Shown here: piece by piece, positions 1-64,000 of the stretch
Position numbering within the stretch: the first letter of the stretch is position 1
How the letters are laid out: each line of letters opens with the position of its first letter
Origin: Butyrivibrio sp.
GTDB lineage: Bacteria; Bacillota; Clostridia; Lachnospirales; Lachnospiraceae
Assembly (NCBI RefSeq): GCF_017635265.1
Contig: NZ_JAGBLU010000117.1
Span: 1-64,000 of the forward strand
Length of the DNA: 64,000 bases
Reading direction: 5' to 3'
Translations under genes and position numbers: made by a program
Notes under the pieces: generated by a model
The model's input: the letters and a program-made list of their open reading frames with translations, nothing else
What the model was told of the DNA's origin: nothing
The model's database searches: none

Positions 1-103
1 AGGAGTAAATGCATTATCATGTACTGTTCTGCATCTACAATTGGAACTATTGTGGCACTTTTGTGGTACCTAAGTTCCTTTTACCACTTGAAACCCTTGA
101 TTT

Positions 104-118
104 TACTGGGGTTTACTT
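104..118. other. Candidate left attachment site (attL)
   Basis: TACTGGGGTTTACTT here matches TACTGAGGTTTACTT at 60552-60566 with one mismatch in 15. The right copy overlaps the stop codon of lysS, a typical target position for a tyrosine-recombinase element, and the integrase gene starts its reading frame just inside the left copy. If the call is right, bases 1-103 are host DNA that used to lie downstream of lysS. I see no gene in bases 1-398. That two such copies lie in these two short end regions by chance is unlikely but not excluded. Confidence 0.55.
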
Positions 119-251
119 GCTTGTTGACTTCAAGGTCGGGATTTTGAGGAGTTCCTGCACCTCTCCGTACGATTTGCACCTCACGGCACCTTATCATACC
201 TTGGCGGTGCACCCATCTGTACCTCTCAGTGCACCCCTCACCCAACTTTTT

Positions 252-401
252 GCTGTCAAATCTGCTGTCAGGTATTTTTTTGTGATACGACTCACTGAAA
301 ATGAGCCATTTTTGCTTGTTTCATGCTGGAGAATTGAGCCCCTAAAAAATACTGTCTGATGTATCTGCTGTCAAAATGCTGTCACTTCCAATTTGCTGTC
401 A
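252..401. repeat. Cluster of GCTGTCA repeats, candidate integrase arm sites (left end)
   Basis: The heptamer GCTGTCA occurs at 252-258, 264-270, 367-373, 378-384 and 395-401, all in the same orientation; the last copy overlaps the integrase stop codon. Related copies stand near the right end at 58811-58817, 58823-58829, 60410-60416 and 60429-60435. Tn916-family integrases bind short direct repeats (arm sites) inside each end through their N-terminal domain, and these repeats have the right position and arrangement for that. Confidence 0.5.
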
Positions 402-1634
402 AAATACATCATCCATGTTCATTCCGAGCATCGCCATCACTTCCTGGTTCTTTGTTTCACTTGGATCTGCATAGATATCCATGGTGGTTGTTACAAACTT
501 ATGCCCCATTATCGAAGCGATGACTTTGATGTTTGTGCAAACCTCACAGAGCCACGTTGCGAATGTGTGTCTGCAAATGTGGAGCGAGAATTTTGGAAGC
601 AATTCAGGTTCTCTCTTCTCCTTCGCTGCACACTCTTCTTCAAGCTTGTTGTAGTGTGCAACTATATCCTTGATCTCACGGTTAAGGGTCTGTGGATTAT
701 GAACTTTGGAATTCTTGTTGAGGAAAATGAAATTTGTAAGCCCGTCCACTTCCGGCTGTTCATATTCACAACTCTCAAGCTCTTCCTTCGCCATCTCAAA
801 TGCCATCTTCACGGAATCCACCATAGGCACTACTCTTATACCGGCCTCTGTCTTTGGTCTGTGTAAATGGAATCTTGACTTCTTCTCACCCTTTTTCTTG
901 TAGTATGACAAAGAATGATTGACGTTTATCGTACGCTTCTCAAGGTCAATGTCATCCCAGGTCAGACCGACAAATTCTCCGGCTCTGAGCCCGGTTCCAA
1001 AAAGAACTACAAACAGCGGCCACCACTTAGAGTAAACTGGATGAGTTGCCATATAGCCCATGTAGGTCTTTAGCTGTGACTTGGTGAGACCTGTTCTCTT
1101 TCCCCTTTTCTTGATGCCCTTCTTGGATATCTCTTTGATCGCATCAGTTGTAGGATTCTTTCTGAGGATTTCATCCCTTACTGCAAGCTCGAATGTCGGA
1201 TGCAGTAACGACTGGATATTATCCACTGTGGCAATCCCGAGGTCATCTTCCGTAAGGAGCTTCAGGTAAAACGTCATTATATCCGTATATTTTATCTCTG
1301 CAATAAGCCTCTTACCGATTGAATCCCTGACGTAATGGTCGTAACTGTAAAGATATCCGATCTCCGTTGATCCAAGGATTTCATATTTAGTTGTCATATA
1401 TCTGTCGAAAACTGAATTGAGCGTTGCTGTGCTCCTTCTGTACAAATCGAGTCCGTCCAGCTTGTCCCTTAAGAGCTCCTCTTCCTTTTCCCTGAGGCCT
1501 ATCAGGTCCCTGTCGTATATGTACCTGCGTCTGCCCAGTGGGTCTTTATAACTGTAACAGAATCTTTTATCGCTCTTACGGTAGAACTCGCCTTTCTTCA
1601 GCGTCCGACCCCTGCTATCTTTTCTTGATGCCAT
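399..1634 (-). CDS. int: Tyrosine integrase, Tn916 type
   Basis: This is a site-specific recombinase that should integrate and excise the element. The start (MASRKDSRGR) is chosen because AGGAG lies 5 bases upstream; it gives 411 residues, the usual length. The N-terminal 60 residues resemble the Tn916 Int arm-binding domain (RGRTLKKGE followed by YxYKDPLGRRRYIY). A SAM-like core-binding domain follows, then the catalytic domain with Arg in GTGLRAGEF, HxxR in HICRHTFA, His in IMGHKF and the nucleophile Tyr in MDIYAD. All catalytic residues are present, so it is probably active. It is the outermost gene of the element, next to the candidate attL and the GCTGTCA repeats. The stop codon lies inside one of these repeats. 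Confidence 0.96.
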   Translation of the reverse strand: MASRKDSRGRTLKKGEFYRKSDKRFCYSYKDPLGRRRYIYDRDLIGLREKEEELLRDKLDGLDLYRRSTATLNSVFDRYMTTKYEILGSTEIGYLYSYDHYVRDSIGKRLIAEIKYTDIMTFYLKLLTEDDLGIATVDNIQSLLHPTFELAVRDEILRKNPTTDAIKEISKKGIKKRGKRTGLTKSQLKTYMGYMATHPVYSKWWPLFVVLFGTGLRAGEFVGLTWDDIDLEKRTINVNHSLSYYKKKGEKKSRFHLHRPKTEAGIRVVPMVDSVKMAFEMAKEELESCEYEQPEVDGLTNFIFLNKNSKVHNPQTLNREIKDIVAHYNKLEEECAAKEKREPELLPKFSLHICRHTFATWLCEVCTNIKVIASIMGHKFVTTTMDIYADPSETKNQEVMAMLGMNMDDVF

Positions 1635-1767
1635 ATATTCTCCTATTATTAAAGAAGACATGACATGCACAAAAACACAGGGCTTCATCACTATTAATTA
1701 TGACTCTGATTCCGTGATAAAGCAATCATATTTCTGAACATGTCATGTCTTATAACGCCGCAATGAC

Positions 1768-1989
1768 TCACTCTGCCAAAGCCGGATCCTGTAACGGGCA
1801 GGTATCAAAATACTTCTTAAGGATCTCATAGTTATATGAAACATATCCATCAACATACCTCTGAGCTCCGCATCTCAATCCGATATCTCTCGCCCTGTTC
1901 TCACTGCATCCAAACTTGTACATCACCTGCTCTATCCTGATGTAATCAGGTTCGCCCATAACTGCCGGCGTCATCTTTAATCTTCCCAT
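1768..1989 (-). CDS. Excisionase-like small DNA-binding protein (DUF6462-like)
   Basis: This 73-residue protein is encoded directly upstream of the integrase. It contains an MerR/Xis-like winged-helix pattern: IRIEQVMYKFGCSENRARDIGLRCGA followed by a short beta-wing region ending YEILKKYF. Proteins of this size and position in Tn916/Tn1549-like elements act as excisionases (recombination directionality factors) or are annotated DUF6462. It is separated from the sigma-like gene by 6 bases and so belongs to the same transcript. Assignment as Xis rests on size, fold pattern and position rather than on a diagnostic motif. Confidence 0.65.
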   Translation of the reverse strand: MGRLKMTPAVMGEPDYIRIEQVMYKFGCSENRARDIGLRCGAQRYVDGYVSYNYEILKKYFDTCPLQDPALAE

Positions 1990-1995
1990 TTCTGT

Positions 1996-2589
1996 TTATG
2001 CTCCTATCTGTAATTCCATTTCAGCTTCATCGCTGAAATATTTATCTTCCATAAACAGCACGGCACCTTCCTTGACAGTCTTTTTAGTACGTTTGATCCT
2101 TGACTTTACTGCTTCAGGAGAGAGATTGACATCATCTGCGATGGTAAAAAAGCTTTCTTTCTCCACGATGTATCTTTCCAGGAATTTCCTCTCATCATCT
2201 TCCAGGCTTTCCACCTGGCTGCAGACGATCTCGTAATCATCTCTCATATCGAGCAGTGTCTTGATCTCTGCCCTGTGTTTGAAGTAGTCCTCAGTGCCTT
2301 TAAGTGCTGTGTTGTAATCCCCCTCATGGATTGCTTCCTGTATGGAAACATTCTCAACCGCAGTATTTGCAGTCACATCACTTATGTTTGATGTCTGGAC
2401 TCTTACGCCCAGATCCCCGCGCTCCCTGCGCCTTCTATGCTCACGTTCATTTCGGATAACAATGCTCAGGCACTTTTCATAGCCCTCGACCATCTTGTTG
2501 AACCTTGCGTAGTTACGCAGGATGATATCCACTCTTGTGTCCAGGTCAGCGATTCGATATTTGTCAACAATACTTCGTACTACAGCCAT
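1996..2589 (-). CDS. Sigma-70 region 4-like regulator
   Basis: This 197-residue protein has a C-terminal helix-turn-helix of sigma region 4 type: LEDDERKFLERYIVEKESFFTIADDVNLSPEAVKSRIKRTKKTV (about residues 128-172). The N-terminal 120 residues are charged and coiled, without a clear sigma region 2. Such sigma-like proteins are common beside int and xis in Tn916- and Tn1549-type elements, where they control excision or transfer genes. The start has GGAGAGGGGG upstream. It probably acts as a positive regulator of the element, but its target promoter cannot be read from the sequence. Confidence 0.7.
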   Translation of the reverse strand: MAVVRSIVDKYRIADLDTRVDIILRNYARFNKMVEGYEKCLSIVIRNEREHRRRRERGDLGVRVQTSNISDVTANTAVENVSIQEAIHEGDYNTALKGTEDYFKHRAEIKTLLDMRDDYEIVCSQVESLEDDERKFLERYIVEKESFFTIADDVNLSPEAVKSRIKRTKKTVKEGAVLFMEDKYFSDEAEMELQIGA

Positions 2590-2714
2590 AAGTCCCCCTC
2601 TCCAGAAAGCCTGTAATAATCTAAAGTTGTAACCCCATATACTATCTTAAACCGCATGAACACTGAGTTTCAATGTAATTATTGTGTCGTTTTCGTCACA
2701 CAGCCTGACACTTT

Positions 2715-3044
2715 TCAGAAGTCCTCAAGGCCTCTGATCTGCTGGATCACAGCCTGCTTCACGACAGAATTATTGATGGAGCTGTAAGCTCTGACCAGCT
2801 CATCGATCTCATTGTTTCCGGAACTCGTATCACCCTTAAGTATCCAGTCAGTTGTTACGTTGAACTTCTCAGAGTAAAGAAGCAGAACTTTGACCGGTAT
2901 ATCCCTGAGCCCAAGCTCGTAATTTGCAAGCGTCGATCTGCCATTGAGCAAAAACTCTTCTGACATATCCTGCTGGCTGAGCCCCCTGCTTTCACGCAGT
3001 GCTCTGATCCTGTCCCCAACAGTAGCTCCTGTAGCCATAATCAT
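2715..3044 (-). CDS. XRE-family HTH regulator
   Basis: This is a 109-residue protein with a Cro/C1-type helix-turn-helix near the N terminus (IRALRESRGLSQQDMSEEFLLNGRSTLANYELGLRDIP). It is followed by the usual LLLYSEKFNVTTDWILKGD segment and a short helical tail for dimerisation. The start at 3044 has AGGAG 10 bases upstream; a second ATG two codons later is possible. It is one of four XRE-like regulators in the first 7 kb and probably takes part in the decision between quiescence and excision. The 3045-3245 interval holds no other gene that I can support. Confidence 0.85.
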   Translation of the reverse strand: MIMATGATVGDRIRALRESRGLSQQDMSEEFLLNGRSTLANYELGLRDIPVKVLLLYSEKFNVTTDWILKGDTSSGNNEIDELVRAYSSINNSVVKQAVIQQIRGLEDF

Positions 3045-3245
3045 AGGTACTCATCTCCTCTCCTTTTAATATAGTAGAAACTCCAAATGCGCTATTTGGT
3101 ACTGTTTTCGCGAACAGTGTGTATAATAGCACCATCAGGTGCATTTGGATTACGCATTAATTACGCTACGAATACAGCCCCAATACACATTAATTACGCT
3201 CCAATTACAGCATAAAGGGCAAAAGAAAAGACTGCCGAAGCAGCC

Positions 3246-3809
3246 TCAATCCTCAATCTTATTCCCATTTTCATCAATAATTCCGTTGATCTTGTCTTCC
3301 ATGTCCCTGCGCTTGCAATACTTCCAGATAAGAAGCCCGAAAAGAACTATCGCATCCTTCTTGACTTTGAAGAACCTTGTATTCGGAATCCCCGTCTCCA
3401 TAATCATAGTATCATTGGAAACCAGTCTGTTCTTTCCCCTAAGATACATTTCATCCACTATCTTCGCAAGAACAACTCCATCTGCAGCAAATGCCTTCAT
3501 CTGGTCAAGAACTAAGGCACTTTTACCTTCAAACCATGTTTCACAAGCTACTTTCCAGGCAAATGCTCTCTTCTGTTCCATGGTATATTTCCAGGGATGC
3601 GCAACAATATCAAGAAACTTGGTCCTGTATGGAATCTTTTTTGACTCGTTGCTTACCCAAGCAAGTCCCTGAGCGTCAGCATACTCTTTCCCATCATTAA
3701 ACATCTCAAGCAGATACCGTATTACTTCATCCATCTCATCATAATCAATGCCTTCAGCAAGACACTCATTAACAATTATCTGGTGTGTAGTGATTGTAGC
3801 CATCATCAT
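3246..3809 (-). CDS. Hypothetical protein of the element's control region
   Basis: This 187-residue protein has no family I recognise. The start is placed at the first of three consecutive ATG codons (3809) because AGAGGGAAGAG lies directly upstream; the reading frame stays open for 25 codons further but lacks a ribosome site there. It is soluble, with acidic N-terminal helices and a basic segment near residues 130-170 (FFKVKKD, WKYCKRRDMEDK). The region around residues 110-150 (MYLRGKNRLVSNDTMIMETGIPNTRFFKVKK) has the look of a winged-helix, suggesting DNA binding. It sits between two XRE regulators in the same direction, so a control role is plausible but unproven. Confidence 0.6.
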   Translation of the reverse strand: MMMATITTHQIIVNECLAEGIDYDEMDEVIRYLLEMFNDGKEYADAQGLAWVSNESKKIPYRTKFLDIVAHPWKYTMEQKRAFAWKVACETWFEGKSALVLDQMKAFAADGVVLAKIVDEMYLRGKNRLVSNDTMIMETGIPNTRFFKVKKDAIVLFGLLIWKYCKRRDMEDKINGIIDENGNKIED

Positions 3810-3966
3810 AATCTCTTCCCTCTTTTCCCTCTGAACTACTGAAAAACGCAAAAACAGACAACCAGTCATGAGATAGAGCTTCACGCTGATTGCCTGTCAT
3901 ATTCCCCTTGTAGTTAAAACATGTTGTCGCTATGCAGGCGCATTACTAAATGCCCACAGTTGTTGA

Positions 3967-4386
3967 TTACTTCTTCTCTTTCTTTGTATTCTTTTTGCTC
4001 GACCTCCGTGTCTTACTACCCTTTTCCTTTTTATACCACTCCAAGTCCTCTTCCCTCTGGAGAGCCAGCATGGAATCTATAACTTTCCAGATTATCTGCT
4101 GATTTTCAGGTCTCAGTTTACGATACTTCCTAAACTGATAGTCTTCTTCATCGCTTAGATGCAGCGTGTTGACTGAAGGTTCCAGTATTTCTGAAAACTC
4201 AAATCCCAATGCCCTGAGCAGTATCTGCACAGTATCAAGCTTTGGTACACGGTCTATTCTTAGAGCATCACATACAGTGCTGTAGCTCAAACGTGCTGCT
4301 ATGGCTATCTGATGTGGATTGATATTCTGTTTATCCATTTTATCGCGAACGGCCTGAGTGAGGTCCTTCATATCAATATTAGCCAT
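3967..4386 (-). CDS. XRE-family HTH regulator
   Basis: This is a 139-residue protein with an N-terminal helix-turn-helix (VRDKMDKQNINPHQIAIAARLSYSTVCDALRIDRVPKLDTVQILLRALG, residues 13-62). A mid-region follows, then a strongly basic lysine-rich tail (KKEKGSKTRRSSKKNTKKEKK). The basic tail may add non-specific DNA affinity. It is transcribed with the neighbouring control genes. Nothing suggests it is broken. Confidence 0.82.
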   Translation of the reverse strand: MANIDMKDLTQAVRDKMDKQNINPHQIAIAARLSYSTVCDALRIDRVPKLDTVQILLRALGFEFSEILEPSVNTLHLSDEEDYQFRKYRKLRPENQQIIWKVIDSMLALQREEDLEWYKKEKGSKTRRSSKKNTKKEKK

Positions 4387-4565
4387 GGATGTACTTTCCT
4401 CCGTTAATTATTAAACAACAAATCCTCGCGGAAATCACTGACGACTGCACGTGTTTTTTATTACCGACACTTCGTGATTCCGCCAGAAGTCAACTCGTGC
4501 TTGTCTGCTCGGATTTGATGGCGGAGGTCTTACATTATACCAACCATTTATAAGTATCAGAGTAT

Positions 4566-4600
4566 AAAAAAGAAGCCCCGGCCATCCCGGCACAAGGCTC
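4566..4600 (-). terminator. Rho-independent terminator
   Basis: Read on the minus strand, GAGCC and CCGG pair with CCGG and GGCT to form an imperfect hairpin followed by TTTTTT. It lies about 110 bases downstream of the 4711-5061 repressor-like gene and probably ends its transcript. Confidence 0.6.
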
Positions 4601-4710
4601 CTGTACTCACATTTTATAAAGTTAGCATTTTCTCTAACAGCAAAAAGCACACTGATAAATCAAACGCTCCTCAAGCAAAAAGCTCAACAAAACAATTACA
4701 TAATACTATA

Positions 4711-5061
4711 TCATTTATCCGACCCTTCGTAATCTCTGTGCTTCTTTTTTATTTCTTTAAGCACTGCCAAGTAGTACTTCCTCTCTGCAGGCGTGCAGTC
4801 TTCCACAAGATCAGCTATCTCCTTTCCATATCTGAGCACAACATCAGGACTCTTTTTTCCAACCAGATAATCAAGGGACACACTCAGTGTTTCTGATATA
4901 TTCACAAGAATCTCAAGCCCAACCCTTGCCTGCCCTCTTTCTATTTCGCTCATGTATGTATGAGACACACCTGCCTTATCAGCCAGATCAGCCTGTTTTA
5001 TGCGCTGCTTTTGCCTCAACCGCTTTATCCTACGTCCAACTTTATCGTACTGAATATCCAT
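4711..5061 (-). CDS. XRE-family repressor-like regulator
   Basis: This 116-residue protein starts MDIQYDKVGR and carries a canonical Cro/C1 helix-turn-helix (IKRLRQKQRIKQADLADKAGVSHTYMSEIERGQARVGLEILVNISETLSVSLDYLVG, residues 9-65). A short acidic helical tail follows. It resembles immunity-type repressors of conjugative elements. The start at 5061 is supported by GGGGTG just upstream; ten more codons are open upstream without a ribosome site. The 200 bases upstream carry a 20-bp dyad (5147-5166) and a half-site (TTTAACTA at 5103) that are likely operators, since they resemble the repeats in front of the opposite-strand regulator at 6050. Confidence 0.85.
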   Translation of the reverse strand: MDIQYDKVGRRIKRLRQKQRIKQADLADKAGVSHTYMSEIERGQARVGLEILVNISETLSVSLDYLVGKKSPDVVLRYGKEIADLVEDCTPAERKYYLAVLKEIKKKHRDYEGSDK

Positions 5062-5146
5062 AATCACCCCATAATCTGCAATACAAGTCACTTCTATTCA
5101 AGTTTAACTAAATGGATATTCAGCATAAATAAGCCACACATGAAGT

Positions 5147-5166
5147 ACTTTAACTATAGTTTAAGT
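5147..5166. promoter_or_regulatory. Candidate operator dyad upstream of the repressor gene
   Basis: ACTTTAACTATAGTTTAAGT is an almost perfect 20-bp inverted repeat (core AACTATAGTT perfect). A related half-site, AGTTTAACTA, stands at 5101-5110. Both lie between the 4711-5061 repressor and the end of hsp20, on the upstream side of the repressor. I could not identify a convincing -35/-10 pair here. Confidence 0.45.
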
Positions 5167-5238
5167 TAATGGCCTCCTATATCATATTTTAAGCCAGTTG
5201 TCATTGAGTGCAAATTGAGCGCAAATTGTTTTTGGGGC

Positions 5239-5277
5239 AAAAAATATCCCCGCCGTTACATTGAACGACGGGGATAT
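5239..5277 (-). terminator. Rho-independent terminator of hsp20
   Basis: ATATCCCCG-type arms at 5244-5255 and 5266-5277 form a 12-bp stem with one G-T pair. On the minus strand a run of T follows. It sits 12 bases after the hsp20 stop codon. Confidence 0.88.
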
Positions 5278-5288
5278 CGGTAGTTCTA

Positions 5289-5741
5289 TTATCCTTCAAT
5301 TGCTATAAGGTTCTTTTCCGGAAGCTTCTTTTCAGCAGCTTTCTTAGGAATTGTGAGTGTAAGTACGCCATGTCTGTAGGTTGCCTCGACATCCTCTTTT
5401 TCTATATTCTCACCAACATAGAAGCTTCTCTGCATTGCTCCGGCATAACGCTCCTGACGGATGAGTCTGCCTTTCTTGTCATTAGAGTCCTTATCAAGTC
5501 CCTTGGAAGCTGAGATTGTGATGTAACCATCGTTGAGTTCAACCTCAATCTCTTCTTTCTTGAAGCCTGGCAGGTCGATTGCAACCTCATAGTTGTCATC
5601 TTTCTCCCTGACATCGGTTCTCATCATCCTGGCTGCTTTTCTGCCATAGAGCTTTTTCTCCATGTTGTCGAAATCCTTCATATAAGGAAATCCGAACAGG
5701 TCATCCAAAAAATTCTCTTCAAAAATACTAGGTGCTAACAT
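5289..5741 (-). CDS. hsp20: Small heat shock protein, Hsp20 family
   Basis: This is an ATP-independent holdase chaperone that binds unfolding proteins. The 150-residue product has a short N-terminal arm rich in F and L, then an alpha-crystallin domain (about residues 40-140). Visible signatures are YEVAIDLPGFKKEEIEVEL, the insertion DKKGRLIRQERYAGAMQRSFYVG, GVLTLTIPK and a C-terminal I-x-I-like IAIEG. AAAGGAGGT lies 7 bases before the ATG. A perfect CIRCE operator overlaps its promoter, so it should be repressed by the host HrcA and induced by heat or protein stress. It is an isolated stress gene inside the control region of a mobile element, transcribed alone with its own terminator. Confidence 0.95.
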   Translation of the reverse strand: MLAPSIFEENFLDDLFGFPYMKDFDNMEKKLYGRKAARMMRTDVREKDDNYEVAIDLPGFKKEEIEVELNDGYITISASKGLDKDSNDKKGRLIRQERYAGAMQRSFYVGENIEKEDVEATYRHGVLTLTIPKKAAEKKLPEKNLIAIEG

Positions 5742-5862
5742 AATGCTTACCTCCTTTGCACAGAAACAATTGGTTAACTGTTAATGAGCATTGGGACGGA
5801 GGGTTCAGATCATCGGAAACCTAAAGTCCTAACGGTCTTCTCTGTTCCTTTGTTCTACTTAT

Positions 5863-5891
5863 GGTATAACACCGCAATTAGCACTCGTCAA
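5863..5891 (-). promoter_or_regulatory. hsp20 promoter
   Basis: On the minus strand, TTGACG (5886-5891) and TATACC (5863-5868) are separated by 17 bases. The -35 box lies inside the CIRCE element, so a bound repressor would block RNA polymerase. A leader of about 115 bases separates the -10 box from the hsp20 ATG. Confidence 0.8.
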
Positions 5892-5904
5892 TAGAGAGTG
5901 CTAA
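5878..5904. promoter_or_regulatory. CIRCE operator (HrcA binding site)
   Basis: TTAGCACTC, nine bases, GAGTGCTAA: an exact match to the CIRCE consensus. It overlaps the -35 box of the hsp20 promoter. HrcA itself is not in the window, so the element would use the host regulator. Confidence 0.93.
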
Positions 5905-5955
5905 TTTGAATAAAAAGATATTGCTATTTACAGCACAAAATTAATATCTATATTT

Positions 5956-6031
5956 TTAGTTAAGCATATTGACATATTATACTTAACTGCATATACTTAG
6001 TTAAGTGAACAGCAACAAAATACTTAACTAA
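5956..6031 (+). promoter_or_regulatory. Promoter overlapped by an array of TTAACT operators
   Basis: TTGACA (5969-5974) and TATACT (5992-5997) are 17 bases apart, a near-consensus promoter for the gene at 6050. Four copies of the motif ACTTAACT or its complement AGTTAAG(T) lie at 5956-5964, 5981-5988, 5995-6006 (the dyad ACTTA-GT-TAAGT) and 6022-6029. One is in the spacer and one covers the -10 box, so a protein bound here would repress. The likely binder is the downstream HTH protein itself or the 4711-5061 repressor. Confidence 0.75.
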
Positions 6032-6049
6032 TAGACTGGGGGATTAAAA

Positions 6050-6562
6050 ATGACAGATTTTTACATGAACTATTTGGATTTATGCAAAGAAAAAAACTTG
6101 CAGCCAGTAAGCGATGAAGCTGCGAAATTATGGGGCGTATCGAAAGCAGCCATAAGTGGATGGAAAAACAAAGACTCTATGCCAAGCTATGATGCAATGT
6201 TTAACATGATGAAGTATTTCGACATCGCTATCCCAGTACTTGAGAACAGGGAGCTATTCCTGGAGAACCATTCATTCTTTATAACTATTGAAGGCAGAAT
6301 AAACGGAAGACTTGCCTATATGAGATGCTATGATCTGTTCCACGCAACCAGTGAATTTGTAGGTTTTGATGTCAAAAACACAATGCTTTCACTTGAACCC
6401 GAGGGAACAATATCGGTAAGGCCATCAACTCCAGAAGAAATAGAAAAATACACAAGAAGAATTGATGGCACTGAAGATAACAGATATAAGATTGTGAGCC
6501 AGGCGGAGGCTCACAGGATATTTAAGGAAAAAACCGGGCAGTACATATCACTTGGGCACTGA
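6050..6562 (+). CDS. HTH regulator, probably autoregulated
   Basis: This 170-residue protein is the only plus-strand gene in the control region. The N-terminal part (residues 1-60) has a phage Cro/CII-type helix-turn-helix: VSDEAAKLWGVSKAAISGWKNKDSMPSYDAMFNMMKYFDIAIPVLENRELF. The rest (residues 70-170) is a mixed alpha/beta domain without a family I recognise; it might bind a ligand or mediate oligomerisation. The gene has its own strong promoter covered by four TTAACT operators and ends at a strong hairpin terminator. It is transcribed divergently from hsp20 and from the integrase-side regulators, the layout expected of a two-regulator switch. Confidence 0.75.
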   Translation: MTDFYMNYLDLCKEKNLQPVSDEAAKLWGVSKAAISGWKNKDSMPSYDAMFNMMKYFDIAIPVLENRELFLENHSFFITIEGRINGRLAYMRCYDLFHATSEFVGFDVKNTMLSLEPEGTISVRPSTPEEIEKYTRRIDGTEDNRYKIVSQAEAHRIFKEKTGQYISLGH

Positions 6563-6570
6563 CACCAACA

Positions 6571-6606
6571 AAAAGGAAAGAGTTCGGCGCAGGACTCTTT
6601 CCTTTT
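6571..6606. terminator. Bidirectional Rho-independent terminator
   Basis: AAAAGGAAAGAGT and ACTCTTTCCTTTT form a perfect 13-bp stem with a 10-base loop. T runs follow on both strands. It separates the plus-strand regulator from the convergent lipoprotein gene. Confidence 0.93.
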
Positions 6607-6631
6607 TATATCTACTACTTTATTTACTCAC

Positions 6632-7315
6632 TTATTCAAGCTTTACCCACTCTATAAAAGTATTTTCTTTAGAGTACTCGTCCATAAGAGCATTGAACTC
6701 CTCTTCAGTAATGCTCTCGAATTTATCTATATTCTCAAGATAGTCCTGAGGTGGATTCTCCTGTTTATAAAACTCCGGAGATCCGGATTCGGCCCAGTCG
6801 TCGTAGTAGTTTACAAAAGCCATGACAACCTTAGCTTCCCCGTTATCCCCAATTTCTGATACCACATACATTTTGCGGCCTTGATGGCCTGTATCGCCAC
6901 TGACAAACTGGTTCTTATCGTTTATGAACGTAACACCGGAAGATCCAAGATTCTCCACATTTGCTGATTGGATTTTATTGTCCTTATACTCGATGATGTC
7001 GTAAATCCAATACCCAAAAGAGCGGACAATCAGCTCATTTACGCCATCTCCGTTCATGTCAAAAAGGGCATACTCCATATCAGGCTCGCCTACAGCCCAG
7101 AATGTCTCGCCGTTTGCATCGGTCTCATTTCCCTTCAGATACTCCATGAAATGTGTATCAGCATTGCTTTCTTTACCCATGGTAGAGGGAAGCTCAATAG
7201 TTGCGGGTTCATCTGCCCCACCTATTATTTCTGCATCATCTGCCTTTTTCGCACCGCAGGCTGTCACCCCAAACGCAATGATCAATGACAATGCCGCTAT
7301 TACAGCTCTCTTCAT
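6632..7315 (-). CDS. Lipoprotein of unknown function
   Basis: The start is ATG 7315 (MKRAVIAAL), with AGGAGG 7 bases upstream. The 227-residue product begins with a lipoprotein signal peptide: two basic residues, a hydrophobic stretch and the lipobox FGVTAC, with the modified cysteine at about residue 20. It should be anchored on the outer face of the membrane. The mature part is acidic and contains a segment typical of clostridial surface lipoproteins that start with a DMNGDGVNELIV calcium-loop-like or VCBS-like motif (about residues 85-100). The C-terminal 40 residues are helical and acidic. It ends against the bidirectional terminator and probably shares a transcript with the upstream genes on the minus strand. 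Confidence 0.75.
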   Translation of the reverse strand: MKRAVIAALSLIIAFGVTACGAKKADDAEIIGGADEPATIELPSTMGKESNADTHFMEYLKGNETDANGETFWAVGEPDMEYALFDMNGDGVNELIVRSFGYWIYDIIEYKDNKIQSANVENLGSSGVTFINDKNQFVSGDTGHQGRKMYVVSEIGDNGEAKVVMAFVNYYDDWAESGSPEFYKQENPPQDYLENIDKFESITEEEFNALMDEYSKENTFIEWVKLE

Positions 7316-7317
7316 AA

Positions 7318-7878
7318 TCAATCCTCCTCAAATATCGAATAGTCCCTCTCAAACAGGACTTCCAGCATCTGCTTTTTCAGTAATTCTTTATCCACGCTCT
7401 CCATCAGGTACTTCTTCCGGTACGTCTTGCTCTTATCGGAGTACTTGTATAGCCCGTTCTCTTCCTGCAGGACCGCCAGCTCTCTTTTCCACAAAAGCCC
7501 CATCTGATTAGTCAGTTTCACCTTCGGACTGCGCTGCGGAGAACGCATGTCATAACAGTCCAACTTTCCGCCATCATCTTCAACAGTAATGATTCCCCAG
7601 TGCTCCGGGACATGCTCTTTTATATGCCCAGCATGACTCGTCCCCACAACAACATAGTTGTAATCAAAAAATCTGTCATAATCCCTGACCTGCCTTGAAA
7701 GCCGCTCATAGGTATCCGCATCCGACTTGATTTCAACTCCCATCAGCCCCAAGTCAGTCACAATAACAATATCAGCCCTGGATTTTCCCATGGTGAGTTC
7801 TTCAAAGAAGCGTATCTTGCCATATTTTGTTTCAAGATAGTCGCAAAGACCATCCCTGATATCCGCATCACGGAGCAT
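7318..7878 (-). CDS. sce7726-like PD-(D/E)XK superfamily protein
   Basis: This is a 186-residue protein. The central region carries the pattern of the restriction-endonuclease fold: E in FFEELTMGKSRADIV, D in RADIVIV, then VEIKSDADTYERLSRQ (an ExK with trailing conserved D and R/Q) and YDRFFDYNYVVVG. This is the layout I know from the sce7726 family, whose members are often found in mobile elements and have unknown substrates. The start at 7878 overlaps the end of the Nudix gene by 11 bases, so the two are translationally coupled; a TTG two codons upstream is an alternative. The catalytic acids and lysine are present, so nuclease activity is possible. Confidence 0.72.
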   Translation of the reverse strand: MLRDADIRDGLCDYLETKYGKIRFFEELTMGKSRADIVIVTDLGLMGVEIKSDADTYERLSRQVRDYDRFFDYNYVVVGTSHAGHIKEHVPEHWGIITVEDDGGKLDCYDMRSPQRSPKVKLTNQMGLLWKRELAVLQEENGLYKYSDKSKTYRKKYLMESVDKELLKKQMLEVLFERDYSIFEED

Positions 7879-8425
7879 AACCAAGATACCTCATCACTGT
7901 CTCAAGTCCTTCAATCGGCACACAAAACGTACCATCCCGGTGTTTGCAGCCTTCCAGGACTTTTTCAATGTCAAACCACTTTACCTCTTCTACTTCTTCA
8001 GTCTGCAGGACCAGCGTGGTCTCATCCACGGGCCTTTCATAAACATAGACAAATGCCACCTCGTTGTCCCTGAACATCTTGCCGTGGAACTCCATAGCAT
8101 AATTGATATGGAACTTTCCGGCATACGTAAGATCTCCCTCATTAGCCCTTATGCCCAGCTCTTCAAAGAGTTCTCTCTGAGCAGACTCCAAAGGTTCATC
8201 CCCTGCCTGTATATGCCCGGCTGATGATGTGTCATACATTGAGGGAAAAGATTCTTTTTCCTCACTTCTCTTCTGTAGCAATACCTGATAAGAATCGCCA
8301 CTTTTTCTCACAATCCATATATGGGCCGTCCTGTGCATGATACCCTTATCATGTGCTTCAAATCTTGTGACCGTCTGTCCAGTCACAAAGCCGTTTTCAT
8401 CAGTTATATCAAATAGTTCTTCCAT
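7868..8425 (-). CDS. Nudix hydrolase (Idi/YfcD-like)
   Basis: The 185-residue product has a complete Nudix fold. The Nudix box reads GHIQAGDEPLESAQRELFEELGI (residues 70-92) with the catalytic RELFEE intact; the first acidic position is Asp instead of Glu. The N terminus (ELFDITDENGFVTGQTVTRFEAHDKGIMHRTAHIWIV) is typical of the YfcD/isopentenyl-diphosphate isomerase-like subgroup. It should hydrolyse a nucleoside diphosphate linked to another group; the substrate is not predictable. GGGAG lies upstream of the ATG. It overlaps the PD-(D/E)XK gene downstream and follows the 8444-9322 gene by 18 bases, so four genes appear to form one operon. Confidence 0.92.
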   Translation of the reverse strand: MEELFDITDENGFVTGQTVTRFEAHDKGIMHRTAHIWIVRKSGDSYQVLLQKRSEEKESFPSMYDTSSAGHIQAGDEPLESAQRELFEELGIRANEGDLTYAGKFHINYAMEFHGKMFRDNEVAFVYVYERPVDETTLVLQTEEVEEVKWFDIEKVLEGCKHRDGTFCVPIEGLETVMRYLGYAP

Positions 8426-8443
8426 TTATTCCAGCTCCCTGCC

Positions 8444-9322
8444 TCAGTTGTCATAACCACTCTCTACAGTCCCAACTTGCCTTAGTTCATACATCATCCT
8501 GATTGTACTCTGTACATGAATACCTATACTATACAAAGTAAGGTAATCTACAGGTACCCCAAACGATTGATATCGCTTAGCAGAAGCTATCTTATTCAGT
8601 GCCCTTTGATTAAGCCCCTGAAGATTTTTTCTTACATACTCCCTCATATCCGGAATGTTCAGATCACTTCTTAAAAGGATTTCAACTGAAACAAAATCAA
8701 AAGTCTTCTTATCAGTATTTCCAGTACGCCTTGTTATATCAAGATGCGCGACAGAAACAACCGGATCATTTGGATCAAGTTTTTCCCTCTCTTTTTTTGT
8801 AAACTCATCCGGATGCATTTTCAGATACTCAAGTGCATCTTGTATTGAGATCGACTCGTGTTCAGAAGCCATTTTTTCGTAGAATTTTGTTGCCGAGTAT
8901 CTTTTTGAAGCTCCAATAAGCGGATTGGCCACTTTTTCATAAAGGTATTGGTAATGGTAGCCGTGACCAATAAAAACAATTTTATCTGTAGATTCATTGC
9001 GCCAAAGCTTATGAATACCAGACGCATCTTCGACAACATACATTTCGTTAGTCTCGGTAAAATGAGTGCATATCTCTTCAACAGCCTCATCCATTAGTTT
9101 ATCTATGTTCTCTTTAGCATGCTCCACTACTTCCTCAGGTGCATTCTTTTCTTTTGCATCCCATAACGGATCAATAATCGATGTCACAGTATGGCTCATG
9201 ACATCATCCTTTATCTGCGAAAACACTGTCATATAGTATCTTTTGGAATTGGTGAGATACGTTCCCCCAAGATAAACTCCGTCACTTCGCCCTTTAATCA
9301 GCTCTGAAATATGCTCTAACAT
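8444..9322 (-). CDS. Uncharacterised protein in operon with DUF3841 and Nudix genes
   Basis: This 292-residue protein has no family I recognise. It looks soluble, with alternating strands and helices. One recurring pattern is visible in the middle: KIVFIGHGYHYQYLYEKVANPLIGASKRYSATKFYEKM, where GHGYHYQYLY is rich in aromatic residues and could line a ligand site. The C-terminal third is helical (KNLQGLNQRALNKIASAKRYQSFGVPVDYLTLYSIGIHVQSTIRMMYELR). The ATG overlaps the last codons of the DUF3841 gene by 7 bases, a sign of translational coupling. Its constant partners, rather than its sequence, may be the best guide to its role. Confidence 0.65.
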   Translation of the reverse strand: MLEHISELIKGRSDGVYLGGTYLTNSKRYYMTVFSQIKDDVMSHTVTSIIDPLWDAKEKNAPEEVVEHAKENIDKLMDEAVEEICTHFTETNEMYVVEDASGIHKLWRNESTDKIVFIGHGYHYQYLYEKVANPLIGASKRYSATKFYEKMASEHESISIQDALEYLKMHPDEFTKKEREKLDPNDPVVSVAHLDITRRTGNTDKKTFDFVSVEILLRSDLNIPDMREYVRKNLQGLNQRALNKIASAKRYQSFGVPVDYLTLYSIGIHVQSTIRMMYELRQVGTVESGYDN

Positions 9323-10014
9323 CCTTCAATCACAACCTTCATATCCACTATAAACCGCTTCATCATTACAGGAAAAGCAGCCTGTACATCATACTTTTCT
9401 TCAATCACCGGCATCAGCGGATGCCCTGTGTTGATGGTTTTGAGCCTCCTGCTTCCATCCACGATGAAGATATTTTCCCAGGAATCATATATGAGCCTTT
9501 CAAGTTCCTCGCCAAGCTTCGTTTCTCGTGTCTTTGCAAACTCACTGCACTTCGCCGCAAAATCTTCCCTGGCTTTCTCTTCATCTTCCTCGCTCATATA
9601 GTCAAAACATGGTTGTCCTTCAAGGCAGTTGTAGAATGCGTTTATGTCTGACAAAAGGACCATTTCGTCTGGGACTTCAAGTGTGAGAAGATAAGTCTTT
9701 TCCTTTGAAAAGTCCTGTTTTCCCCAGCTAGTCATCTCATATTCAGTTGAGGGCTCTTCGCATTTCCCATCAACCTTATACCATGCCCACCATGGAAGTG
9801 GCGGGATCTTCCCATGCTGCTCCGTCTCTATATAGATATCTGTCTTCTGTGCAAGTTTCTCCGCCATCCACCTATAAGCTTCAAACAGCGTCTGCTGGTC
9901 TCTGACCGATCTGTACAGATGACTTTTACTGAAATCAGTAAACATATATGTATCATCGTCAAGTGCGTTAATGGCATCAACAGCCTGCTGATCCTGAAAA
10001 GAATATAATCTCAC
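9316..10014 (-). CDS. DUF3841 family protein
   Basis: This is a 232-residue protein with a GTG start preceded by AAGGAG. It has the features I associate with DUF3841: LYSFQDQQAVDAI at the N terminus, AYRWMAEKLAQKTD, then PPLPWWAWYKVDGK and a repeated LTLEVPDEMVLLSDINAFYNCL segment. The C terminus (DSWENIFIVDGS) is also typical. The family is present in many gut Firmicutes and its function is unknown; no enzyme motif is visible. It is the first gene of the overlapping group 9316-7318. Confidence 0.75.
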   Translation of the reverse strand: MRLYSFQDQQAVDAINALDDDTYMFTDFSKSHLYRSVRDQQTLFEAYRWMAEKLAQKTDIYIETEQHGKIPPLPWWAWYKVDGKCEEPSTEYEMTSWGKQDFSKEKTYLLTLEVPDEMVLLSDINAFYNCLEGQPCFDYMSEEDEEKAREDFAAKCSEFAKTRETKLGEELERLIYDSWENIFIVDGSRRLKTINTGHPLMPVIEEKYDVQAAFPVMMKRFIVDMKVVIEGC

Positions 10015-10026
10015 CGTTTATCTCCT

Positions 10027-10149
10027 TCACTTGCCAACAGTTTTTCCGTATGCAGAACGGCCAACAAGGAATCCCGCCATCCCAAACAATGAGGAAATCA
10101 CCAACAGTATTGCCATTATCGCCCATTCTCTTTTAGTACCTTTATTCAT
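10027..10149 (-). CDS. Small single-pass membrane protein
   Basis: This is a 40-residue reading frame starting MNKGTKREWAIM, with GAGG about 10 bases upstream. It has one strong transmembrane segment (AIMAILLVISSLFGMAGFLVG) between a basic N terminus and a short basic tail (RSAYGKTVGK). The frame is open further upstream but that part overlaps the ydcF-like gene. It sits 3 bases from the ydcF-like stop codon and is probably cotranscribed. Function unknown. Confidence 0.5.
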   Translation of the reverse strand: MNKGTKREWAIMAILLVISSLFGMAGFLVGRSAYGKTVGK

Positions 10150-10151
10150 AA

Positions 10152-10913
10152 TCACAACCTCATCTTTCGAAAATCCCTTATTATCCCAAAGCATTCCCTG
10201 ATCATGTTGTTCGGAAGATACCATGGAACAGTATATGCGGCAATCCCGTAAACCTCATCATCAGTAAGCTTCTTTGCCAGATGTACTCCACGGAAAACAT
10301 GGAAGTTATTAGTCACAATGCCAATCCTCAACTTACTGTCAGTACCTGCTGCCTCTTTCATGATTTCAAGAGAATAGGCTATATTCTCTGTAGTATCCAT
10401 AGCTTTAGTCTCAGCTATGATCCTGTCCGGAGCTATACCCTTTGATACAAGATACTCTTTTCCTCCATCCCCTTCGCTGACAGATTCATTTGCTCCCTGT
10501 CCTCCGGATACAATGCAGATGGTGTCAGGATTCTCTGAAAGGCAGTCACAGGCTGCATCAAGCCTGTACTGGAAAATGATACTTGGTCCATAATTTCTCA
10601 TCTGGGCTCCCAGAACCACTATATAATCCAGGCCTTTTGAGCCCTTGTCCCCGAAATGGCTTATCATGGCAGCAAAGCAAGTTATCAGAATCACTAATAC
10701 CACCGCAATAAGGAAGTAGCTTGTTCGCCTCAACGCCGTTGGTACTTTCAGCCATCTGTCATTCCCTGAAAAGAAAAATGCCAGCCCGAAAAAGACTGCG
10801 CCTGCAATCCATATAACAAAAGAAAAGGTTCCGCTTCCCACCATGTAGATGCTCACGGAATAGATCAGGCAGACAAGCATCAGCGCCAGAAAGATAGTTC
10901 TCATATATTTCAT
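10152..10913 (-). CDS. YdcF/SanA-like DUF218 membrane protein
   Basis: This 253-residue protein has three N-terminal membrane segments (about residues 5-25, 30-50, 65-90). The DUF218 domain follows: LDYIVVLGAQMRNYGPSIIFQYRLDAACDCL, then ICIVSGGQGANESVSEGDGGKEYLVSKGIAPDRIIAETKAMDTTENI and IGIVTNNFHVFRG. These are the family's conserved loops. Members are linked to cell-envelope maintenance (ElyC, SanA). The ATG overlaps the stop of the upstream YoaK-like gene by 4 bases, so the two are coupled. In this element the gene is cargo. Confidence 0.88.
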   Translation of the reverse strand: MKYMRTIFLALMLVCLIYSVSIYMVGSGTFSFVIWIAGAVFFGLAFFFSGNDRWLKVPTALRRTSYFLIAVVLVILITCFAAMISHFGDKGSKGLDYIVVLGAQMRNYGPSIIFQYRLDAACDCLSENPDTICIVSGGQGANESVSEGDGGKEYLVSKGIAPDRIIAETKAMDTTENIAYSLEIMKEAAGTDSKLRIGIVTNNFHVFRGVHLAKKLTDDEVYGIAAYTVPWYLPNNMIRECFGIIRDFRKMRL

Positions 10914-11632
10914 AAATTCCCTCTTTCCGGATGTTTATCGTCAGCTCTTTTATCCAATCCCATCATAAGAAAACATATCAGCAAAAGAACTGCCGAAGTC
11001 CATATTGTCTTTTCACCAAAGATAAGAGAGCTGTTGCCACCAATCCCTGCTCCAAGAGCAAATACTACAATGACCACGATATAATCACGGGCTTTGCCCA
11101 GATCTTTTGCATCCCTTGTTCTAAGATAATTCGAAAAAGCACTTACTCCGCTTCTGAGATTTCCGATGCACATAGTGTTGGCATATACATTTCCATGGAC
11201 TTTCTTGAAGGACTGCACCTGAAGCGCACATGCAAAAGAGATCATGCAGTTTGCAAGCATATTTACAGACTGCGGAAGGAATCCAACCACCAGCATTATC
11301 GCAATCTCAGCAAGGACAATCCCCTGCCTCCAATGAAGCTTTTTCGCCGCCCGGAATCTGTGCTGAACATTATCAGAAATAAAAATTCCCAGCATAAAAG
11401 AAAAAATCGGGAACAGATACATGAATCCCCGCTGCCATTTCCCTTCCATAAGATATGTGCTCATGAGAACAATATTTCCGGTCTGCGCATTTGCAAAGAC
11501 CTTATCCCTGACAATGTATGTATACGCATCCTGGAATCCACCACTAAATGCCAATAAAAGATTTAGCAGCATTGACTCTGACATCTGCTTCTGTCTTGTA
11601 ATGTAGTTTCTGATACTGACCTGGTCACTCAC
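10910..11632 (-). CDS. YoaK family membrane protein (DUF1275)
   Basis: This 240-residue protein has six predicted membrane helices and the DUF1275 signature AFSGGFQDAYTYIVRDKVFANAQTGNIVLM near the N terminus. NVYANTMCIGNLRSGVSAFSNYL is visible in the middle. The family consists of putative small-molecule permeases. The start is GTG at 11632, with GAGG 7 bases upstream. The GTG overlaps the TGA of a 47-codon small gene, so translation is coupled. A second overlap links it to the DUF218 gene downstream. Confidence 0.87.
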   Translation of the reverse strand: MSDQVSIRNYITRQKQMSESMLLNLLLAFSGGFQDAYTYIVRDKVFANAQTGNIVLMSTYLMEGKWQRGFMYLFPIFSFMLGIFISDNVQHRFRAAKKLHWRQGIVLAEIAIMLVVGFLPQSVNMLANCMISFACALQVQSFKKVHGNVYANTMCIGNLRSGVSAFSNYLRTRDAKDLGKARDYIVVIVVFALGAGIGGNSSLIFGEKTIWTSAVLLLICFLMMGLDKRADDKHPERGNL

Positions 11633-11772
11633 AATGCATCCTCATCAAAACGCTCTATGACATAATCCCTGGCATCCAGCTCCTCTTCCGTTCCGAATAT
11701 CGTGAGCTGCTTGGCACCATCTACCAGCATGTCATAGTCTGCGCGCTCTTCCTCCGTTAACTCCCTCATCAT
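11629..11772 (-). CDS. Small acidic protein, 47 residues
   Basis: This short reading frame begins MMRELTEEERADYDML and ends ERFDEDAL. Its TGA overlaps the GTG of the YoaK-like gene. GGGG stands about 10 bases before the first ATG. The product is acidic and helical, without cysteines or membrane segments. Coupling to the downstream membrane protein argues that it is translated. A role as a leader peptide or small partner is possible, and I recognise no family. Confidence 0.5.
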   Translation of the reverse strand: MMRELTEEERADYDMLVDGAKQLTIFGTEEELDARDYVIERFDEDAL

Positions 11773-11790
11773 CAAAACAAATCCCCACCA

Positions 11791-12234
11791 TCATAAATTC
11801 TTGTAAAACTCCACTGCTGCCTGAAGGTCTTTCTCATCAGGATGTCCCTTCTGAATGCCTCCAACCAATTTGAATGGTCCAAATGTATCCCACGCAGGAC
11901 ACTGGAACCTGCCAAGTTCCTTACACTGCTTATCCTTTGCTATATTTGCCACAGAGTTGAAATACAGTTCCAGCGGATTGCCTGCTGTTGCAATGAAAAA
12001 GACATCCTTCTGCGGAGGAAGATTTACCCTGGCAAAGTTCAGCAGCTGGTCTGCAAACTTACTATAGTAAACTCCCGATGCAAATCCAATGCGGTCATAT
12101 CCTGTTAGATCCACCTCATGCTTCTCTGTAACATCTATGAGCACGACCTTTGGATCATATTCTTTTATCGCATCAAGCACCTTCTTTGTATTGCCGTGAT
12201 GCTTGCTGTAATACGCTATTGCTGTCTTTCCCAT
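11791..12234 (-). CDS. Flavodoxin-like protein
   Basis: This 147-residue protein starts at ATG 12234 with AAGGAG 8 bases upstream. It has the FMN-phosphate loop of flavodoxins near the N terminus (AIAYYSKHHGNTKKVLDAI), the second loop DRIGFASGVYYSKF and an aromatic-rich third region. It probably binds FMN and acts as a small electron carrier or menaquinone-dependent protoporphyrinogen-oxidase-like flavoprotein. It sits in the same direction as the thioesterase gene 17 bases upstream. Confidence 0.88.
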   Translation of the reverse strand: MGKTAIAYYSKHHGNTKKVLDAIKEYDPKVVLIDVTEKHEVDLTGYDRIGFASGVYYSKFADQLLNFARVNLPPQKDVFFIATAGNPLELYFNSVANIAKDKQCKELGRFQCPAWDTFGPFKLVGGIQKGHPDEKDLQAAVEFYKNL

Positions 12235-12250
12235 CAACAAAACTCCTTAA

Positions 12251-12703
12251 TCAAAACTTAAGATTATCTCCCAGAACCGGAACTTTACTTGCAAAGAACG
12301 AAAACTCCCCACTGTCGAGAAGATTACCGGCATCATCAGTTACCCTTATATCAAACACAAGGATGTGCTTTCCAGTCTTAAGCTTCATACATTCACAGTA
12401 TATGTATTCCGTGTTGACGGCTGGCAGAAGGAAATTCAGATTGGCAGAAACCGTTGTAACATAATAACCGCTCATGCTGCCTGTCGCCCCAGCCATGGCA
12501 TCGACAAAAGATAAAAGCGCACCTCCATGGATACTTCCATAAGAGTTATGGAGTCTGGTATCGCATTTTATCCTGGACTTGCTATATGTCGGGCTCAGTT
12601 CCAGCACTTCAAAGCCTATAAACTTGTTATATTCATTTGCATAAAGCTCGGGGATTATCTTCTCCCTGATTGCATTTTCCTTTTCAGTACGCGCCTTTCT
12701 CAT
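12251..12703 (-). CDS. PaaI-like hotdog thioesterase
   Basis: This 150-residue single-domain hotdog protein carries the PaaI/YbgC-like signature HNSYGSIHGGALLSFVDAMAGA (residues 52-73). The IHGG loop and the Asp in VDA are the usual catalytic/coenzyme A-binding positions. It should hydrolyse an acyl-CoA or aryl-CoA thioester. GGAG stands 5 bases before ATG. It is cotranscribed with the flavodoxin gene, and I see no pathway context here. Confidence 0.88.
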   Translation of the reverse strand: MRKARTEKENAIREKIIPELYANEYNKFIGFEVLELSPTYSKSRIKCDTRLHNSYGSIHGGALLSFVDAMAGATGSMSGYYVTTVSANLNFLLPAVNTEYIYCECMKLKTGKHILVFDIRVTDDAGNLLDSGEFSFFASKVPVLGDNLKF

Positions 12704-12705
12704 CT

Positions 12706-12897
12706 TTACTCCATTTCACCTGTTTCCTTGCTAATTCTTATAGTGCTGTCTCCCATGAGCGGCATAATCTTACCATCATCATTAATAAGTCCAAGCCCGA
12801 AGCACCAGGCATCCGGGCTCTCATAGGAATCCACTATAACAAGATTTTCAGCAAGTTTCTCTTCCAATATCTTCCTTGCGCATTCCTTATCTATCAT
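12706..12897 (-). CDS. Small hypothetical protein, Imm35/YrhB-like
   Basis: This 63-residue protein (MIDKECARKILEEKL ... VDSYESPDAWCFGLGLINDDGKIMPLMGDSTIRISKETGEME) resembles in outline small YrhB/Imm35-type proteins. That outline is an N-terminal helix, then strands with a W-x-F pattern and a G-D-x-x-I-x-V-like end. Some of these are immunity proteins; others are orphans. No toxin is next to it. It ends 3 bases before the thioesterase start. Ribosome-site support is weak. Confidence 0.5.
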   Translation of the reverse strand: MIDKECARKILEEKLAENLVIVDSYESPDAWCFGLGLINDDGKIMPLMGDSTIRISKETGEME

Positions 12898-12913
12898 TAC
12901 AGCTTATGCCACC

Positions 12914-13216
12914 TTACATTAAAGACTTACCCACACGTATAATAACCGGATCCTGATCCCAGTTCTCTTTGAAAACTTTGGGAAAAAGCTGGTTAAGCTT
13001 ATGTCTCTCAGAAAAGTACTTGTAAAACTCCCTGTATTCATCCTCATTCACTCCACCCATCATATTGAGAACAAGGTACTTTGAATTCTCCCCGCCAAAG
13101 AAATCAATGATATTCTCTTCGGTTATTCCATCCTTCTCCATAGACTTAAATCTATCAAGAAGGGTTTCACCTTCAAATGTTTTTACTTCCCTAAAGCCTT
13201 CGCTGTTAACACTCAT
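12914..13216 (-). CDS. Hypothetical protein, 100 residues
   Basis: I do not recognise a family. The product is soluble, acidic and helical. It contains NMMGGVNEDEYREFYKYFSERHKLNQLFPKVFKENW, and AAGGAGA lies upstream of the ATG. It is the first gene of a minus-strand run (13216 to 11791) and lies divergently from the potassium-channel gene, with about 170 bases between them. The shared upstream region is AT-rich and could hold both promoters. Confidence 0.55.
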   Translation of the reverse strand: MSVNSEGFREVKTFEGETLLDRFKSMEKDGITEENIIDFFGGENSKYLVLNMMGGVNEDEYREFYKYFSERHKLNQLFPKVFKENWDQDPVIIRVGKSLM

Positions 13217-13388
13217 TCCAATCTCCTTGTTTTGCGCTGCATATTAACAATGATACCATTAATTTTGTTTCCCTAAAATCCAGCCAAAATGCCAAACACG
13301 CATATCTTTGGCTTAAAGTATCAAATATTGTATCATGAATATATAGCCCCTTAGTCACAAGCCTTCTGTTTGTATGCGAGGAATCAAT

Positions 13389-14120
13389 ATGAGAAAAAGA
13401 ATATTTGAAATCATAGAAATATCCGAAGACAATGATAAATTAAGTTCGCTGTATGATGCAGTAATGCTGCTTGCCATCATTATCAGCATACTGCCTCTGG
13501 CATTTAAAAAGAGCTATGGTCTATTTCGTTGTACGGACTGGATTACCACTGTCTTGTTCATCATGGACTACTTACTGCGCCTTATAACAGCCGATTATAA
13601 GCTTAAGGATCACTCTCCCATAGCATTTGTAAAATATCCCTTCACTCCCTGGGCTATAGTAGATCTCATATCGATACTGCCAACCCTTGCCCCTATCAAC
13701 AGCGGCTTCAAGCTTTTTAGGCTTTTCCGTATATTCAGAACCTTCAGAATCTTTCGTATTTTCAAAGCTTTCAGATATTCCAAGAGTATCATCATAATTG
13801 CCGGTGTAATAAACAGATCTAAAGAAGCTCTTCTTGCAGTATGCACGCTTGCAATAGGCTATATCCTTGTATCAGCACTTGTAGTTTTCAGCGTTGAAGG
13901 ACAGTCTTTTGATACCTTCTTCGATGCAGTCTACTGGGCAACCGTTTCTCTTACGACTGTTGGTTATGGCGACATATATCCCGTTACCACTGCAGGACGT
14001 GTCATCACTATGCTTTCATCGGTTCTCGGAATTGCCATTGTTGCACTCCCTGCTGGTATAATAACTGCCGGGTATCTCGATGCCCTGACGGAAGAAAAGA
14101 AAAACAAACCCAAGGAATGA
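13389..14120 (+). CDS. Voltage-gated potassium channel (Kv-like, six membrane segments)
   Basis: The start at ATG 13389 is preferred over 13374 because GAGG lies 7 bases upstream. The 243-residue product has segments S1-S4, then the pore. S4 is unusually clear: FKLFRLFRIFRTFRIFRIFKAFRYSK carries a positive residue every third position. The selectivity filter is TTVGYGD, followed by S6 (VITMLSSVLGIAIVALPAGIITAGYL). It should conduct K+ across the cytoplasmic membrane in response to voltage. It is transcribed alone on the plus strand and converges on the vsr gene. No C-terminal regulatory domain is present. Confidence 0.95.
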   Translation: MRKRIFEIIEISEDNDKLSSLYDAVMLLAIIISILPLAFKKSYGLFRCTDWITTVLFIMDYLLRLITADYKLKDHSPIAFVKYPFTPWAIVDLISILPTLAPINSGFKLFRLFRIFRTFRIFRIFKAFRYSKSIIIIAGVINRSKEALLAVCTLAIGYILVSALVVFSVEGQSFDTFFDAVYWATVSLTTVGYGDIYPVTTAGRVITMLSSVLGIAIVALPAGIITAGYLDALTEEKKNKPKE

Positions 14121-14129
14121 CTATTATAC

Positions 14130-14582
14130 TCACTCCTCAGGTTCTTCGCTGCCACTAAGCCTTGAATCAAATATAGCTTCCTCAATAACTTTTACGCATT
14201 CATCAGTATGCTTTTTTATATCTGTTCCCCAGAATCGTACTACAGTCCATCCCTCATACAAAAGCTGTTTATTGATTTCATTATCCCGCTCACGGTTCCT
14301 TGAAATCTTGCTTATCCAAAACTCGCTGTTATTGCTCTTTTCCAGTCTGGGCTTTAATACTTCCCAGTCCTTCCCATGAAAAAACTCGCCATCACAGAAT
14401 ATTGCAATCTTATACTTTGTGATGACGATGTCTGGATGCCCGGGAATTTTGTCATAATTCTTTCTGTATCTGTATCCTTTGTTCCAAAGGGCTTTCCGCA
14501 GAAGGACTTCTATCTTTGTATCCTTCGAGCGGATATGCTTCATATTCTTTATTCGCTGTTCTTTTGTAAGTACATCAGCCAT
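14130..14582 (-). CDS. vsr: Very-short-patch repair endonuclease (Vsr)
   Basis: Vsr nicks beside T:G mismatches that arise when 5-methylcytosine in the partner methyltransferase's site deaminates. The 150-residue product starts MADVLTKEQRIKNMKHIRSKDTKIEVLLRKALWNKGYRYRKN. It shows the family motifs PDIVITKYKIAIFCDGEFFHG (catalytic Asp, FCDG/FFHG) and NRERDNEINKQLLYEGWTVVRFWGTDIKK. It overlaps the end of the restriction endonuclease gene by 8 bases. Endonuclease, methyltransferase and Vsr together form one operon of the Dcm/EcoRII kind. Confidence 0.95.
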   Translation of the reverse strand: MADVLTKEQRIKNMKHIRSKDTKIEVLLRKALWNKGYRYRKNYDKIPGHPDIVITKYKIAIFCDGEFFHGKDWEVLKPRLEKSNNSEFWISKISRNRERDNEINKQLLYEGWTVVRFWGTDIKKHTDECVKVIEEAIFDSRLSGSEEPEE

Positions 14583-15822
14583 TGGGATACCTGTCTGCAA
14601 AAAGCTGGCGTTCTTTTACAAGTCCAAGGAAATCCTCAACAGAATACAGCCATGACTGTTGTTTCTCAGAATAAGTTGCATGGATTTCTTTAGGAACTAC
14701 AAGCTGCAGTTTGCGGCTGATCATCTCATTAGTCTGGTTCTCACTAATGGCACCTTCAAGTGTTATCAGATGCTTTCTTTCAATTCTGTCTGCTTCCTCA
14801 AGGACCTGTCTCCACCTGTCCTTAGCGGTTGTTTTAGCTCCAAGCATTGTAAGCTGCACAGCCGGATAATTCGTGTCACGGTAATGCTCTATGGAAGGGA
14901 AAATGAAATCGGGCTTGGAATTATTCTCTGTAGTAGGTGTATGTGAATACCTTATACTGTGTTCAGCAAACAGCGCTTCCAGATGGTTTTCAAAAGAAAG
15001 CCCTGCTCTTGATTTCCTTCTGTTATTAACCGACAGTGAGAATTTGATGAATGCATCAACATCAACCTCGTCCCCTGTCTTGAATCCGGTCATAAGGCGT
15101 TCCTGTATCAGGTATCTCTCCATGCACTTGAACATCTTTTCTTCCCTGTCATACCACTGGAGAAGAGCCCCATCCGGATCATTAACAGGATCAGCTTCAA
15201 CGGTGTCCCTGGCAAATTTTGAAAACTCCCTCGTAGAGGGAAATGCATTCCCAAACTTTTCAACCAGCATGTCTGTATAGTCTTCTTTATCATCATGTGC
15301 ATCAACACCGATGGCATACAGTATCATTCTGGCCGTAAAGGACACTTTGTCAGAAGGCTGGGATGTCATGTCGGTTTTGGCCACAAACTGGTTAGGATTC
15401 TCATCCGGTCTCACATCGAAAAGCCAGAAAAGCTGGTTCTCTATTATTGAATCCTTACGCGCAATTATTGCAAGAACTGTTCCATCAGCCTTAAGACATA
15501 TGAACAGTGAGTCCTCTGCAATTGCAGATTCCGTGACAGCATTGGTCGGATAATAAAGTCTCCATTCTGTCCTTGTAGGGTGATTGTACCTTGCATCATA
15601 CCAGGTCAGTTCACCATCCGCAGATACCGCATTATCATCATCTGTCACATAAAGAAAGTGCGTTGGTATGTTGATCTTCTGCTCATCAGTACCGAACATT
15701 TTCTTCAGCATACTTACACCGTTATACTCATGCTGGTTGCTCACTGCCGCATCAGCTTCGACTGCTGAGAGGCGTTTCACAGCAACAGCCTTAAAATACT
15801 GGTTCAAATACCCTGCTTCCAT
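14575..15822 (-). CDS. EcoRII-like type II restriction endonuclease
   Basis: The 415-residue product starts MEAGYLNQYFKAVAVKRL, with GAGG 8 bases before ATG 15822. The N-terminal half is the effector-DNA-binding type domain of EcoRII-like enzymes. The C-terminal catalytic domain (about residues 260-400) shows SRAGLSFENHLEALF, NNSKPDFIFPSIEHY and LGAKTTAKDRWRQVLEEADRI. These give the acid, PD and K-x-x-K-like positions of the EcoRII-C PD-(D/E)XK fold, then KHLITLEGAISENQTNEM. The length matches EcoRII (about 400). By analogy it should cut at CCWGG or a related sequence, needing a second site as an effector. It lies 17 bases after the methyltransferase stop. Confidence 0.88.
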   Translation of the reverse strand: MEAGYLNQYFKAVAVKRLSAVEADAAVSNQHEYNGVSMLKKMFGTDEQKINIPTHFLYVTDDDNAVSADGELTWYDARYNHPTRTEWRLYYPTNAVTESAIAEDSLFICLKADGTVLAIIARKDSIIENQLFWLFDVRPDENPNQFVAKTDMTSQPSDKVSFTARMILYAIGVDAHDDKEDYTDMLVEKFGNAFPSTREFSKFARDTVEADPVNDPDGALLQWYDREEKMFKCMERYLIQERLMTGFKTGDEVDVDAFIKFSLSVNNRRKSRAGLSFENHLEALFAEHSIRYSHTPTTENNSKPDFIFPSIEHYRDTNYPAVQLTMLGAKTTAKDRWRQVLEEADRIERKHLITLEGAISENQTNEMISRKLQLVVPKEIHATYSEKQQSWLYSVEDFLGLVKERQLFADRYPNG

Positions 15823-15839
15823 GCAATCCACCTCATATC

Positions 15840-17057
15840 TTAGACAACCGCCTGCATTTCATCCCGGGCTACTATCCCAGGAATGTTTTCATCAATACCC
15901 ACAGCTGTTATTTTCTCTGCCTTTATTACAGCATTCTGCTCTGCCACGGCATCAAGCTCCGAAATCTTGGAGCAGATAAGCTGCGCCACATTGCTCATAA
16001 GGGGAACCACAACCGAATTTCCAAACTGTCTGTATGCCTGGGTATCAGAGACAGTTATTTTGAATGTATCCGGAAATCCCTGCAGACGGGCACACTCCCT
16101 TGGTGTAAGTCTTCTTGGATTCTTTCCTTCCTGTGCAATAAGGATTTCTGATCCATCCTTGTAGTATCTTGCGCTTAATGTCCTTGATACTCCACCCGGA
16201 TCTGCAATACCATATCCGAATCCATTTCCGGCTGCTTTATGCTTTGCAGCATATCCCTGAAGATACGTCCAGAGCTTGTCTGATAATGTATATTTTGAAT
16301 CAACCTCTTTTTCAAGAATATCTCTCATGACAGGTTTGGGATCAACCCTGTTTATATCAAAAGAGAATCCTATATCACTGCCATAGCGCTTTCTGTCAAA
16401 GCCGACAATGATAATTCTCTCCCTGTGCTGAGGCACAAAGGCCTGTCCGTCAATGACCTGGTAGAATACCTCATAATCAAGCTCCTCAAGTGACTCGCAG
16501 ATAACCTTGAATGTTCTTCCCCTGTCATGGCTGCAGAGGTTCTTAACATTCTCAAGCATAAATGCTTTAGGTCTCTTGGCCTTTAAGATTCTACATACAT
16601 CAAAGAAAAGAGTTCCCTGTGTTTTGTCTTCAAAGCCTGTTGCCCTTCCCATACTCTGTTTCTTTGAAACACCCGCAATGGAGAATGGCTGACAGGGAAA
16701 ACCGGCAACAAGAATATCATGATCCGGTATCTCATTCTCATCAACTTTTGTTATATCGCCCTCCGGCTGCTCACCGAAGTTTGCAAAATATGTCTGCTGG
16801 CTGTACTTGTTCCACTCGCTGGAATAAACGCAATGACCACCGGCATTTTCATAAGCAAGTCTCATTCCGCCTATGCCGGCAAAAAGATCTATGAATGTGA
16901 AGTTCGCATTCTCAGGAACTTCCTTGTTCTGATTATTTATATACTGCATGATTGCAGATGATACTACATCCTGCAGAGATGAATTCTCACTGGTGTTGCA
17001 TCCTGTTAATGCTTCATAAACAGCATCATCAAGCCTGACATGTAACTGCTTTGCCAT
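15840..17057 (-). CDS. DNA cytosine-5 methyltransferase with N-terminal RHH-like domain
   Basis: The 405-residue protein methylates cytosine at C5 in DNA and protects against the neighbouring EcoRII-like nuclease. Motifs in order: [15 protein letters not shown] (residues 55-68), [13 protein letters not shown] with catalytic Cys at about 122, [38 protein letters not shown] and [11 protein letters not shown]. The first 45 residues ([21 protein letters not shown] ... [10 protein letters not shown]) look like a ribbon-helix-helix: a short strand with alternating residues, then two helices. EcoRII-type methyltransferases repress their own promoter; here an RHH domain could do this. Upstream GGTAT/ATACC half-sites support the idea. 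GGAGG lies upstream of the ATG. Confidence 0.95.
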
Positions 17058-17072
17058 ACTTTACTCCTCCCG

Positions 17073-17128
17073 GGTATTATCCCATACCAATTCTATCCCA
17101 TTATAACAAAATCATGTCCGTGACACAA
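17073..17128 (-). promoter_or_regulatory. Promoter and candidate operators of the restriction-modification operon
   Basis: On the minus strand TTGTGT (17123-17128) and TATAAT (17100-17105) are 17 bases apart. A dyad GGTAT-N6-ATACC lies at 17073-17088 between the -10 box and the start codon. Further copies of the half-site occur upstream: GGTATATT (17147-17154) with AATATACC (17171-17178), and ATACC at 17201-17205 and 17210-17214. These could be bound by the RHH-like N terminus of the methyltransferase. Confidence 0.6.
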
Positions 17129-17292
17129 TATATAGGGGAAATATGTGGTATATTATCCTTCCCCATACAAAATATACCTTCCAGTAGATTGTTTCCCGCT
17201 ATACCTTACATACCTTACATTCTATTAATGACACATTAGGAGTCCTATAAAAATGCCAGCCTGAAAAGCCAGTATTCACCTGCTTTCTAATC

Positions 17293-17329
17293 AAAAAAGA
17301 GAACCAAAACATTAACTGTTCTGATTCTC
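17293..17329 (-). terminator. Rho-independent terminator
   Basis: GAGAACCAAAAC (17299-17310) and GTTCTGATTCTC (17318-17329) form a 12-bp stem with several G-T pairs. On the minus strand it is followed by TTTTTT. It lies 8 bases past the stop of the GIY-YIG remnant. Confidence 0.75.
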
Positions 17330-17337
17330 CTGCTGCT

Positions 17338-18087
17338 CTAATACTGAACTCTCTTTACAATAAATGAAGAAAAGTCAGTTCCGCTTCGTTTATCTATGAA
17401 GCTCCCTGGGTCTATTTTTATATCCATCTGATCTTTCTTATCTGTCCTTACCAGAATACCGGACTCCGCATCCGTCGCAAGTTTAAGTGTACGAGCTGGT
17501 ATTCTCATGACAATCAGTTCCATCTTTGAATTATCATTAAGGATTATATCCCAGTCTGTCTCCAACAGATTTGTCCTCAGATTTGCCCAGAACGCAGATT
17601 TGTCATCCGGCAACACAGAATACGTTGCTGTTTTATCTATGGCAACACCATGTTCATTAATAAATGTTATTGCTTCTGTCTTGGCACGCTTACCCAGCGC
17701 AAGCTTGGTCTTAATATCAATCGTGTTGATCAAGGATCCGGCTTTATCTGCTTTTGCATCAGAAAACACAGTTATTCCTATCAGCTGCATCAGAAACAAA
17801 GCTTCATCAAGGTACTGTCCAAGGAATACTTCACGGAACTTATCGACCTTTGGATTATTGCCTTTATTTTTATTATCACAGTCAAGCTTCCCTATGCTCC
17901 TGGCTTTCTCTATCAGGACAGATTCCAGATAGTCTATATCTGTATGTGTAAGGCTGTCGCTCTGTGTTGTAAGAATTACCACACTCTCCCACCAGTCTTT
18001 TCCCACTATATGCTGATTAATTCTCTTGGAAAGATCCGATGACTGTCCTACATAAACTTTAACGCTGACAGAGAAAAGAGAAGAGAA
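17338..18087 (-). pseudogene. Truncated GIY-YIG nuclease with DUF4357-like C terminus
   Basis: The open frame of 250 codons begins directly after a TAG, with no start codon or ribosome site. Its first residues (SVSVKVYVGQSSDLSKRINQH) are the second half of a GIY-YIG motif with the YVGQS element. They continue into KDWWESVVILT and THTDIDYLESVLIEKA, the typical continuation of this family. The N-terminal part of the domain, expected to hold the first GIY strand, is missing. The C terminus (FINEHGVAIDKTATYSVL ... FWANLRTNLLETDWDIILN) fits the DUF4357-containing subgroup only loosely. The broken end abuts an HAD-hydrolase fragment, so the two remnants probably share one deletion or recombination scar near 18090. 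A truncated but translated protein starting at GTG 18006 is possible. Confidence 0.65.
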
Positions 18088-18091
18088 CTAC

Positions 18092-18190
18092 TTATTGCCA
18101 CTGGCAAACGGATTCGAATTGAAGGCAGGCTCTCTCCGAGTCAAAGATAACGCCATCCATATCAAATATAACGCAGTAATCGTTTATCAT
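18092..18190 (-). pseudogene. N-terminal fragment of an HAD-superfamily hydrolase
   Basis: A short frame of 32 codons starts MINDYCVIFDMDGVIFDSERACL after a good AAGGTGAG ribosome site and stops at 18092. VIFDMDGVIFDSE is the catalytic DxDGV motif of beta-phosphoglucomutase-like HAD enzymes, which are normally about 215 residues. Everything after residue 25 is lost. The intact translation signals indicate a recently truncated gene. Confidence 0.7.
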
Positions 18191-18203
18191 CTCTCACCTT
18201 TTC

Positions 18204-19208
18204 TCAGAACACAAACGGGAATTCATATACATCGCCAACGCTGACAATGGCACCGCCATTAACCTCTGTCACTTCAAAGATTGCACCATCCCAACCGTAA
18301 GTAATTGTTCCTTTGACATTATCATCATATGAAACAAATGAAAGCTTTCCTGCACTGGCTTCCTCAACGCTTCCTTCGAGCTCTCCTGTTCTGTAGATGG
18401 ATATCTTGCAGTTATAGCCGGACTCCCATCCTTCAGAAACGTAAAGTGATCCGTAGATTTCTCCGGTTCCCTGATTATCGATGTACATGCCGGTAACACC
18501 CTTGGCAGGTATTACAAAATCAACGCCCTTGAAAGCAGCAAACTCTTTTGCAATGAAATAACATCTTGTCTTGGTGCTGTTCTCCAGCAGGTCATAATAC
18601 AGAACAGGATAAATGCTTCCACCTTCGTCTGCAGGACCGAGTGCTTCAAGTACTGCACTCTCCTTCATGCTATTCCAGTTTCGCTGGTCAGTGAGAACTT
18701 TTTCCTTGGTCTGATCATCAACGCCATCTGAGAATCTTCCCCACAGATCGTTCAGCTCATAATCCCATACCTTGAAATATAAGCTTGCAGCCACATTCAT
18801 CTCAGCCTGGTTCTCGCTATCGCTTCTGCGTGAAGTGATGTGCTCACATATTGCATCCACTTTTGCAAACTCTTCTGCGTAAGAACCTGACTCCACAACA
18901 GCATTCTGTACTGCAAACTTGATCTCACTATCGTAGTCATACGAATAATCAAGCGTTGATGTCTCATCACAAATGCTCACGCCATAGGTCTGCTCTGCAG
19001 GAGCCACATCGGAATTATCACCCTGTCCGCTTCCATCTGCTACACCATAACCTGTCCCGGCATTATCGCCTGCTGCCTTGTCAGCATTTGCATCTGTCTG
19101 TGTTTCAAAAATGGAACTGATTTCTTCATTGCTAGTGCTACCTGCGCAGCCAGCCAATACCATCGCAGCAGTTGCAATAACAAATCCACATGTCACAAAT
19201 TTTCTCAT
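18204..19208 (-). CDS. Lipoprotein with LprI-like domain
   Basis: The start is ATG 19208 (MRKFVTCGF), with GAGGGG about 10 bases upstream. The 334-residue product has a signal peptide ending in the lipobox VLAGC at about residue 20, then a low-complexity linker rich in D, G and A. Around residues 120-190 it has an LprI/DUF1311-like pattern: EMNVAASLYFKVWDYELNDLWGRF followed by LTDQRNWNSMKESAV. The C-terminal 100 residues form a glycine- and tyrosine-rich beta domain (GTGEIYGSLYVSEGWESGYNCKISIY). It is probably an extracytoplasmic protein; a lysozyme-inhibitor-like role is possible but uncertain. Confidence 0.75.
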   Translation of the reverse strand: MRKFVTCGFVIATAAMVLAGCAGSTSNEEISSIFETQTDANADKAAGDNAGTGYGVADGSGQGDNSDVAPAEQTYGVSICDETSTLDYSYDYDSEIKFAVQNAVVESGSYAEEFAKVDAICEHITSRRSDSENQAEMNVAASLYFKVWDYELNDLWGRFSDGVDDQTKEKVLTDQRNWNSMKESAVLEALGPADEGGSIYPVLYYDLLENSTKTRCYFIAKEFAAFKGVDFVIPAKGVTGMYIDNQGTGEIYGSLYVSEGWESGYNCKISIYRTGELEGSVEEASAGKLSFVSYDDNVKGTITYGWDGAIFEVTEVNGGAIVSVGDVYEFPFVF

Positions 19209-19290
19209 AATAGTACTACCCCTCGTTCCTTTTTGTACCAATAAATGGTAGTCCCGTTTTTGTACCTAAGTCAATGTGGATTATCTACAA

Positions 19291-19866
19291 TCATGCTGCC
19301 AGCTCCAGATCATTTTCCAGCTCATTGCCCCAAATATCCCAGCTGGGAGTCTTCTGTCTCGCAAATAATTCTACCCGCGGAACTTCACCCATAAGTTCCA
19401 GGATCCTGTCTCTCGTCTCGGAAGGTTTCTTACTATGCTCTTCGATGTGGCTGATGATCACCTGATGGACTTTTCTGCTGACACGCTTAGGATGACCTTT
19501 GGTTGCCAAGAGACACACCTCAGCGTTGGCTCTTGTCCAGTAACCCATGCCCCAGAAAAGAGAATCCGATTTCTTGTTCTGCTTTGCCCAGACAAAGGCC
19601 ACAGTCTTGTATTCAAATCCCCAGGCATCAATTACATCAAACGCTTCTTTCAGGTTCGGGAATGTTGCCCACATGAAAAGAGCTGCATCCTCCGCAGCGA
19701 TATCTGCAACAGGAAGTCTACAGATGTCCTCCAGCTTCATAGTAGGATAATGATTCTCAGCTGCCTTTCCCTTCCCCTTGTCTGACCAGACTGCATATCT
19801 CCATGGCGGATCGCAATAGATCACGCTGTATTTTTTCTGCTCCCCATTTTTATTTTTGTTTTTCAT
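19291..19866 (-). CDS. MT-A70 family adenine-N6 methyltransferase
   Basis: The 191-residue product starts MKNKNKNGEQKKYSVIYCDPPWRY. The DPPW motif is the MT-A70 catalytic signature. KAAENHYPTMKLEDICRLPV, AALFMWATFPNLKEAFDVIDAWGF, YWTRANAEVCLLATKGHP and RVELFARQKTPSWDIWGNE are the other conserved blocks. It probably methylates adenine in DNA, which may protect the element from host restriction in new cells. The start at 19866 is preferred over an upstream GTG/ATG because the intervening DNA overlaps the candidate oriT. It ends about 80 bases before the start of the 18204 lipoprotein gene. Confidence 0.9.
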   Translation of the reverse strand: MKNKNKNGEQKKYSVIYCDPPWRYAVWSDKGKGKAAENHYPTMKLEDICRLPVADIAAEDAALFMWATFPNLKEAFDVIDAWGFEYKTVAFVWAKQNKKSDSLFWGMGYWTRANAEVCLLATKGHPKRVSRKVHQVIISHIEEHSKKPSETRDRILELMGEVPRVELFARQKTPSWDIWGNELENDLELAA

Positions 19867-19930
19867 TTTCACAAATCCCCCTTCAAAAGATCCACCTGCC
19901 CCATCTCCGGTACCCCGGCGTCGCAACGCT

Positions 19931-20091
19931 GCAAGTGGTGCATCCTGCGCCCATGATGCTCACTTGTTGGGGCACATCCCCAATCCCCTAAGCATTCAGA
20001 TTAAAAATCTGACTACGCTCCTTCGGAGCTTTTTGAAAAAGTCGCCAAGATGATGGCATGGATTTGGGCACTGCCTCAGATGACAGTGCCC
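19931..20091. other. Candidate origin of transfer (oriT)
   Basis: CATCCTGC at 19941-19948 equals the MOB-P nic consensus YATCCTG|Y known from RP4-type origins. It is flanked by CAAGTG (19932-19937) and CACTTG (19961-19966) as a dyad. Next to it are TTGGGG-CACAT-CCCCAA (19967-19983), GCTCC-TTC-GGAGC near 20020 and GGGCACTG/CAGTGCCC (20066-20073/20084-20091). The region has no gene, lies directly downstream of the MOB-P-like relaxase and is rich in hairpins, as expected of an oriT. Transfer starting here on the plus strand would lead with the relaxase side. That is not the usual order, so the call is not certain. Confidence 0.5.
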
Positions 20092-20097
20092 TGATTT

Positions 20098-21495
20098 TTA
20101 CCGCGTGTGTTCACGCTCCTTATTTTCTTTCTGCTGACCATCGATACCCAGTATCTGGTCGATGTCATACTTTGCAGTCTGATATAACTGCATGTCCTTC
20201 TTAACTTCCTTGTACTCTGCATAGGCAGCTCTCTTTTTAGCCAGGACTTCATCATATTCTGCCGATAGTTCTTTTATCGATGGAAGTTTTCCTTCATGGT
20301 TGTTAAAAGAATCCTTGGCAGCCTTATGAGCCATGATGTCTTCCTTATGCTCTGCAAAAAACTTTTTGTTGTAACCGGACTTGCGGTAATCGGCATATAT
20401 ATCTCTGGTCCTGGCATAAGTGATGATGTTGCTACGAAGCTCAGAGATTTCCTTCAGCCTCTTTTCATAAGCCTTTATGTCGGAGCTGAGCTTGCTAAAA
20501 CGGTCAGATGTATCTCCAGCTCTTTTCTCCAGTTCTTCATAAGAACGAAGTCCCTGCTCCTGGAAAAAGAGAATTGCCTTCATGACATTTTTCACATTGA
20601 ACTTCTTAGCCCACATTTCATAGCCGGGACCTTTTCCTTTTGCAATGATGTCCTGAAGATTAAGAAGCAGGTCGAAGCTGTCCTCTTTGTAAAATGGAAC
20701 ACTGTCCTTCTTCATGTCAGCGCCTTTGGCAACACCCCCGATCTTTTTTACCAGCTCATCCTGGGTGTAACCTTTTCCAAGAGATCTGAATCTGATGAAA
20801 CGCTGCTGACCATTCCCTCTTACAGAAATATGCTTGCCCCTCTTTATCTCATAGCCCAGCGCCGAAAGCTCTTTTAAAAAATCCTCAAAGGTCTTTGGCT
20901 TTTTGGAAAGAGCTATGTCGATATTCTCCCGGAGCCTGTCGCGAAAACTCGGGCCTGCATCTTCATGGATGTAAGTTGTCTTGCTGTGATATGGAGCCGG
21001 AGCAATCACGGAGTATCCATTTTCCATGCAGATAATGTTGGAAAGTTTTCCAAGGGCAATACCCGAACCCCAGAAGTTCCTGAACTTCCTGGTACAGTCC
21101 AGCGTAGTAGAATTAAAGATCACATGATTATGGATATGCTTCTTGTCAGTATGTGTCGCTACAATAAAAGCATGGTTGCCCTTTGTAAATCTCATGGCAG
21201 TTTCATATCCGATGCGGTTTGCTTCCTCCGGTGTAATCTCCCCGGGTTTGAACGACTGCCTGATCTGATATGCAATTACGTTGTCCGGCCTCTTAAGACC
21301 AGTTATCTGCTCATATTCTCTCTTTGATACTGCAAACTCTTCATCCACTGTCTTCGGATCACAGGCATATGAAGTCACATAAGTTCCGTTCTCGGTTTTG
21401 TCCGGGTTCATTGCATAATCCGTTCTCTCCCCGATACACTTATTAAGAGTCCTGCCTTTATTCTGATGTAATGCGATTAGTCTTGTCGCTGCCAT
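20098..21495 (-). CDS. MOB-P type relaxase
   Basis: The relaxase nicks one strand at oriT, stays linked to its 5' end and pilots it into the recipient. The 465-residue protein carries the N-terminal relaxase domain (residues 1-230). The histidine triad motif III is THTDKKHIHNHVIFN (His about 115, 120, 122, 124). Motif I is probably around the Tyr of RTDYAMNPDKT, and FKPGEITPEEANRIGYETAMRF is typical of the Tn1549/CTn group. The C-terminal half is charged and coiled coil (ELEKRAGDTSDRFSKLSSDIKAYEKRLKEISEL), probably for contact with the coupling protein. Sequence type and neighbours (MobC, PcfB, VirD4) fit a Tn1549-like element. Confidence 0.95.
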   Translation of the reverse strand: MAATRLIALHQNKGRTLNKCIGERTDYAMNPDKTENGTYVTSYACDPKTVDEEFAVSKREYEQITGLKRPDNVIAYQIRQSFKPGEITPEEANRIGYETAMRFTKGNHAFIVATHTDKKHIHNHVIFNSTTLDCTRKFRNFWGSGIALGKLSNIICMENGYSVIAPAPYHSKTTYIHEDAGPSFRDRLRENIDIALSKKPKTFEDFLKELSALGYEIKRGKHISVRGNGQQRFIRFRSLGKGYTQDELVKKIGGVAKGADMKKDSVPFYKEDSFDLLLNLQDIIAKGKGPGYEMWAKKFNVKNVMKAILFFQEQGLRSYEELEKRAGDTSDRFSKLSSDIKAYEKRLKEISELRSNIITYARTRDIYADYRKSGYNKKFFAEHKEDIMAHKAAKDSFNNHEGKLPSIKELSAEYDEVLAKKRAAYAEYKEVKKDMQLYQTAKYDIDQILGIDGQQKENKEREHTR

Positions 21496-21554
21496 AATCT
21501 CTCCATAGAATCACAAAATTGCGGCTACAGGATTCTCTCCCATAGCCGCACATA

Positions 21555-21887
21555 TCACTTTATATTCGATAATCTTTCAAGTATCTGTCTGATGAGTTCC
21601 CAGATACCTTCCTGCTGAGTCCGGAGCTGCTCAATGTCACACTGATATATGCTGCCGGTCTCATTTGCTTTTTTCGCATACTGGTTCAGATTGTTGCTGT
21701 TGATGCGCATGAGCCTCACCACTTCCTTCACATCGGACAGGTCCAGCTTGATGATGTAGCCATCAATAGCCATCTTCTTCATATATGCATTCAGATTTTT
21801 TACCCCTGCTGCTTCCATGCAGTCCCTAATCCGCTGTCTTTCTTCAGGAGTTACCCTGACGTGGATCTCATTTCTTACCTTTTCCAT
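21555..21887 (-). CDS. mobC: MobC-like relaxosome protein
   Basis: This 110-residue protein starts MEKVRNEIHVRVTPEERQRIRD, a ribbon-helix-helix opening typical of MobC, followed by LNAYMKKMAIDGYIIKLD and LMRINSNNLNQYAKKANETGSIY. It should bind near oriT and help the relaxase open the nic region. Its ATG follows the stop of the upstream gene by one base. The relaxase gene starts 59 bases further on. Confidence 0.92.
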   Translation of the reverse strand: MEKVRNEIHVRVTPEERQRIRDCMEAAGVKNLNAYMKKMAIDGYIIKLDLSDVKEVVRLMRINSNNLNQYAKKANETGSIYQCDIEQLRTQQEGIWELIRQILERLSNIK

Positions 21888-21888
21888 A

Positions 21889-22494
21889 TCACAGCACCAG
21901 CTCAGGAGCAAAACATCGATGAGGCCTTTCATCTGTTTCAGGCTTGCAGTCACGAAGTTTCTTCAGAAGAGAAGTCTTCTCCGCTTTCTCTTCTACCTTC
22001 TCGTGATGCTCTCTGATCTCCTCTTCATCAGGAATGCCATTACAGTTATCGTCGCGGAATTTTTCAGCAGGCTCTTCAACCTTGACGTTGTTAATGATGC
22101 CATCAAGATTGTTGTCGTTCTGCTCGATCTGGTCTTCCAGCCCTCTCCTCACATTTCCAAGAGCATTCGGGTCAAGCTCCTGTGGAAGCTTTATTCCAAA
22201 CTCAACCCTGACCTTGTACTCGATAAGGGAAAAGACATATGCCGGCATGGTACGCACATCCCGCTCCCAGTCCTGCATTGTCCTGTAGGGAATATCAAGG
22301 TAATCAGCAAATTCTTTCCTGCTCATGCCGGTAGACTCCCGAAGCTGGATAAATCTTTCGCCCTGGGAAATGTCATTTGTTATCATAGGCATTGCATTTG
22401 TATCTGCCCCAATCTCAATATGCTGTGACACTGCCGGAGCAGTTCCATTAACGTCATCCCATTTTTCAACGGGTGTTCCAGTTTTTCTTTCCAT
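21889..22494 (-). CDS. HTH-domain protein of the mobilisation region
   Basis: The 201-residue product starts MERKTGTPVEKWDDV, supported by GGGAGTGAGG. After a disordered N terminus it has an XRE-like helix-turn-helix in which the turn is clear: ERFIQLRESTGMSRKEFADYLDIPYRTMQDWERDVRTMPAYVFSLIEYKV (residues 45-95). The tail is acidic and lysine-rich with EEPAEKFRDDNCNGIPDEEEI, a calcium-loop-like pattern. It is encoded between the topoisomerase-repeat protein and MobC, so it could regulate the mobilisation operon or bind oriT. Confidence 0.75.
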   Translation of the reverse strand: MERKTGTPVEKWDDVNGTAPAVSQHIEIGADTNAMPMITNDISQGERFIQLRESTGMSRKEFADYLDIPYRTMQDWERDVRTMPAYVFSLIEYKVRVEFGIKLPQELDPNALGNVRRGLEDQIEQNDNNLDGIINNVKVEEPAEKFRDDNCNGIPDEEEIREHHEKVEEKAEKTSLLKKLRDCKPETDERPHRCFAPELVL

Positions 22495-22501
22495 AACAGC
22501 C

Positions 22502-22915
22502 TCACTCCCTTCTGAATTTTCTTTTGGGAAATCGAATCTCATACTGCACCGTTCCTTCATCGTCATAGGTGATATCAACGTAGCAGTTAAAAGTCTTGCC
22601 GGTCTTTCGGGACTTACAACCCATGAGCTTTACTGTTCCGCAGTTAAGGAGTTCCTCAGCAATCTCTCTTGTCATCTCCCGTCCGATGGCCTGGAAAAAT
22701 CTGTTGTCCTTCCAGATGGCAAAGTTACAGTCCATGTTGTCACAGAAATACGCCTTATCTCTTTCAACAACGTTGGTGCCGCAGCAGGGACATACACCGA
22801 CAACATCATCTGTAATAGGAGCTTCTATCTTTTCACCATCATCAAAGCTGCCAAAAGGAAGTTCATCATCGTAAGCTGATGCATCCATCCAGCCATCATC
22901 ATTTACAATTCCCAT
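22502..22915 (-). CDS. Stand-alone topoisomerase C-terminal repeat (Toprim_Crpt-like) protein
   Basis: This 137-residue protein has a zinc-ribbon-like repeat: VGVCPCCGTNVVERDKAYFCDNMDCNFAIWKDNRFFQAIGREMTREIAEELL. It continues into KSRKTGKTFNCYVDITYDDEG. This pattern is the C-terminal repeat of type IA topoisomerases of the mobile-element kind, where it normally follows the catalytic domain. Here it occurs alone with a short acidic N terminus. It probably binds single-stranded DNA during transfer. GGAG stands upstream of the ATG. Confidence 0.8.
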   Translation of the reverse strand: MGIVNDDGWMDASAYDDELPFGSFDDGEKIEAPITDDVVGVCPCCGTNVVERDKAYFCDNMDCNFAIWKDNRFFQAIGREMTREIAEELLNCGTVKLMGCKSRKTGKTFNCYVDITYDDEGTVQYEIRFPKRKFRRE

Positions 22916-22920
22916 AACTT

Positions 22921-23247
22921 TTACTCCTCTCCCATGAAGTCGTCACAGACATCTGAGCCAAAATCTGAAGCATAGTCCTCATCATATTCATATCTGTATT
23001 CATGGATAAGAATAGATGCAACTTCCTTGATGCCATCAGCCATATCTCTGGATGTCTCCAGCAGATCACTCGCATCACCAAAAAGAGAAAGCTCTTTCTC
23101 AACCAGATCAAGTGACCTTCTCATGGTCTGAGCCATATCCTTGATAAGATATGCCATATCGACTCCACTCTTTACTGACTTCAGAAGCTTTCTGTTCTCT
23201 TCATGAAGCTCGATGTTCTTCTCCATAATGTCCTGTTTTCTTGCCAT
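22921..23247 (-). CDS. Hypothetical coiled-coil protein, 108 residues
   Basis: The sequence is helical with heptad-like spacing (NIELHEENRKLLKSVKSGVDMAYLIKDMAQTMRRSLDLVEKELSLFG) and an acidic tail (YEYDEDYASDFGSDVCDDFMGEE). I recognise no family. The start overlaps the end of the ArdC gene, so it is coupled to it. Small helical proteins are common at this position in Tn1549-like elements, without a known role. Confidence 0.6.
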   Translation of the reverse strand: MARKQDIMEKNIELHEENRKLLKSVKSGVDMAYLIKDMAQTMRRSLDLVEKELSLFGDASDLLETSRDMADGIKEVASILIHEYRYEYDEDYASDFGSDVCDDFMGEE

Positions 23248-24461
23248 TAAATTGCTACCCCCTTTTCATTGGCTGCGCCTCCGGCAGCCTTTTCCCTGCT
23301 TAGTCTTTCTTTTTCAATCTTGAGCTTGTCCAAAAGAGATGGTCTCTTTCCGCCAGCTCCATCCGGTAGGATCCTTACTGTTCCAAGAATCTTTCTGCCA
23401 ACATTTCCATTAGTAGCTGTTTTGTCAGCAACAACACCCTCATCGTCCTTTAGTGGCCAGTCATCATCCTTCCTCTGATCATTAGCCTGCTCTCTCTGCT
23501 CCCTGGCATATTTTTCAAGCTCTGCCTCCTGCTCAGGACTCATTACCTGCGACTTTTCTTTATCCAGCATCTTGTCTTCCACAGCCCTGATGATTGTTGC
23601 TGATGTTGCCCTTATTGTATTAAGAGCAGCTTTCAGCTCTTTCATGGACTCATCGGTTGTATATGATGCAAGATATGGAAAAGAATATGCTCCGGTATCA
23701 TAGCCAAAGAAGTTGAGGACAACGGCTGCAGTTCCTTCAGCTTCTATCTCTTTTCTGTTCTTACTGATATTACTGTCAGCATCGGAATGTAACTTGGCAT
23801 GTACTACTTCATGAAGGCATGTCTTAAGAGTCTGCAGCTCACTCATATCTTTCTGAATTGCAATCCTTTTTTCAGCTACATGATAGTAACCCTTAGCCCT
23901 GGTGGTTATATCTTCATAACCGATAGGAACAGGACTCACTTCTCTTATGACATCCATGAGCAGGGAAAACTTATTAACATCACCCTTAAGTTCGTCTATT
24001 CCGAGCTTTGGAAGTTCTTTTCCTTCCGTCTGTGAAACATCGAAGGTGCTCTCTGCCTTGAATCCCATGAGATTGAGTTCCTGTTTTACTTTTACAGGTT
24101 CCCCATCTTTATCCAAAACAACCTTCCCGTTGGCATCCAGCTTATCTACTTCCTTTTCGATAGTATACGGAGCTGGGGCAATCACTTTGATCCCCTTTTC
24201 ACCCTTCTTCACATAACGCCCCATCTTCTTCCACGCACCATAGCTCTGACATAAAGTTGCACCAGGCTTCTGCATGGAGATAAGGATGCAGTTGTTCAGA
24301 GAGTAATGTGGAAATTTTGCCATTGTAGCTAAAAGAGTCTTAAACTCTGCGCTGTTTCTTACAGCCTTTACTCCAACTTCAAGCTGGTCTGTCAGCTCTT
24401 TCAGCCTGTCTTCACGGCTTTTGAAGTTCATGTCCTGAGCATTATTATTTGTTTCTGCCAT
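23247..24461 (-). CDS. ardC: ArdC-like antirestriction/ssDNA-binding protein
   Basis: This 404-residue protein has an N-terminal ssDNA-binding domain (LATMAKFPHYSLNNCILISMQKPGATLCQSYGAWKKMGRYVKKGEKGIKVIAPAPY, about residues 44-100). A zincin-like metallopeptidase domain follows, with LKTCLHEVVHAKLH (residues 211-224). ArdC proteins protect incoming single-stranded DNA from host restriction. GAGG precedes the ATG. The C-terminal part (from about residue 320) is disordered and charged. It stands with the transfer genes, as is usual. Confidence 0.93.
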   Translation of the reverse strand: MAETNNNAQDMNFKSREDRLKELTDQLEVGVKAVRNSAEFKTLLATMAKFPHYSLNNCILISMQKPGATLCQSYGAWKKMGRYVKKGEKGIKVIAPAPYTIEKEVDKLDANGKVVLDKDGEPVKVKQELNLMGFKAESTFDVSQTEGKELPKLGIDELKGDVNKFSLLMDVIREVSPVPIGYEDITTRAKGYYHVAEKRIAIQKDMSELQTLKTCLHEVVHAKLHSDADSNISKNRKEIEAEGTAAVVLNFFGYDTGAYSFPYLASYTTDESMKELKAALNTIRATSATIIRAVEDKMLDKEKSQVMSPEQEAELEKYAREQREQANDQRKDDDWPLKDDEGVVADKTATNGNVGRKILGTVRILPDGAGGKRPSLLDKLKIEKERLSREKAAGGAANEKGVAI

Positions 24462-24471
24462 TCAGCTCACC

Positions 24472-24585
24472 TCATTTCTTTTTCACTGGTGCCTTAAAGG
24501 AAGAAGGAGCCTGCTTAGCAGACTCCCCCCCGGCAGCTTTCTTAGCCGCCTGTGCATATGAAATGTATCTCGACTTACGTGCCAT
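24472..24585 (-). CDS. Small basic protein, 37 residues
   Basis: This very short frame (MARKSRYISYAQAAKKAAGG ... APVKKK) has its ATG overlapping the stop codon TGA of the upstream gene. Its stop is 11 bases before the ArdC start. It is lysine- and alanine-rich, probably unstructured and nucleic-acid binding. The overlap on one side and the tight spacing on the other make translation plausible. Confidence 0.5.
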   Translation of the reverse strand: MARKSRYISYAQAAKKAAGGESAKQAPSSFKAPVKKK

Positions 24586-25130
24586 CAGTCATCCTCCTCA
24601 TCATGATATCCTTCCCAGATATCACTGAGTCTGGAAAAGAGGTCATTTTCATCAAAACAGAAATCCTCGCTGTCAGTGATTGTGCCTATTTCAGTCTTAT
24701 ACTCCGAGCAGATATTCCCATGCCCCATTCGTATTGACTTCACAAGAACGATATCGCCGTCCGCAAGGAGATATACCTGATCCCTGTCGAGAACATCCGC
24801 CTCTCCATCGCTGTCGGCACATTCTATGGTTTCATAAATCTTCACGGCCGGTATATAAAACAGTACCAGCGGGTCGGGAGCCATGTCCTTAATGTAAGTT
24901 GTAAGTACAGGAATATCCTCTTTGAAATAGTCATAGATATTCGGACAGAGGTTTTCCGTATATCTGTCAGCAAGGGCTTCTATGATCACTTCATCGTCCT
25001 CATACTCGTAATCATCAGAGCCACCGGTATAATCCAGCATCTCCATCCACTGGTCATAGTCAAGGAAGCTAAAGAGTCTTCCGAGAGACTCATGCAGCTT
25101 CTCTCTGGGAAAGATCTTTTCATCAACCAT
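24585..25130 (-). CDS. Acidic hypothetical protein of the transfer region
   Basis: This 181-residue protein starts MVDEKIFPREKLHESL; the ATG overlaps the stop of the DUF4366 gene. It is strongly acidic (VIIEALADRY, TENLCPNIYDYFKED) and has no recognisable domain. Very acidic soluble proteins occur in this place in related elements; a DNA-mimic or scaffold role is a guess. Both ends are coupled to neighbours. Confidence 0.6.
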   Translation of the reverse strand: MVDEKIFPREKLHESLGRLFSFLDYDQWMEMLDYTGGSDDYEYEDDEVIIEALADRYTENLCPNIYDYFKEDIPVLTTYIKDMAPDPLVLFYIPAVKIYETIECADSDGEADVLDRDQVYLLADGDIVLVKSIRMGHGNICSEYKTEIGTITDSEDFCFDENDLFSRLSDIWEGYHDEEDD

Positions 25131-25900
25131 CACTCTTCCTCCCCACTATCATCATATGAACTCTCTTCATCATCACTGATGCTGCCAAGGTAGTCCTCAT
25201 CCTCGTAGTCCTCATCGGGATCTGGCTGGGTGTTTTTCTTTTTTGAATTCTTTGTAGAAGTGTAATATATGAATCCGCCTGCACCGCCTAGAGCAATGAT
25301 CAGAATAATAGCCATAATGCCATTCACATTAACATCCTTCTTTGGTTCCGGCTCAGGTTCAGGCTCTTTTACCGGTTCCGGTTCAGGTTCAGGGGTAGGA
25401 ACAACCGGCTTCTCTTCTACCTTTTCCTCAACCTTGCCCTTTCCTGTAACAGCAATGTACTCGCTGACCTGGTCTTCATCCATAAGGGACAGAAGATCTG
25501 ACTCGTCGACCATGTTAAGGAAATGTACCTTTTCGTTGCCCTCATCATCACGGTCAATGATGATGTAAAAATAGTTGCCGTTTTTGGTCATTACTGTGAT
25601 GAACTGCTTTCCGCCAGCTTCAAGGCTGCCGTAATCATCCACAAGTTCCATATTTCCATCGGGAGTAAGTGGTCCCCACTTCTCCTCGATCTCAGGATCC
25701 TTACCCTCGCAGTTGCGATAATCTTCCTTGCATATTGGGCAATCCGGATTAACATGATCCTCTGTACATTTTGTTTCGCAGATACAGTCAGGACCTCCGG
25801 CTGCAGCTATTACAGGATTCAAATAAAAAAGTGACCCGCAAAGAGCCACTGACATGCCAAGAACTTTTGCCCTGGCTGTTATTGAATTAATAAACTTCAT
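25130..25900 (-). CDS. DUF4366-containing membrane protein (CD1107 family)
   Basis: This 256-residue protein has a signal peptide (MKFINSITARAKVLGMSVALCGSLFYLNPVIAAAGG) and a cysteine-rich segment (CICETKCTEDHVNPDCPICKEDYRNC). The DUF4366 core follows (GKQFITVMTKNGNYFYIIIDRDDEGNEKVHFLNMVDESDLLSLM), then a proline/glutamate linker (PEPEPEPVKEPEPEPEPKKD), one membrane segment at about 195-215 and an acidic cytoplasmic tail. The family is a hallmark of Tn1549/CTn transfer regions and is thought to form part of the cell-surface transfer apparatus. It overlaps the DUF4315 gene by 14 bases. Confidence 0.9.
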   Translation of the reverse strand: MKFINSITARAKVLGMSVALCGSLFYLNPVIAAAGGPDCICETKCTEDHVNPDCPICKEDYRNCEGKDPEIEEKWGPLTPDGNMELVDDYGSLEAGGKQFITVMTKNGNYFYIIIDRDDEGNEKVHFLNMVDESDLLSLMDEDQVSEYIAVTGKGKVEEKVEEKPVVPTPEPEPEPVKEPEPEPEPKKDVNVNGIMAIILIIALGGAGGFIYYTSTKNSKKKNTQPDPDEDYEDEDYLGSISDDEESSYDDSGEEE

Positions 25901-26237
25901 TTAACACATCCCCCTCAAACTTGTTATCGTTGTTTTCTGCAGCTTCTGTGCTGCCGGCAGGCTCTTTTCCGTCAGAGCTCTTCCCATTATCTTTACCGGA
26001 ATTCTTATCCGATGCAGAACTCTTCTTAGGAGCAGGCTTTCTCTCTTCTTCGATATATCCGAGCCTCTCCGCAGCCTTTTCAGGTGTCATCTGCAAAAGG
26101 TTTATAACCCCGACAATGGCAGTAGCCTCCTCTGATCTGATATTTTCGTCCAGGGCATCCACCTTCTGCTGGAACTCTTCTATCTTTTTGATGTAGCGTT
26201 CCCGGTCAGCCCTGTACTTTCTTAACTTTTCAAACAT
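25887..26237 (-). CDS. DUF4315 family protein
   Basis: This 116-residue protein is an N-terminal coiled coil (MFEKLRKYRADRERYIKKIEEFQQKVDALDENI). It is followed by AIVGVINLLQMTPEKAAERLGYIEEE and a low-complexity tail. This is the DUF4315 layout, always found next to DUF4366 and the NlpC/P60 protein in Tn1549-type elements. The ATG has GGAGGG upstream. Confidence 0.9.
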   Translation of the reverse strand: MFEKLRKYRADRERYIKKIEEFQQKVDALDENIRSEEATAIVGVINLLQMTPEKAAERLGYIEEERKPAPKKSSASDKNSGKDNGKSSDGKEPAGSTEAAENNDNKFEGDVLNEVY

Positions 26238-26251
26238 ATTCCCTCCATGTG

Positions 26252-27958
26252 TTAAGGCAGGCGGCCAAATCCAAGGTAATGGCTCTGCCAGTACGGTGTG
26301 TTTATTGATGAATAGTGAATAGGATTTCCTGCATGGATCATCATGCCGTTACCAACGTAGATTCCCACATGACTTGCCCCTGCCGTATCATAAGTACCCT
26401 GGAAAAAGATAAGGTCGCCGGGCTTTGCTTCTGATGAAGGAACATTTGCTGTTATATGCCGAAGACCATTAGCAGTCTGTCTGCCCACGTTCCAGCCGTT
26501 GCCGCAGTGGTTTATGACATAGCTCACAAATCCGGAGCAGTCAAAGCCGGATGGAGAATATCCACCCCAGACATAAGGAACACCGAGATACCTTTCAGCT
26601 TCATGGAGCATCCGGGCAAATTCTTCATCCGTAAGATATTCTCCCGGCACATGGTAATCGTCATAATCACCCGGTCCTGAGCCCGGAATGTTGTAGACAT
26701 CATCCTCTCCAAAGAGATACTTCTTATTTCCAAAGGTCTCAAGCAGGATCTCGTATCGGACCATCTCATCCTCGGTAAATCCCAGCTCTTCCACCACCGC
26801 ATCAAGAGTGTGGTTCACAAGATAGATATCACAGATATAGTAATCATATGGTTCAGGATCCTCGTCCTCATCTTCCGGCTCCGTATATCTGGTCTCCACA
26901 GTTTCTTCGTATGAAACCTCATACTGGAGATCAAAGATTTCCTGTAACTTGGACTGTACTTCATCCCTTGTATAGGACTCGAATATCACAGTAAGTATCG
27001 CTGCAAGCTGGTATGGATTATGTCCAACTTCATCAAGGTGGTAGTTTATCTCATCATAATCAGCGTGGTCTTCGGCTATATCATCAATCTCATCCTGTAG
27101 CCCTTCCTCAAGTTCTTTATAGTCATCCTCGACCGCAAGAATCTCTTCATCTTCTGCTGTAAAAGAGGTTGCAACTGTGATATCTCCTCCACCAGAACCA
27201 AGAGCTGCACAGGAGTTCATGATTCCTGAAAATGCCAGTATCAGTATAAGTATTCCGGCGATTATCGCAGATATAACAGGATTGTCCATGACAAATTCCT
27301 GTATCTTCTCTGCAAGAAGCCCGGCAAGGTCTTCTGCCTTGTCCGTGATCTTACGCCCTATCTTGCCGGTGTTCTCCGCAGCTTTGGCCTGTTTGGATGC
27401 AGCTTTTCTCTGCATTTCCTTCTTCATCCGCTCTCTGGCAGCGTCTTTGGCTACAGTATCAGCATCCTTTCCTTTATGGAGCTTGTTGCTGTACTTACTG
27501 CTCTTGGTCTTACTGGTAACACGGCTCACCGCACCACTGGCAACATAGCCTCCTGCTTCAAAAGCTTCCTCTGCAACGCTGCTCTCATCCTTGTCCTGGT
27601 CATCACTGTTCGCGCCAGAGACATCGCCCAGTACAGAAGCTACAGCTCCGACTCTTGCTGCAGCCTCACTGATACCGGATCTAGTCCGCTCCCTTGCCGC
27701 TTTCTGCTCAGCTTTCTTTGCGGAATCCTTCTGTTTCCTAACTTTTTCAGCATTTACAGTCTGACGTTTAACTTTTTCATGGCGGATATCCTCATCACTT
27801 TTCCCTGAATCGATTTTCCTGGAACGTTCCGCCCGGAACTTCTCCCCATAATACTTCTGCGCAGATTCTTTATCGCGGAGCTTGTCCGCATGCGTCATAT
27901 CTTTTTGGGTTGCCCCCTTATCTTTGGGATTATCCCTTGTATATAAGTTTCCATCCAT
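26252..27958 (-). CDS. Transfer-associated NlpC/P60 cell-wall hydrolase (CD1108 family)
   Basis: The 568-residue product starts at ATG 27958 with GGAG 7 bases upstream. The N-terminal 220 residues are charged and disordered, then there is one membrane segment (ISAIIAGILILILAFSGIMNSC). A helical extracellular part follows, then a C-terminal NlpC/P60 domain (about residues 430-568). Catalytic Cys is in GFDCSGFVSYV, His in GASHVGIYVGNG and the third residue in MIHAG. It opens the peptidoglycan for the conjugation channel, the role VirB1 has in Gram-negative systems. Confidence 0.93.
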   Translation of the reverse strand: MDGNLYTRDNPKDKGATQKDMTHADKLRDKESAQKYYGEKFRAERSRKIDSGKSDEDIRHEKVKRQTVNAEKVRKQKDSAKKAEQKAARERTRSGISEAAARVGAVASVLGDVSGANSDDQDKDESSVAEEAFEAGGYVASGAVSRVTSKTKSSKYSNKLHKGKDADTVAKDAARERMKKEMQRKAASKQAKAAENTGKIGRKITDKAEDLAGLLAEKIQEFVMDNPVISAIIAGILILILAFSGIMNSCAALGSGGGDITVATSFTAEDEEILAVEDDYKELEEGLQDEIDDIAEDHADYDEINYHLDEVGHNPYQLAAILTVIFESYTRDEVQSKLQEIFDLQYEVSYEETVETRYTEPEDEDEDPEPYDYYICDIYLVNHTLDAVVEELGFTEDEMVRYEILLETFGNKKYLFGEDDVYNIPGSGPGDYDDYHVPGEYLTDEEFARMLHEAERYLGVPYVWGGYSPSGFDCSGFVSYVINHCGNGWNVGRQTANGLRHITANVPSSEAKPGDLIFFQGTYDTAGASHVGIYVGNGMMIHAGNPIHYSSINTPYWQSHYLGFGRLP

Positions 27959-27981
27959 CACTCATCTCCCCATGAAACAGC

Positions 27982-30387
27982 TCAGGCTGACGCTTTATCA
28001 GCATCAGCCTTGTTTACGGTTTTCTCTATGAACTTCGTATTTATTACCTGATACAGCATGGTCTCTTTCGGGAACCTGTCTACAAACGGCAGGATAACGT
28101 TGCCATAAAAAATAAGCCCTTCGCCTTCTCCCGAATGTGTAACATACGAAAGCTGGTGTGGACTTATGTTAAGCTGTTTTGCAAGTATCGATCTGTCTCC
28201 GACCGCCTGGTTGAGCATGAGAATGAAATCAGAGTTCTCAAAAATGTTCTCAATCTCGCGGGAAGCCAGCAGATCCTTAATGTTCTGGGTTATGCCAGTC
28301 GGCATTCCTCCCCACTTTCTGAATCGCTTCCAGATCTCCACAGTGTAGGCTGCAGTCTGATCTTCACGCAAAAGCAAGTGCATTTCGTCAATATAGTATC
28401 TTGTGCTCTTTCCAAGCTCTCTGTTCGCAGAAACCCTGCCCCAGACAGCATCCTCTACAATGAGCATGCCTATCTTTTTGAGCTGCTTTCCCAGGTCCTT
28501 GATATCAAAGCACACAATCCTGTTGTTGATATCAACGTTTGTCCTGTGATTAAAGACATTCAGCGAACCCGTAACATATATCTCAAGCGCAGTTGCAACG
28601 AACTTTGCCTCAGGCTCTTCCTGCCTTAGGAGCTCATTATAAAGATCTTCCAGTATAGGGATGTTCTCCGGTACCGGATTCTCAAGATACTTCCTGTAGA
28701 CCGTCCTTGTGCATCTGTCGATGACTGTCCTCTCCGCAGGCTTAAGCCCATCCCTTGAACCCAGGATAAGCTCGCACAGGGAAAGAATGAAATCAACCTT
28801 CAGCATTACAGGATTATCATCATCAGAATAGTTCATGTTGATATCCATGGGATTCACGTACTGGTCTGATGTGGGGCTGATTCTGATCACCTGCCCGCCC
28901 AGGTACTCTACCATTGCACGATACTCATTTTCTGGATCGCAGATGATGATATCATCGTCGGTTACCATGAATGCATTGGCTATCTCCCTCTTTGCGGCAA
29001 AAGACTTACCGGAACCGGGAGTACCAAGGATAAGGCCGTTCGGGTTCTTAAGGAGCTTCCTGTCAACCATGATAAGGTTGTTTGAAAGGGCATTTAAGCC
29101 ATAATACAGTGCTCCCCTGTGATCCTGGAAAAGCTCCTGTGTCGTGAATGGTACAAATATCGCTGTTGAGCTTGTAGTCATGCCCCTCTGGATATCCACC
29201 TCATTATAGGCAAGCGGAAGGCTGCTGACAAATCCCTGCTCCTGCTGGAAGTCCAGCCGTACCAGGTTGCAGCTGTGTTTCTGTATTATGGAAGATGCCT
29301 GGAATATATTGTTTTCAAGCTCTTCCTTAGTCTTTCCCGTGTTCATGATAAGGAAAGTCAGAAGGAACATCCTCTCATTCTGCTGCTGTAATTCCTTCAG
29401 AAGGTCTTTTGCGTCCCTGCCATAAGTGACAAGGTCTGAAGGAAGTACGTCCATGTCATAACCGGCACGTACCGCCTTTTTCTGCTCTTCTATTTTACTA
29501 CGGTCCAGCTCCGTTATGGTATGCTTTACTGTCTTTATCGCCTCATTCTGGTCTACAGACTGAAGGTGCATGGTGACTATCTGACTTGACTCCATACCAA
29601 GGATCTCAGCAAGCATCCTGTCACTGATATCGGATGCATCGATGGAAAGAAAGCTCATGGCGCACCATGTATCTCCCATCTTGAAATACCTTCCTGTAGG
29701 AAACTCAAAGGAGCTTGGTACCACAAAATCTTTTACCGAAAGCCCGGTCTTTACCAGATACTTCCAGTCAAAGTGAAACTTAGCATTGTCCCCGATATGC
29801 ATCTGCCTGTGCATGAGTTCAAGCCTCTCATAACCATTTAATGTCTGGGCCAGGACTCCAAGTGTCTTGAAGTTATTGAGGATATCCATCTCGATATGCA
29901 CAAGCCTTGGCTTTGCTGACTTCATGGAATCAGCATGGATACCGAATGTGATGTACTTCGTCTTGGTAAGTCCATTGTTACCGGCTTCCATATTCTTAAG
30001 AAGGACTCCCGAGTACTCATCACGGACATCATTGAACCTGTCCTCCTGATGCTGTATCTTTATCTTCTTCTCAAAGTCGCCCACTTCTGTAGCGAAGTTC
30101 ATGAAAGAAAGCTCAAAATGCACGGAGCTGTCAAAGAAGTTAAGGAAGCTGCACCATTCCTCAAAGATCTCCTTTTTGTCCTCCTGCTGTGCCAGCTGGT
30201 AGTTGATATCCTGGAACTGGATTGTCTTGGTGTAATAGTCAGTTCCCACCCTGCAGATCCCGTCAGGGAACATCCTCTCAAAAGGCAACGTCTGCTGCGC
30301 TGTCCTGGGCGTTCCGTCATTTTTCTGCGCATTCTTTATGATCTGTCTTATTTCTTTCTGTTCACGCTTTGACAGCCCTTCCGGCAT
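27982..30387 (-). CDS. VirB4-like conjugation ATPase
   Basis: The start is ATG 30387 (MPEGLSKREQKEI), with GAGAG 6 bases upstream; the longer frame would begin with TTG inside the PrgI gene. The 801-residue protein has the N-terminal CagE/TrbE domain and a C-terminal ATPase. Walker A is LGTPGSGKSFAAKREI and Walker B is STRYYIDEMHLLL; EIWKRFRKWGGMPTGITQNIKDLL follows as motif for substrate handling. VirB4 energises assembly of the type IV secretion channel at the inner membrane. Confidence 0.95.
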   Translation of the reverse strand: MPEGLSKREQKEIRQIIKNAQKNDGTPRTAQQTLPFERMFPDGICRVGTDYYTKTIQFQDINYQLAQQEDKKEIFEEWCSFLNFFDSSVHFELSFMNFATEVGDFEKKIKIQHQEDRFNDVRDEYSGVLLKNMEAGNNGLTKTKYITFGIHADSMKSAKPRLVHIEMDILNNFKTLGVLAQTLNGYERLELMHRQMHIGDNAKFHFDWKYLVKTGLSVKDFVVPSSFEFPTGRYFKMGDTWCAMSFLSIDASDISDRMLAEILGMESSQIVTMHLQSVDQNEAIKTVKHTITELDRSKIEEQKKAVRAGYDMDVLPSDLVTYGRDAKDLLKELQQQNERMFLLTFLIMNTGKTKEELENNIFQASSIIQKHSCNLVRLDFQQEQGFVSSLPLAYNEVDIQRGMTTSSTAIFVPFTTQELFQDHRGALYYGLNALSNNLIMVDRKLLKNPNGLILGTPGSGKSFAAKREIANAFMVTDDDIIICDPENEYRAMVEYLGGQVIRISPTSDQYVNPMDINMNYSDDDNPVMLKVDFILSLCELILGSRDGLKPAERTVIDRCTRTVYRKYLENPVPENIPILEDLYNELLRQEEPEAKFVATALEIYVTGSLNVFNHRTNVDINNRIVCFDIKDLGKQLKKIGMLIVEDAVWGRVSANRELGKSTRYYIDEMHLLLREDQTAAYTVEIWKRFRKWGGMPTGITQNIKDLLASREIENIFENSDFILMLNQAVGDRSILAKQLNISPHQLSYVTHSGEGEGLIFYGNVILPFVDRFPKETMLYQVINTKFIEKTVNKADADKASA

Positions 30388-30406
30388 ATCAAACTCTCGT
30401 GTGCTC

Positions 30407-30790
30407 TTATTTCTTAGCGGAAGTACGAACAATCTTTTCCACCTCCCTCTCTGCAGCCGCCTGTCTCATGAGCGCTGCATAATAGTTATCCGTTTTATAC
30501 GGACGTTTCTTTGGCCTTACAAAAATGGCCTCAATAAAATGCCCCATATAGACTTCCAAAGGTCGCCCATTCTTTTCATACATGGCAAAAAAGAAGATCG
30601 GCATCATTATCACCATCATTCCCATAACTGCCACGTTCACGGTAGCCACATTCCTTATAAGAAAAAATGACGGAACTCCTATGAGTGCCGCCACCCCAAA
30701 GCAGATGAGCTGCCTTTTTGTGAGATTGAAAATAATCTTGCTCTTTACCTTTGTTAAGTCCCTGGGGACACTGATGTACGAAGCTGCCAT
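30407..30790 (-). CDS. PrgI family membrane protein (VirB3-like)
   Basis: This 127-residue protein has the family's short N terminus (ISVPRDLTKVKSKIIFNLTKRQLICFG) and two close membrane segments at about 28-47 and 50-72. A C-terminal cytoplasmic part follows. PrgI proteins partner with VirB4 in Gram-positive type IV secretion. It is encoded 19 bases upstream of the VirB4 start. Confidence 0.93.
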   Translation of the reverse strand: MAASYISVPRDLTKVKSKIIFNLTKRQLICFGVAALIGVPSFFLIRNVATVNVAVMGMMVIMMPIFFFAMYEKNGRPLEVYMGHFIEAIFVRPKKRPYKTDNYYAALMRQAAAEREVEKIVRTSAKK

Positions 30791-30915
30791 ATCAATAACC
30801 GGAATTCTGTTTATTACAGGAATTGTCTGTTTCCTGTGATAACAACTGGTAACTACAATTTGTTTTATGACTCCATTTGTTTATTCCGGTATCCTCCCTT
30901 CCTTATTACTGCCTA

Positions 30916-31782
30916 TTACGCTGCGTTTAGAATAGCCTTGCTCACTGTACTGGTCTTGAAAAGAGACAGTCCAAGAAGGAAAGTGTATCCAAGCACCTTC
31001 CATAACGAGCCGACTATATCTGCCGAAAATGAAACTGATGCGATCAACATTGCATAGATACCCACGCATATCATGATGAGAAATCCCTGGAATCCAAGAG
31101 CAAACAGGCTCTTTACATAATGCATGCCAATACTGCTGTGCTCCTTGTTACCCCATGTTGCAAACGGGATCGGAGCCATGGAAACATACATGTATATCTC
31201 GATCATACGCACCATGATGATGACAAAAATGAGCTTTGAAGCAAGCTGCGTCAGTATCATGATGATGGAGACCTGGAAAAACAGGGCAAATATACTCCAT
31301 ATATCCATGGCTTCTATCGTTGACTGCATTGCCGCAAGTGCTGATGAATCTATCGCCGTTGAAGCGCCTATAACTCCCCCTGCGTTTAAAATCACATGCT
31401 GTGCCACATCAAACACCGCCATGGTGAAATCAAAAGTGTGTGTGATAAGCTCCACCGCAATGGCTGTCTTGAATACCCACTTCCATATGAACCAGGTCTC
31501 AAAATTTGCCAGGTTGTTGTAGCTGACTATCAGCTGTATCAGTTCATAACAGGCCACAAAAGTCAGGATTATGCCCGCGATGGGCATTATGACAGTATCG
31601 GATATGTTTCTGATCATGCTAAAGACTGACGGAGAAAAAGCTGAAGGCGTTGTTGCAACGTCCGATGCAATGACCCCCACCTCGTCATTAACGCAGTTAA
31701 ACATGGAGCTTAAGACATTCATGAGATATGGGATTATCAGCTCTTTTAAATGCTCCTCAATCTGTTCAAATAATCTGTCCAA
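30916..31782 (-). CDS. VirB6/TrbL-like channel protein
   Basis: This 288-residue polytopic membrane protein has about six hydrophobic segments. The central loop NLANFETWFIWKWVFKTAIAVELI and the MYVSMAPIPFATWGN motif are typical of the CD1112/VirB6 group of Tn1549 elements. The first codon is TTG with AGGAG 7 bases upstream. It should form part of the membrane channel of the conjugation machinery. The 125 bases to the PrgI gene hold nothing I can identify. Confidence 0.92.
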   Translation of the reverse strand: MDRLFEQIEEHLKELIIPYLMNVLSSMFNCVNDEVGVIASDVATTPSAFSPSVFSMIRNISDTVIMPIAGIILTFVACYELIQLIVSYNNLANFETWFIWKWVFKTAIAVELITHTFDFTMAVFDVAQHVILNAGGVIGASTAIDSSALAAMQSTIEAMDIWSIFALFFQVSIIMILTQLASKLIFVIIMVRMIEIYMYVSMAPIPFATWGNKEHSSIGMHYVKSLFALGFQGFLIMICVGIYAMLIASVSFSADIVGSLWKVLGYTFLLGLSLFKTSTVSKAILNAA

Positions 31783-31899
31783 TCTGTGTCTCCTGTTCTT
31801 GTTTCGTTTTTAGTGAAAAAGAGCTGGTCACAGGATATAGTCCCATGCCAGCCCATAACAGTTACAATATTCAGTTTTTAATATGATGTCCTCTTTCCG

Positions 31900-32109
31900 T
31901 TACTTCGAAGTCTTCTTTGAGGCTGCAGCCTTCTTCATAACTGACTCCGCAGTCTTCTCATCAACCTTTGTAAGGTCAATGACAAGATATCTTGGTTCAT
32001 TGTTTTTCAGTAATATGGCTGAGCCGAACTCACCAACTACCTTAGTAACTTTGGAAAAATTATGATTTGCATCAGTGATTGGGAGCATAGCTTTCGTGTC
32101 TACATTCAT
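31900..32109 (-). CDS. Phd/YefM-like antitoxin without a visible toxin
   Basis: This 69-residue protein (MNVDTKAMLPITDANHNFSKVTKVVGEFGSAILLKNNEPRYLVIDL ...) follows the Phd/YefM fold: a short strand, helix, FSKV segment, then LKNNEPRYLVI. These usually bind their own operator and neutralise a RelE- or Doc-type toxin. No toxin frame lies next to it. Solitary copies are common between virB6 and the pilin gene in Tn1549-type elements, where they may act as transcription regulators. Confidence 0.8.
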   Translation of the reverse strand: MNVDTKAMLPITDANHNFSKVTKVVGEFGSAILLKNNEPRYLVIDLTKVDEKTAESVMKKAAASKKTSK

Positions 32110-32161
32110 GGAAGTACCTGCCTTTCATGAATATAGTAGCACGAATACTACGCATGTTCAA

Positions 32162-32374
32162 TCAGAATAATCCTGAAAGAAGAGGAACAAGTGTTGTGCC
32201 GATTAATGCGACACCTCCACCCGCCATCAGCTGTTTCATCCCCTGTGATTTGGCGCCTGGATTGTCGTTTCCATAACCTTCAAGAAGGTTGATGCCGCCC
32301 CAAATTCCGAGGCCTGCGCCCAATGCGATGACAACGGTGCCAAGTGTTGAAATTGAACTCTGGAAGAATGCCAT
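32162..32374 (-). CDS. Maff2 family pilin-like protein (VirB2-like)
   Basis: This 70-residue protein (MAFFQSSISTLGTVVIALGAGLGIWGGINLLEGYGNDNPGAKSQGMKQLMAGGGVALIGTTLVPLLSGLF) has two hydrophobic segments joined by a short polar loop. It is the Maff2 protein, the presumed pilin of this transfer system. The start codon lies without a ribosome site in the usual place. An AAAGGAG stands about 80 bases upstream, separated from the ATG by a stable hairpin. Confidence 0.9.
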   Translation of the reverse strand: MAFFQSSISTLGTVVIALGAGLGIWGGINLLEGYGNDNPGAKSQGMKQLMAGGGVALIGTTLVPLLSGLF

Positions 32375-32378
32375 AGTG

Positions 32379-32438
32379 CTATTATTCTACCGTACTATAA
32401 TAGCCCTTATTTGTTGTTGTGACTATTATAGCACGGTA
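32379..32438 (-). promoter_or_regulatory. Structured leader of the pilin gene
   Basis: TACCGTACTATAATAG (32388-32403) and CTATTATAGCACGGTA (32423-32438) form a 16-base inverted repeat with one mismatch and a 19-base loop. A second, overlapping pair is GCTATTAT (32379-32386) and ATAATAGC (32397-32404), so two alternative hairpins exist. On the transcript the first hairpin would bring AAAGGAGA (complement of 32439-32458) to within about 14 bases of the pilin ATG. It could instead be an operator. Confidence 0.55.
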
Positions 32439-32631
32439 TCTCCTTTCTGCAAATAGTTTTTGTTTGTTAGCGACAATTCGCTTGTTTACTCGATTGCCGG
32501 TTGATAGTTACATTCCGGGAGCCCGTCGACTGACACCCGGTACATGGCCATGCCTGCCTGTTTCCAGGCAATATATAAAGCCATATGGAAATGCCTTTTA
32601 TTGACATAACCGCAGGCTTCATACCAATAGA

Positions 32632-34389
32632 TTATTCAGTTACTTCGATGACTTCATACTCGTCATCCGGTCTGAGCTTCAGTTCATGACTTAAGAACTT
32701 CTCGGCATCAAACCAGTTCTTTTTGTCTGCATCCGCTGTATACTTGTAGTTGGGATGCTTCGTAAGGTCGTACTTATCTGACAGGAAAGGCCTTACGCCC
32801 CTTACCTGCACTATACATTTACTGCCATCCATGACAGCCAGCTCATCAATACTCATGAGCTCATGCCCCAATTTCTGGTAGTTCATGTTGTAGCTCTGCT
32901 GTGATCCCCTCGACTCCCCGGTGTTGTACATATCGATAGTTTCCTTGCCCAAAGTGGCATTTAGGTCCTTAAGAGTGGACTGCTCTGTACCACCAAGGAA
33001 TATCTGTGAATCGCAGTTAGCGCAGATGGTCTCTGCATTATCTTTGTAGATTGCCTTGAGCTGTGACTTTGCCTGCAGGACTAATGCCGCAGATATTTCA
33101 CGACTTCGGATTGTTGCCATAAGCTTTTCAAGGTTCGGGATCTGCCCGACGTTCGCCGCCTCATCTATGAGGCATCTTACGTGAACCGGAAGCCTTCCGC
33201 CATAGTGATCATCTGCCTTTTCGCACAGGATGTTGAACATCTGGGAATATATCATTGCAAGCAGGAAGTTGAATGTCGGGTCTGTATCAGACATTATGAG
33301 AAAAAGTATTGTCTTCTTATCCCCAAGTGTATCCAGCTCCAGCTCATCATAGCTCATAATTTCCCGTACCTGTGGAATGTCAAATGGTGCCAACCTCGCA
33401 CCACAGCTGACCAAAATACTTTTGCTTGTCTTGCCGGCCGCAAGCTTAAATTTGACATACTGTCTTACAGCGAAGTGGTCAGGGTTCTCTTTTGCCACCC
33501 TGTCAAACAGGATATCCACGGCATTCCGGAAGGATTCATCATCTTCCCTAACCTCCATGGAGTTGATCATCTCAACAAGAGTATTGAAGTTCCTCTCTTC
33601 CTCCGGAGCCTCATAATATATCAGGCCGATAAGCGCCGTATACAGGAGCTTCTCCGCCTTCTCCCAGAAAGGATCTCCGGGAGTGCCTTCCCCTTTGGTG
33701 TTTGCCATAAGAGTTGTGACAAGCTTCAATATATCAGTCTCCGAATGGATGTACTCAAAAGGATTATATCTCATGCTCTTCTTGAAATTGATGGTATTGA
33801 AGATCTTTATCCTGTAACCGGCCTTCAGAAAGACATTACCAACTTCGCCCAAAAGAGTTCCTTTCGGATCAGATAAAACATAGCTGCTATGGAGCTGCAA
33901 AAGATTCGGCTTGATCCAGAACCTTGTTTTACCGGAGCCGGAGCCGCCCACGATAAGGACATTCTTGTTCCTGGCATACTTCGGATCTTTTGGTCTCGAA
34001 TTCATTGTAATACGTTCTGTCTGCGACAGAATCACGTTATTCTTAAAATCAGGATCTTCAAAAGGTTCTATGTCTTCATGTTTCCCCCACCTCGCTGAGC
34101 CATATTCTCTATTATGGCGAAAGGTCTTGGCGTTCTTACCTTTAAGGTAGACCGCCAGTCTGAGCGCTGCGCCGCAGGCAATACCGACCGCAAGGTCAAA
34201 GGGCTTAAGGCTGGGCAATATGTTGGAAAAAGCTGTGCTCAGTCCACCATACAGGACCAGGCCCTGAATCTTCTCCGACATGTTGCTTCCCCAGGATATC
34301 CTCCAGGCTTCTCCAAAGTTAGTACAAAAGAGCCCCACAACAAAGTAAGGGATATTCAGGATAATGGTCTTTTTCATCTTACTGTTCAT
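32632..34389 (-). CDS. VirD4-like type IV coupling protein
   Basis: This 585-residue protein has two N-terminal membrane segments. The ATPase follows: Walker A IVGGSGSGKTRFWIKPNLLQ, then RYNPFEYIHSE, and DEAANVGQIPNLEKLMATIRSREISAALVLQAKSQLK as Walker B and sensor region. The C-terminal NCDSQIFLGG segment is also typical of TraG/VirD4. It recruits the relaxase-DNA complex to the channel and pumps it out. The start overlaps the PcfB gene by 4 bases. Confidence 0.95.
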   Translation of the reverse strand: MNSKMKKTIILNIPYFVVGLFCTNFGEAWRISWGSNMSEKIQGLVLYGGLSTAFSNILPSLKPFDLAVGIACGAALRLAVYLKGKNAKTFRHNREYGSARWGKHEDIEPFEDPDFKNNVILSQTERITMNSRPKDPKYARNKNVLIVGGSGSGKTRFWIKPNLLQLHSSYVLSDPKGTLLGEVGNVFLKAGYRIKIFNTINFKKSMRYNPFEYIHSETDILKLVTTLMANTKGEGTPGDPFWEKAEKLLYTALIGLIYYEAPEEERNFNTLVEMINSMEVREDDESFRNAVDILFDRVAKENPDHFAVRQYVKFKLAAGKTSKSILVSCGARLAPFDIPQVREIMSYDELELDTLGDKKTILFLIMSDTDPTFNFLLAMIYSQMFNILCEKADDHYGGRLPVHVRCLIDEAANVGQIPNLEKLMATIRSREISAALVLQAKSQLKAIYKDNAETICANCDSQIFLGGTEQSTLKDLNATLGKETIDMYNTGESRGSQQSYNMNYQKLGHELMSIDELAVMDGSKCIVQVRGVRPFLSDKYDLTKHPNYKYTADADKKNWFDAEKFLSHELKLRPDDEYEVIEVTE

Positions 34390-34859
34390 CTGGCCTTCTC
34401 CTTGAATTTCTCTTTTACCCTGCGTGGCTGCTTTGCGATCTGCTCCTTTAGCTTTCTAAGCTGCTGGATAAGACTTGGCTTTTCTCTCTGTTCCCGATTT
34501 ACCACCTTTGCAGAGTATTCTTTCACTACTGCGCTGATGGCATCGATATCTTTTGCCTTGAAAAAGCATGTATATCTGGGTGGGTCAGATGTCTTGTCTT
34601 TTACGATTGCAAAATCAACTCCGTACTTGTTTGCAATGCGCTTGAAAGTGCGGATGCTCTCGCCGCCAATTTCCATGGCAGAAGCACCCTGCCCCTGCCG
34701 GATAAGCTGCTTTACAGTCATCTTTCCCTGCTTCGGGGCTTTGGATTTACTGTCTACATGCCGGAGGAATGCGACCAGTCCTTTGATCAGCGTCCTTGTC
34801 GTGACCTTGCTTGCCCTGTAGCAGAAGGCTATGTATTTTGCTGCTACTTCTTCATTCAT
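34386..34859 (-). CDS. PcfB family protein
   Basis: This 157-residue protein (MNEEVAAKYIAFCYRASKVTTRTLIKGLVAFLRHVDSKSKAPKQGK ... ) matches the PcfB outline, including GKMTVKQLIRQGQGASAMEIGGESIRTFKRIANKYGVDFAIVKDK. A strongly basic C-terminal helix follows. PcfB proteins link the relaxase to the coupling protein. It is overlapped by the VirD4 gene. Confidence 0.9.
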   Translation of the reverse strand: MNEEVAAKYIAFCYRASKVTTRTLIKGLVAFLRHVDSKSKAPKQGKMTVKQLIRQGQGASAMEIGGESIRTFKRIANKYGVDFAIVKDKTSDPPRYTCFFKAKDIDAISAVVKEYSAKVVNREQREKPSLIQQLRKLKEQIAKQPRRVKEKFKEKAR

Positions 34860-34869
34860 AGACTACACC

Positions 34870-35313
34870 TCATGCCGCGTCCCTGTACTCCAGAGGATAT
34901 GCATCAAATTTCTCCCTTCCGTATGTCAGGGTGATGAGCCCCATCTGGAAATAAGTACGCATAAGTCTGATATCGATGTCGGAAAGAGGCTTTATCCTTG
35001 AGTCCCTGCCGACCTTTACCATGACCGCACTGCCAACAAGATATCTTGTAAACTCAGCATCCATGACACTCTTTTCTGAAAAGCAGAGAAGATAATCATC
35101 ACCCACAGGCTCTGCATATCCGTTCTCTCCGATACCATCAAAGATATGGTCCATCTCTGCTGTACTGATAGTGCGGAAGTTGCCATCCGTTCCTATCACG
35201 AGTGCCTTCCTGTCCCTGATATCAAAACCGGTATTTTTATCATAATTTCCCAGGAACTGGATTATCCCGTCAGTGACCGGATCAAGGTCAATCTTTATCT
35301 TTAGTTCATCCAT
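34870..35313 (-). CDS. Hypothetical protein of the transfer region
   Basis: This 147-residue soluble protein has no family I recognise. It reads like a single alpha/beta domain with alternating short strands (DIRDRKALVIGTDGNFRTISTAEMDHIFDGI, DDYLLCFSEKSVMDAEFTRYLVGSAVMVKV). It lies 10 bases upstream of pcfB in the same direction and is probably cotranscribed. No ribosome-site anomaly. Confidence 0.6.
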   Translation of the reverse strand: MDELKIKIDLDPVTDGIIQFLGNYDKNTGFDIRDRKALVIGTDGNFRTISTAEMDHIFDGIGENGYAEPVGDDYLLCFSEKSVMDAEFTRYLVGSAVMVKVGRDSRIKPLSDIDIRLMRTYFQMGLITLTYGREKFDAYPLEYRDAA

Positions 35314-35319
35314 TTGTTT

Positions 35320-35514
35320 TCACGCTGCCTTTCTTAAAGCTCTGTGTTCATCCATGATCTTTGCCATGCATGGAAAGCAAAAAGTAGTTCCGTTCCCATA
35401 GGGACATGGCGTTTTACAGTTGTGGGGCTTAAGATTACCCACAGGGATTGGATCCCTTGTTCCCTGAAAACTCTTACCACCACTGTATTTATCCCTGTTA
35501 TATTGTGCTGACAT
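35320..35514 (-). CDS. Small cysteine-rich protein, 64 residues
   Basis: This short protein has NCKTPCPYGNGTTFCFPCMAKIMDEHRALRKAA near the C terminus. The four cysteines CxxxC and CxxC could bind zinc. The start at 35514 lies 6 bases from the next gene downstream. I recognise no named family. It sits with the transfer genes. Confidence 0.55.
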   Translation of the reverse strand: MSAQYNRDKYSGGKSFQGTRDPIPVGNLKPHNCKTPCPYGNGTTFCFPCMAKIMDEHRALRKAA

Positions 35515-35552
35515 CTAACTATCCCCCTCGTCAAAAGAAATACTTCCTGCAT

Positions 35553-35595
35553 AAAAACAGGCGCCAGTCCGGAAACCTGTCACAGACCAGCGCCC
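35553..35595 (-). terminator. Terminator downstream of the DUF5688 gene
   Basis: GGCGCTGGTCTG and CCGGACTGGCGCC (minus strand) form a 12-bp stem with wobble pairs. TGTTTTTAT follows. It separates the DUF5688 gene from the small cysteine-rich gene. Confidence 0.75.
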
Positions 35596-35602
35596 ATTAT
35601 CA

Positions 35603-36676
35603 TCAAAGAGCTGTCTCGCCCTTAGACTTACTGCCGATATCGATGGCATTCTTCTTAGGTGCCTTTGAAGCCTCTTCCTTGGCTGCCTTAAGCTCTCCAA
35701 GAAGAGATTTCTTTTCCGCAGTCTTTTCCACTTTTGCCTGCTGGCGCTCCACAAACTTTTCCCCAAGCTCAAAGACCTTGTTCTGTGCATCGTAGTGGTA
35801 CACGTTGTCAGTGAGCTGGTCTGCAGGATCCACTGTGGTAGCATTGACCTCTTTTACCATGTTCTCAAGGCTCTTAAGATCAAAGTTTCCATTGTCAGGA
35901 ATTATCAGAAGTTCGTGTATGGAGCTGGGCAAAATGAAGAAGCTCTGATTATTAACTCTCTCAGAAGCCTTCTCCATAAAATCGGTGTAAGCCAGAACTC
36001 CGGCACCATGCACGTTTCCTTCTACAGAAGCAACAAACATCTGCTCCTGCTCAGGTGGAATGTTAAGGCCGAGCATCTCAAGGTCTTCGACACCCATCTG
36101 CTTCGCAAGCACTTCTGCCATGCCCTGGATGACAAGAGGTCTGATCTCGGGAGCATTCTTCACAGCGTCCTCATGGAGCTGCTCCGGTGTGATGCCATAG
36201 TTATCAAGCATCTTATTGGTAACAAGGATCGTGCCGGAACCCTGCGAAGTTTCGCCAAGAACAAAGCGGTAAACAACTGCCATGTCCTCGATGTCCTTAT
36301 GAGGGACAGTCTCAAGAAGCTCAGCGTTTCTCTCTGCGGAAACAACCTCCATTGCAAGAGTTGACTTCATCCTGTCATAGTCACTGAATGCATCAATGTC
36401 GAAGTCCGGTCTGTTCTCAAGAGCAGTTCCGGCAACCTCTGCAGCACCGCTTACGATAGCCTCATAAGATCTGCCCTCCTCGTAGTCCTTGTAGAGCGCA
36501 TCCACGTTGAGGTTCACGCCGATGATCCCGTCTAAACGCTTAACAGTAAGCGCATCATAGGTCTCATTCATCTTGTCCACCTTGTGGTTCTCCACAACCA
36601 CCTCCGTGCCGTATCTTTCGTAGAACTGCTCCTTCACGTCATTTGCCAGATTCTCTTTAAATGTCTCAAAGTCCAT
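35603..36676 (-). CDS. DUF5688 family protein
   Basis: The start is ATG 36676 (MDFETFKENLANDVKEQF), with GAGGGGAAAA upstream. The 357-residue product is the DUF5688 protein often seen in Lachnospiraceae mobile elements: AEVLAKQMGVEDLEMLGLNIPPEQEQMFVAS and LPSSIHELLIIPDNGNFDLKSLENMVKEVNATTVDPADQLTDNVYHYD. The function is unknown. The C terminus is a charged helix with a lysine-rich tail. It is the first gene of the transfer-region run on the minus strand. Confidence 0.82.
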   Translation of the reverse strand: MDFETFKENLANDVKEQFYERYGTEVVVENHKVDKMNETYDALTVKRLDGIIGVNLNVDALYKDYEEGRSYEAIVSGAAEVAGTALENRPDFDIDAFSDYDRMKSTLAMEVVSAERNAELLETVPHKDIEDMAVVYRFVLGETSQGSGTILVTNKMLDNYGITPEQLHEDAVKNAPEIRPLVIQGMAEVLAKQMGVEDLEMLGLNIPPEQEQMFVASVEGNVHGAGVLAYTDFMEKASERVNNQSFFILPSSIHELLIIPDNGNFDLKSLENMVKEVNATTVDPADQLTDNVYHYDAQNKVFELGEKFVERQQAKVEKTAEKKSLLGELKAAKEEASKAPKKNAIDIGSKSKGETAL

Positions 36677-36996
36677 GTTATTTTCCCCTCTCTTTTTCAA
36701 ATGTTTTCAGGCATGAAAAAGCACCGGGTAATAGCATCTTTGCCAAAACACAGTGCTTCCATTCAGATGATTCTTTTGCAAAAGAAATACGCCTCGCGGT
36801 ATGTGGTGCATCGCATCTCATATCACTTGGCGCATTATAATAATATCATACCTAAAAAATGAAAAAAAGGTGAAGTTAGGGGCGCGGAAGGGCCGCGAAA
36901 GGGTCAAATCGGGGCGCGGTAAAATCTCAGTATAATTATTTCTAAGTCGCCTATCCGGCGACACATTTATTCCATATAGAAAGTATTATTACTATA
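36677..36996. other. Intergenic boundary between transfer region and signalling cluster
   Basis: These 320 bases have no gene. They contain two copies of GGGGCGCGG (36879-36887 and 36911-36919) with a related GGGCCGCG between them, GC-rich islands in AT-rich surroundings. A hairpin GTCGCC-TATCC-GGCGAC (36946-36962) follows. The hairpin lies 35 bases past the end of the 36997-37470 gene and may end its transcript, though no T run follows. TATAAT-like sequence near 36836-36841 (minus strand) could be the promoter of the DUF5688 gene. Confidence 0.5.
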
Positions 36997-37470
36997 TCAG
37001 TCACCAATGCATGGGCAATGATACTGAAATAGAGCATTATTTATCAGGTCAATATCATATATCCGCTTTGATAAGAAATACCTGAGAATCATATCGCCCT
37101 TACTATTTGAAGCAAAAGAATAGCCGGCCAATGCCAGAAGATCCATGCTTTCAGCGTAATTAAGTTCAAACGCTATGCACAGAGCAAACACAGTTTTCTT
37201 AGACGGATGGTACCTGCGGTTTTTAATGATCTTATGAAAGAGCCTTCGGTCAATATAAGCTCGTTCATACAGTTCCTTGGTTGATAGCCGTTTTACCCGC
37301 ATATAGTAGAGAACCATAGCTGAAAAGGTGCATGTTTCGTCAACATTCACAAGCATTTCTTCCAGGTCAGAGTTTATCTGATCTTCTGAAATGCCGCTGT
37401 TTATTTCCATGCGAACATCATTGTCAGGATTATTAAGATCAAATATGCAAAAATAACGCGGATTCTTCAT
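36997..37470 (-). CDS. Compact HTH-like regulator at the end of the signalling cluster
   Basis: The 157-residue product starts MKNPRYFCIFDLNNPDN. Its second half is a helix-turn-helix-like domain I have seen at the end of larger conflict-system proteins: MVLYYMRVKRLSTKELYERAYIDRRLFHKIIKNRRYHPSKKTVFALCIAFELNYAESMDLLALAGYSF. This is an XRE-like bundle in which the recognition helix DRRLFHKIIKN is basic. The N-terminal 45 residues form a separate small domain. The ATG at 37470 has no strong ribosome site. The plus-strand gene starts 18 bases away in the opposite direction. Confidence 0.65.
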   Translation of the reverse strand: MKNPRYFCIFDLNNPDNDVRMEINSGISEDQINSDLEEMLVNVDETCTFSAMVLYYMRVKRLSTKELYERAYIDRRLFHKIIKNRRYHPSKKTVFALCIAFELNYAESMDLLALAGYSFASNSKGDMILRYFLSKRIYDIDLINNALFQYHCPCIGD

Positions 37471-37487
37471 TTTAGAAAGGAGCCCCA

Positions 37488-37991
37488 ATGAAAATACTCA
37501 TAATTGATATCAGCCATAACTCATCAATGGCAAAGGTACGTACTTTTCTGCACTTTCACTCCGATGCCAACCTAATTTATACTTTTGATTTCCTATATAC
37601 GGAATATAATTCCGCAGCTGAACTATACGCCGATTTGGAAGAGTATCCTTCAGAGTTCTTCAAAAGCCCCTGTGCATATTATGACTCAGTAACTTCAATA
37701 TTAGGTTCCATAACAAAAATGGTTACAGACTCCGTAATCATATACTCTCCATGCATTGATGAGTGTAGCAGATTATCTAGCGAATTCCTTTACGAAAACT
37801 ATCTACATTACTTTGGCAAATACAATAATTCAGGAGTACTTGATATCAATTTCAATGCTATTGACTTTCGGATGCCTTTGCCATCCGTGAAATCCCCACT
37901 AAAAAAGATCCTCAAAAAAATTACATCATGGACAGCTTTTGGCACAGATGATTCAGAGGAAGATTGCGAAGACTTCTATGATGCCGGCTGA
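37488..37991 (+). CDS. Hypothetical protein, divergent plus-strand gene
   Basis: This 167-residue protein starts MKILIIDISHNSSMAKVRTFLHFHSD with AAAGGAG five bases upstream. I do not recognise its family. It opens with a strand-loop-helix typical of Rossmann-like folds (MKILIIDISHNS) and ends in a basic stretch (SPLKKILKKITSW) followed by an acidic tail (DDSEEDCEDFYDAG). It is the only plus-strand gene in the signalling cluster. Its ribosome site lies only 18 bases from the start of the divergent HTH gene, so the promoter of one of the two must lie inside the other. Confidence 0.6.
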   Translation: MKILIIDISHNSSMAKVRTFLHFHSDANLIYTFDFLYTEYNSAAELYADLEEYPSEFFKSPCAYYDSVTSILGSITKMVTDSVIIYSPCIDECSRLSSEFLYENYLHYFGKYNNSGVLDINFNAIDFRMPLPSVKSPLKKILKKITSWTAFGTDDSEEDCEDFYDAG

Positions 37992-38181
37992 TTATTACAA
38001 ACTTTCCCGTCAATCTATCCCAAGGCAAGATAAATTTTCAAGCGCGTTTTGGAATACAGCTACGACATTGTGTGATGTTCCTGACAACACCCCGCGGTCA
38101 GGAATCATACCACACAGTCAGGGAGCAAAAACTACTAAAAACAATCAGCCGTTACCTCACAAGATATCTCATCGGACTATC

Positions 38182-40734
38182 TTAATAATGTTTTACCCCA
38201 TCATGAAGCCAATACATCCGAATAGTACGCTCATGAACTTGCGGATAATTATCAATTCTGAAAGTTACTTTGTGTTCTCCAGCAGATGTCCCATATGTAC
38301 GATTTATACAGCAAACATGCCAACCGCTCTCAATATTGGTATAGGTATTGACGGCTTCTCTCCCCAGTCTCCATCGCTCATAATAAACCGTATGTACCCT
38401 TTTGTCAGCATCAACCAAACTTTCGTCACCAGTGTATCTGATATTATAATGAATATAAATATCGTTAGCCTCATCGACTTCACTCAAATCGGTAGAAATA
38501 TCATCCTCAGAGTAATTTACGATAATATCCATTGTATAGTAAAACAACGAGTCAAAAATAGCTTGAGAATCTTTATAGCCAATCAATTTAAGCTCAATTA
38601 AGTATTTCTGAGTTTGCACATCTGAAGCATTTTTATTTGCAACCGCGTAATCATACATTGATTGCAACCGCTTATCTTTACTATCCTTATAAGCATCTAA
38701 TTCCTCATATATTTCGACAGCCTTATCATATTCACCATTTTCTCTACAAGACTCCGCCTCTTCATACTTCTTATTGATTTTGGCATCCTTTATCTGGTCA
38801 ATACGACTCTTGCTATCTGAATAATCCTTTATCTGAGAGAATGCCTCTATTGCTTCATCAAACTTCTCCTCAGCAAAAAGAGCTTCTGCCTCATCATATT
38901 GATTCTTCAGCATAATATCGTTAATCTGTTCTATCCTATTTTGACTATCTGAGTATGTTTTTATCTCTGTAAATGCAGAAATTGCCTCCGCATAATTACC
39001 ATTAGATAGTTGAAGTTCAGCTTCTTCATATTTTTCTTTATTAATTGCTTCTGTCGCATTTTCAATTTTTGCCTTGCTATCAAGATAATCGGCAATCTCG
39101 CTGTACGCCTTTATTGCAGCCTCATAATCCCCAGCTGAATACAGTTTTTCAGCATCAGAATACTTCTCGGCATTTATGGTTTCCGTAATAGCATCAATCT
39201 GCACTAAACTATCTTTATATTCATTGGTCTGTTCAAACTCAGATCTAGCCTCAATCAATTGATTATCACTTAAAAATTCAAGTGCTTTGTCGTAATGCTT
39301 AGCATCACTTTCAAGTTGCACAGCCTTTTGCGCCATTTCGCTACTGTCTTTATAATCTCCCAAATCAGAAAAAGCGGCATAAGCTTCATCATATTGTTCC
39401 TTTCCCAATAGCGTCTTAGCTGAAACATATTTAAGGTTAGGAACTATAATATTATTGACAACACTTATAGTTACTGCAAAGGCAGACACTACTATAGCCA
39501 ATGTTGCAACCAATCTCTTTGTCTTTTGTGGCCACCCAATAATCCACTGAACCACAGTGCTTATTCCACTCTTTATAATTGAAAAAAACGTGCCAAATAA
39601 AGCAACAAAATCAACACTTGCCGTGCTTGATGTAGAAGATGTAGCAGAAGGAACAGCTATGGGCGTAGGTACATTAGTAAATGATATTTGTTTTAAAGAT
39701 GGAGTCATTGCATTTGTATATCTTGCATCTGCTTCACACCAAGGACATCCACATAAATCCTTTCGGTACATATGAAGCGGATTTATGTTACATGTAACCA
39801 AATCATTCGAATAATCATTCAATGCTTTGTGCCATTCTCTGGCAGACGGTCTTTGTGAAGGATCAATTTTTCCATACATAAACGCTCTGGTAAACAAATC
39901 TGAAATTTCCTCTGGTAAAACGTCCAGTGGAGGCACTGCTACAGCTTGAGGTTTATTCCCTGGCTTAAAGCAATAACTATCACGTTTTATTGCCTGATTA
40001 CCTTGGCCAGGCGATCCAGTTGAAGCAGATTCAGTCTCTTTTATACCATTAAACGGTGTAAAACCATTCATCAGCAATTTGAATATATGAATCGCAAGCG
40101 CAAAATTATCCGTTTCCTTCGTAAACGTTGGAAGTGGCGCATTTGCATAAGCATCTTTCTTAAATGCCTCACATTTCTTTAATAGTTCCGGTGCAACATA
40201 TCCATCCAAGCACACCTTACACCTATACGCCTTCTGGTCATTTAAAACAATATGGTAACTATCAGTATCCAAAAAAGCAACATTACCATTGCTAACATTC
40301 ACACCGATATTTAAAGGATTAAAATCCCCAAATATATATCCAGCTTCATGAACTGCACTTATGACAGCACAAATATTTTGAGCAATGATTAGTTTTTGTT
40401 GAAATGATAGTTGTAATTTAGGTGGGTATACGTACACCTCGCTCAGTGAAACATCAATGTTTAGCCGTGGCATCACAAAGCCACAGAACGAACCCGAACC
40501 ATCATAAACAGCATCTAACGGCCAAGCAACCTGGTCGATTACATTTCTATCAGGTTGCTTACCAGTCATATACTTGATTTTTTCTTCAAGTTCGTTTGTT
40601 ATCTTATCTTTATGGTACAGCTTAACAACTTGAGCACTGTTTCCACTGATTGCATAAATATCACCCTCTCCACCGCTACTAAATGCCTTTTGCTCAAGTT
40701 CAAAAACATCTCCATATAATCCCGTTACAGTCAT
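38182..40734 (-). CDS. Membrane-anchored Ser/Thr kinase-like protein with TPR-like C-terminal domain
   Basis: This 850-residue protein starts with a bacterial kinase domain of the TerY-P/YegI type. Its glycine loop is SSGGEGDIYAI (19-29) and the ATP-binding Lys is in VVKLY (38). The catalytic loop is GYIFGDFNPLNIGV (Asp about 137), with DTD (156-158) in place of DFG and GYVAPELL (178-185). A zinc-binding-like module CN-INPLHMY ... CGCPWCEAD (315-335) follows. After a linker there is one membrane segment (about 408-430). The rest has at least five repeats of the type YxEAxxxFxxIxDYxDSxxRIxQI (about 450-700), then a C-terminal beta-rich domain. It should phosphorylate partners on Ser/Thr; the repeats are outside the membrane if the topology is as predicted. 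GGAGG precedes the ATG. Confidence 0.85.
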   Translation of the reverse strand: MTVTGLYGDVFELEQKAFSSGGEGDIYAISGNSAQVVKLYHKDKITNELEEKIKYMTGKQPDRNVIDQVAWPLDAVYDGSGSFCGFVMPRLNIDVSLSEVYVYPPKLQLSFQQKLIIAQNICAVISAVHEAGYIFGDFNPLNIGVNVSNGNVAFLDTDSYHIVLNDQKAYRCKVCLDGYVAPELLKKCEAFKKDAYANAPLPTFTKETDNFALAIHIFKLLMNGFTPFNGIKETESASTGSPGQGNQAIKRDSYCFKPGNKPQAVAVPPLDVLPEEISDLFTRAFMYGKIDPSQRPSAREWHKALNDYSNDLVTCNINPLHMYRKDLCGCPWCEADARYTNAMTPSLKQISFTNVPTPIAVPSATSSTSSTASVDFVALFGTFFSIIKSGISTVVQWIIGWPQKTKRLVATLAIVVSAFAVTISVVNNIIVPNLKYVSAKTLLGKEQYDEAYAAFSDLGDYKDSSEMAQKAVQLESDAKHYDKALEFLSDNQLIEARSEFEQTNEYKDSLVQIDAITETINAEKYSDAEKLYSAGDYEAAIKAYSEIADYLDSKAKIENATEAINKEKYEEAELQLSNGNYAEAISAFTEIKTYSDSQNRIEQINDIMLKNQYDEAEALFAEEKFDEAIEAFSQIKDYSDSKSRIDQIKDAKINKKYEEAESCRENGEYDKAVEIYEELDAYKDSKDKRLQSMYDYAVANKNASDVQTQKYLIELKLIGYKDSQAIFDSLFYYTMDIIVNYSEDDISTDLSEVDEANDIYIHYNIRYTGDESLVDADKRVHTVYYERWRLGREAVNTYTNIESGWHVCCINRTYGTSAGEHKVTFRIDNYPQVHERTIRMYWLHDGVKHY

Positions 40735-40923
40735 ATATCCTCCATCTTGTATTAGTAATCACAATGGATCATTGCTATATAACTTATTTCATGTTTCATT
40801 TTAGTGTAAAACGGTTGATAAATACCCGGATCCCCAAAAGCACAAAAAGTCACATATTTAATAGATGTACATATAAAGCATATGAATATCGCCTTGTTTT
40901 TCACGATACCTATTGGTCTTCAC

Positions 40924-41802
40924 CTATTTTATCTTCATATCTGAATAAGGAGTAGATTCATAGCCACTTTTTTGAAGTCTTTCCACAAAAGGATCCAACT
41001 TTTTACGCCATATTTTATTAAACAATGTATATGAGCCAAACATTCTAACAATCAGAGGACTAACCGCATAATATAATCTAATAAAAGCACGCCCATACCA
41101 ATGTTCTGCAAGAGTATAATCACGGTATCGCCTTAATGTCCATACTTCCGGACAGTCATACGAACCATATACTGCGGTTGCTATATAACACCCGCCACTA
41201 GAAGAATTTGTATTAGAGTTCTGAGCATCGCTAGACGCAAACCAGCCTGGGGCTACAGTTGTAGTAGTTTGTCCACCACTGTCCCAAAACTCTGAATCAT
41301 ACACTTGCTGTGCAATTGGAGCATTGCCAAAAGATATATGCGGAAAGCCAACAGAATTATCTGCAAAATATTTAACAGACTTAATTCCATCATTCTCATC
41401 AAGTCTTTTTATGGCGTTCGAAACCTCCCAGGCCGCATTATATACTCCGCAGTCATTATCACTATTTAAGTTATAGTGATCACCGCTCTCAAAGCAGCAT
41501 ACAACCGCATTAAAACAATGCTCTGATGACGCAATGAGCTTATATTCCCCTATTTTATATGTTTTACCTTGATTTGCTGTTGTACCTATCTCACCATTCT
41601 CGGAAACAATTACATTATTTAAACTGGAAATGTGCTGAAGAATATCCACCGGCGTCTTATTATAAGACACAACAATAGAATCTAAAGAACCTCCGCCAAG
41701 AGCAATTGACCAATTTGCCAATTCTGTTGCAACTCTACTGCTCCCAGACATAATGTCCGGTCCAGATATGCTATTCACATCATTAAATTCTCTTTGTATC
41801 AT
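40924..41802 (-). CDS. CFI-box C-terminal protein 1
   Basis: The C-terminal 100 residues (SSGGCYIATAVYGSYDCPEVWTLRRYRDYTLAEHWYGRAFIRLYYAVSPLIVRMFGSYTLF...) match what I know as the CFI-box-CTERM pattern: CYIAT, YG, then PEVxxLRRYRDYxLAEHWYGRAFI and YYxxSPL. The same module with over 75% identity is found in the protein at 53054. The N-terminal 190 residues are unique, cysteine-containing and end in a low-complexity linker (SDAQNSNTNSSSGG). The module has conserved Cys, Tyr and Arg positions and is thought to act as a C-terminal recognition or processing signal. AGGAGG lies upstream of the ATG. It stands between the two kinase genes. Confidence 0.75.
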   Translation of the reverse strand: MIQREFNDVNSISGPDIMSGSSRVATELANWSIALGGGSLDSIVVSYNKTPVDILQHISSLNNVIVSENGEIGTTANQGKTYKIGEYKLIASSEHCFNAVVCCFESGDHYNLNSDNDCGVYNAAWEVSNAIKRLDENDGIKSVKYFADNSVGFPHISFGNAPIAQQVYDSEFWDSGGQTTTTVAPGWFASSDAQNSNTNSSSGGCYIATAVYGSYDCPEVWTLRRYRDYTLAEHWYGRAFIRLYYAVSPLIVRMFGSYTLFNKIWRKKLDPFVERLQKSGYESTPYSDMKIK

Positions 41803-41924
41803 ATAAGCCTCCTATACACTGTGCCCGAGTTTTTATAAAAATGATTTATCTGTGCCAAATCTTATCATTCGACATTAAGAAAAACTAATTTCCTTATCCT
41901 AATAATATCGTGTTAAACACTATA

Positions 41925-44129
41925 TCATATTCCTAGCACCTCCCTTATAGTCGTACACCCAGCTATTATTATTGTAATAAAGGCCGGTGCAACAACAAAC
42001 CAATGCGTTGCTTCCCCTACTGATGCAGGGCTTCCACCCATAACCTGCAAATCTGCGTATGCTCCCGCAATAAAAAACACAAAAAAGAAAGCAAATATTA
42101 GTCCCCCCATAAATCCATGTATTTCAGACATTGCATAGACGATAAACAAAAGAGCCACTATAGCAAGTATTATCCACCCAAAAAGAGCTCCTGCACTTCC
42201 TACTTTTCCCCACCATAAAACCAAGCAAGTAAAATATGTCGTCATCGATGCCCCAAACCAGGCATTAACAGATTCTCCCTTCTGAATAATTGATGTATTA
42301 TAGCCCACTCCAAAGACAACAATCGGGATTAACCAAATTGCTATAGCAACCAAATTATAGCTTCTTACATAAAAGTAGTATGTTTCTAAGTTCCATAATA
42401 ATGGAGTGCATGCGATACTTGCAGCAACCATAAAAATCATAAATAGCATTTCATTAAACTCAAACTGATGCTTCCTATTTGATAGGTTTTTAAAAGCGCC
42501 TCCCGTCCTATTCACTATGTATTTATTGACTTTTTGTGGCCCAATTATCGAAACCACAAATAAAAACATTAGTATTCCAAATGTTTTCCATGCTTCACCA
42601 GCGCTTGCTTTACTGTAGCCTAATTGAGTATATCTTACAGTTGCTGCAGATATACTAAAAACAAACCCCCATATGCCAGATATGTATTTTGCCAAGTCAC
42701 CTTTACTTTTTCTTGAAAAGGCATTCATCAAGGATAAAATCAAAACTCCCATCTCTGCTATTAAACTGCTTTTCACCACATCTATATTGTATATATTTGT
42801 TTCATCCAAATGAATTGAGCCACCTTCAACTAATGGTGCACAAACAGCTATAACACTTGCTGTAAATGCCAACCAACCAAGCATTCCAAATAGATCAAAG
42901 CCATTCCCTTTAGCCTTGGCCTTACCCTTTTTCCAAGACTGTGCTCCACCATACACATTCGATGTAATAGCAGCCCCCATACCTGCCTGACCAACCACAC
43001 CTGTAGAAATATTCATGCTAGTAGGTGGCGTAACAGCAGGTCCCGAAAAACTCTTCTGTACCATTTGCGGGGACATCATATCAAAATATCTCTTATCTGC
43101 CTCGCACCAAGGACATACATTTAATCCTCTTAAATACATATGGGTTGGATTATTGCTACATGTCTCTAAGTTTTTCTCAAATTCATCAAGTGCTTTATGC
43201 CACTCGATTGCTGATGGCCTTTTTGCAGGATTTTTCTTACCTTCAATGAATGCTCTTGTAAATAGATCACAAATACTCCTTGGCAATGTTTCCAATTCAG
43301 GAACAGCGACAGCTTGTGGCTTCTTGCCTTTTTTAAAGCAATAATTATCTCGTTTAACCGCATCATCCCCTTGCCCCGGTGAGCCAACAGAAACAGATTC
43401 CCCCTCTGGGATTCCATTAAAGGGTGAGTATCCATTCATCAAAAGCCGAAACATATGGATAGCCAATGCAAAATTATCAGTCTCCTCAGTGAATGTGTCC
43501 AACGGAGTTTTGGCATATGCTTCTTTTTTATATTCAGGATGAGAAGAAACATAAGCTGAACATTTATTCAACAATTCTGGAGCAGCATATCCCGGAGCAC
43601 AAACATTACACCTATATGCTTTATCTTTCCCCTTATCAAGAACAATATGGTAACTATCAGTATCAAGGAAGGCAACCGCTCCCGTGCTGAGGTTAACACC
43701 TATATTTCTCGGATTAAAATCTCCAAATATATATCCCGCCTTATGAACCTCATGAATAACAACACAGATATTTTGTGCAAGGATGAGCTTCTGTTTGTAC
43801 GTTATTCCAGTTTTTGGAGGATAAACATATACTTCATTCAGTTCATGAGTGATGTTAAGTTTAGGCATCACAAACCCACAGAATAATCCAGCAGAATCAA
43901 ATACCACATCTAAAGGCCAAGCCACCTGGTTCAGAACGCTTGATGATGGAGGTCTCTGTACCATAAGTTTGAGCTTTTCTTCAAGAATTTGTGTAGCACT
44001 AGATTTCTTATATATCTTTATAACCTGACTGCTATTGCCTGATATGGCAAAAATATCCCCTTCGCCACCGCTGCCCAGAGGCTTTTGCTCAAGCTGATAG
44101 CGTCTCCCATTCAACCCTGAAACAACCAT
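41925..44129 (-). CDS. Ser/Thr kinase-like protein with polytopic membrane tail
   Basis: This 734-residue protein is a paralogue of the kinase at 38182. The kinase domain shares GSGGEGDIFAI, VIKIYKK, EVYVYPPK, GYIFGDFNPRNIGV and FLDTDSYH. CSNNPTHMY ... CPWCEAD is the zinc-like module. Instead of the TPR-like region, the C terminus has a linker and about eight to ten membrane helices (from about residue 415). It may sense or gate something at the membrane under kinase control. The two genes differ in the tail but not in the kinase core, so each may direct the same phosphorylation to a different place. The ATG is 5 bases after GAGTGA. Confidence 0.83.
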   Translation of the reverse strand: MVVSGLNGRRYQLEQKPLGSGGEGDIFAISGNSSQVIKIYKKSSATQILEEKLKLMVQRPPSSSVLNQVAWPLDVVFDSAGLFCGFVMPKLNITHELNEVYVYPPKTGITYKQKLILAQNICVVIHEVHKAGYIFGDFNPRNIGVNLSTGAVAFLDTDSYHIVLDKGKDKAYRCNVCAPGYAAPELLNKCSAYVSSHPEYKKEAYAKTPLDTFTEETDNFALAIHMFRLLMNGYSPFNGIPEGESVSVGSPGQGDDAVKRDNYCFKKGKKPQAVAVPELETLPRSICDLFTRAFIEGKKNPAKRPSAIEWHKALDEFEKNLETCSNNPTHMYLRGLNVCPWCEADKRYFDMMSPQMVQKSFSGPAVTPPTSMNISTGVVGQAGMGAAITSNVYGGAQSWKKGKAKAKGNGFDLFGMLGWLAFTASVIAVCAPLVEGGSIHLDETNIYNIDVVKSSLIAEMGVLILSLMNAFSRKSKGDLAKYISGIWGFVFSISAATVRYTQLGYSKASAGEAWKTFGILMFLFVVSIIGPQKVNKYIVNRTGGAFKNLSNRKHQFEFNEMLFMIFMVAASIACTPLLWNLETYYFYVRSYNLVAIAIWLIPIVVFGVGYNTSIIQKGESVNAWFGASMTTYFTCLVLWWGKVGSAGALFGWIILAIVALLFIVYAMSEIHGFMGGLIFAFFFVFFIAGAYADLQVMGGSPASVGEATHWFVVAPAFITIIIAGCTTIREVLGI

Positions 44130-44235
44130 ATATCACTCACGCTTTCTGATTAACATTATTACCAGTCATCTATAAAGGCAGTGCACATTCCTCTTTATAA
44201 TAGCGGTCTATATCAGAGAAAAATCCAACACCGAA

Positions 44236-45294
44236 CTATAAAGAAAGTGTACTTACAACAGACAAAACTTGTTCTGATACATTATGTACATTCGAATCGA
44301 TCGAAACCTCATTGCCAGTAGACTGAATAATCTGATTTTTCAAGTCTTCTATAACCCTCAGCCTATCGTCATTATCTTTCACTATTTTCATCCTATACTC
44401 GTCCACCATCTGTGAAGTTGTCGGAATCATCTCCAATTCCTGCTCATCTTTTCCTATATAATAACTCAATTCATTCTTTCTTTTGCGTGCAAAGAATCCC
44501 AAATTCTGAAGTTCATTTCTATATGAATCCAATTCTGTTTGAAGCTCAACTCTGCGTTTTTGCTGCTGTATACTTTTTTCTTTTAATTCCCCAACATATT
44601 GTTCTAAAATACCACTCATATTATTACAATAATCATCCTGGGCTTTTCTAAAAGATTCTAATAATCTCCTTGCCGCCTCTTCCTTCTCTTGCTTTTGCTT
44701 CTCTGCCTCAGCCTTAATACTCTCAAGAAGCTTTCTCAAATAATCGTAAAGCCCCATTCCGCTGTTTTCGTATTTACAATTAAGTCTACTATCCGGTGAA
44801 TCCGGAATAGAATTAGCAGCACGGAGTGTATCTGATGATTTTTCAATGCTCCCAACGTTATAATATAGATAAACATCAAAATCCATCTCCATCGCTATCT
44901 GATTTAAATCACATTCAAATACTTCGGTTTTCTCATTCGTATAATCCTCTTTTCTTAAGTATTCTTCAATCTCTTCAGTTTTTTCGCGAACATAAAACCT
45001 TCCATTTGTACCCAAGAAAAACTCATAGTCAATTTTATATATATATACATCAAAATCATCATCTCCCGGATCTGGATCTCTATTCCATTCACCATACTTC
45101 TTTGTAGTAATCTTCCACTTTAAATTTTCATCCCCCCACAATGGTTTCGCCAAAGACTCAATTTCTTTCAATATGCCTCTTATCTCTGATTCATAATAAA
45201 GATTACCGTTCAAATAGTTGTCAAGTGCATTTCCCATATAACCCCTTTCTGCCGCATTTTTTGCGTCACCATAAACCATGCAAGCTTTTAACAT
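44236..45294 (-). CDS. Coiled-coil protein of the signalling cluster
   Basis: This 352-residue protein has a helical N terminus, a central beta-rich segment with aromatic strands (DFDVYIYKIDYEFFLGTNGRFYVREK), and a long coiled coil (about 200-340). The coiled coil contains EAEKQKQEKEEAARRLLESFRKAQDDYC and LKEKSIQQQKRRVELQTELDSYRNELQNLG. I do not recognise a family. The first ATG has no clear ribosome site; the second in-frame Met (45279) is also possible. It lies between the second kinase and the nuclease toxin and could be a scaffold. Confidence 0.65.
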   Translation of the reverse strand: MLKACMVYGDAKNAAERGYMGNALDNYLNGNLYYESEIRGILKEIESLAKPLWGDENLKWKITTKKYGEWNRDPDPGDDDFDVYIYKIDYEFFLGTNGRFYVREKTEEIEEYLRKEDYTNEKTEVFECDLNQIAMEMDFDVYLYYNVGSIEKSSDTLRAANSIPDSPDSRLNCKYENSGMGLYDYLRKLLESIKAEAEKQKQEKEEAARRLLESFRKAQDDYCNNMSGILEQYVGELKEKSIQQQKRRVELQTELDSYRNELQNLGFFARKRKNELSYYIGKDEQELEMIPTTSQMVDEYRMKIVKDNDDRLRVIEDLKNQIIQSTGNEVSIDSNVHNVSEQVLSVVSTLSL

Positions 45295-45399
45295 CACATA
45301 AAAGGTTCAATAATATATCACACAAATTATCCATTATAAATACAGGATATCATCGCGCTTAGCTTGTTCTTAGTAATGTCATATTTAATGCTTATCCTA

Positions 45400-46104
45400 T
45401 TACCTTGATTGGCTCTTTGAACCACTAGTTTTTGCAACTCCCGCGCTAGTACTATTGGCCGAAGCAGTCTTTATTGAATTTATCTTTTGTGGTGAATGAC
45501 TGCTTAAACCAACAGAGTTTGTACTCGCCCGTGTGATAGCATTTTGTTTTGTATTCTCCTGCTTACTAACTGTCTGCTTTAATGAGTTTCTTTTAAACAT
45601 ATCCGATGTCTGGTCCACCATTTTAGGTTTTTTTGCACAAGCTTCCCTACACTTATCCGAAAACGCTCTAGCCTTATCTGTAATCCCAAGTTGATTCTCA
45701 TATATATGAATCTCACCTGATCCCTTATGCACACTCTGAGGCAATGCCACAGCTTGACCATCCTTTCCTATATGGTGATGTATCAAGGTTTCATTTTCAT
45801 AGCCTTTATATTGGGGAAAACATTTTACAAACCTAGCATCAACTCTTGGAGATTCACCATTATCAATTCTTAAGTTATTCTTCTTGCTAAAAACTTCGGG
45901 ATGTTTAGATAATAATTCCTTGAAATAATAATTACTACTTCTCTCCCAACCTTGCGAATTAGCGTTCGCCATTCCCTCTCCCTTATACCTCATATTTATC
46001 ACAAGTTCATTGGGATGATTGAGCGTGTACTTCTTTCCTTCAGATGTAATTCGTTCTGCTGTTATTTCTTTTTTTGGTATGCCGTCATAAACATCTATAG
46101 CCAT
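45400..46104 (-). CDS. HNH-type nuclease toxin
   Basis: This 234-residue protein has a polymorphic-toxin nuclease domain in its first 145 residues. SSNYYFKELLSKHPEVFSKKNNLRI and ARFVKCFPQYKGYENETL lead to HHHIGKDGQAVALPQSVHKGSGEIHIYENQLGI. The residues His 109-111, His 126 and His 133 form the metal-binding ENDO VII/HNH pattern. The C-terminal 90 residues are low-complexity, rich in S, N, K, T. No secretion signal or long carrier is attached. The gene starts inside the immunity gene's last codons (46104) and follows it. It probably cleaves DNA or RNA. Confidence 0.8.
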   Translation of the reverse strand: MAIDVYDGIPKKEITAERITSEGKKYTLNHPNELVINMRYKGEGMANANSQGWERSSNYYFKELLSKHPEVFSKKNNLRIDNGESPRVDARFVKCFPQYKGYENETLIHHHIGKDGQAVALPQSVHKGSGEIHIYENQLGITDKARAFSDKCREACAKKPKMVDQTSDMFKRNSLKQTVSKQENTKQNAITRASTNSVGLSSHSPQKINSIKTASANSTSAGVAKTSGSKSQSR

Positions 46105-46646
46105 TACATCCTAGCCTCCATTACACCTATAGTCTTTGCAATGGAATATGACAACAACACCTCCTTATGTGTATCTGATTCATAGCAAAACAGCTTATTG
46201 TTTTGATTATCATAAAAAATAAAATATCCGTCATCATCATTTACAATAGCATTGCCAATTAGAAACAATTGCGTCCCAGGAAAAAATGATTGTGCATCTA
46301 AGTATTCCCTTTTTATTGTATCTACCACGGGTTCTGTAGCATCAACTGGATAGAAATTCAAGAAGCACTCTCCGAATTTCCCTGACAGCATCAAAAATGA
46401 ATATGTAGAAAAATACGCTTTCAGCTCATCACATAACACAAAACCGATTGTATCCTCGATATCATTCCATGGTATCGCAGTCTTTTGCAGAATTGGTTTC
46501 CACTGAACTTCGCCATCTTCATCTGGTACAGAAATTAAGCAAGCTTTATTCAAACCATCAGTATATGACACTGTTGGATTCGTCCCAAATACTCCATTAG
46601 CATAATTATTTAATCGCGAAAAATAGCCATCAAACACTTCTTTCAT
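46104..46646 (-). CDS. Syd/SUKH-like immunity protein
   Basis: The 180-residue product starts MKEVFDGYFSRLNNYANGVFG, with GAGGATATAAAA upstream; the longer frame lacks a ribosome site and overlaps the transglutaminase gene. It has the Syd outline: WKPILQKTAIPWNDIEDTIGFVLCDELKAYFSTYSFLMLSGKFGECFLNFYP, then SFFPGTQLFLIGNAIVNDDDGYFIFYDNQNNKLFCYE and LLSYSIAKTIG. Syd and SUKH proteins are common immunity proteins of nuclease toxins. It overlaps the toxin start, a layout of coupled toxin and immunity genes with the immunity gene first. Confidence 0.78.
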   Translation of the reverse strand: MKEVFDGYFSRLNNYANGVFGTNPTVSYTDGLNKACLISVPDEDGEVQWKPILQKTAIPWNDIEDTIGFVLCDELKAYFSTYSFLMLSGKFGECFLNFYPVDATEPVVDTIKREYLDAQSFFPGTQLFLIGNAIVNDDDGYFIFYDNQNNKLFCYESDTHKEVLLSYSIAKTIGVMEARM

Positions 46647-46648
46647 TT

Positions 46649-47599
46649 TTATATCCTCACTATATGAATATGAAAAACTCTCTGTGTAGCATTGAATCCT
46701 GTTGAATATTTGCCATACACGCACGCTTTCGCCATCGACTCTTCGATAACCTTTGATACTTTTAACTCCAACCCATACTCAGGAGCGTCATCAGGAAGCT
46801 TTACGACAAAATCCAATTCATTTTTCAAGATTTTCTCTTTGATATAATTAAATAATTCTTTTTTCCCATATATTACACTATGATTTCGCTCATAATAGTT
46901 TAAGCTTGGTTTATTTGCTATTGGATAATCTCCTTCTTTAAAAGTGTGATCTCTTGCTACTTCATCTGCTGTTAAACCAAAATAATCATACCGCAATGTG
47001 TTTAAATACCTTATGGTCGTATCAAATGTCACATCTACATGGCACCATTCGCCCTCTATTTTAACCATATTCCACGCATGAGGATTATCTGTATGTATCG
47101 TTGGATCATCTGCAGTACCAGAAACAACAAGACACTGTATTCCAACTCGTTCCAAAAGATACTTATATGCTTTAGCAAACCCTTCGCACACTGCCTTTTT
47201 CTCGACAAATGGTCCGATAATTGTATACCGCTCTTTTTCTCCATCATTGATATATTCAACATTTTTTGCAAGAGCATCATGCAACATCAACGCCTTTTCG
47301 TATTCCCTATGCCCAGCGGTTCGCGCTATTAGCCTATCTGCTCTTTCCTCACACTTTAGCTTTAATTGATTTATTTCTTGCTTGGTATAAGAATACCGCG
47401 GATATAAATCAATAGTTATTCCTCTGGTAATAGTCCTAAAGCCACTTACGTAAAAATAATTCGGGTTTTCTAACACTTCACTTTGCAGCACCCATTGCAG
47501 TTTCTCGCCATTAATAGAAGATGCACAGGTTATTTTCTGATCTCCATTTTCAAGTCCATCAAATATTGGCTTATATGCACTTTTTTCGAGAGCACTCAC
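46649..47599 (-). CDS. Transglutaminase-like cysteine protease fold protein
   Basis: This 316-residue protein has a transglutaminase-like core with the catalytic triad visible: Cys in VEKKAVCEGFAKAYKYLL (about 142), His in DNPHAWNMV (about 180) and Asp in CHVDVTFD (about 195). The N-terminal 90 residues are a separate domain and the C-terminal 80 residues a second one. The start is GTG 47599 with AAGGGAATA upstream. It ends two bases from the immunity gene start. It could cleave, cross-link or bind partners of the cluster such as the CFI-box proteins; there is no signal peptide, so it would act in the cytoplasm. Confidence 0.8.
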   Translation of the reverse strand: MSALEKSAYKPIFDGLENGDQKITCASSINGEKLQWVLQSEVLENPNYFYVSGFRTITRGITIDLYPRYSYTKQEINQLKLKCEERADRLIARTAGHREYEKALMLHDALAKNVEYINDGEKERYTIIGPFVEKKAVCEGFAKAYKYLLERVGIQCLVVSGTADDPTIHTDNPHAWNMVKIEGEWCHVDVTFDTTIRYLNTLRYDYFGLTADEVARDHTFKEGDYPIANKPSLNYYERNHSVIYGKKELFNYIKEKILKNELDFVVKLPDDAPEYGLELKVSKVIEESMAKACVYGKYSTGFNATQRVFHIHIVRI

Positions 47600-47658
47600 T
47601 ATTCCCTTTATTGTTCTAATAACTTGTCACCTCTACATGATTCTTTTGACCAACACCA

Positions 47659-48597
47659 TCAATCCTCTGGAATATCTTGATTGGCTTGTTGTTCCTCATT
47701 TTCGCTATAATTCACGACATTCTTATCTTCATCTTTAAACAAATGTGGATACGCGGCCCTTTTCCATGCATCCTCGTATTTTTTCTTCAAGGCTATCCAA
47801 TCCGGTTCAGCATAATACTCAGCCGGTTGCAAGCTATATGATGCAGATGTATTCATAATGACTACTACTGTTTTGTCATCATTTACCTGTGCCGCAGATA
47901 TACCGCTCATAAATTTGCCTATCTTTTCTTGTACTGCCTCCTCTCCTTCCGATTCAATTTTTAGACTTTTAGGATCCATGAAGAACTTTGCTAACGCTGT
48001 ATAAATGCTCACCTCTTCATCTCTTATATATATTGGGAAAAGGATTTCATACATTCCATCTGTTGCTAAGAATACACTGACTACAGGATTTTCATACTTT
48101 TTTATAATCCATTTTTCCTCGCCAAAAAATAAAGGAAGCACCCGGCCGTCAGAGTCTCTTTGCTGTTCCGTAACTTTGCAAAACTTACCATCCGTAGTCA
48201 TGGCAATTATCCCGCTATCACCAGAATGTCCATAATATAGGCAGTCATCAATCAGAATCGCAAGCGAAAGAGTAGTGTCATACTGATCAAAATCATGACC
48301 ATTCTCTGTTGCAATCTGTTCGATTGTATTTTGAGACAACTCAAACGAATCTTTTATCACCCCAAGAATCTCTTCCTCGGTCGAATTACTTTTTATATGG
48401 TCTGAACAATATTCTGTAGATAACTCCGAGGCTGTCTTTGATGCCACATCTGAGTGTTCCTCACTTCCAAGGCCATCTGCAACAGCTGCAATAATCATAT
48501 TCTCACTACACTTAATTATTTTATGATAATCTTGACATACCACGTTATTCTTAACGTGGTATGCACCCTGCTGTGTAACCCCATAGGCATATATCAT
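47659..48597 (-). CDS. PP2C family protein phosphatase
   Basis: This 312-residue protein has PP2C motifs in order: CQDYHKI (residues 21-27), VADGLGSEEHSDVASKTA (39-56), YDTTLSLAILIDDCLYYGHSGDSGI with the GD metal-binding pair, FLATDGMYEILFP and QVNDDKTVVVIMN. The acidic metal ligands (D40, D128-like, D245-like) are all visible. It should remove phosphate from the kinases' substrates. An additional acidic tail follows (residues 250-312). GGAGG lies upstream. It sits beside the VWA gene, as YegK does in the YegI/YegK/YegL triad. Confidence 0.9.
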   Translation of the reverse strand: MIYAYGVTQQGAYHVKNNVVCQDYHKIIKCSENMIIAAVADGLGSEEHSDVASKTASELSTEYCSDHIKSNSTEEEILGVIKDSFELSQNTIEQIATENGHDFDQYDTTLSLAILIDDCLYYGHSGDSGIIAMTTDGKFCKVTEQQRDSDGRVLPLFFGEEKWIIKKYENPVVSVFLATDGMYEILFPIYIRDEEVSIYTALAKFFMDPKSLKIESEGEEAVQEKIGKFMSGISAAQVNDDKTVVVIMNTSASYSLQPAEYYAEPDWIALKKKYEDAWKRAAYPHLFKDEDKNVVNYSENEEQQANQDIPED

Positions 48598-48629
48598 GTT
48601 TTATCTGCCTCCTTGTGTCGGTTGTACTA

Positions 48630-49325
48630 TTACATCCAATCATCCGTATCTTTATCAACGTTGTCAGGAAGCGGTACTCCTTTTGGCTTTTCTCCAGGAG
48701 AACTTACCGAAACAGAACGCATGCTCTTATTTACCCAATCAAAGAAGCTTGAAAAATCATATCCTTTCAACTTCATTACTTTGGGGCCAGAAAGACGGTG
48801 CAGCGTCTGAGGATCATAACCTTCAACCCCCAGTGAGAAGAACTTCAATTTCTCATTTTCTTCCATGTCCTGAATCACCTTCACAATTTCTGTTATATCA
48901 TCCTGTGGCGCACCATCAGAGATCATAATAATCCAAGGCTTGTACGGCTCTGTTCCTGATCGGCGATAAAACCTTGACCTCTCATTTACCATATCAATTG
49001 CTTTCTGAATAGCTGGAGACATATTAGTACCGCCATTTGCAACAAGATTAACAGGCTCCATATATTCAATAGGTACGAACTCCTGAACAACATTAAGACC
49101 AGAGTTAAACTCGACAATGGCGATATCCAGTACATCTCTGGTTGTTTTATCCTCACATACATCAAGCTTAAACTTATTCAAACCCTCATTAAGCTCTCTT
49201 ATGGGTTCGCCACCCATTGATCCTGATGTGTCAAGCAAAAGCAAACAGGCCATATGTGGCTCACTTGCGTTGACAATCGTAGGAATGTCCTCGTTAAACG
49301 ATCTCTGCATCATTTCTTCTTCCAT
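48630..49325 (-). CDS. TerY-like VWA domain protein
   Basis: The start is ATG 49325 (MEEEMMQRSF) with AGGAGG 8 bases upstream, giving 231 residues. The VWA domain shows the MIDAS motif DTSGSMGGEPI, the Thr in GGTNMSPAI and the Asp in ISDGAPQDD; the family reading is TerY-like (PCLLLLDTSGSM... VEFNSGLNVVQEF, VEGYDPQTLHRLSG). VWA proteins of this group hold together the phosphosignalling triads. No membrane segment is present. It is encoded between the ATPase partner and the phosphatase. Confidence 0.9.
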   Translation of the reverse strand: MEEEMMQRSFNEDIPTIVNASEPHMACLLLLDTSGSMGGEPIRELNEGLNKFKLDVCEDKTTRDVLDIAIVEFNSGLNVVQEFVPIEYMEPVNLVANGGTNMSPAIQKAIDMVNERSRFYRRSGTEPYKPWIIMISDGAPQDDITEIVKVIQDMEENEKLKFFSLGVEGYDPQTLHRLSGPKVMKLKGYDFSSFFDWVNKSMRSVSVSSPGEKPKGVPLPDNVDKDTDDWM

Positions 49326-49429
49326 TTCTGTTCCCTCCTTATGTTTGGAATTATCTATCATCTTCTACATTATCTTTTTTTCATCTCCATCTGGCACTCC
49401 GTATTCTCTATACTGACAAACCATAGTTT

Positions 49430-50716
49430 TCACAAAATTGGCACATATGACACTTCGCCTGTTATCTTGTCCATAATAAACACTTCGTCTACAGCCATTC
49501 CCTGTATCTCCTCTGGTTTCACCCTGTTTTCCCTCTTTATATTTATACTGGCAGTATGCGTAGTTCCATACCCCCAATGTCCCACATAATTCGAATTTTG
49601 CGCATAAGAGTTGTTTATCTCATGCTTATCATAAGACCCAATAATATCAGAATACTTCTGGCAGCTATGCGCAGAGGAATGTTTAGAGATTATAATCTTC
49701 GAGCATTTCCCGGAAAATGCAAAAAAATCATTATCATTTCCTCCAAATCCAGAATAGACATCATCTGATGAAGCAACCACACTATAATTGCCGCCTCCTC
49801 TTTTGATGTAATCCATCAGTACATCGCTTGTACATATCTGAATACCATCTGCCACAATCATTGTCTTTCCACCTTGAGATATGATGGTTTCCGCTTCATT
49901 CACAAGTGTGTTGATCAACACCGTATTTGTACTTGACTGTACATCGACAGAAAGAATCAGTTGTTTATGTGATGCATCCACATAATTCACAGCATTACTG
50001 GCATTTGTTTTTTGCGCCAAGATAGAAGCGCCCTGTCTAGATAATGCTTGAAAAAAAGCCTCGATATTACCTCGTTCGATCTCTCCTTGCATTATTTGAG
50101 ATATTATGTTTCTCGCCTCATTTTGTGATATTCTGCCCTGGTTTTCTGCCTTATTTACTCCATCTATAAAGGTCAGATGAGGACAGTTAATATACATATA
50201 GCATCTTGGACTCTTTCGATTTGCTCTTATATAATCACTTATCCCATTGATATAGTAGCGACCGGCAGCGTTAATCTTGTAGTCCTTTGTTGAAGAAGAA
50301 ACTATCAATCTCGCAATCTCGTTGTTTGAAGCTCCTATGAAAGGATCATAAATAGGATTATTCCCATTAACAATGCATACATTCCCTGCTCCAAAAAAAT
50401 TAGCAACACTATTTTCTAACTCTCTATTACTGCTATGTAGCAAAAGTACGGAGTATCCCTGTAAAAAAGCGCATTCTATTGCTCGTGTAATCGAACGTAC
50501 ACGTATCGTATTGGCTCCGCCCGTAAACATCATGTTCTCGAGAGGGTTATTTTCATCAAAAAAAGCTTCTATATCACTTGGTTCATACCTGAGCACACCT
50601 TGATTGGCTTCATTTTCGCGCTGAACAGACATTAAAGCCTTTTGTGTTCTTCTGTTCGCTATTCCTGCCACCATAAAACCAGCAAGACCGCTCGAATGAT
50701 TATTAAAAAGACTCAT
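49430..50716 (-). CDS. Partner of the VirD4/HerA-like ATPase, lacking a Walker A motif
   Basis: This 428-residue protein starts MSLFNNHSSGLAGFMVAGIANRRTQKAL, with AGGAAGG upstream. The central part has a RecA-like order of strands (YSVLLLHSSN, CIVNGNNPIYDPFIG, TMIVADGIQICTSDVLMDYIKRGG), but no GxxGxGKT is present. The C terminus (RVKPEEIQGMAVDEVFIMDKITGEVSYVP) has the ending of TraG/VirD4-type proteins. It overlaps the ATPase gene by 4 bases, so the two are made together. It may form mixed rings with the ATPase, in which only one subunit hydrolyses ATP. Confidence 0.65.
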   Translation of the reverse strand: MSLFNNHSSGLAGFMVAGIANRRTQKALMSVQRENEANQGVLRYEPSDIEAFFDENNPLENMMFTGGANTIRVRSITRAIECAFLQGYSVLLLHSSNRELENSVANFFGAGNVCIVNGNNPIYDPFIGASNNEIARLIVSSSTKDYKINAAGRYYINGISDYIRANRKSPRCYMYINCPHLTFIDGVNKAENQGRISQNEARNIISQIMQGEIERGNIEAFFQALSRQGASILAQKTNASNAVNYVDASHKQLILSVDVQSSTNTVLINTLVNEAETIISQGGKTMIVADGIQICTSDVLMDYIKRGGGNYSVVASSDDVYSGFGGNDNDFFAFSGKCSKIIISKHSSAHSCQKYSDIIGSYDKHEINNSYAQNSNYVGHWGYGTTHTASINIKRENRVKPEEIQGMAVDEVFIMDKITGEVSYVPIL

Positions 50717-52038
50717 ATCCGATCCTTCCTAAACAAATCGAATCTATACTTGAACGGCTTCTGAAAAGGAAAGCTAATAATAGCCTCACCCACCTCAAGT
50801 TCATTCATATTCCAATCTTCTACAACATGACCATCGTGCCTCTCCTCATGCACGGAGTTATTAAGAGTCCTGTGCTGTTCAATTACTACATTCTTTCCGA
50901 GTAGTCCCACAATATAATCTCTTGTAAAAATATCATTTGCCCTAAAAGCATATATAGACGAGAAACCTGCTAAAATGTTTTTTCCTCTATATTCTCCATA
51001 TGCTTCTGTTAGTTGGTTAATGCTTTGAAGACCAGCAAATACCTTTACGCCAAGACTTCTTCCAAAATTCACGCCGTCATCTATATGTTGCAAATATGGT
51101 ATAAGCCTAAACTCATCGCATATAAGATACACATCACCTTGAGGCTTTTTTCTTCCCAAAGCTTCTTTTAACGCAAGATCAAACAGCAAACTATAAATAG
51201 GTGCCAGTGTCTCACCAATCGAAATGTCATACTCAATAAATAAAACCCTTCCGCCCCTTTTTCTTACAAAATCTCTTATTGAAAACATTCCTCTTTCATC
51301 AAAGCAAGCAGAAAGCAATTTTCTTACTGTACCTAACATTTCGGCATATACGCCAAGTGCTTGTCCATTAGTTCCATCTCCGATATAGCTAAGAACTGAC
51401 GCAAACTGTGGATGAGATTCGATCATTGCCTTCACATCAAAAATTGTTGATTCATCAAGTGCTCTCTTTAATTCATTATTGAACAAACAATCCTTTCTAT
51501 ATTCAATATCATCCTTTCCCTCGTGTAACATGCACAATAGTATTGCAGCAAACAAATCTCGTGCCGCATTAGGGAAAAACGGATCCTTACTTTTGTCAAT
51601 GGATTCCTTGAATATCGACCATGATAATTCCTGTGTATTAAGTGAAACTTCTTTAGATTCCCAACCATCAGCCACTATTTCCTTAAAAATATTCCATTTC
51701 TCAGAAATATCTGCGAACTCACGTCCGCCTCCAATAATTACATCATTTTGAGCCGAAAACAATTTGTAATAATCACCTTTTGTATCAAAAATAATCATCA
51801 CATCGTCTAAAGACATTTTCTTTTTTACCTGCTCTACAATATGGTAAAAAACATTTGACTTTCCACATCCCGTCCCACCAATAAGCATGGTGTGCTTGCT
51901 CAATATATCCTTATTAATACCAAGGCATTTTGAAGTTCCTCTAAATGTCCCTGGAATAGTAATATAAGGATCCACAAATTCAACCATTGGATTATGGTCT
52001 AATATTGAGCCATAGATTGAAGAAAGCTTTATATCCAT
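50713..52038 (-). CDS. VirD4/HerA-like ATPase of the signalling cluster
   Basis: This 441-residue protein has Walker A HTMLIGGTGCGKSNVFYHIV (about 50-68) and Walker B GDVYLICDEFRLIPYL (about 305-320). The block VKVFAGLQSINQLTEAYGEYRGKNILAGFSS follows, the TraM/TraG recognition region of coupling proteins. It lacks the N-terminal membrane helices of the element's own VirD4, so it is a soluble ring ATPase of the TraD/HerA group. It is clearly distinct from the conjugation VirD4 at 32632. The ATG overlaps nothing upstream; GAGGG precedes it. Confidence 0.83.
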   Translation of the reverse strand: MDIKLSSIYGSILDHNPMVEFVDPYITIPGTFRGTSKCLGINKDILSKHTMLIGGTGCGKSNVFYHIVEQVKKKMSLDDVMIIFDTKGDYYKLFSAQNDVIIGGGREFADISEKWNIFKEIVADGWESKEVSLNTQELSWSIFKESIDKSKDPFFPNAARDLFAAILLCMLHEGKDDIEYRKDCLFNNELKRALDESTIFDVKAMIESHPQFASVLSYIGDGTNGQALGVYAEMLGTVRKLLSACFDERGMFSIRDFVRKRGGRVLFIEYDISIGETLAPIYSLLFDLALKEALGRKKPQGDVYLICDEFRLIPYLQHIDDGVNFGRSLGVKVFAGLQSINQLTEAYGEYRGKNILAGFSSIYAFRANDIFTRDYIVGLLGKNVVIEQHRTLNNSVHEERHDGHVVEDWNMNELEVGEAIISFPFQKPFKYRFDLFRKDRI

Positions 52039-52044
52039 CTCTGT

Positions 52045-52422
52045 TCACCCTCTGATTCTTGTATTATTAGCCAATAAAGGTTTACCATCTTCATGTATTT
52101 TTGTCACAAATATTCTTAACTGCTCAATTATTTGATTTATTGTTAAGTTCTTCTCTAACTCATAGTTTTCGCCTTCTATTGTATTGAGCGGTTCATCACA
52201 CACCCCCACTATGCTTATCTGTTCATTTTTATTTTTTTTTATACCCACCAAAAAAGATATAATCAACCGAGCTTGTTCCTCTGATGTTATAGTTTTACTC
52301 CATGATATACATTTTAGTAATGTATTTAAGTTGTCGCGCACTATAATTCCTATCTGGTTCTTATTCTCTTCGAACAAAACAAGAAGCATGTTCCATTCAC
52401 TCTCACTAAATTGATATTTCAT
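52045..52422 (-). CDS. Hypothetical protein upstream of the ATPase
   Basis: This 125-residue protein has no recognised family. It is helical with alternating hydrophobics (MKYQFSESEWNMLLVLFEENKNQIGIIVRDNLNTLLKC) and ends LLANNTRIRG, six bases before the ATPase start. No ribosome site is strong. Its consistent position suggests a partner of the ATPase. It might be an adaptor. Confidence 0.55.
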   Translation of the reverse strand: MKYQFSESEWNMLLVLFEENKNQIGIIVRDNLNTLLKCISWSKTITSEEQARLIISFLVGIKKNKNEQISIVGVCDEPLNTIEGENYELEKNLTINQIIEQLRIFVTKIHEDGKPLLANNTRIRG

Positions 52423-52437
52423 ATGCCACTTTGTAAT

Positions 52438-52644
52438 TTAACGCCCACGCGTATTATCTCTGTTTTCTTCTCTTTTATCGTTGATATCATTTAAAGGCTT
52501 CTTATCACTATTAATCGTAAAAGCATTTTTCTTTTTCGAACCCTTTTCTAAGCTGCTATATATCTCGGATCTGAATGCCTTTAATTTTTTTTTGCTATCT
52601 TCTAAATTATTCTCCGAAGTTATTCTTTCAAAACCATTCTTCAT
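52438..52644 (-). CDS. Small charged protein, 68 residues
   Basis: This product is very rich in K, E, D and N (SENNLEDSKKKLKAFRSEIYSSLEKGSKKKNAFTINSDKKPLND ...). It is probably disordered with one helix. Translation signals are weak; it is included because it fits the spacing in the run of genes. I recognise no family. Confidence 0.4.
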   Translation of the reverse strand: MKNGFERITSENNLEDSKKKLKAFRSEIYSSLEKGSKKKNAFTINSDKKPLNDINDKREENRDNTRGR

Positions 52645-52667
52645 TTATTTACCATCCATTTGTAGCA

Positions 52668-52988
52668 TTATATAATGCTTTCGTTGGGACTAATTTGGTC
52701 ATTAAACTTCATTATCAAATCAATAGGATAAATACGTAGTTCCTCCAGCATTTCTGATGTGTCATTAATAGCATCAAAAACAAATATCAGTGCCAAAAAC
52801 ATAGACCACGTCATAGTTTTCTTCCCACTTTCTACCGGATAATAAGTTTGGCGAGTAACTCCAATAATACTGGCAAGTTCTTCCTGGCTAATCCCTATTT
52901 TTGCTCTTAGCGCAGATAGATTATTCTGCAGAAGATCAATGCTTGCTTTTTTATAATTATTTGATATTATCCATTTATCTTGTACCAA
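52668..52988 (-). CDS. XRE-family HTH regulator of the signalling cluster
   Basis: The start is taken as TTG 52988 because a perfect AAGGAGG lies 8 bases upstream and the 53017-53043 terminator ends just before it; the frame is open further up to 53060. This gives 106 residues with a canonical helix-turn-helix: LRAKIGISQEELASIIGVTRQTYYPVESGKKTMTWSMFLALIFVFD. It probably controls this cluster. The C-terminal 35 residues are helical. Confidence 0.75.
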   Translation of the reverse strand: MVQDKWIISNNYKKASIDLLQNNLSALRAKIGISQEELASIIGVTRQTYYPVESGKKTMTWSMFLALIFVFDAINDTSEMLEELRIYPIDLIMKFNDQISPNESII

Positions 52989-53013
52989 ATCACCGACCTC
53001 CTTCCATTTATTT

Positions 53014-53045
53014 AAAAGGGTAATGAGTCTAAGCCCATTACCCCC
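53014..53045 (-). terminator. Terminator of CFI-box protein gene 2
   Basis: GGGTAATG (53018-53025) and CATTACCC (53036-53043) form an 8-bp stem with a 10-base loop. On the minus strand CCCTTTTAAAT follows. It lies 8 bases after the CFI-box gene stop. Confidence 0.75.
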
Positions 53046-53053
53046 ATAATCAT

Positions 53054-53974
53054 TTACCAATGCTTGTCTTCATAATAAGTCGATTCAATTCCCTTATTTT
53101 GGAGATCTCTCACCAATACATCAAGTCTTGATTTCCAAACTTTTTTAAACCATGCAGTATGCCCAAATAGTTTAACAGCCAGCGGACTTAATGTATAATA
53201 TACATGAATGAATGCTCGCCCATACCAATGCTCGGCAAGCTCATAATCACGGTATCTCCTCAATGTCCATACTTCTGGGCAATCATAAGATCCATATACA
53301 GTTGTTGCTATATAGCATCCCCCTCCAGTACTGCCACTTCCAGAAGTATTACTCGTAGAGCCGCTCAAGATACCATTCCCCCATACCTCCGCTGGATTTC
53401 CTGTCTTATACCAGGTTGGAATAATAGGTGCATTATCTTTAAGCATTGTGGTATAGGGCTCTTGTAGTTTAATCGAATTTCTAAACGCATCAGCAACCTC
53501 AGAATGTACAAAATAGAATCCCTTATCCTCAAACGATTTTTTCTCAGGAAAATCTATCTTCTCAACCGAGGCGCCTTCAATCTTAATGCACATATCCATA
53601 TATGTTGATACTGTAGTCATCCGATGTACAAGGCTTTTCCATTCGTCATCTGTCTCATCGCCACGGACAGACACCAAATATAGAATTACTGCTCCAAAAT
53701 GATCATCTATGTTTTCTATTAAGGCATAACTCCAGTTAACATTCACCCCATCAACATACACAACCGAGTCAGAGAAGTTGCATCTCGCAGGTGGCGTTGC
53801 CTGAGCGATATAACTAAGCTTATTGCTAAGGGCTTCTAATATCTGCAGTGCCGTCATAGTATAGGAATAAACAATAAAGCCCATCCTTCCCATGGCGATT
53901 TCACATTTCAAAACACCAATATCCTCATTGGGGTATTGTGAATGCTCATCTGGTGTTATAAAATTAGATCCCAT
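53054..53974 (-). CDS. CFI-box C-terminal protein 2
   Basis: The start is ATG 53974 (MGSNFITPDEHSQYPNED), with AAGGAGA 8 bases upstream. The 306-residue product has an N-terminal domain unrelated to that of the protein at 40924 (IGVLKCEIAMGRMGFIVYSYTMTALQILEAL, then FGAVILYLVSVRGDE). A serine/glycine linker follows, then the CFI-box module: GGGCYIATTVYGSYDCPEVWTLRRYRDYELAEHWYGRAFIHVYYTLSPLAVKLFG. It has its own terminator and lies downstream of the 54359 gene. With 40924 it frames the cluster, one at each end. Confidence 0.75.
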   Translation of the reverse strand: MGSNFITPDEHSQYPNEDIGVLKCEIAMGRMGFIVYSYTMTALQILEALSNKLSYIAQATPPARCNFSDSVVYVDGVNVNWSYALIENIDDHFGAVILYLVSVRGDETDDEWKSLVHRMTTVSTYMDMCIKIEGASVEKIDFPEKKSFEDKGFYFVHSEVADAFRNSIKLQEPYTTMLKDNAPIIPTWYKTGNPAEVWGNGILSGSTSNTSGSGSTGGGCYIATTVYGSYDCPEVWTLRRYRDYELAEHWYGRAFIHVYYTLSPLAVKLFGHTAWFKKVWKSRLDVLVRDLQNKGIESTYYEDKHW

Positions 53975-54149
53975 GTATTGTCTCCTTCTGTGCATATAAT
54001 AAAATGTTTGAAACGATTGCTAACTTTGGCCTAAAAAGTAGACAATAATATGACAACTACAATACAATGCCGCTTCCGATAACTTCTTATAAACTATCAC
54101 CGATATCTAACCGCTTCTCAGGCACTATCTCTATATAATCTATAAATAT

Positions 54150-54185
54150 AAGGGTAATGAACCCCTCTGGCCTTCCATTACCCTT
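54150..54185 (-). terminator. Terminator of the 54204-54359 gene
   Basis: AAGGGTAATG (54150-54159) and CATTACCCTT (54176-54185) form a perfect 10-bp stem with a 16-base loop. ATATTTAT follows on the minus strand. The same AAGGGTAATG stem sequence is used in the terminator at 53014, a sign of duplication. Confidence 0.7.
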
Positions 54186-54203
54186 TACGCACCTAACACG
54201 ATA

Positions 54204-54359
54204 TCACATACAATACTTGCTATACTCTCTCTCCGCATCAGTAAGTGAAGAAAATGGACCATATTTTGATCTTCCATCCATAACATAAACCCAAAATGTA
54301 TTTCCATCCCCTTCAATCCAGCATCTACCATATGAACCATTTCCTTCTTTGTAAATCAT
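54204..54359 (-). CDS. Small protein, 51 residues
   Basis: The start is ATG 54359 (MIYKEGNGSYGRCWIEGDGNTFWVYVMDGRSKYGPFSSLTDAEREYSKYCM), with AAAGGAGGG 7 bases upstream, the strongest ribosome site in the cluster. The product is aromatic- and glycine-rich, probably a single small beta domain with a C-terminal helix. I recognise no family. It is the first gene after the 54.6-kb promoter. Confidence 0.6.
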   Translation of the reverse strand: MIYKEGNGSYGRCWIEGDGNTFWVYVMDGRSKYGPFSSLTDAEREYSKYCM

Positions 54360-54580
54360 ATAAACCCTCCTTTTAGTCATTGACATTTACACAGCAACAC
54401 CCTGTTGGCCTTGCATTAACCAATAATTCTCAAAGAGGTCACCATGCACATTCCGAAAAGTCCATCATCAAAATTCTCATACCTCATCAATGTATAACAA
54501 TTATTTCCAGATGATAGATCTCTCAATCAGCTATTCAAGAATATAATCTTGAAAAAGTGACCAACCTCGTATTGATGAGA

Positions 54581-54609
54581 ATTTTACAAAATGACAATTT
54601 TTTTGTCAA
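54581..54609 (-). promoter_or_regulatory. Strong promoter upstream of the signalling cluster
   Basis: On the minus strand TTGACA (54604-54609) and TAAAAT (54581-54586) are 17 bases apart. The -35 box is part of a palindrome, TTGACA-N6-TGTCA-like (TGACAA/TTGTCA at 54593-54609), which could be an operator. The 54360-54881 stretch otherwise has no gene; it is very AT-rich and I see nothing else in it that I can name. Confidence 0.65.
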
Positions 54610-54881
54610 TTTATCACGCATTACATACAAAATAAATGAAATCATTATAAAACCAAGGGAAAATCTGCATAAAATTGTTGAACAATTCTCATTTCACCAA
54701 ATATCAATAATGTTTTTATAAAAAAATAATAATTACTTTCTTGCTCAGTTAGTACCTTTATTATGTTCATACTCTTTATTATCATGACAAAAAATCCAAT
54801 TCAATTTGTCACTCGTGTCTGTTGTAAAACTATTACGCTCAATACAAAGCTTTCTCCATTATGACAAGCCCTTCTAATCTA

Positions 54882-55175
54882 TCATGATGCTAAAAACTCA
54901 CCAATCTTATCTCCAATCCCCTCAAGAGCCATTCCCACAGCCACAGCTGAGAAGCTCACCAGAAATACCCCAAAAGACATTCCCAGAGCGATCATCACGC
55001 AGCCCCACATATGCTGACATGCATACATGATTATAATTGCCAACATGATGAGGTAGAACAGCCCTAAAATCACGCAGCCAATCTTTGACAGAACGCCTAC
55101 CCATGCCCTGATGAAGCAGACCATCAGGAACACTGGAAACATTATTATCTTCACAAGTAATTTAATCATAAACAT
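54882..55175 (-). CDS. Small hydrophobic membrane protein
   Basis: The start is ATG 55175 (MFMIKLLVKIIMFPVFLMVCF), with GGAGGG 6 bases upstream. The product of 97 residues has three membrane segments (about 5-25, 32-52, 58-80). It follows the RepA-N gene by 2 bases and is therefore cotranscribed with it. Small polytopic proteins of this sort are common in the replication region of Tn1549-type elements; their role is unknown. Confidence 0.65.
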   Translation of the reverse strand: MFMIKLLVKIIMFPVFLMVCFIRAWVGVLSKIGCVILGLFYLIMLAIIIMYACQHMWGCVMIALGMSFGVFLVSFSAVAVGMALEGIGDKIGEFLAS

Positions 55176-55177
55176 AT

Positions 55178-56245
55178 TCAACCCTCCATATACTCTTCAT
55201 CATCTGTGTTATTTGTTTCTTCCGGATCCTGGAAGTTATTCCTGGCACCTCTGTTAAACGTTGCTGTAAACTGCGCATCTGCTGTTGTTGATACGTTATA
55301 CAGCATAGCCAGAAGATACTGCCTTGGATTTATTGGCGGCTCGGTGAGCTTATGCCAGTTATCAAGGACATCTTCAATGTGGAATCTTGTGAGCTTCATG
55401 AATCTGTCCTTAACCACATTGGTGCTTCTTTCTTCACCACCAATGACCATTTTCTCCTTGGATGAAGTCAGGACATCAACCATGAGATCCACAATGCCTC
55501 TGATTGTGCCTTCATCATGGGGATAATTCTGACAAAGCGCCTCTGTTTCGATGTTTTCATCAACACATTCTCTGTATGCCCATGCATCTTCATCCAATCC
55601 AATCCCATCAGCCCTACGTATATTACTATTACTGGGATAGATAGGGATAAGATTTTTATTATTATTTTTTATATTTTTATTATTATATGGGTCCAAATTT
55701 TGGACGGGTTCAGATTCAATTCTCACACTACCCCCATCCAGATTTTGCACCCCATAGTTTAAATTTTGGACGGGTGCTAAGTTATCCACATCCGAAGATC
55801 CAACAGATTCAAGGATTCTCTTTTTAGGTATTATTCCAGAGGTTTGTTTTTTGTACTTCTGGGAATCATTGATAATGAAGTTTTTCACATAGAATCTTGA
55901 AACGCTTCCCGGGCATCTTGTATCTTTTTCTATCATTCCCCTTGCTTCAAGACTCTTAAGTGCTGTGATTGCGGAGCTCCTTTTACAGTGTCCGAACTCC
56001 TGCGCTTTCTCCAATGAGCAGTAGACAAATGTTCTCCCCAGTTCATCATGTCCGCTGACATTACCGCCCAGCTTCATTCTTTCAAGAAGGCTTGAATATA
56101 TCAGAATCTCCGAAAGCTTAAGTCCCTCATATTCCTCGTCATAGAGGATTGCCTTGGGAACCATGAGAAAAGCATATGTCTCAGATTCCTTCCCGTTGTA
56201 ATACCTCAAATTCAGCTTCTTGATTTCTTCATCCTTGTAACCCAT
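55178..56245 (-). CDS. repA: Replication initiator protein A (RepA-N type)
   Basis: The start is ATG 56245 (MGYKDEEIKKLNLRYYNGKESETYAFLMVPKAILYDEEY), with GGAGG 10 bases upstream; the longer frame overlaps ParB. The 355-residue product has the RepA-N winged-helix domain: LKLSEILIYSSLLERMKLGGNVSGHDELGRTFVYCSLEKAQEFGHCKRSSAITALKSLEARGMI. It is followed by a variable linker and a DUF6017-like C-terminal domain. RepA-N proteins start replication of excised circles and related plasmids. It belongs to the parA-parB-repA block. Confidence 0.88.
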   Translation of the reverse strand: MGYKDEEIKKLNLRYYNGKESETYAFLMVPKAILYDEEYEGLKLSEILIYSSLLERMKLGGNVSGHDELGRTFVYCSLEKAQEFGHCKRSSAITALKSLEARGMIEKDTRCPGSVSRFYVKNFIINDSQKYKKQTSGIIPKKRILESVGSSDVDNLAPVQNLNYGVQNLDGGSVRIESEPVQNLDPYNNKNIKNNNKNLIPIYPSNSNIRRADGIGLDEDAWAYRECVDENIETEALCQNYPHDEGTIRGIVDLMVDVLTSSKEKMVIGGEERSTNVVKDRFMKLTRFHIEDVLDNWHKLTEPPINPRQYLLAMLYNVSTTADAQFTATFNRGARNNFQDPEETNNTDDEEYMEG

Positions 56246-56273
56246 TTGGATCTTCCTCCCGTTTCTACTATAT

Positions 56274-57260
56274 TTATTGTTCATTTTCCTGTTGCCATTT
56301 TTCCAACAGCCCCAATATAACCATTTCCCTTTCCTTGGCACTAAAGTGTGGCGGGAAATACTTATCCAGTTTTTTCTCAGACAGAGACACCTTCCTTGAC
56401 GGCTTATTCTCCGGAAGGGCATCCCTCATGATCTGCGTCATTACTGTACGAGTGATATTTTCTACATTCTCTGTATTCTTGAGAGCTTCTATCTGAACCG
56501 GTCTGATGAAGCCGGTCTCGCTGAAGTATTCATAAATCCAGCTCTGCAGTTCTTTATCAAAGTGGGAAATATCAACTGCCATATTTAAGCCAATCTTTTT
56601 GGAATCAACCACATCAAGCATTTCCGGAATAAGGTCTGTAAGAGCAATGTACTTCTGGACTTGGCGGCCACTGATACCGGCCTCTTTTCCTACAAGTGTC
56701 CTGGCTCGTAATGCTTCTCTTGAATTTGTATCTGACTTGGGGAACTCAGTTCCCGAGGATGCTTCATCTTCAAAAATCGAATCATCTTCATCCGACATAG
56801 GGAACTCAGTTCCCGAGGACAAGTCATTTCTTTTCCCTTGACGTTTAAGAACATCAAACTTCATCTTAAAAGCAAACGCCCTCTCACTTGGCAGAACCTC
56901 TTCTCTTTGGACATTGGCATCAACCATTGCCACAACTGCGGTATCATCGTCCATTTCCTTTATCACAGCAGGAATTGTCTTGAGCCCTGCAAGCCTTGCG
57001 GCATGCATTCTTCTATGACCGGACACCATTTCATAACCGCCCTCAGCGCATGGCCTCAGCATTACAGGAGTTAGAACCCCATTTACAGCTATACTTTTAA
57101 CAAGTTCTTCCATACGGCTATCATCAATAACCTTGAAAGGATGGTCTTTGAAAGGTCTGATCTGGTCTATCTGTATTTCCTCAGTAACATCTTTTGTAAT
57201 AGGAGCACCAAGAAGCTCCTCAACTGATTCAAAATGTATCTTCTGTCTCTTTGCTGCCAT
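56274..57260 (-). CDS. parB: ParB/RepB/Spo0J-family partition protein
   Basis: This 328-residue protein has the ParB N domain (IQIDQIRPFKDHPFKVIDDSRMEELVKSIAVNGVLTPVMLRPCAEGGYEMVSGHRRMHAARLAGLKTIPAVI) and a central HTH (AGISGRQVQKYIALTDLIPEMLDVV). The linker between carries a 20-residue duplication (SSGTEFPMSDEDDSIFEDEA and SSGTEFPKSD). It should bind parS-like sites and work with ParA to segregate the excised element. It overlaps neither neighbour; GGAGGAGCG precedes the ATG. Confidence 0.93.
   Translation of the reverse strand: MAAKRQKIHFESVEELLGAPITKDVTEEIQIDQIRPFKDHPFKVIDDSRMEELVKSIAVNGVLTPVMLRPCAEGGYEMVSGHRRMHAARLAGLKTIPAVIKEMDDDTAVVAMVDANVQREEVLPSERAFAFKMKFDVLKRQGKRNDLSSGTEFPMSDEDDSIFEDEASSGTEFPKSDTNSREALRARTLVGKEAGISGRQVQKYIALTDLIPEMLDVVDSKKIGLNMAVDISHFDKELQSWIYEYFSETGFIRPVQIEALKNTENVENITRTVMTQIMRDALPENKPSRKVSLSEKKLDKYFPPHFSAKEREMVILGLLEKWQQENEQ
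56740..56814. repeat. 60-bp duplication with 15-bp palindrome inside parB
   Basis: GGGAACTCAGTTCCC occurs at 56740-56754 and 56800-56814, exactly 60 bases apart in the same orientation, each followed by GAGGA. It is a perfect palindrome of 7-bp arms around one base. The two copies encode the repeated SSGTEFP segment. It could be a chance product of a codon-level duplication or a parS-type site placed inside the gene. Confidence 0.6.
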
Positions 57261-57271
57261 AACGCTCCTCC

Positions 57272-58054
57272 TTATGAATTCTTCATGACTACCTCTGTCA
57301 GTGTTGAATAGGCTGCTGCAACCTTGCCCTTGGGATCATACTCAAAAATGCTCTTGCTCATTGCTGATGTTTCTGTAGCCCTTACGGAAATCGGTATCTG
57401 AATTGGAAAAACTGGAATACTTTTTCCGTAAACTTCATTTACTTCTGCTATAATGTCTTTAGCATAATTTGTTCGGATATCTACCATAGTTAAAAGAATT
57501 CCTTCAATCTCAAGTTTTGGATTGAGTCTGCGCTTTACTGTGTAGATAGTTTTGATAAGAGCCTGCAGACCTTTTACCGGCAGAAAAGCTGCCTGTACAG
57601 GGACGAGACATGTATCAGCACATGCGAGTGCATTTACTGTCATGACACCAAGTGACGGCATGCAGTCGATAACCACGTAATCGTAGTTATCTTTTACACT
57701 GTCAATATATCCCTTAAGAACAAGTTCACGGCTCATCACATTCACGAGAGAAACCTCTGCAGCAGAAAGACCTATATTAGAAGGAAGAAGGTCGATGTTG
57801 TCGCTATGCTTGATGATTGCATAGCCATTAGGAATTTCTTCCTCATTAACAAGCTTCTCGATAATGTCTACGATGGTAGGCTCCAGCTTATCCGGTTCCT
57901 GCTGTCCCATGCATATCGAAAGACTTGCCTGAGGATCAGCATCAATGACCAGCACTTTGTTCCCCATATTTGCAAGGCCAGCTGCTAAATTCACTGAGGT
58001 TGTTGTTTTTCCCACCCCACCTTTTTGGTTTGCGATTGCAATAACTTTACTCAT
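57272..58054 (-). CDS. parA: ParA family partition ATPase (Soj-like)
   Basis: This 260-residue protein has the deviant Walker A KGGVGKTTTSVNLAAGLA, then VLVIDADPQASLSICMG, NYDYVVIDCMPSLGVMTVNALA and the switch-II region. It is the ATPase partner of ParB and moves or anchors DNA. It ends 11 bases before parB and its start overlaps the upstream DUF6462-like gene by 8 bases. Confidence 0.95.
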   Translation of the reverse strand: MSKVIAIANQKGGVGKTTTSVNLAAGLANMGNKVLVIDADPQASLSICMGQQEPDKLEPTIVDIIEKLVNEEEIPNGYAIIKHSDNIDLLPSNIGLSAAEVSLVNVMSRELVLKGYIDSVKDNYDYVVIDCMPSLGVMTVNALACADTCLVPVQAAFLPVKGLQALIKTIYTVKRRLNPKLEIEGILLTMVDIRTNYAKDIIAEVNEVYGKSIPVFPIQIPISVRATETSAMSKSIFEYDPKGKVAAAYSTLTEVVMKNS

Positions 58055-58352
58055 ACGATTCTCCTTCCACCTCTTTCGCGAGGGCTTTTATTAATTTGTC
58101 TTCATCACCATCAATGAGATCTTCAACAATCTTCTGATGTTGTCTTAGATACTCTTCAAAAATGTCGCGCCTGATCAGAACTTTTTTGCCGATCTTATAA
58201 ACTGCGCCTGAGGCCCAGGCCATTCTGATAATAGGCTTCATTCCAAGTCCGTAATAATCCTGGGCCATGCGATAAGAAACCATGCATTTACGACTGAACA
58301 TGACATCTTCATCATCCAAATACTGAGAGAACTTCCATATTATTCCGCTCAT
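58047..58352 (-). CDS. DUF6462-like small DNA-binding protein
   Basis: This 101-residue protein has a helix-turn-helix of the MerR/Xis group in GLGMKPIIRMAWASGAVYKIGKKVLIRRDIFEEYLRQH. Similar proteins stand upstream of parA in related elements. It is cotranscribed with the next gene (4-base overlap) and with parA. It may regulate the partition or replication operon. Confidence 0.6.
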   Translation of the reverse strand: MSGIIWKFSQYLDDEDVMFSRKCMVSYRMAQDYYGLGMKPIIRMAWASGAVYKIGKKVLIRRDIFEEYLRQHQKIVEDLIDGDEDKLIKALAKEVEGESYE

Positions 58353-58624
58353 TTTTTACGTCCTCCGGTCTTGGTCATCCTTGGTGGCTGATGAAAAGTC
58401 TCAAGGAATCTTTCAAAGATTTCTCTTTCAATAAGGACAAATCCATCAACCCTATAGATTGCCCCGGCTTTGTCTGCAAGTTCCAAAAGCTTTTTGTGCT
58501 CAATGCTGTAAACATACTCAGCTTCCTTGTATCTGAAGAACTTCCTGCGGAGCTTCCTTACACCACGTATTACCTCATCCTTTTTCTCGATATCCTTGTA
58601 CTCATCAACAATGTTACTGCCCAT
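58349..58624 (-). CDS. DUF6462-like small protein, second copy
   Basis: The start is ATG 58624 (MGSNIVDEYKDIEKKDEVIRGVRKLRRKFF), with AAAGGAG 9 bases upstream. The 91-residue product has the same kind of small domain as the neighbour, with EYVYSIEHKKLLELADKAGAIYRVDGFVLIEREIFERFLE. It overlaps the 58047 gene by 4 bases. It is the first gene of the partition operon; a strong hairpin lies just upstream. Confidence 0.6.
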   Translation of the reverse strand: MGSNIVDEYKDIEKKDEVIRGVRKLRRKFFRYKEAEYVYSIEHKKLLELADKAGAIYRVDGFVLIEREIFERFLETFHQPPRMTKTGGRKK

Positions 58625-58692
58625 AATCTTTTCTCCTTTTATTATTTGTTGATGAAGCCCCACTGCATGCCATGGCTTTTTTGAAATACAAA

Positions 58693-58728
58693 AAGAGCCA
58701 TCTTTGAATTTCTTCAAAAATGACTCTT
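58693..58728 (-). terminator. Strong hairpin upstream of the partition operon
   Basis: AAGAGCCATCTTTGAA (58693-58708) pairs with TTCAAAAATGACTCTT (58713-58728), 16 bp with two G-T pairs and a four-base loop. On the minus strand it is followed by TTTTTGTATTTC. It is a terminator or attenuator, placed so that it would insulate the partition operon from transcription coming from the right end. The two GCTGTCA repeats at 58811-58829 and GTGCACCC/GCACCT at about 58757-58775 follow; the same order (GTGCACCC, then GCTGTCA pairs) occurs at 206-270. Confidence 0.7.
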
Positions 58729-59001
58729 CAAACTACAATCTATTTTCAATTTGTCGCATCACCAAGTGCACCCAAACGCACCTGTAAATACCGTATTCTA
58801 CACCCATTCTGCTGTCAAATTTGCTGTCAAACTTCAAATCGAGCCTTGAAAGCCGCTTGTTTACTGAGCTTTTCACTTCATGCTCTTAAGTGTCGGGAAC
58901 AACAACACGTCTCTGATTGCCGCAACTTTTGTTAGTAACACCTCAAGCATATCTATTCCGTAACCTATAACTCCTTATAATTGTAACACTCAAAAAAGCA
59001 T

Positions 59002-59835
59002 CTATATAATCTCCCTTATACTCTTTTCGAATTCTCTTATGTTGAACGGACATCCATCCTCTTCAAAAGTCAGGATGAGATTCTTCCCCACAAAAATTCC
59101 GTTTCTTCTATATTCCTCTATCTTGCGCAGATTCTTTTTCCGATATTTCTCATCATCCATCCTGCCAAGGTGCTCGTGATATATAACTTCTCTCGTCCTC
59201 TTGTTAAGTAATGTAAAATCAGGGTATTTGATGACACCGCTCTTGAGCCGCAGCTCGCACTCATATCTGTATGGAACTCCAATCTCAAAGTACATATCCG
59301 CAATCACCATCTCCGACTTGGATCGCACCATCTCATCACGCCTGGTTGTATATATTTTTTCCTCTGGTTTATAAGTGCTGATGCGGAACTGTTCCTCACT
59401 CCATCTTCTGGCATACTCCTCATCACTTATTAAAAGTGGAGACACGAGAATTTTTCTTTCCTTCTTGAGACCGTCATATACCGCCTCCGGAGTAATTAAA
59501 CTCTGATTATCTGCCTTTGTATTTTTTAAGTTGTAAACTACACCGATAGCTCTTTTTACAATTGTTAGTTCTTCCTGCGCTGCACCAATAGCCTTTTTCA
59601 GATAGTCCCTCTGCGCCAGCTCTTGTGCTATCTTGAAATCGCTTTTTTTGATGTACTTCCCGTGAGTATCGGCAGAGTCAATAATCTTGTAATACTGCGG
59701 ATTCCCCCTACAGTACGAAATTCGCAGCTTTCCCTCTGGCAATTTCTCAATCTTTTTATTTGCTATGGCTATACTCGCTTCCAGTTGCACCTTCCTTTTT
59801 TGTAATTCACCAATTATCTCATTATAATTTGTCAT
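59002..59835 (-). CDS. PD-(D/E)XK nuclease-like protein of the right end
   Basis: The start is ATG 59835 (MTNYNEIIGELQKRKVQLEAS), with AGAGG 8 bases upstream. The 277-residue product has an N-terminal coiled coil (about 1-50). A C-terminal restriction-endonuclease-like domain follows: VRSKSEMVIADMYFEIGVPYRYECELRLKSGVIKYPDFTLLN, then EVIYHEHLGRMDDEKYRKKNLRKIEEYRRNGIFVGKNLILTFE. These give E, PD and the EHxG position. Uses in recombination or defence are possible. It lies between the partition operon and the tandem repeat array, near the right end of the element. Confidence 0.7.
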   Translation of the reverse strand: MTNYNEIIGELQKRKVQLEASIAIANKKIEKLPEGKLRISYCRGNPQYYKIIDSADTHGKYIKKSDFKIAQELAQRDYLKKAIGAAQEELTIVKRAIGVVYNLKNTKADNQSLITPEAVYDGLKKERKILVSPLLISDEEYARRWSEEQFRISTYKPEEKIYTTRRDEMVRSKSEMVIADMYFEIGVPYRYECELRLKSGVIKYPDFTLLNKRTREVIYHEHLGRMDDEKYRKKNLRKIEEYRRNGIFVGKNLILTFEEDGCPFNIREFEKSIREII

Positions 59836-59938
59836 AGATTTTCCTCTTCTGTTATTATTTATCTTTATCTTTTTTTCATACACTCTTTTTTCATGCACCA
59901 GCCATCAGGCCTATGATTCGGTCCTATCATCCATGCCA

Positions 59939-60250
59939 TACGGATAAGTTCAATGCTATTCTTTGTTCCTATCCGTACAACATAGCTATCTCTTGTTCCC
60001 TGCTCTTCCCTTGTACGGATAAGATTACAGACTATACGCCATCTTATCCGTATATTATGTGGTATAAGAGCTGTCTACTGACCGTTTGTACGGATAAGAT
60101 AGCTCTTTGCTAGCATTTTTATCCGTACTTCATCTGCCAAAAGAGCTTTTTACACGCCGTTTGTACGGATAAGATGGCTCTTTACTAGCATTTTTATCCG
60201 TATATCATCTGCCAAAAGAGCTTTTTACACGCCGTTTGTACGGATAAGAT
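59939..60250. repeat. 75-bp tandem repeats built on TACGGATAA in both orientations
   Basis: TACGGATAA or its complement TTATCCGTA occurs nine times between 59939 and 60250 (one copy with a single change). Direct copies are at 59939, 60014, 60089, 60164 and 60239, and inverted ones at 59969, 60044, 60119 and 60194. The last three direct copies are exactly 75 bases apart, as are 60119 and 60194. The last two units are almost identical over their whole length. Each pair can form a hairpin. No gene is present. It may be an origin, operator array or recombination site. Confidence 0.85.
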
Positions 60251-60400
60251 GGCTCTTTACCGTAAAATAAATCCCTCTAAAAATCAAAAATGGAATAGTA
60301 GTCCGTGAATAGGACTCACTGATAGCGCATCCGCGCCGAAATTTAAAAGATTGCCACACACAAAATGCCGCGCCGATACTTGGCTGCATTGATCAGGTGT

Positions 60401-60479
60401 GGTCAAAATGTTGTCAAACAAATAAATTGTTGTCAGAAAAAATTGCTCTGAAATCCGCATGTAGAGTGGATTTCAGAGC
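60401..60479. repeat. Arm-like repeats and 12-bp inverted repeat at the right end
   Basis: GTCAAAATGTTGTCA (60402-60416) matches GTCAAAATGCTGTCA (370-384) with one change, and a further GTTGTCA stands at 60429-60435. GCTCTGAAATCC (60445-60456) and GGATTTCAGAGC (60468-60479) form a perfect 12-bp inverted repeat with an 11-base loop. The repeats suit integrase arm sites of the right end. The 60251-60400 stretch holds nothing I can name. Confidence 0.5.
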
Positions 60480-60513
60480 TAATAATATGTTAGATGTACT
60501 TAAGTGTTCGTTT

Positions 60514-60537
60514 AAAAAAGTGGAGAAAAAATCTCCG
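60514..60537 (-). terminator. Terminator following lysS
   Basis: On the minus strand GGAGA-TTTTT-TCTCC is followed by ACTTTTTT. It lies about 25 bases past the lysS stop and on the element side of the candidate attachment site. The element would therefore supply the terminator for lysS. The stem is short. Confidence 0.55.
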
Positions 60538-60551
60538 CAAAACCGCATGAA

Positions 60552-60566
60552 TACTGAGGTTTACTT
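60552..60566. other. Candidate right attachment site (attR) at the lysS stop codon
   Basis: TACTGAGGTTTACTT contains the complement of the lysS stop codon TAA and matches TACTGGGGTTTACTT at 104-118 with one mismatch. Insertion here leaves lysS complete. This is a typical place for tyrosine-recombinase elements that target the 3' end of a conserved gene. Confidence 0.55.
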
Positions 60567-62126
60567 ATCAAGAGATTTTAGGGTTGGAAAAAGCAGCACA
60601 TCACGTATACCTGCACTGTTTGTCAAAAGCATGCAGAGACGGTCGATACCGTATCCGATACCTCCTGTTGGTGGCATACCGATCTCAAGGGCGTTGAGGA
60701 AGTCTTCATCTGTGTGCTCTGCTTCTTCGTCGCCGGCAGCTGCGTTAGCATCCTGAGCTGCGAAACGCTCACGCTGATCGATAGGATCGTTAAGCTCTGA
60801 GTAAGCGTTACACATCTCCCAAGTATTGATGAAGAGCTCGAAACGCTCAACCTTCTCAGGATCTGAAGGTTTCTTCTTGGTAAGAGGTGAGATAGCAAGA
60901 GGATGATCCATGATGAATGTAGGCTGGATCAGTTTCTCTTCGCAGAACTCTTCGAAGAAGAGGTTGATGATATCACCCTTAGTGTGACGATCTTCAAATT
61001 CAACACCACGCTCTTTAGCAATTGCCTTAGCTTCTTCGTCAGTTGCAACTGCATCGAAGTCAACGCCTGCGTATTTCTTGATCGCATCGTTCATTGTAAG
61101 ACGCTCGAATGGCTTACCAAGGTCGATGATATTGTCGCCGTAAGGAATCTGTGTTGTGCCACAAACCTTCTCAGCAAGGTAACGGAACATGCTCTCCGTA
61201 AGTTCCATCATACCTTCATAATCTGTATATGCCTGATAGAGTTCCATAAGTGTGAACTCTGGGTTATGTCTTGTGTCTGTACCTTCGTTTCTGAATACAC
61301 GGCCAATCTCGAAAACTCTCTCCATGCCGCCAACGATAAGTCTCTTGAGGTAAAGCTCAAGTGAGATACGAAGCTTTCTCTCTTCATCAAGAGCGTTGTA
61401 ATGTGTGAAGAATGGTCTTGCAGCTGCGCCACCTGCATTCTCAACAAGCATAGGAGTCTCTACTTCCATGAAATCTCTGTCTGCAAGGAAGTTACGGATC
61501 TCACGGATGATAGCTGATCTCTTCTTGAATGTTTCCTTAACATCTTCATTCATTATGAGGTCAACGTATCTCTGTCTGTAACGAATCTCTGTATCTGTAA
61601 GTCCATGGAACTTCTCAGGAAGTGGCATAAGAGACTTGGATAAAAGAACCAGCTCCTTAACGTGAACTGAGATCTCACCTGTCTTTGTTCTGAAAGCAAA
61701 GCCCTTAACACCGATGATGTCACCGATATCCATCTTCTTGAAATCAGCATAAGCCTCGTCTCCAAGATCGTTTCTTGAAACGTAGAGCTGCATGCGGCCA
61801 TCTCTGTCCTGAAGGTTAGCAAAAGAAGCCTTACCCATTACACGCTTGCTCATCATACGGCCTGCAAGTGAAACAAGCTTCTCTGAAGGTATATCAGAAA
61901 GAGGAACTACTACTGCCTTACCCTCTTCGTCTACAGGAGGAACAAACTCTAATGAATCAAAGTTGTCTCTGATCTCCTTTGTATGATGTGTCTGATCGTA
62001 TTTTACGATCTGGAAAGGATCTCTTCCTGCTGCCTGAAGCTCAGAAAGCTTATCTCTTCTAACCTGGCGAAGACGTCCAACGTCTTCCTGTGGTGCATTG
62101 TTGTTCTGCTGATTATTATCTGCCAC
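60561..62126 (-). CDS. lysS: Lysyl-tRNA synthetase, class II
   Basis: This 521-residue enzyme charges tRNA-Lys with lysine. It has the N-terminal OB-fold anticodon-binding domain (VSLAGRMMSKRVMGKASFANLQDRDGRMQLYV) and the class II core: motif 2 FRNEGTDTRHNPEFTLMELYQAY and motif 3 GGIGYGIDRLCMLLTNSAGIRDVLLFPT. The start is GTG with AAGGAGG 7 bases upstream. The C terminus ends TLKSLDK, complete despite the element at its end. The gene is host DNA, 3' of greA in the same direction. Confidence 0.97.
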   Translation of the reverse strand: MADNNQQNNNAPQEDVGRLRQVRRDKLSELQAAGRDPFQIVKYDQTHHTKEIRDNFDSLEFVPPVDEEGKAVVVPLSDIPSEKLVSLAGRMMSKRVMGKASFANLQDRDGRMQLYVSRNDLGDEAYADFKKMDIGDIIGVKGFAFRTKTGEISVHVKELVLLSKSLMPLPEKFHGLTDTEIRYRQRYVDLIMNEDVKETFKKRSAIIREIRNFLADRDFMEVETPMLVENAGGAAARPFFTHYNALDEERKLRISLELYLKRLIVGGMERVFEIGRVFRNEGTDTRHNPEFTLMELYQAYTDYEGMMELTESMFRYLAEKVCGTTQIPYGDNIIDLGKPFERLTMNDAIKKYAGVDFDAVATDEEAKAIAKERGVEFEDRHTKGDIINLFFEEFCEEKLIQPTFIMDHPLAISPLTKKKPSDPEKVERFELFINTWEMCNAYSELNDPIDQRERFAAQDANAAAGDEEAEHTDEDFLNALEIGMPPTGGIGYGIDRLCMLLTNSAGIRDVLLFPTLKSLDK

Positions 62127-62332
62127 TTTACTTCCTCCTTATGAACATGTACATGCTATATTCTTGATTACTGATCGGGTAAAAGAAATATCAATACAAC
62201 TTACCCACTTGCAATCCAAAAATCTGATTAAGTTTATGATCGAGTAGTGAAGATGGAATCACATTCTACTCGCCCGCCAGCCGCCGGTCAGCTTTAGCTG
62301 ACATATTCCTTTCGGAGGCCCTGCGATATAAA

Positions 62333-62361
62333 GAGCCAGCAAGTCTTCTGACCGCTGGCTC
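62333..62361 (-). terminator. Terminator of greA
   Basis: GAGCCAGC (62333-62340) and GCTGGCTC (62354-62361) form a perfect 8-bp stem with a 13-base loop. TTTATATC follows on the minus strand. A second small hairpin, GTCAGC-TTTA-GCTGAC, lies at about 62287-62302. lysS may have its own promoter in this gap of about 270 bases. Confidence 0.75.
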
Positions 62362-62402
62362 ATAAATTACATCTCTGCAATACTCAGAGGCCGATAGTTT
62401 TA

Positions 62403-62888
62403 TCAGTTCTCTGATCTCTCAATTCCAAGTACTTTGTACTTAAGAACACCAGCCTGTGTCTCTACAGAAACTGTCTGTCCTTTTTTAGCACCGATAAGAG
62501 CTCTTCCAACCGGTGACTCGTTTGAAATCTTACCCTTAAGGCTGTTAGCCTCTGATGAACCTACAATCTTGTATTCAAGATCCTCATTGAACTCAAGGTC
62601 ACGGATCTTAACTTTGCAACCGATGCTTATCTTGTTGAGGTCTACATCCTCTTCTACAACGACTTCTGCGTTCTTAAGGATTTTCTCGAGAGCTTCGATT
62701 CTAGCCTCGATGTCACGCTGTTCGTCTTTTGCTGCATCGTACTCAGCATTCTCAGAAAGGTCGCCCTGTTCTCTGGCTTCCTTAATCTTTTCAGCTACTT
62801 CTTTACGCTTAACTACCTTCAACTCATGAAGTTCATCTTCATATTTTTTAAGTCCTTCATAAGTTAATATGTTTTTCTTTTCTTCCAT
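62403..62888 (-). CDS. greA: Transcription elongation factor GreA
   Basis: This 161-residue protein rescues backtracked RNA polymerase by stimulating transcript cleavage. It has the N-terminal coiled coil ([57 protein letters not shown]) with the acidic [12 protein letters not shown] tip and the C-terminal FKBP-like domain ([55 protein letters not shown]). Length and motifs are standard. It lies between dusB and lysS, the usual order in this group. Confidence 0.97.
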
Positions 62889-63050
62889 TATGATATTCCC
62901 TACCCTTCATAAAGATTGAATAATAAATCTATATAAAAGCATTTGCTAAACAAGCTACTTTTAACTTTGCCATTATACAGTCTATAAGTTTTCATGTCAA
63001 TGAAACATAAACACTATTTTAGACAATTTTCTAAACATTTAATAATTGCC

Positions 63051-64000
63051 TTAAAGCATTATTTCTGCACAGGCTTTTTTTAGGGAATCCATGTCTTCCA
63101 TCTGGTTTATCTGATTCCTGAATTTGGCACTTCCCGCCATTCCTGTTGTGTACCAGGAAACATGCTTTCTCATCTCTCTAATTCCGATGTAATCACCCTT
63201 GTACTTAAGCTGCAGATCCGCATGTCTTATGACGGTATCGTAGACTTCCTTATTGGTCGGGCGTGGACAAGTCGTTCCTGTTTCAAAAAAGCTCTTTATC
63301 TCTCTGAATATAAATGGATTGCCCTGCGCTGCTCTTGCGACCATTACGCCGTCGCACCCTGTCTCATCAAACATTCTCTTTGCGCTCTCTCCGTCTACCA
63401 CATCGCCATTTCCGATAACGGGGATCTTAACCGCCTCTTTTACTTGTCTGATGATTGACCAGTCGGCCTGCCCTGAGTAGTACTGTTCTCTGGTTCTTCC
63501 GTGAACTGCAACTGCTGCCGCTCCGCCTTCCTGAGCAGCCAGCGCGCATTCAACCGCGTTTATGCTCTTATCATTAAAGCCTTTTCTTATCTTCACAGTG
63601 ACAGGCCTGTCAGAAACTTGCACAAGTGCAGCTACTATCCTTTGTATCAGCTCCGGATTTTTCATAAGAGCTGAGCCCTCGCCGTTTCCAACAACCTTCG
63701 GAACAGGACACCCCATGTTTACATCCAGGATATCGTAAGGTCTGTCCTTTATCATCTCTACTGCCTGCTGCATAACATCCGGTTCGGAGCCAAAGAGCTG
63801 AAGGGATACCGGATGTTCATCCTCATGAATATCCATCAGCATTCCGGTGTTCTTATTTTTATAGGTAATGGCCTTGGCGCTTACCATTTCCATGCACACA
63901 AGTCCCGCGCCCATTTCTCTGCATAACAGACGAAAAGGCAGGTCCGATACACCTGCCATTGGTCCGAGTATTATATTATTATCAAGGGTTACGCTTCCAA
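63051..64000 (-). CDS. dusB: tRNA-dihydrouridine synthase DusB (5' end outside the window)
   Basis: The frame continues to the window edge; the visible part begins TLDNNIILGPMAGVSDLPFRLLCREMGAGLVCMEMVSAKAI. FMN-binding and catalytic residues are visible: the catalytic Cys in DVNMGCPVPKVVGNGEGSALMKN, then RPVTVKIRKGF, VHGRTREQYYSGQADW, GNGDVVDGESAKRM and DGVMVARAAQGNPFIF. It reduces uridine to dihydrouridine in tRNA. The Met at 63959 is internal, not the start. It is followed by greA at 160 bases distance. Confidence 0.96.
   Translation of the reverse strand, partial: GSVTLDNNIILGPMAGVSDLPFRLLCREMGAGLVCMEMVSAKAITYKNKNTGMLMDIHEDEHPVSLQLFGSEPDVMQQAVEMIKDRPYDILDVNMGCPVPKVVGNGEGSALMKNPELIQRIVAALVQVSDRPVTVKIRKGFNDKSINAVECALAAQEGGAAAVAVHGRTREQYYSGQADWSIIRQVKEAVKIPVIGNGDVVDGESAKRMFDETGCDGVMVARAAQGNPFIFREIKSFFETGTTCPRPTNKEVYDTVIRHADLQLKYKGDYIGIREMRKHVSWYTTGMAGSAKFRNQINQMEDMDSLKKACAEIML

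What the first reader, a model, noticed from the sequence alone, without database searches (positions are those of the whole stretch)
36997..54386. A 17-kb kinase, phosphatase, VWA, ATPase and toxin cluster that may be an undescribed conflict or stress system
Inside the element, between the transfer genes and the replication block, about 17 genes stand almost all on the minus strand with tight spacing and several overlaps. Seen directly: two kinase-like proteins with a zinc-like CPWC module, a PP2C phosphatase, a VWA protein with intact MIDAS, a VirD4/HerA-like ATPase and a partner without Walker A, a transglutaminase-like protein, a nuclease toxin with an immunity-like partner, two proteins with the same CFI-box C terminus, an XRE regulator and a small leading gene. 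Kinase, phosphatase and VWA protein form the core of TerY-P (YegI/YegK/YegL) systems, which Ter-related work links to stress and DNA processing. The addition of a ring ATPase pair, a transglutaminase and a nuclease module is not a combination I know. Inference: phosphorylation state sensed by the kinases could gate the ATPase and release or activate the nuclease.
Basis: partly seen in the sequence, partly recalled or inferred. Interest (0 to 1): 0.88.

Follow-up and report, generated by a model that had tools for sequence, protein, structure and literature searches.

The report
Kinase-linked ring-motor toxin gene cluster
A block of genes carried by a mobile element in an uncultured bacterium looks like a machine in which a kinase-phosphatase switch controls a ring-type motor that handles a DNA-cutting toxin, a combination that I did not find described.

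Summary
The cluster fills one swappable cargo slot of a conjugative element (ICE): a sister element has the same backbone on both sides and other cargo between. It holds a TerY-P-like triad (divergent kinases with a CPWC module, PP2C, VWA), a soluble TrwB/VirD4-like ATPase, a P-loop-less partner, a transglutaminase-fold enzyme, and an HNH toxin with Syd/SUKH immunity. The unit recurs in RUG12067 outside this element. Most of the parts list recurs in a distant family (G716) with another HNH toxin and another SUKH protein in the cargo place. New: both toxins carry the nuclease at the N-terminus and a long charged, presumably unstructured C-terminal tail, and across ATPase relatives the gene just upstream of the ATPase often encodes a tailed protein (8 of 14 versus 10 of 208 control genes), although only 3 of 15 tailed proteins have a recognised enzyme domain. 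I read it as a toxin-handling module in which the ATPase engages the tail and the triad gates it; own-cell release or export is open. The ATPase occurs without kinase and VWA in 14 of 17 loci, so this is a composite. No structure could be predicted.

The parts
36930..54883 (.). Variable cargo slot of the ICE, 17954 nt, holding the whole cluster
   Evidence: sister ICE in G779 matches window 58618-54884 (86%) and 36929-32452 (84%) with other cargo between
54204..54386 (-). p60, small leading gene, 60 aa
   Evidence: 76% identical copy in the RUG12067 cluster
53054..53995 (-). CFI2: variable N-terminus + CFI-box-CTERM domain
   Evidence: NF041770 8e-19; only the C-terminus matches the RUG12067 protein by tblastn
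52668..53060 (-). XRE-type regulator
   Evidence: HTH_3 8e-7; 78% in RUG12067
52438..52644 (-). p68, small protein with charged C-terminal tail ending RGR
52045..52422 (-). p125, unknown
   Evidence: no family; 45% in RUG12067
50713..52038 (-). TrwB/VirD4-like ATPase, Walker A GGTGCGKS, no membrane-like segment by hydropathy
   Evidence: TrwB_AAD_bind 1e-39; hydropathy; motif
49430..50716 (-). Partner: no P-loop; possibly a degenerate relative of T4CP-like ATPases
   Evidence: no P-loop; suggestive profile match, E 9e-7 over 317 columns to two proteins that had been selected with this same profile
48630..49361 (-). VWA protein, MIDAS DTSGSM read by eye
   Evidence: VWA 4e-10; 227/231 identical in RUG12067
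47659..48597 (-). PP2C phosphatase
   Evidence: PP2C_2 2.5e-23
46649..47599 (-). Transglutaminase-fold enzyme, Cys-His-Asp triad apparently intact
   Evidence: Transglut_core 7e-15; the three positions align in 4 homologues
46104..46724 (-). Syd/SUKH-2 immunity protein (true start probably a later ATG, as in RUG12067)
   Evidence: PF07348 2.6e-7
45400..46104 (-). HNH (HHH) nuclease toxin, domain 33-133, then a basic S/T/N/K/Q-rich tail ending GSKSQSR
   Evidence: PF15637 8e-45; tail composition and conservation
44236..45297 (-). CC353, coiled-coil-like by eye, unknown; no match in the RUG12067 stretches searched
41925..44129 (-). KinB: kinase + CPWC module + membrane-like segments
   Evidence: kinase motifs; Pkinase 0.0017; hydropathy 2.77
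40924..41802 (-). CFI1: variable N-terminus + CFI-box-CTERM domain
   Evidence: NF041770 5e-21
38182..40734 (-). KinA: kinase + CPWC module + membrane-like segment + TPR repeats
   Evidence: kinase motifs; TPR; hydropathy 2.57; 62% in RUG12067
36997..37488 (-). HTH-like protein in the slot; no match in the RUG12067 stretches searched, membership doubtful
   Evidence: HTH_26 0.013

Best explanation
The cluster is a conflict system built from two modules. Signalling module: a TerY-P-like triad (membrane kinases KinA/KinB with a C-terminal CPWC module, PP2C, VWA). Toxin-handling module: a soluble TrwB/VirD4-type ATPase with a P-loop-less partner, a transglutaminase-fold enzyme, and an HNH nuclease held by a Syd/SUKH immunity protein. 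The nuclease carries at its C-terminus a long basic, Ser/Thr/Lys/Gln-rich, presumably unstructured tail. I propose that the ATPase ring engages this tail as coupling proteins engage C-terminal signals, and pulls or passes the toxin away from its immunity protein when the kinase/phosphatase balance shifts; the tail is a possible kinase substrate, and the transglutaminase-fold enzyme may modify or cut it. I lean to release inside the cell (a stress or anti-invader suicide response), because no membrane segment of the ATPase and no channel gene belongs to the unit. Shown: parts, recurrence, tail statistics. Inferred: ring formation, role of the partner, tail recognition, phosphorylation of the tail, and where the toxin acts.
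For: The same unit in RUG12067 at another site (core proteins 86-98% identical, periphery 43-77%). Distant G716 locus: two VWA, a PP2C-like protein, kinase, SUKH-1, Tox-GHH HNH toxin, ATPase, M48 peptidase, transglutaminase fold: cargo of the same kind from other families, i.e. swappable. The gene just upstream of the ATPase is tailed in 8 of 14 non-redundant loci versus 10 of 208 genes more than 3 places away (p 8e-7; 12 settings gave 1.4e-4 to 9e-8); within 3 places 14 of 98 versus 13 of 239. Recognised N-terminal domains of tailed proteins: HNH-HHH, GHH, non-specific endonuclease. Precedents: TfdA of S. maltophilia has an N-terminal GHH nuclease, a C-terminal VirD4-binding signal and an immunity partner (PMC11253643, passages); on a Priestia plasmid a similar HNH domain sits at a protein's C-terminus, with no tail, behind an LXG gene and before Syd.
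Against: Kinase and VWA are missing from 14 of 17 ATPase loci (several cut by contig ends), so the coupling of the modules rests on two lineages. Only 3 of 15 tailed proteins searched have a recognised enzyme domain; 12 do not. In 6 of the 14 loci the -1 gene is not tailed (window, L042, L046, L055, L057, L059); in the window the toxin lies six genes downstream of the ATPase. The tail rule was noticed before it was tested, ORFs were called mechanically, some loci are related, and one of the eight (Curtobacterium) contradicts the record's annotation. The partner's kinship to ATPases is weak: proteins selected with its profile that look unrelated reach E 5e-4, the T4CP-like ones 1e-5 to 4e-6 singly, and T4CPs not so selected 0.08 and 0.2. 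A frame that looks by eye like a site-specific recombinase lies some 6 kb beyond KinA in RUG12067, so that copy may be mobile too. No structure or binding evidence.
Confidence: 0.45

Rival explanations
1. Export: the ATPase is a coupling-type motor that delivers the tailed toxin to neighbouring cells, through the ICE's own type IV channel or an unknown one, and SUKH protects the sender and its kin.
For: T4CP-like ATPase, C-terminal tail, cognate immunity, cargo polymorphism, TfdA precedent, a similar toxin/immunity pair behind an LXG gene in Priestia; the cluster rides on an ICE with transfer genes.
Against: No membrane-like segment in the ATPase; no channel gene recognised in the unit; no transfer gene seen by eye in the RUG12067 stretches (their flanking ORFs were not profiled).
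Confidence: 0.33
2. Loose cargo island: TerY-P-like signalling genes, an ATPase gene pair and a toxin-immunity cassette happen to share one slot and one transcript without forming one pathway.
For: Modules occur apart in most loci read; the slot takes other cargo in the sister ICE.
Against: Same set at an independent site and most of the set in a distant family with other toxin/immunity families; tight spacing and overlaps such as ATPase/partner.
Confidence: 0.18
3. DNA-processing restriction system: the TrwB-like ring translocates on DNA (as HerA in defence) and the HNH nuclease cuts invading DNA; the basic tail is just DNA-binding.
For: Profile matches to Mad8 (2e-17) and HerA (7e-8) defence ATPases; basic tail; TerY-P is linked to DNA restriction and processing systems (PMC11090510, passage).
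Against: A SUKH immunity protein is not expected for a self-sparing restriction nuclease; in 7 of 13 tailed proteins measured the tail is acidic, and some N-terminal parts show an HExxH motif by eye rather than a nuclease (G118, G289, G587).
Confidence: 0.12

Closest known systems
TerY-P triads extended with a TM-less FtsK/EssC ATPase and WXG100 proteins (PMC11090510 and PMC4978471, passages read; my example L023)
   Same: Kinase, PP2C, VWA beside a ring-type ATPase and cargo; L023 also has a Gln_amidase-type toxin domain
   Different: Here the ATPase is TrwB/VirD4-like with a P-loop-less partner; cargo has no WXG/LXG head but a C-terminal tail; plus transglutaminase fold and SUKH/HNH
Bactericidal VirB/VirD4 type IV systems (S. 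maltophilia TfdA, PMC11253643, passages read)
   Same: N-terminal GHH/HNH nuclease, C-terminal signal, immunity partner, VirD4-family ATPase
   Different: No dedicated channel seen, ATPase without membrane-like segment, low-hydrophobicity tail instead of an XVIPCD fold, TerY-P-like triad
YegI/YegK/YegL-type kinase-PP2C-VWA loci (triad composition recalled; plasmid YegI hits)
   Same: Kinase 28% identical to annotated YegI
   Different: Their neighbourhoods were not read here
MADS defence system (Mad6 kinase, Mad8 ATPase)
   Same: Closest named defence models: mad8 2e-17 for the ATPase and mad6 1e-4 for KinB; the G716 kinase hits MAD6 at 1e-18
   Different: G716 kinase far below the family cut-off (66.9 of 460 bits); no methyltransferase in the slot

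Membership tests
TerY-P triad | VWA protein of TerY type | tested here: inconclusive
   VWA domain clear, 4e-10; PADLOC TerY only 0.0096
TerY-P triad | PP2C phosphatase in the same operon | tested here: met
   PP2C_2 2.5e-23, 32 nt after VWA
TerY-P triad | Ser/Thr kinase with C-terminal zinc ribbon | tested here: inconclusive
   Kinase motifs and an invariant C..H..CPxC module in 3 proteins; Pkinase below cut-off; zinc binding not testable
Conjugative coupling protein (T4CP) | TrwB/TraD-type motor domain with Walker A | tested here: met
   TrwB_AAD_bind 1e-39, GGTGCGKS
Conjugative coupling protein (T4CP) | N-terminal membrane anchor | tested here: not met
   Maximum 19-residue hydropathy 1.38, at residue 272; a crude test (the ICE's own T4CP reaches 1.70)
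Conjugative coupling protein (T4CP) | Serves the element's own transfer apparatus | tested here: inconclusive
   The ICE encodes its own T4CP at 32632-34389; service by the cluster ATPase cannot be excluded
Minimal type VII / WXG100 extension of TerY-P | FtsK/EssC ATPase and WXG100 proteins | tested here: not met
   None among the cluster proteins searched
MADS | Full set including DNA methyltransferase (recalled) | tested here: not met
   No methyltransferase match among the slot's proteins searched; the EcoRII pair at 14575-17057 is outside the slot
Polymorphic toxin with SUKH immunity | Known toxin domain plus adjacent immunity gene | tested here: met
   PF15637 and PF07348, overlapping by 1 nt
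Polymorphic toxin with SUKH immunity | Toxin domain at the C-terminus behind a trafficking domain | tested here: not met
   Toxin domain at 33-133 of 234 aa, tail behind it

The most novel reading that the evidence does not exclude
A previously undescribed, polymorphic toxin-handling machine of Bacillota and perhaps beyond: a soluble VirD4/TrwB-type ATPase, sometimes with a P-loop-less sister, whose cargo are proteins tagged by a long charged C-terminal tail. In this cluster the tail is basic and Ser/Thr-rich, and a TerY-P-like switch turns it on by phosphorylating the tail, making it resemble the constitutively acidic tails of most kinase-less relatives; a transglutaminase-fold enzyme processes the tail. 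In one relative (G386) the module is coupled to a diversity-generating retroelement that mutates a candidate sensor.
Probability: 0.25. Interest if true: 0.88.

Novelty: new variant of a known kind. Interest (0 to 1): 0.7.

Why it matters
The output of TerY-P triads is, to my knowledge, unknown. A cluster in which the triad shares an operon-like run with a motor and with a toxin whose tail is both a plausible handle and a plausible kinase substrate makes that output testable with a few purified proteins. If the tail rule holds in a broad survey, it would define a class of VirD4-family machines that handle toxins rather than conjugative DNA, and give a way to find their cargo from sequence.

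Tried and rejected
Rejected: the cluster ATPase as the ICE's only coupling protein (a separate T4CP exists); MADS and WXG100/type VII membership (defining parts not found); the partner as a close paralogue of the ATPase (profiles do not match, E 0.27). G587 as a carrier of the partner family: alone it matches the partner at E 0.0083 and is not shown to be related to the G118/G289 proteins. The 412-aa G716 protein as a partner homologue: E 0.012, no better than an unlikely candidate in the same call (L040, 0.009, 43 columns). HTH163, the plus-strand ORF 37488-37991 and CC353 are left out of the core: no match in the RUG12067 stretches searched. Led nowhere: three viral-contig scans with partner, kinase and ATPase profiles found no relative; kinase in phage records 3 weak hits of 50,697; partner in plasmids no match, in solved structures no match; HNH toxin in plasmids 3 records, G716 toxin 2 records, none covering 80%; the word CFI-box in no paper of the library; promoter and terminator scans not above shuffles. 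Weak partner hits in G605 and G437 lie in loci that look unrelated and were used only as a baseline; G527 and G418 hits are T4CP-like and were used. In the listings of the literature searches I saw nothing that describes this combination; the library is open-licence only. The primary TerY-P paper (Anantharaman 2012) was not read; I know it through citing papers and recall.
Full report
What is there. Most of it is an integrative conjugative element: tyrosine integrase 399-1691, EcoRII restriction-modification pair 14575-17057, relaxase 20098-21495, VirB4-type ATPase 27982-30432, T4CP 32632-34389, RepA_N/ParB/ParA 55178-58054. A sister element in a genome of the same genus (G779, RepA 86% identical) matches the window at 58618-54884 and 36929-32452 and carries other cargo between, with ABC transporter, FeoB and P-type ATPase genes. 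The cluster is therefore one exchangeable cargo slot, about 36930-54883.

Gene by gene. From p60 to KinA sixteen genes run on the minus strand with spacings of -76 to +208 nt as called: p60, CFI2, XRE, p68, p125, ATPase, partner, VWA, PP2C, transglutaminase fold (TGase), SUKH, HNH toxin, CC353, KinB, CFI1, KinA; an HTH gene follows after 693 nt. The kinases are divergent: Pkinase E 0.0017 for KinB, none for KinA, but SGGEGDI, a lysine, GDFNPxNI and LDTDS are invariant in KinA, KinB and a third kinase from RUG12067, followed by a C..H..CPxC module.

The partner. It has no P-loop. Its profile (3 sequences) matches two T4CP-like proteins (L027, L028; TrwB_AAD_bind 4e-12 and 3e-13) over 317 columns at E 9e-7; sixty column-shuffled profiles reached at best 0.098, the reversed profile 0.18, four other families at best 0.24. 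But those two proteins had been picked with this same profile from 391 genomes, which the shuffles do not copy. Proteins picked the same way that look unrelated reach 5e-4 singly, L027 and L028 singly 4e-6 and 1e-5, and two T4CPs not so picked only 0.08 and 0.2. In a set of 355 neighbour proteins the real profile's best hits are L027 1.4e-8 and L028 7e-7, but an unrelated one (L029) is third at 1.4e-6; 60 shuffled profiles reached at best 0.026. Against the cluster ATPase the profile shows nothing (E 0.27). Descent from T4CP-like ATPases is therefore suggestive, not shown. The proteins beside the ATPase in G118 and G289 together match the partner at E 2e-4 over 312 columns, no P-loop in G118; with G587 added the joint alignment gave 1.3e-5, but G587 alone is not convincing. 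Recurrence of the pair in those genomes is a lead.

Recurrence of the unit. (a) RUG12067 (G776): CFI protein, p60, XRE, p68, p125, ATPase, partner, a third kinase, VWA, PP2C, TGase, SUKH, HNH, start of KinB on contig C27; end of KinB and KinA on contig C3. KinB residues 60-316 fall between the contigs, so their adjacency is inferred. By eye, carB- and serS-like genes lie upstream and a lepA-like gene downstream; a recombinase-like frame lies about 6 kb after KinA. Identities: VWA 227/231, ATPase 402/441, partner 392/428, PP2C 267/311; HNH 180/234, SUKH 137/180, TGase 212/316, p125 54/122, CFI 113/264. (b) G716, another family of the class: two VWA (VWA_4 3e-12, 2e-13), a PP2C-like protein (SpoIIE 3e-4, below cut-off; Stp1 4e-5), kinase (3.5e-20), two zinc-finger-like proteins by eye, SUKH-1 (1e-12), a Tox-GHH toxin (1e-16), ATPase, a 344-aa and a 412-aa protein, M48 peptidase (2e-24), TGase (4e-7). 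The 412-aa protein matches the partner only at E 0.012. (c) G386: TGase (30%) and partner (27%) on one contig, ATPase (51%) on a second that overlaps it by 90 exact bases; no triad in the stretches held.

How common. Each count includes the own genome. Partner: 2 of 397 genomes of the family; 5 of 391 of the class by profile at E 0.001, the four others weak. Kinase profile: 5 of 391 of the class at 1e-10. ATPase: 8 of 397 of the family at 1e-30, 7 of 391 of the class at 1e-40. The ATPase also has relatives at 34% and 32% on Paenibacillus and Curtobacterium plasmids (I fetched 2 of the 4 best of 4998 matching records). Of 17 ATPase loci read, profiles of kinase and VWA hit 3 (window, RUG12067, G716). 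Of the 4 kinase loci other than the window's, two had VWA and PP2C (L023, L025) and none this ATPase. The modules thus usually live apart.

The tails. The window HNH protein has its nuclease domain at 33-133 of 234 residues and then a basic, S/T/N/K/Q-rich tail; between window and RUG12067 the first 150 residues are 127/150 identical and the rest 53/84 with 11 gap positions, but the last seven residues GSKSQSR are identical. The G716 toxin has the same plan, domain at 11-76 of 287 and a tail ending HSKGH. G386 has two tailed proteins directly before the ATPase, ending GQRR and GQSR. In other ATPase loci the neighbour is, for example, a non-specific endonuclease with an acidic tail (G194), proteins with an HExxH motif by eye and acidic tails (G118, G289, G587), or long repeats (G262, G347). 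'Unstructured' is judged from composition; no disorder prediction was run. Of 15 tailed proteins given to Pfam or NCBIfam, 3 have a recognised enzyme domain (window HNH, G716, G194), 12 do not. Defined as at most 15% hydrophobic residues in the last 40, the gene just upstream of the ATPase is tailed in 8 of 14 loci, against 10 of 208 genes more than three places away (p 8e-7); twelve settings gave 1.4e-4 to 9e-8. Rows dropped before that count: RUG12067 (near-copy of the window), G289 (orthologue of G118), G466 (fragment). An earlier count over all 17 gave 8 of 17 for the -1 gene and 14 of 98 within three places, against 13 of 239 further away. Limits: the rule was seen before it was tested, ORFs were called mechanically, some loci are related, and in the Curtobacterium record the tailed frame lies opposite an annotated gene. 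The -1 gene is not tailed in the window, L042, L046, L055, L057 and L059; in the window the -2 gene p68 is and the toxin lies six genes downstream. L042 and L046 have an acidic-tailed protein at +1 and +3. Among 13 tailed proteins that I chose to measure, all 6 basic ones end in R or H and none of 7 acidic ones do.

How it may work. T4CPs recognise protein substrates through C-terminal signals. In S. maltophilia the effector TfdA is an N-terminal GHH nuclease with a C-terminal VirD4-binding domain and an immunity partner (PMC11253643, passages). On a Priestia plasmid a similar HNH domain sits at a protein's C-terminus directly behind an LXG gene and before a Syd gene. The cluster has the same kind of toxin/immunity pair with a C-terminal tail and a VirD4-family motor. 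I infer that the tail is the handle. TerY-P is described as a probable phosphorylation switch attached to restriction and stress systems and, in some cases, to a TM-less FtsK/EssC ATPase with WXG100 proteins (PMC11090510, PMC4978471, passages); L023 is a similar case with a Gln_amidase-type toxin domain. The cluster would be the VirD4-family counterpart. The Ser/Thr-rich basic tail is a plausible kinase substrate; phosphorylation would make it acidic, like the tails of most relatives whose loci lack a kinase. That correlation is suggestive only: two loci in which no kinase was found (G386, G347) have basic tails. TGase was found in 4 loci (window, RUG12067, G716, G386), all with basic tails.

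Own cell or export. For own cell: ATPase without membrane-like segment, no channel gene recognised in the unit, a copy outside any recognised conjugative element (though perhaps mobile), and relatives near a TIR-NTPase gene (G289) or a ClpP gene (G194). For export: the ATPase family, the immunity gene, cargo polymorphism, the TfdA and LXG precedents, and an ICE apparatus next door. I put own-cell release slightly ahead.

A side finding. In G386 the gene between the partner and the ATPase region encodes a zinc-ribbon-like protein (by eye) whose C-terminus is the variable region of a diversity-generating retroelement: the two 127-nt repeats differ at 24 positions, all 24 at template adenines, with a reverse transcriptase (RVT_1 1e-17) and an Avd-like gene (by eye) beside them. 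DGR-diversified putative sensors have been proposed in other conflict systems (PMC10907252, passages).

Novelty and odds. Each protein family is known; TerY-P with a ring-type ATPase is known in kind. The set found here and the tailed-protein pattern around this ATPase family did not appear in the listings of the literature searches made, in a library that lacks most subscription journals. I file it as a new variant of a known kind, with a possible new class of toxin-handling machine as the bold reading.

Noticed in passing
L039 (G386 contig C35) 11691-15538: Diversity-generating retroelement in the partner/ATPase/transglutaminase locus: 127-nt repeats, 24 of 24 mismatches at template adenines, variable region at the C-terminus of a zinc-ribbon-like protein.
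   Followed up: partly
L023 5211-14767 (G444): VWA, PP2C, kinase, FtsK-type ATPase, two WXG100-like proteins (below cut-off) and a Gln_amidase-type toxin domain in a row.
   Followed up: partly
L025 8533-13682 (G582): A kinase that also matches CFI1/CFI2 (phmmer 3e-8 and 3e-9), followed by two VWA and a PP2C; may link the CFI box to these kinases.
   Followed up: no
L045 6354-10372 (G194): ClpP-type protease, a VirD4-like ATPase with P-loop, a tailed non-specific endonuclease and the TrwB-like ATPase in a row.
   Followed up: partly
L043 2709-17010 (G289): A TIR protein with an NTPase domain and TPRs, a ThiF protein and an AAA_2 protein around the ATPase locus; looks like a defence island.
   Followed up: no
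L015 9471-10178 (RUG12067): A frame that looks by eye like a site-specific serine recombinase, about 6 kb beyond KinA; the second copy of the cluster may lie in a mobile or decayed element.
   Followed up: no
window 14575-17057: EcoRII-type endonuclease and cytosine methylase carried by the ICE, with an ArdC-like anti-restriction protein at 23247-24461.
   Followed up: no
window 37488-37991 (+): A 167-aa plus-strand ORF divergent from the HTH gene inside the slot, no match in the RUG12067 stretches searched.
   Followed up: no
L047 10128-11858 (Curtobacterium plasmid): A plus-strand frame with an acidic repeat tail ends just before the ATPase gene, but the record annotates a gene on the other strand there; one of the two is probably wrong.
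   Followed up: no
L041 10607-12721 (G347): 704-aa protein made mostly of Gln/Lys-rich repeats behind a short hydrophobic N-terminus, just before the ATPase.
   Followed up: no
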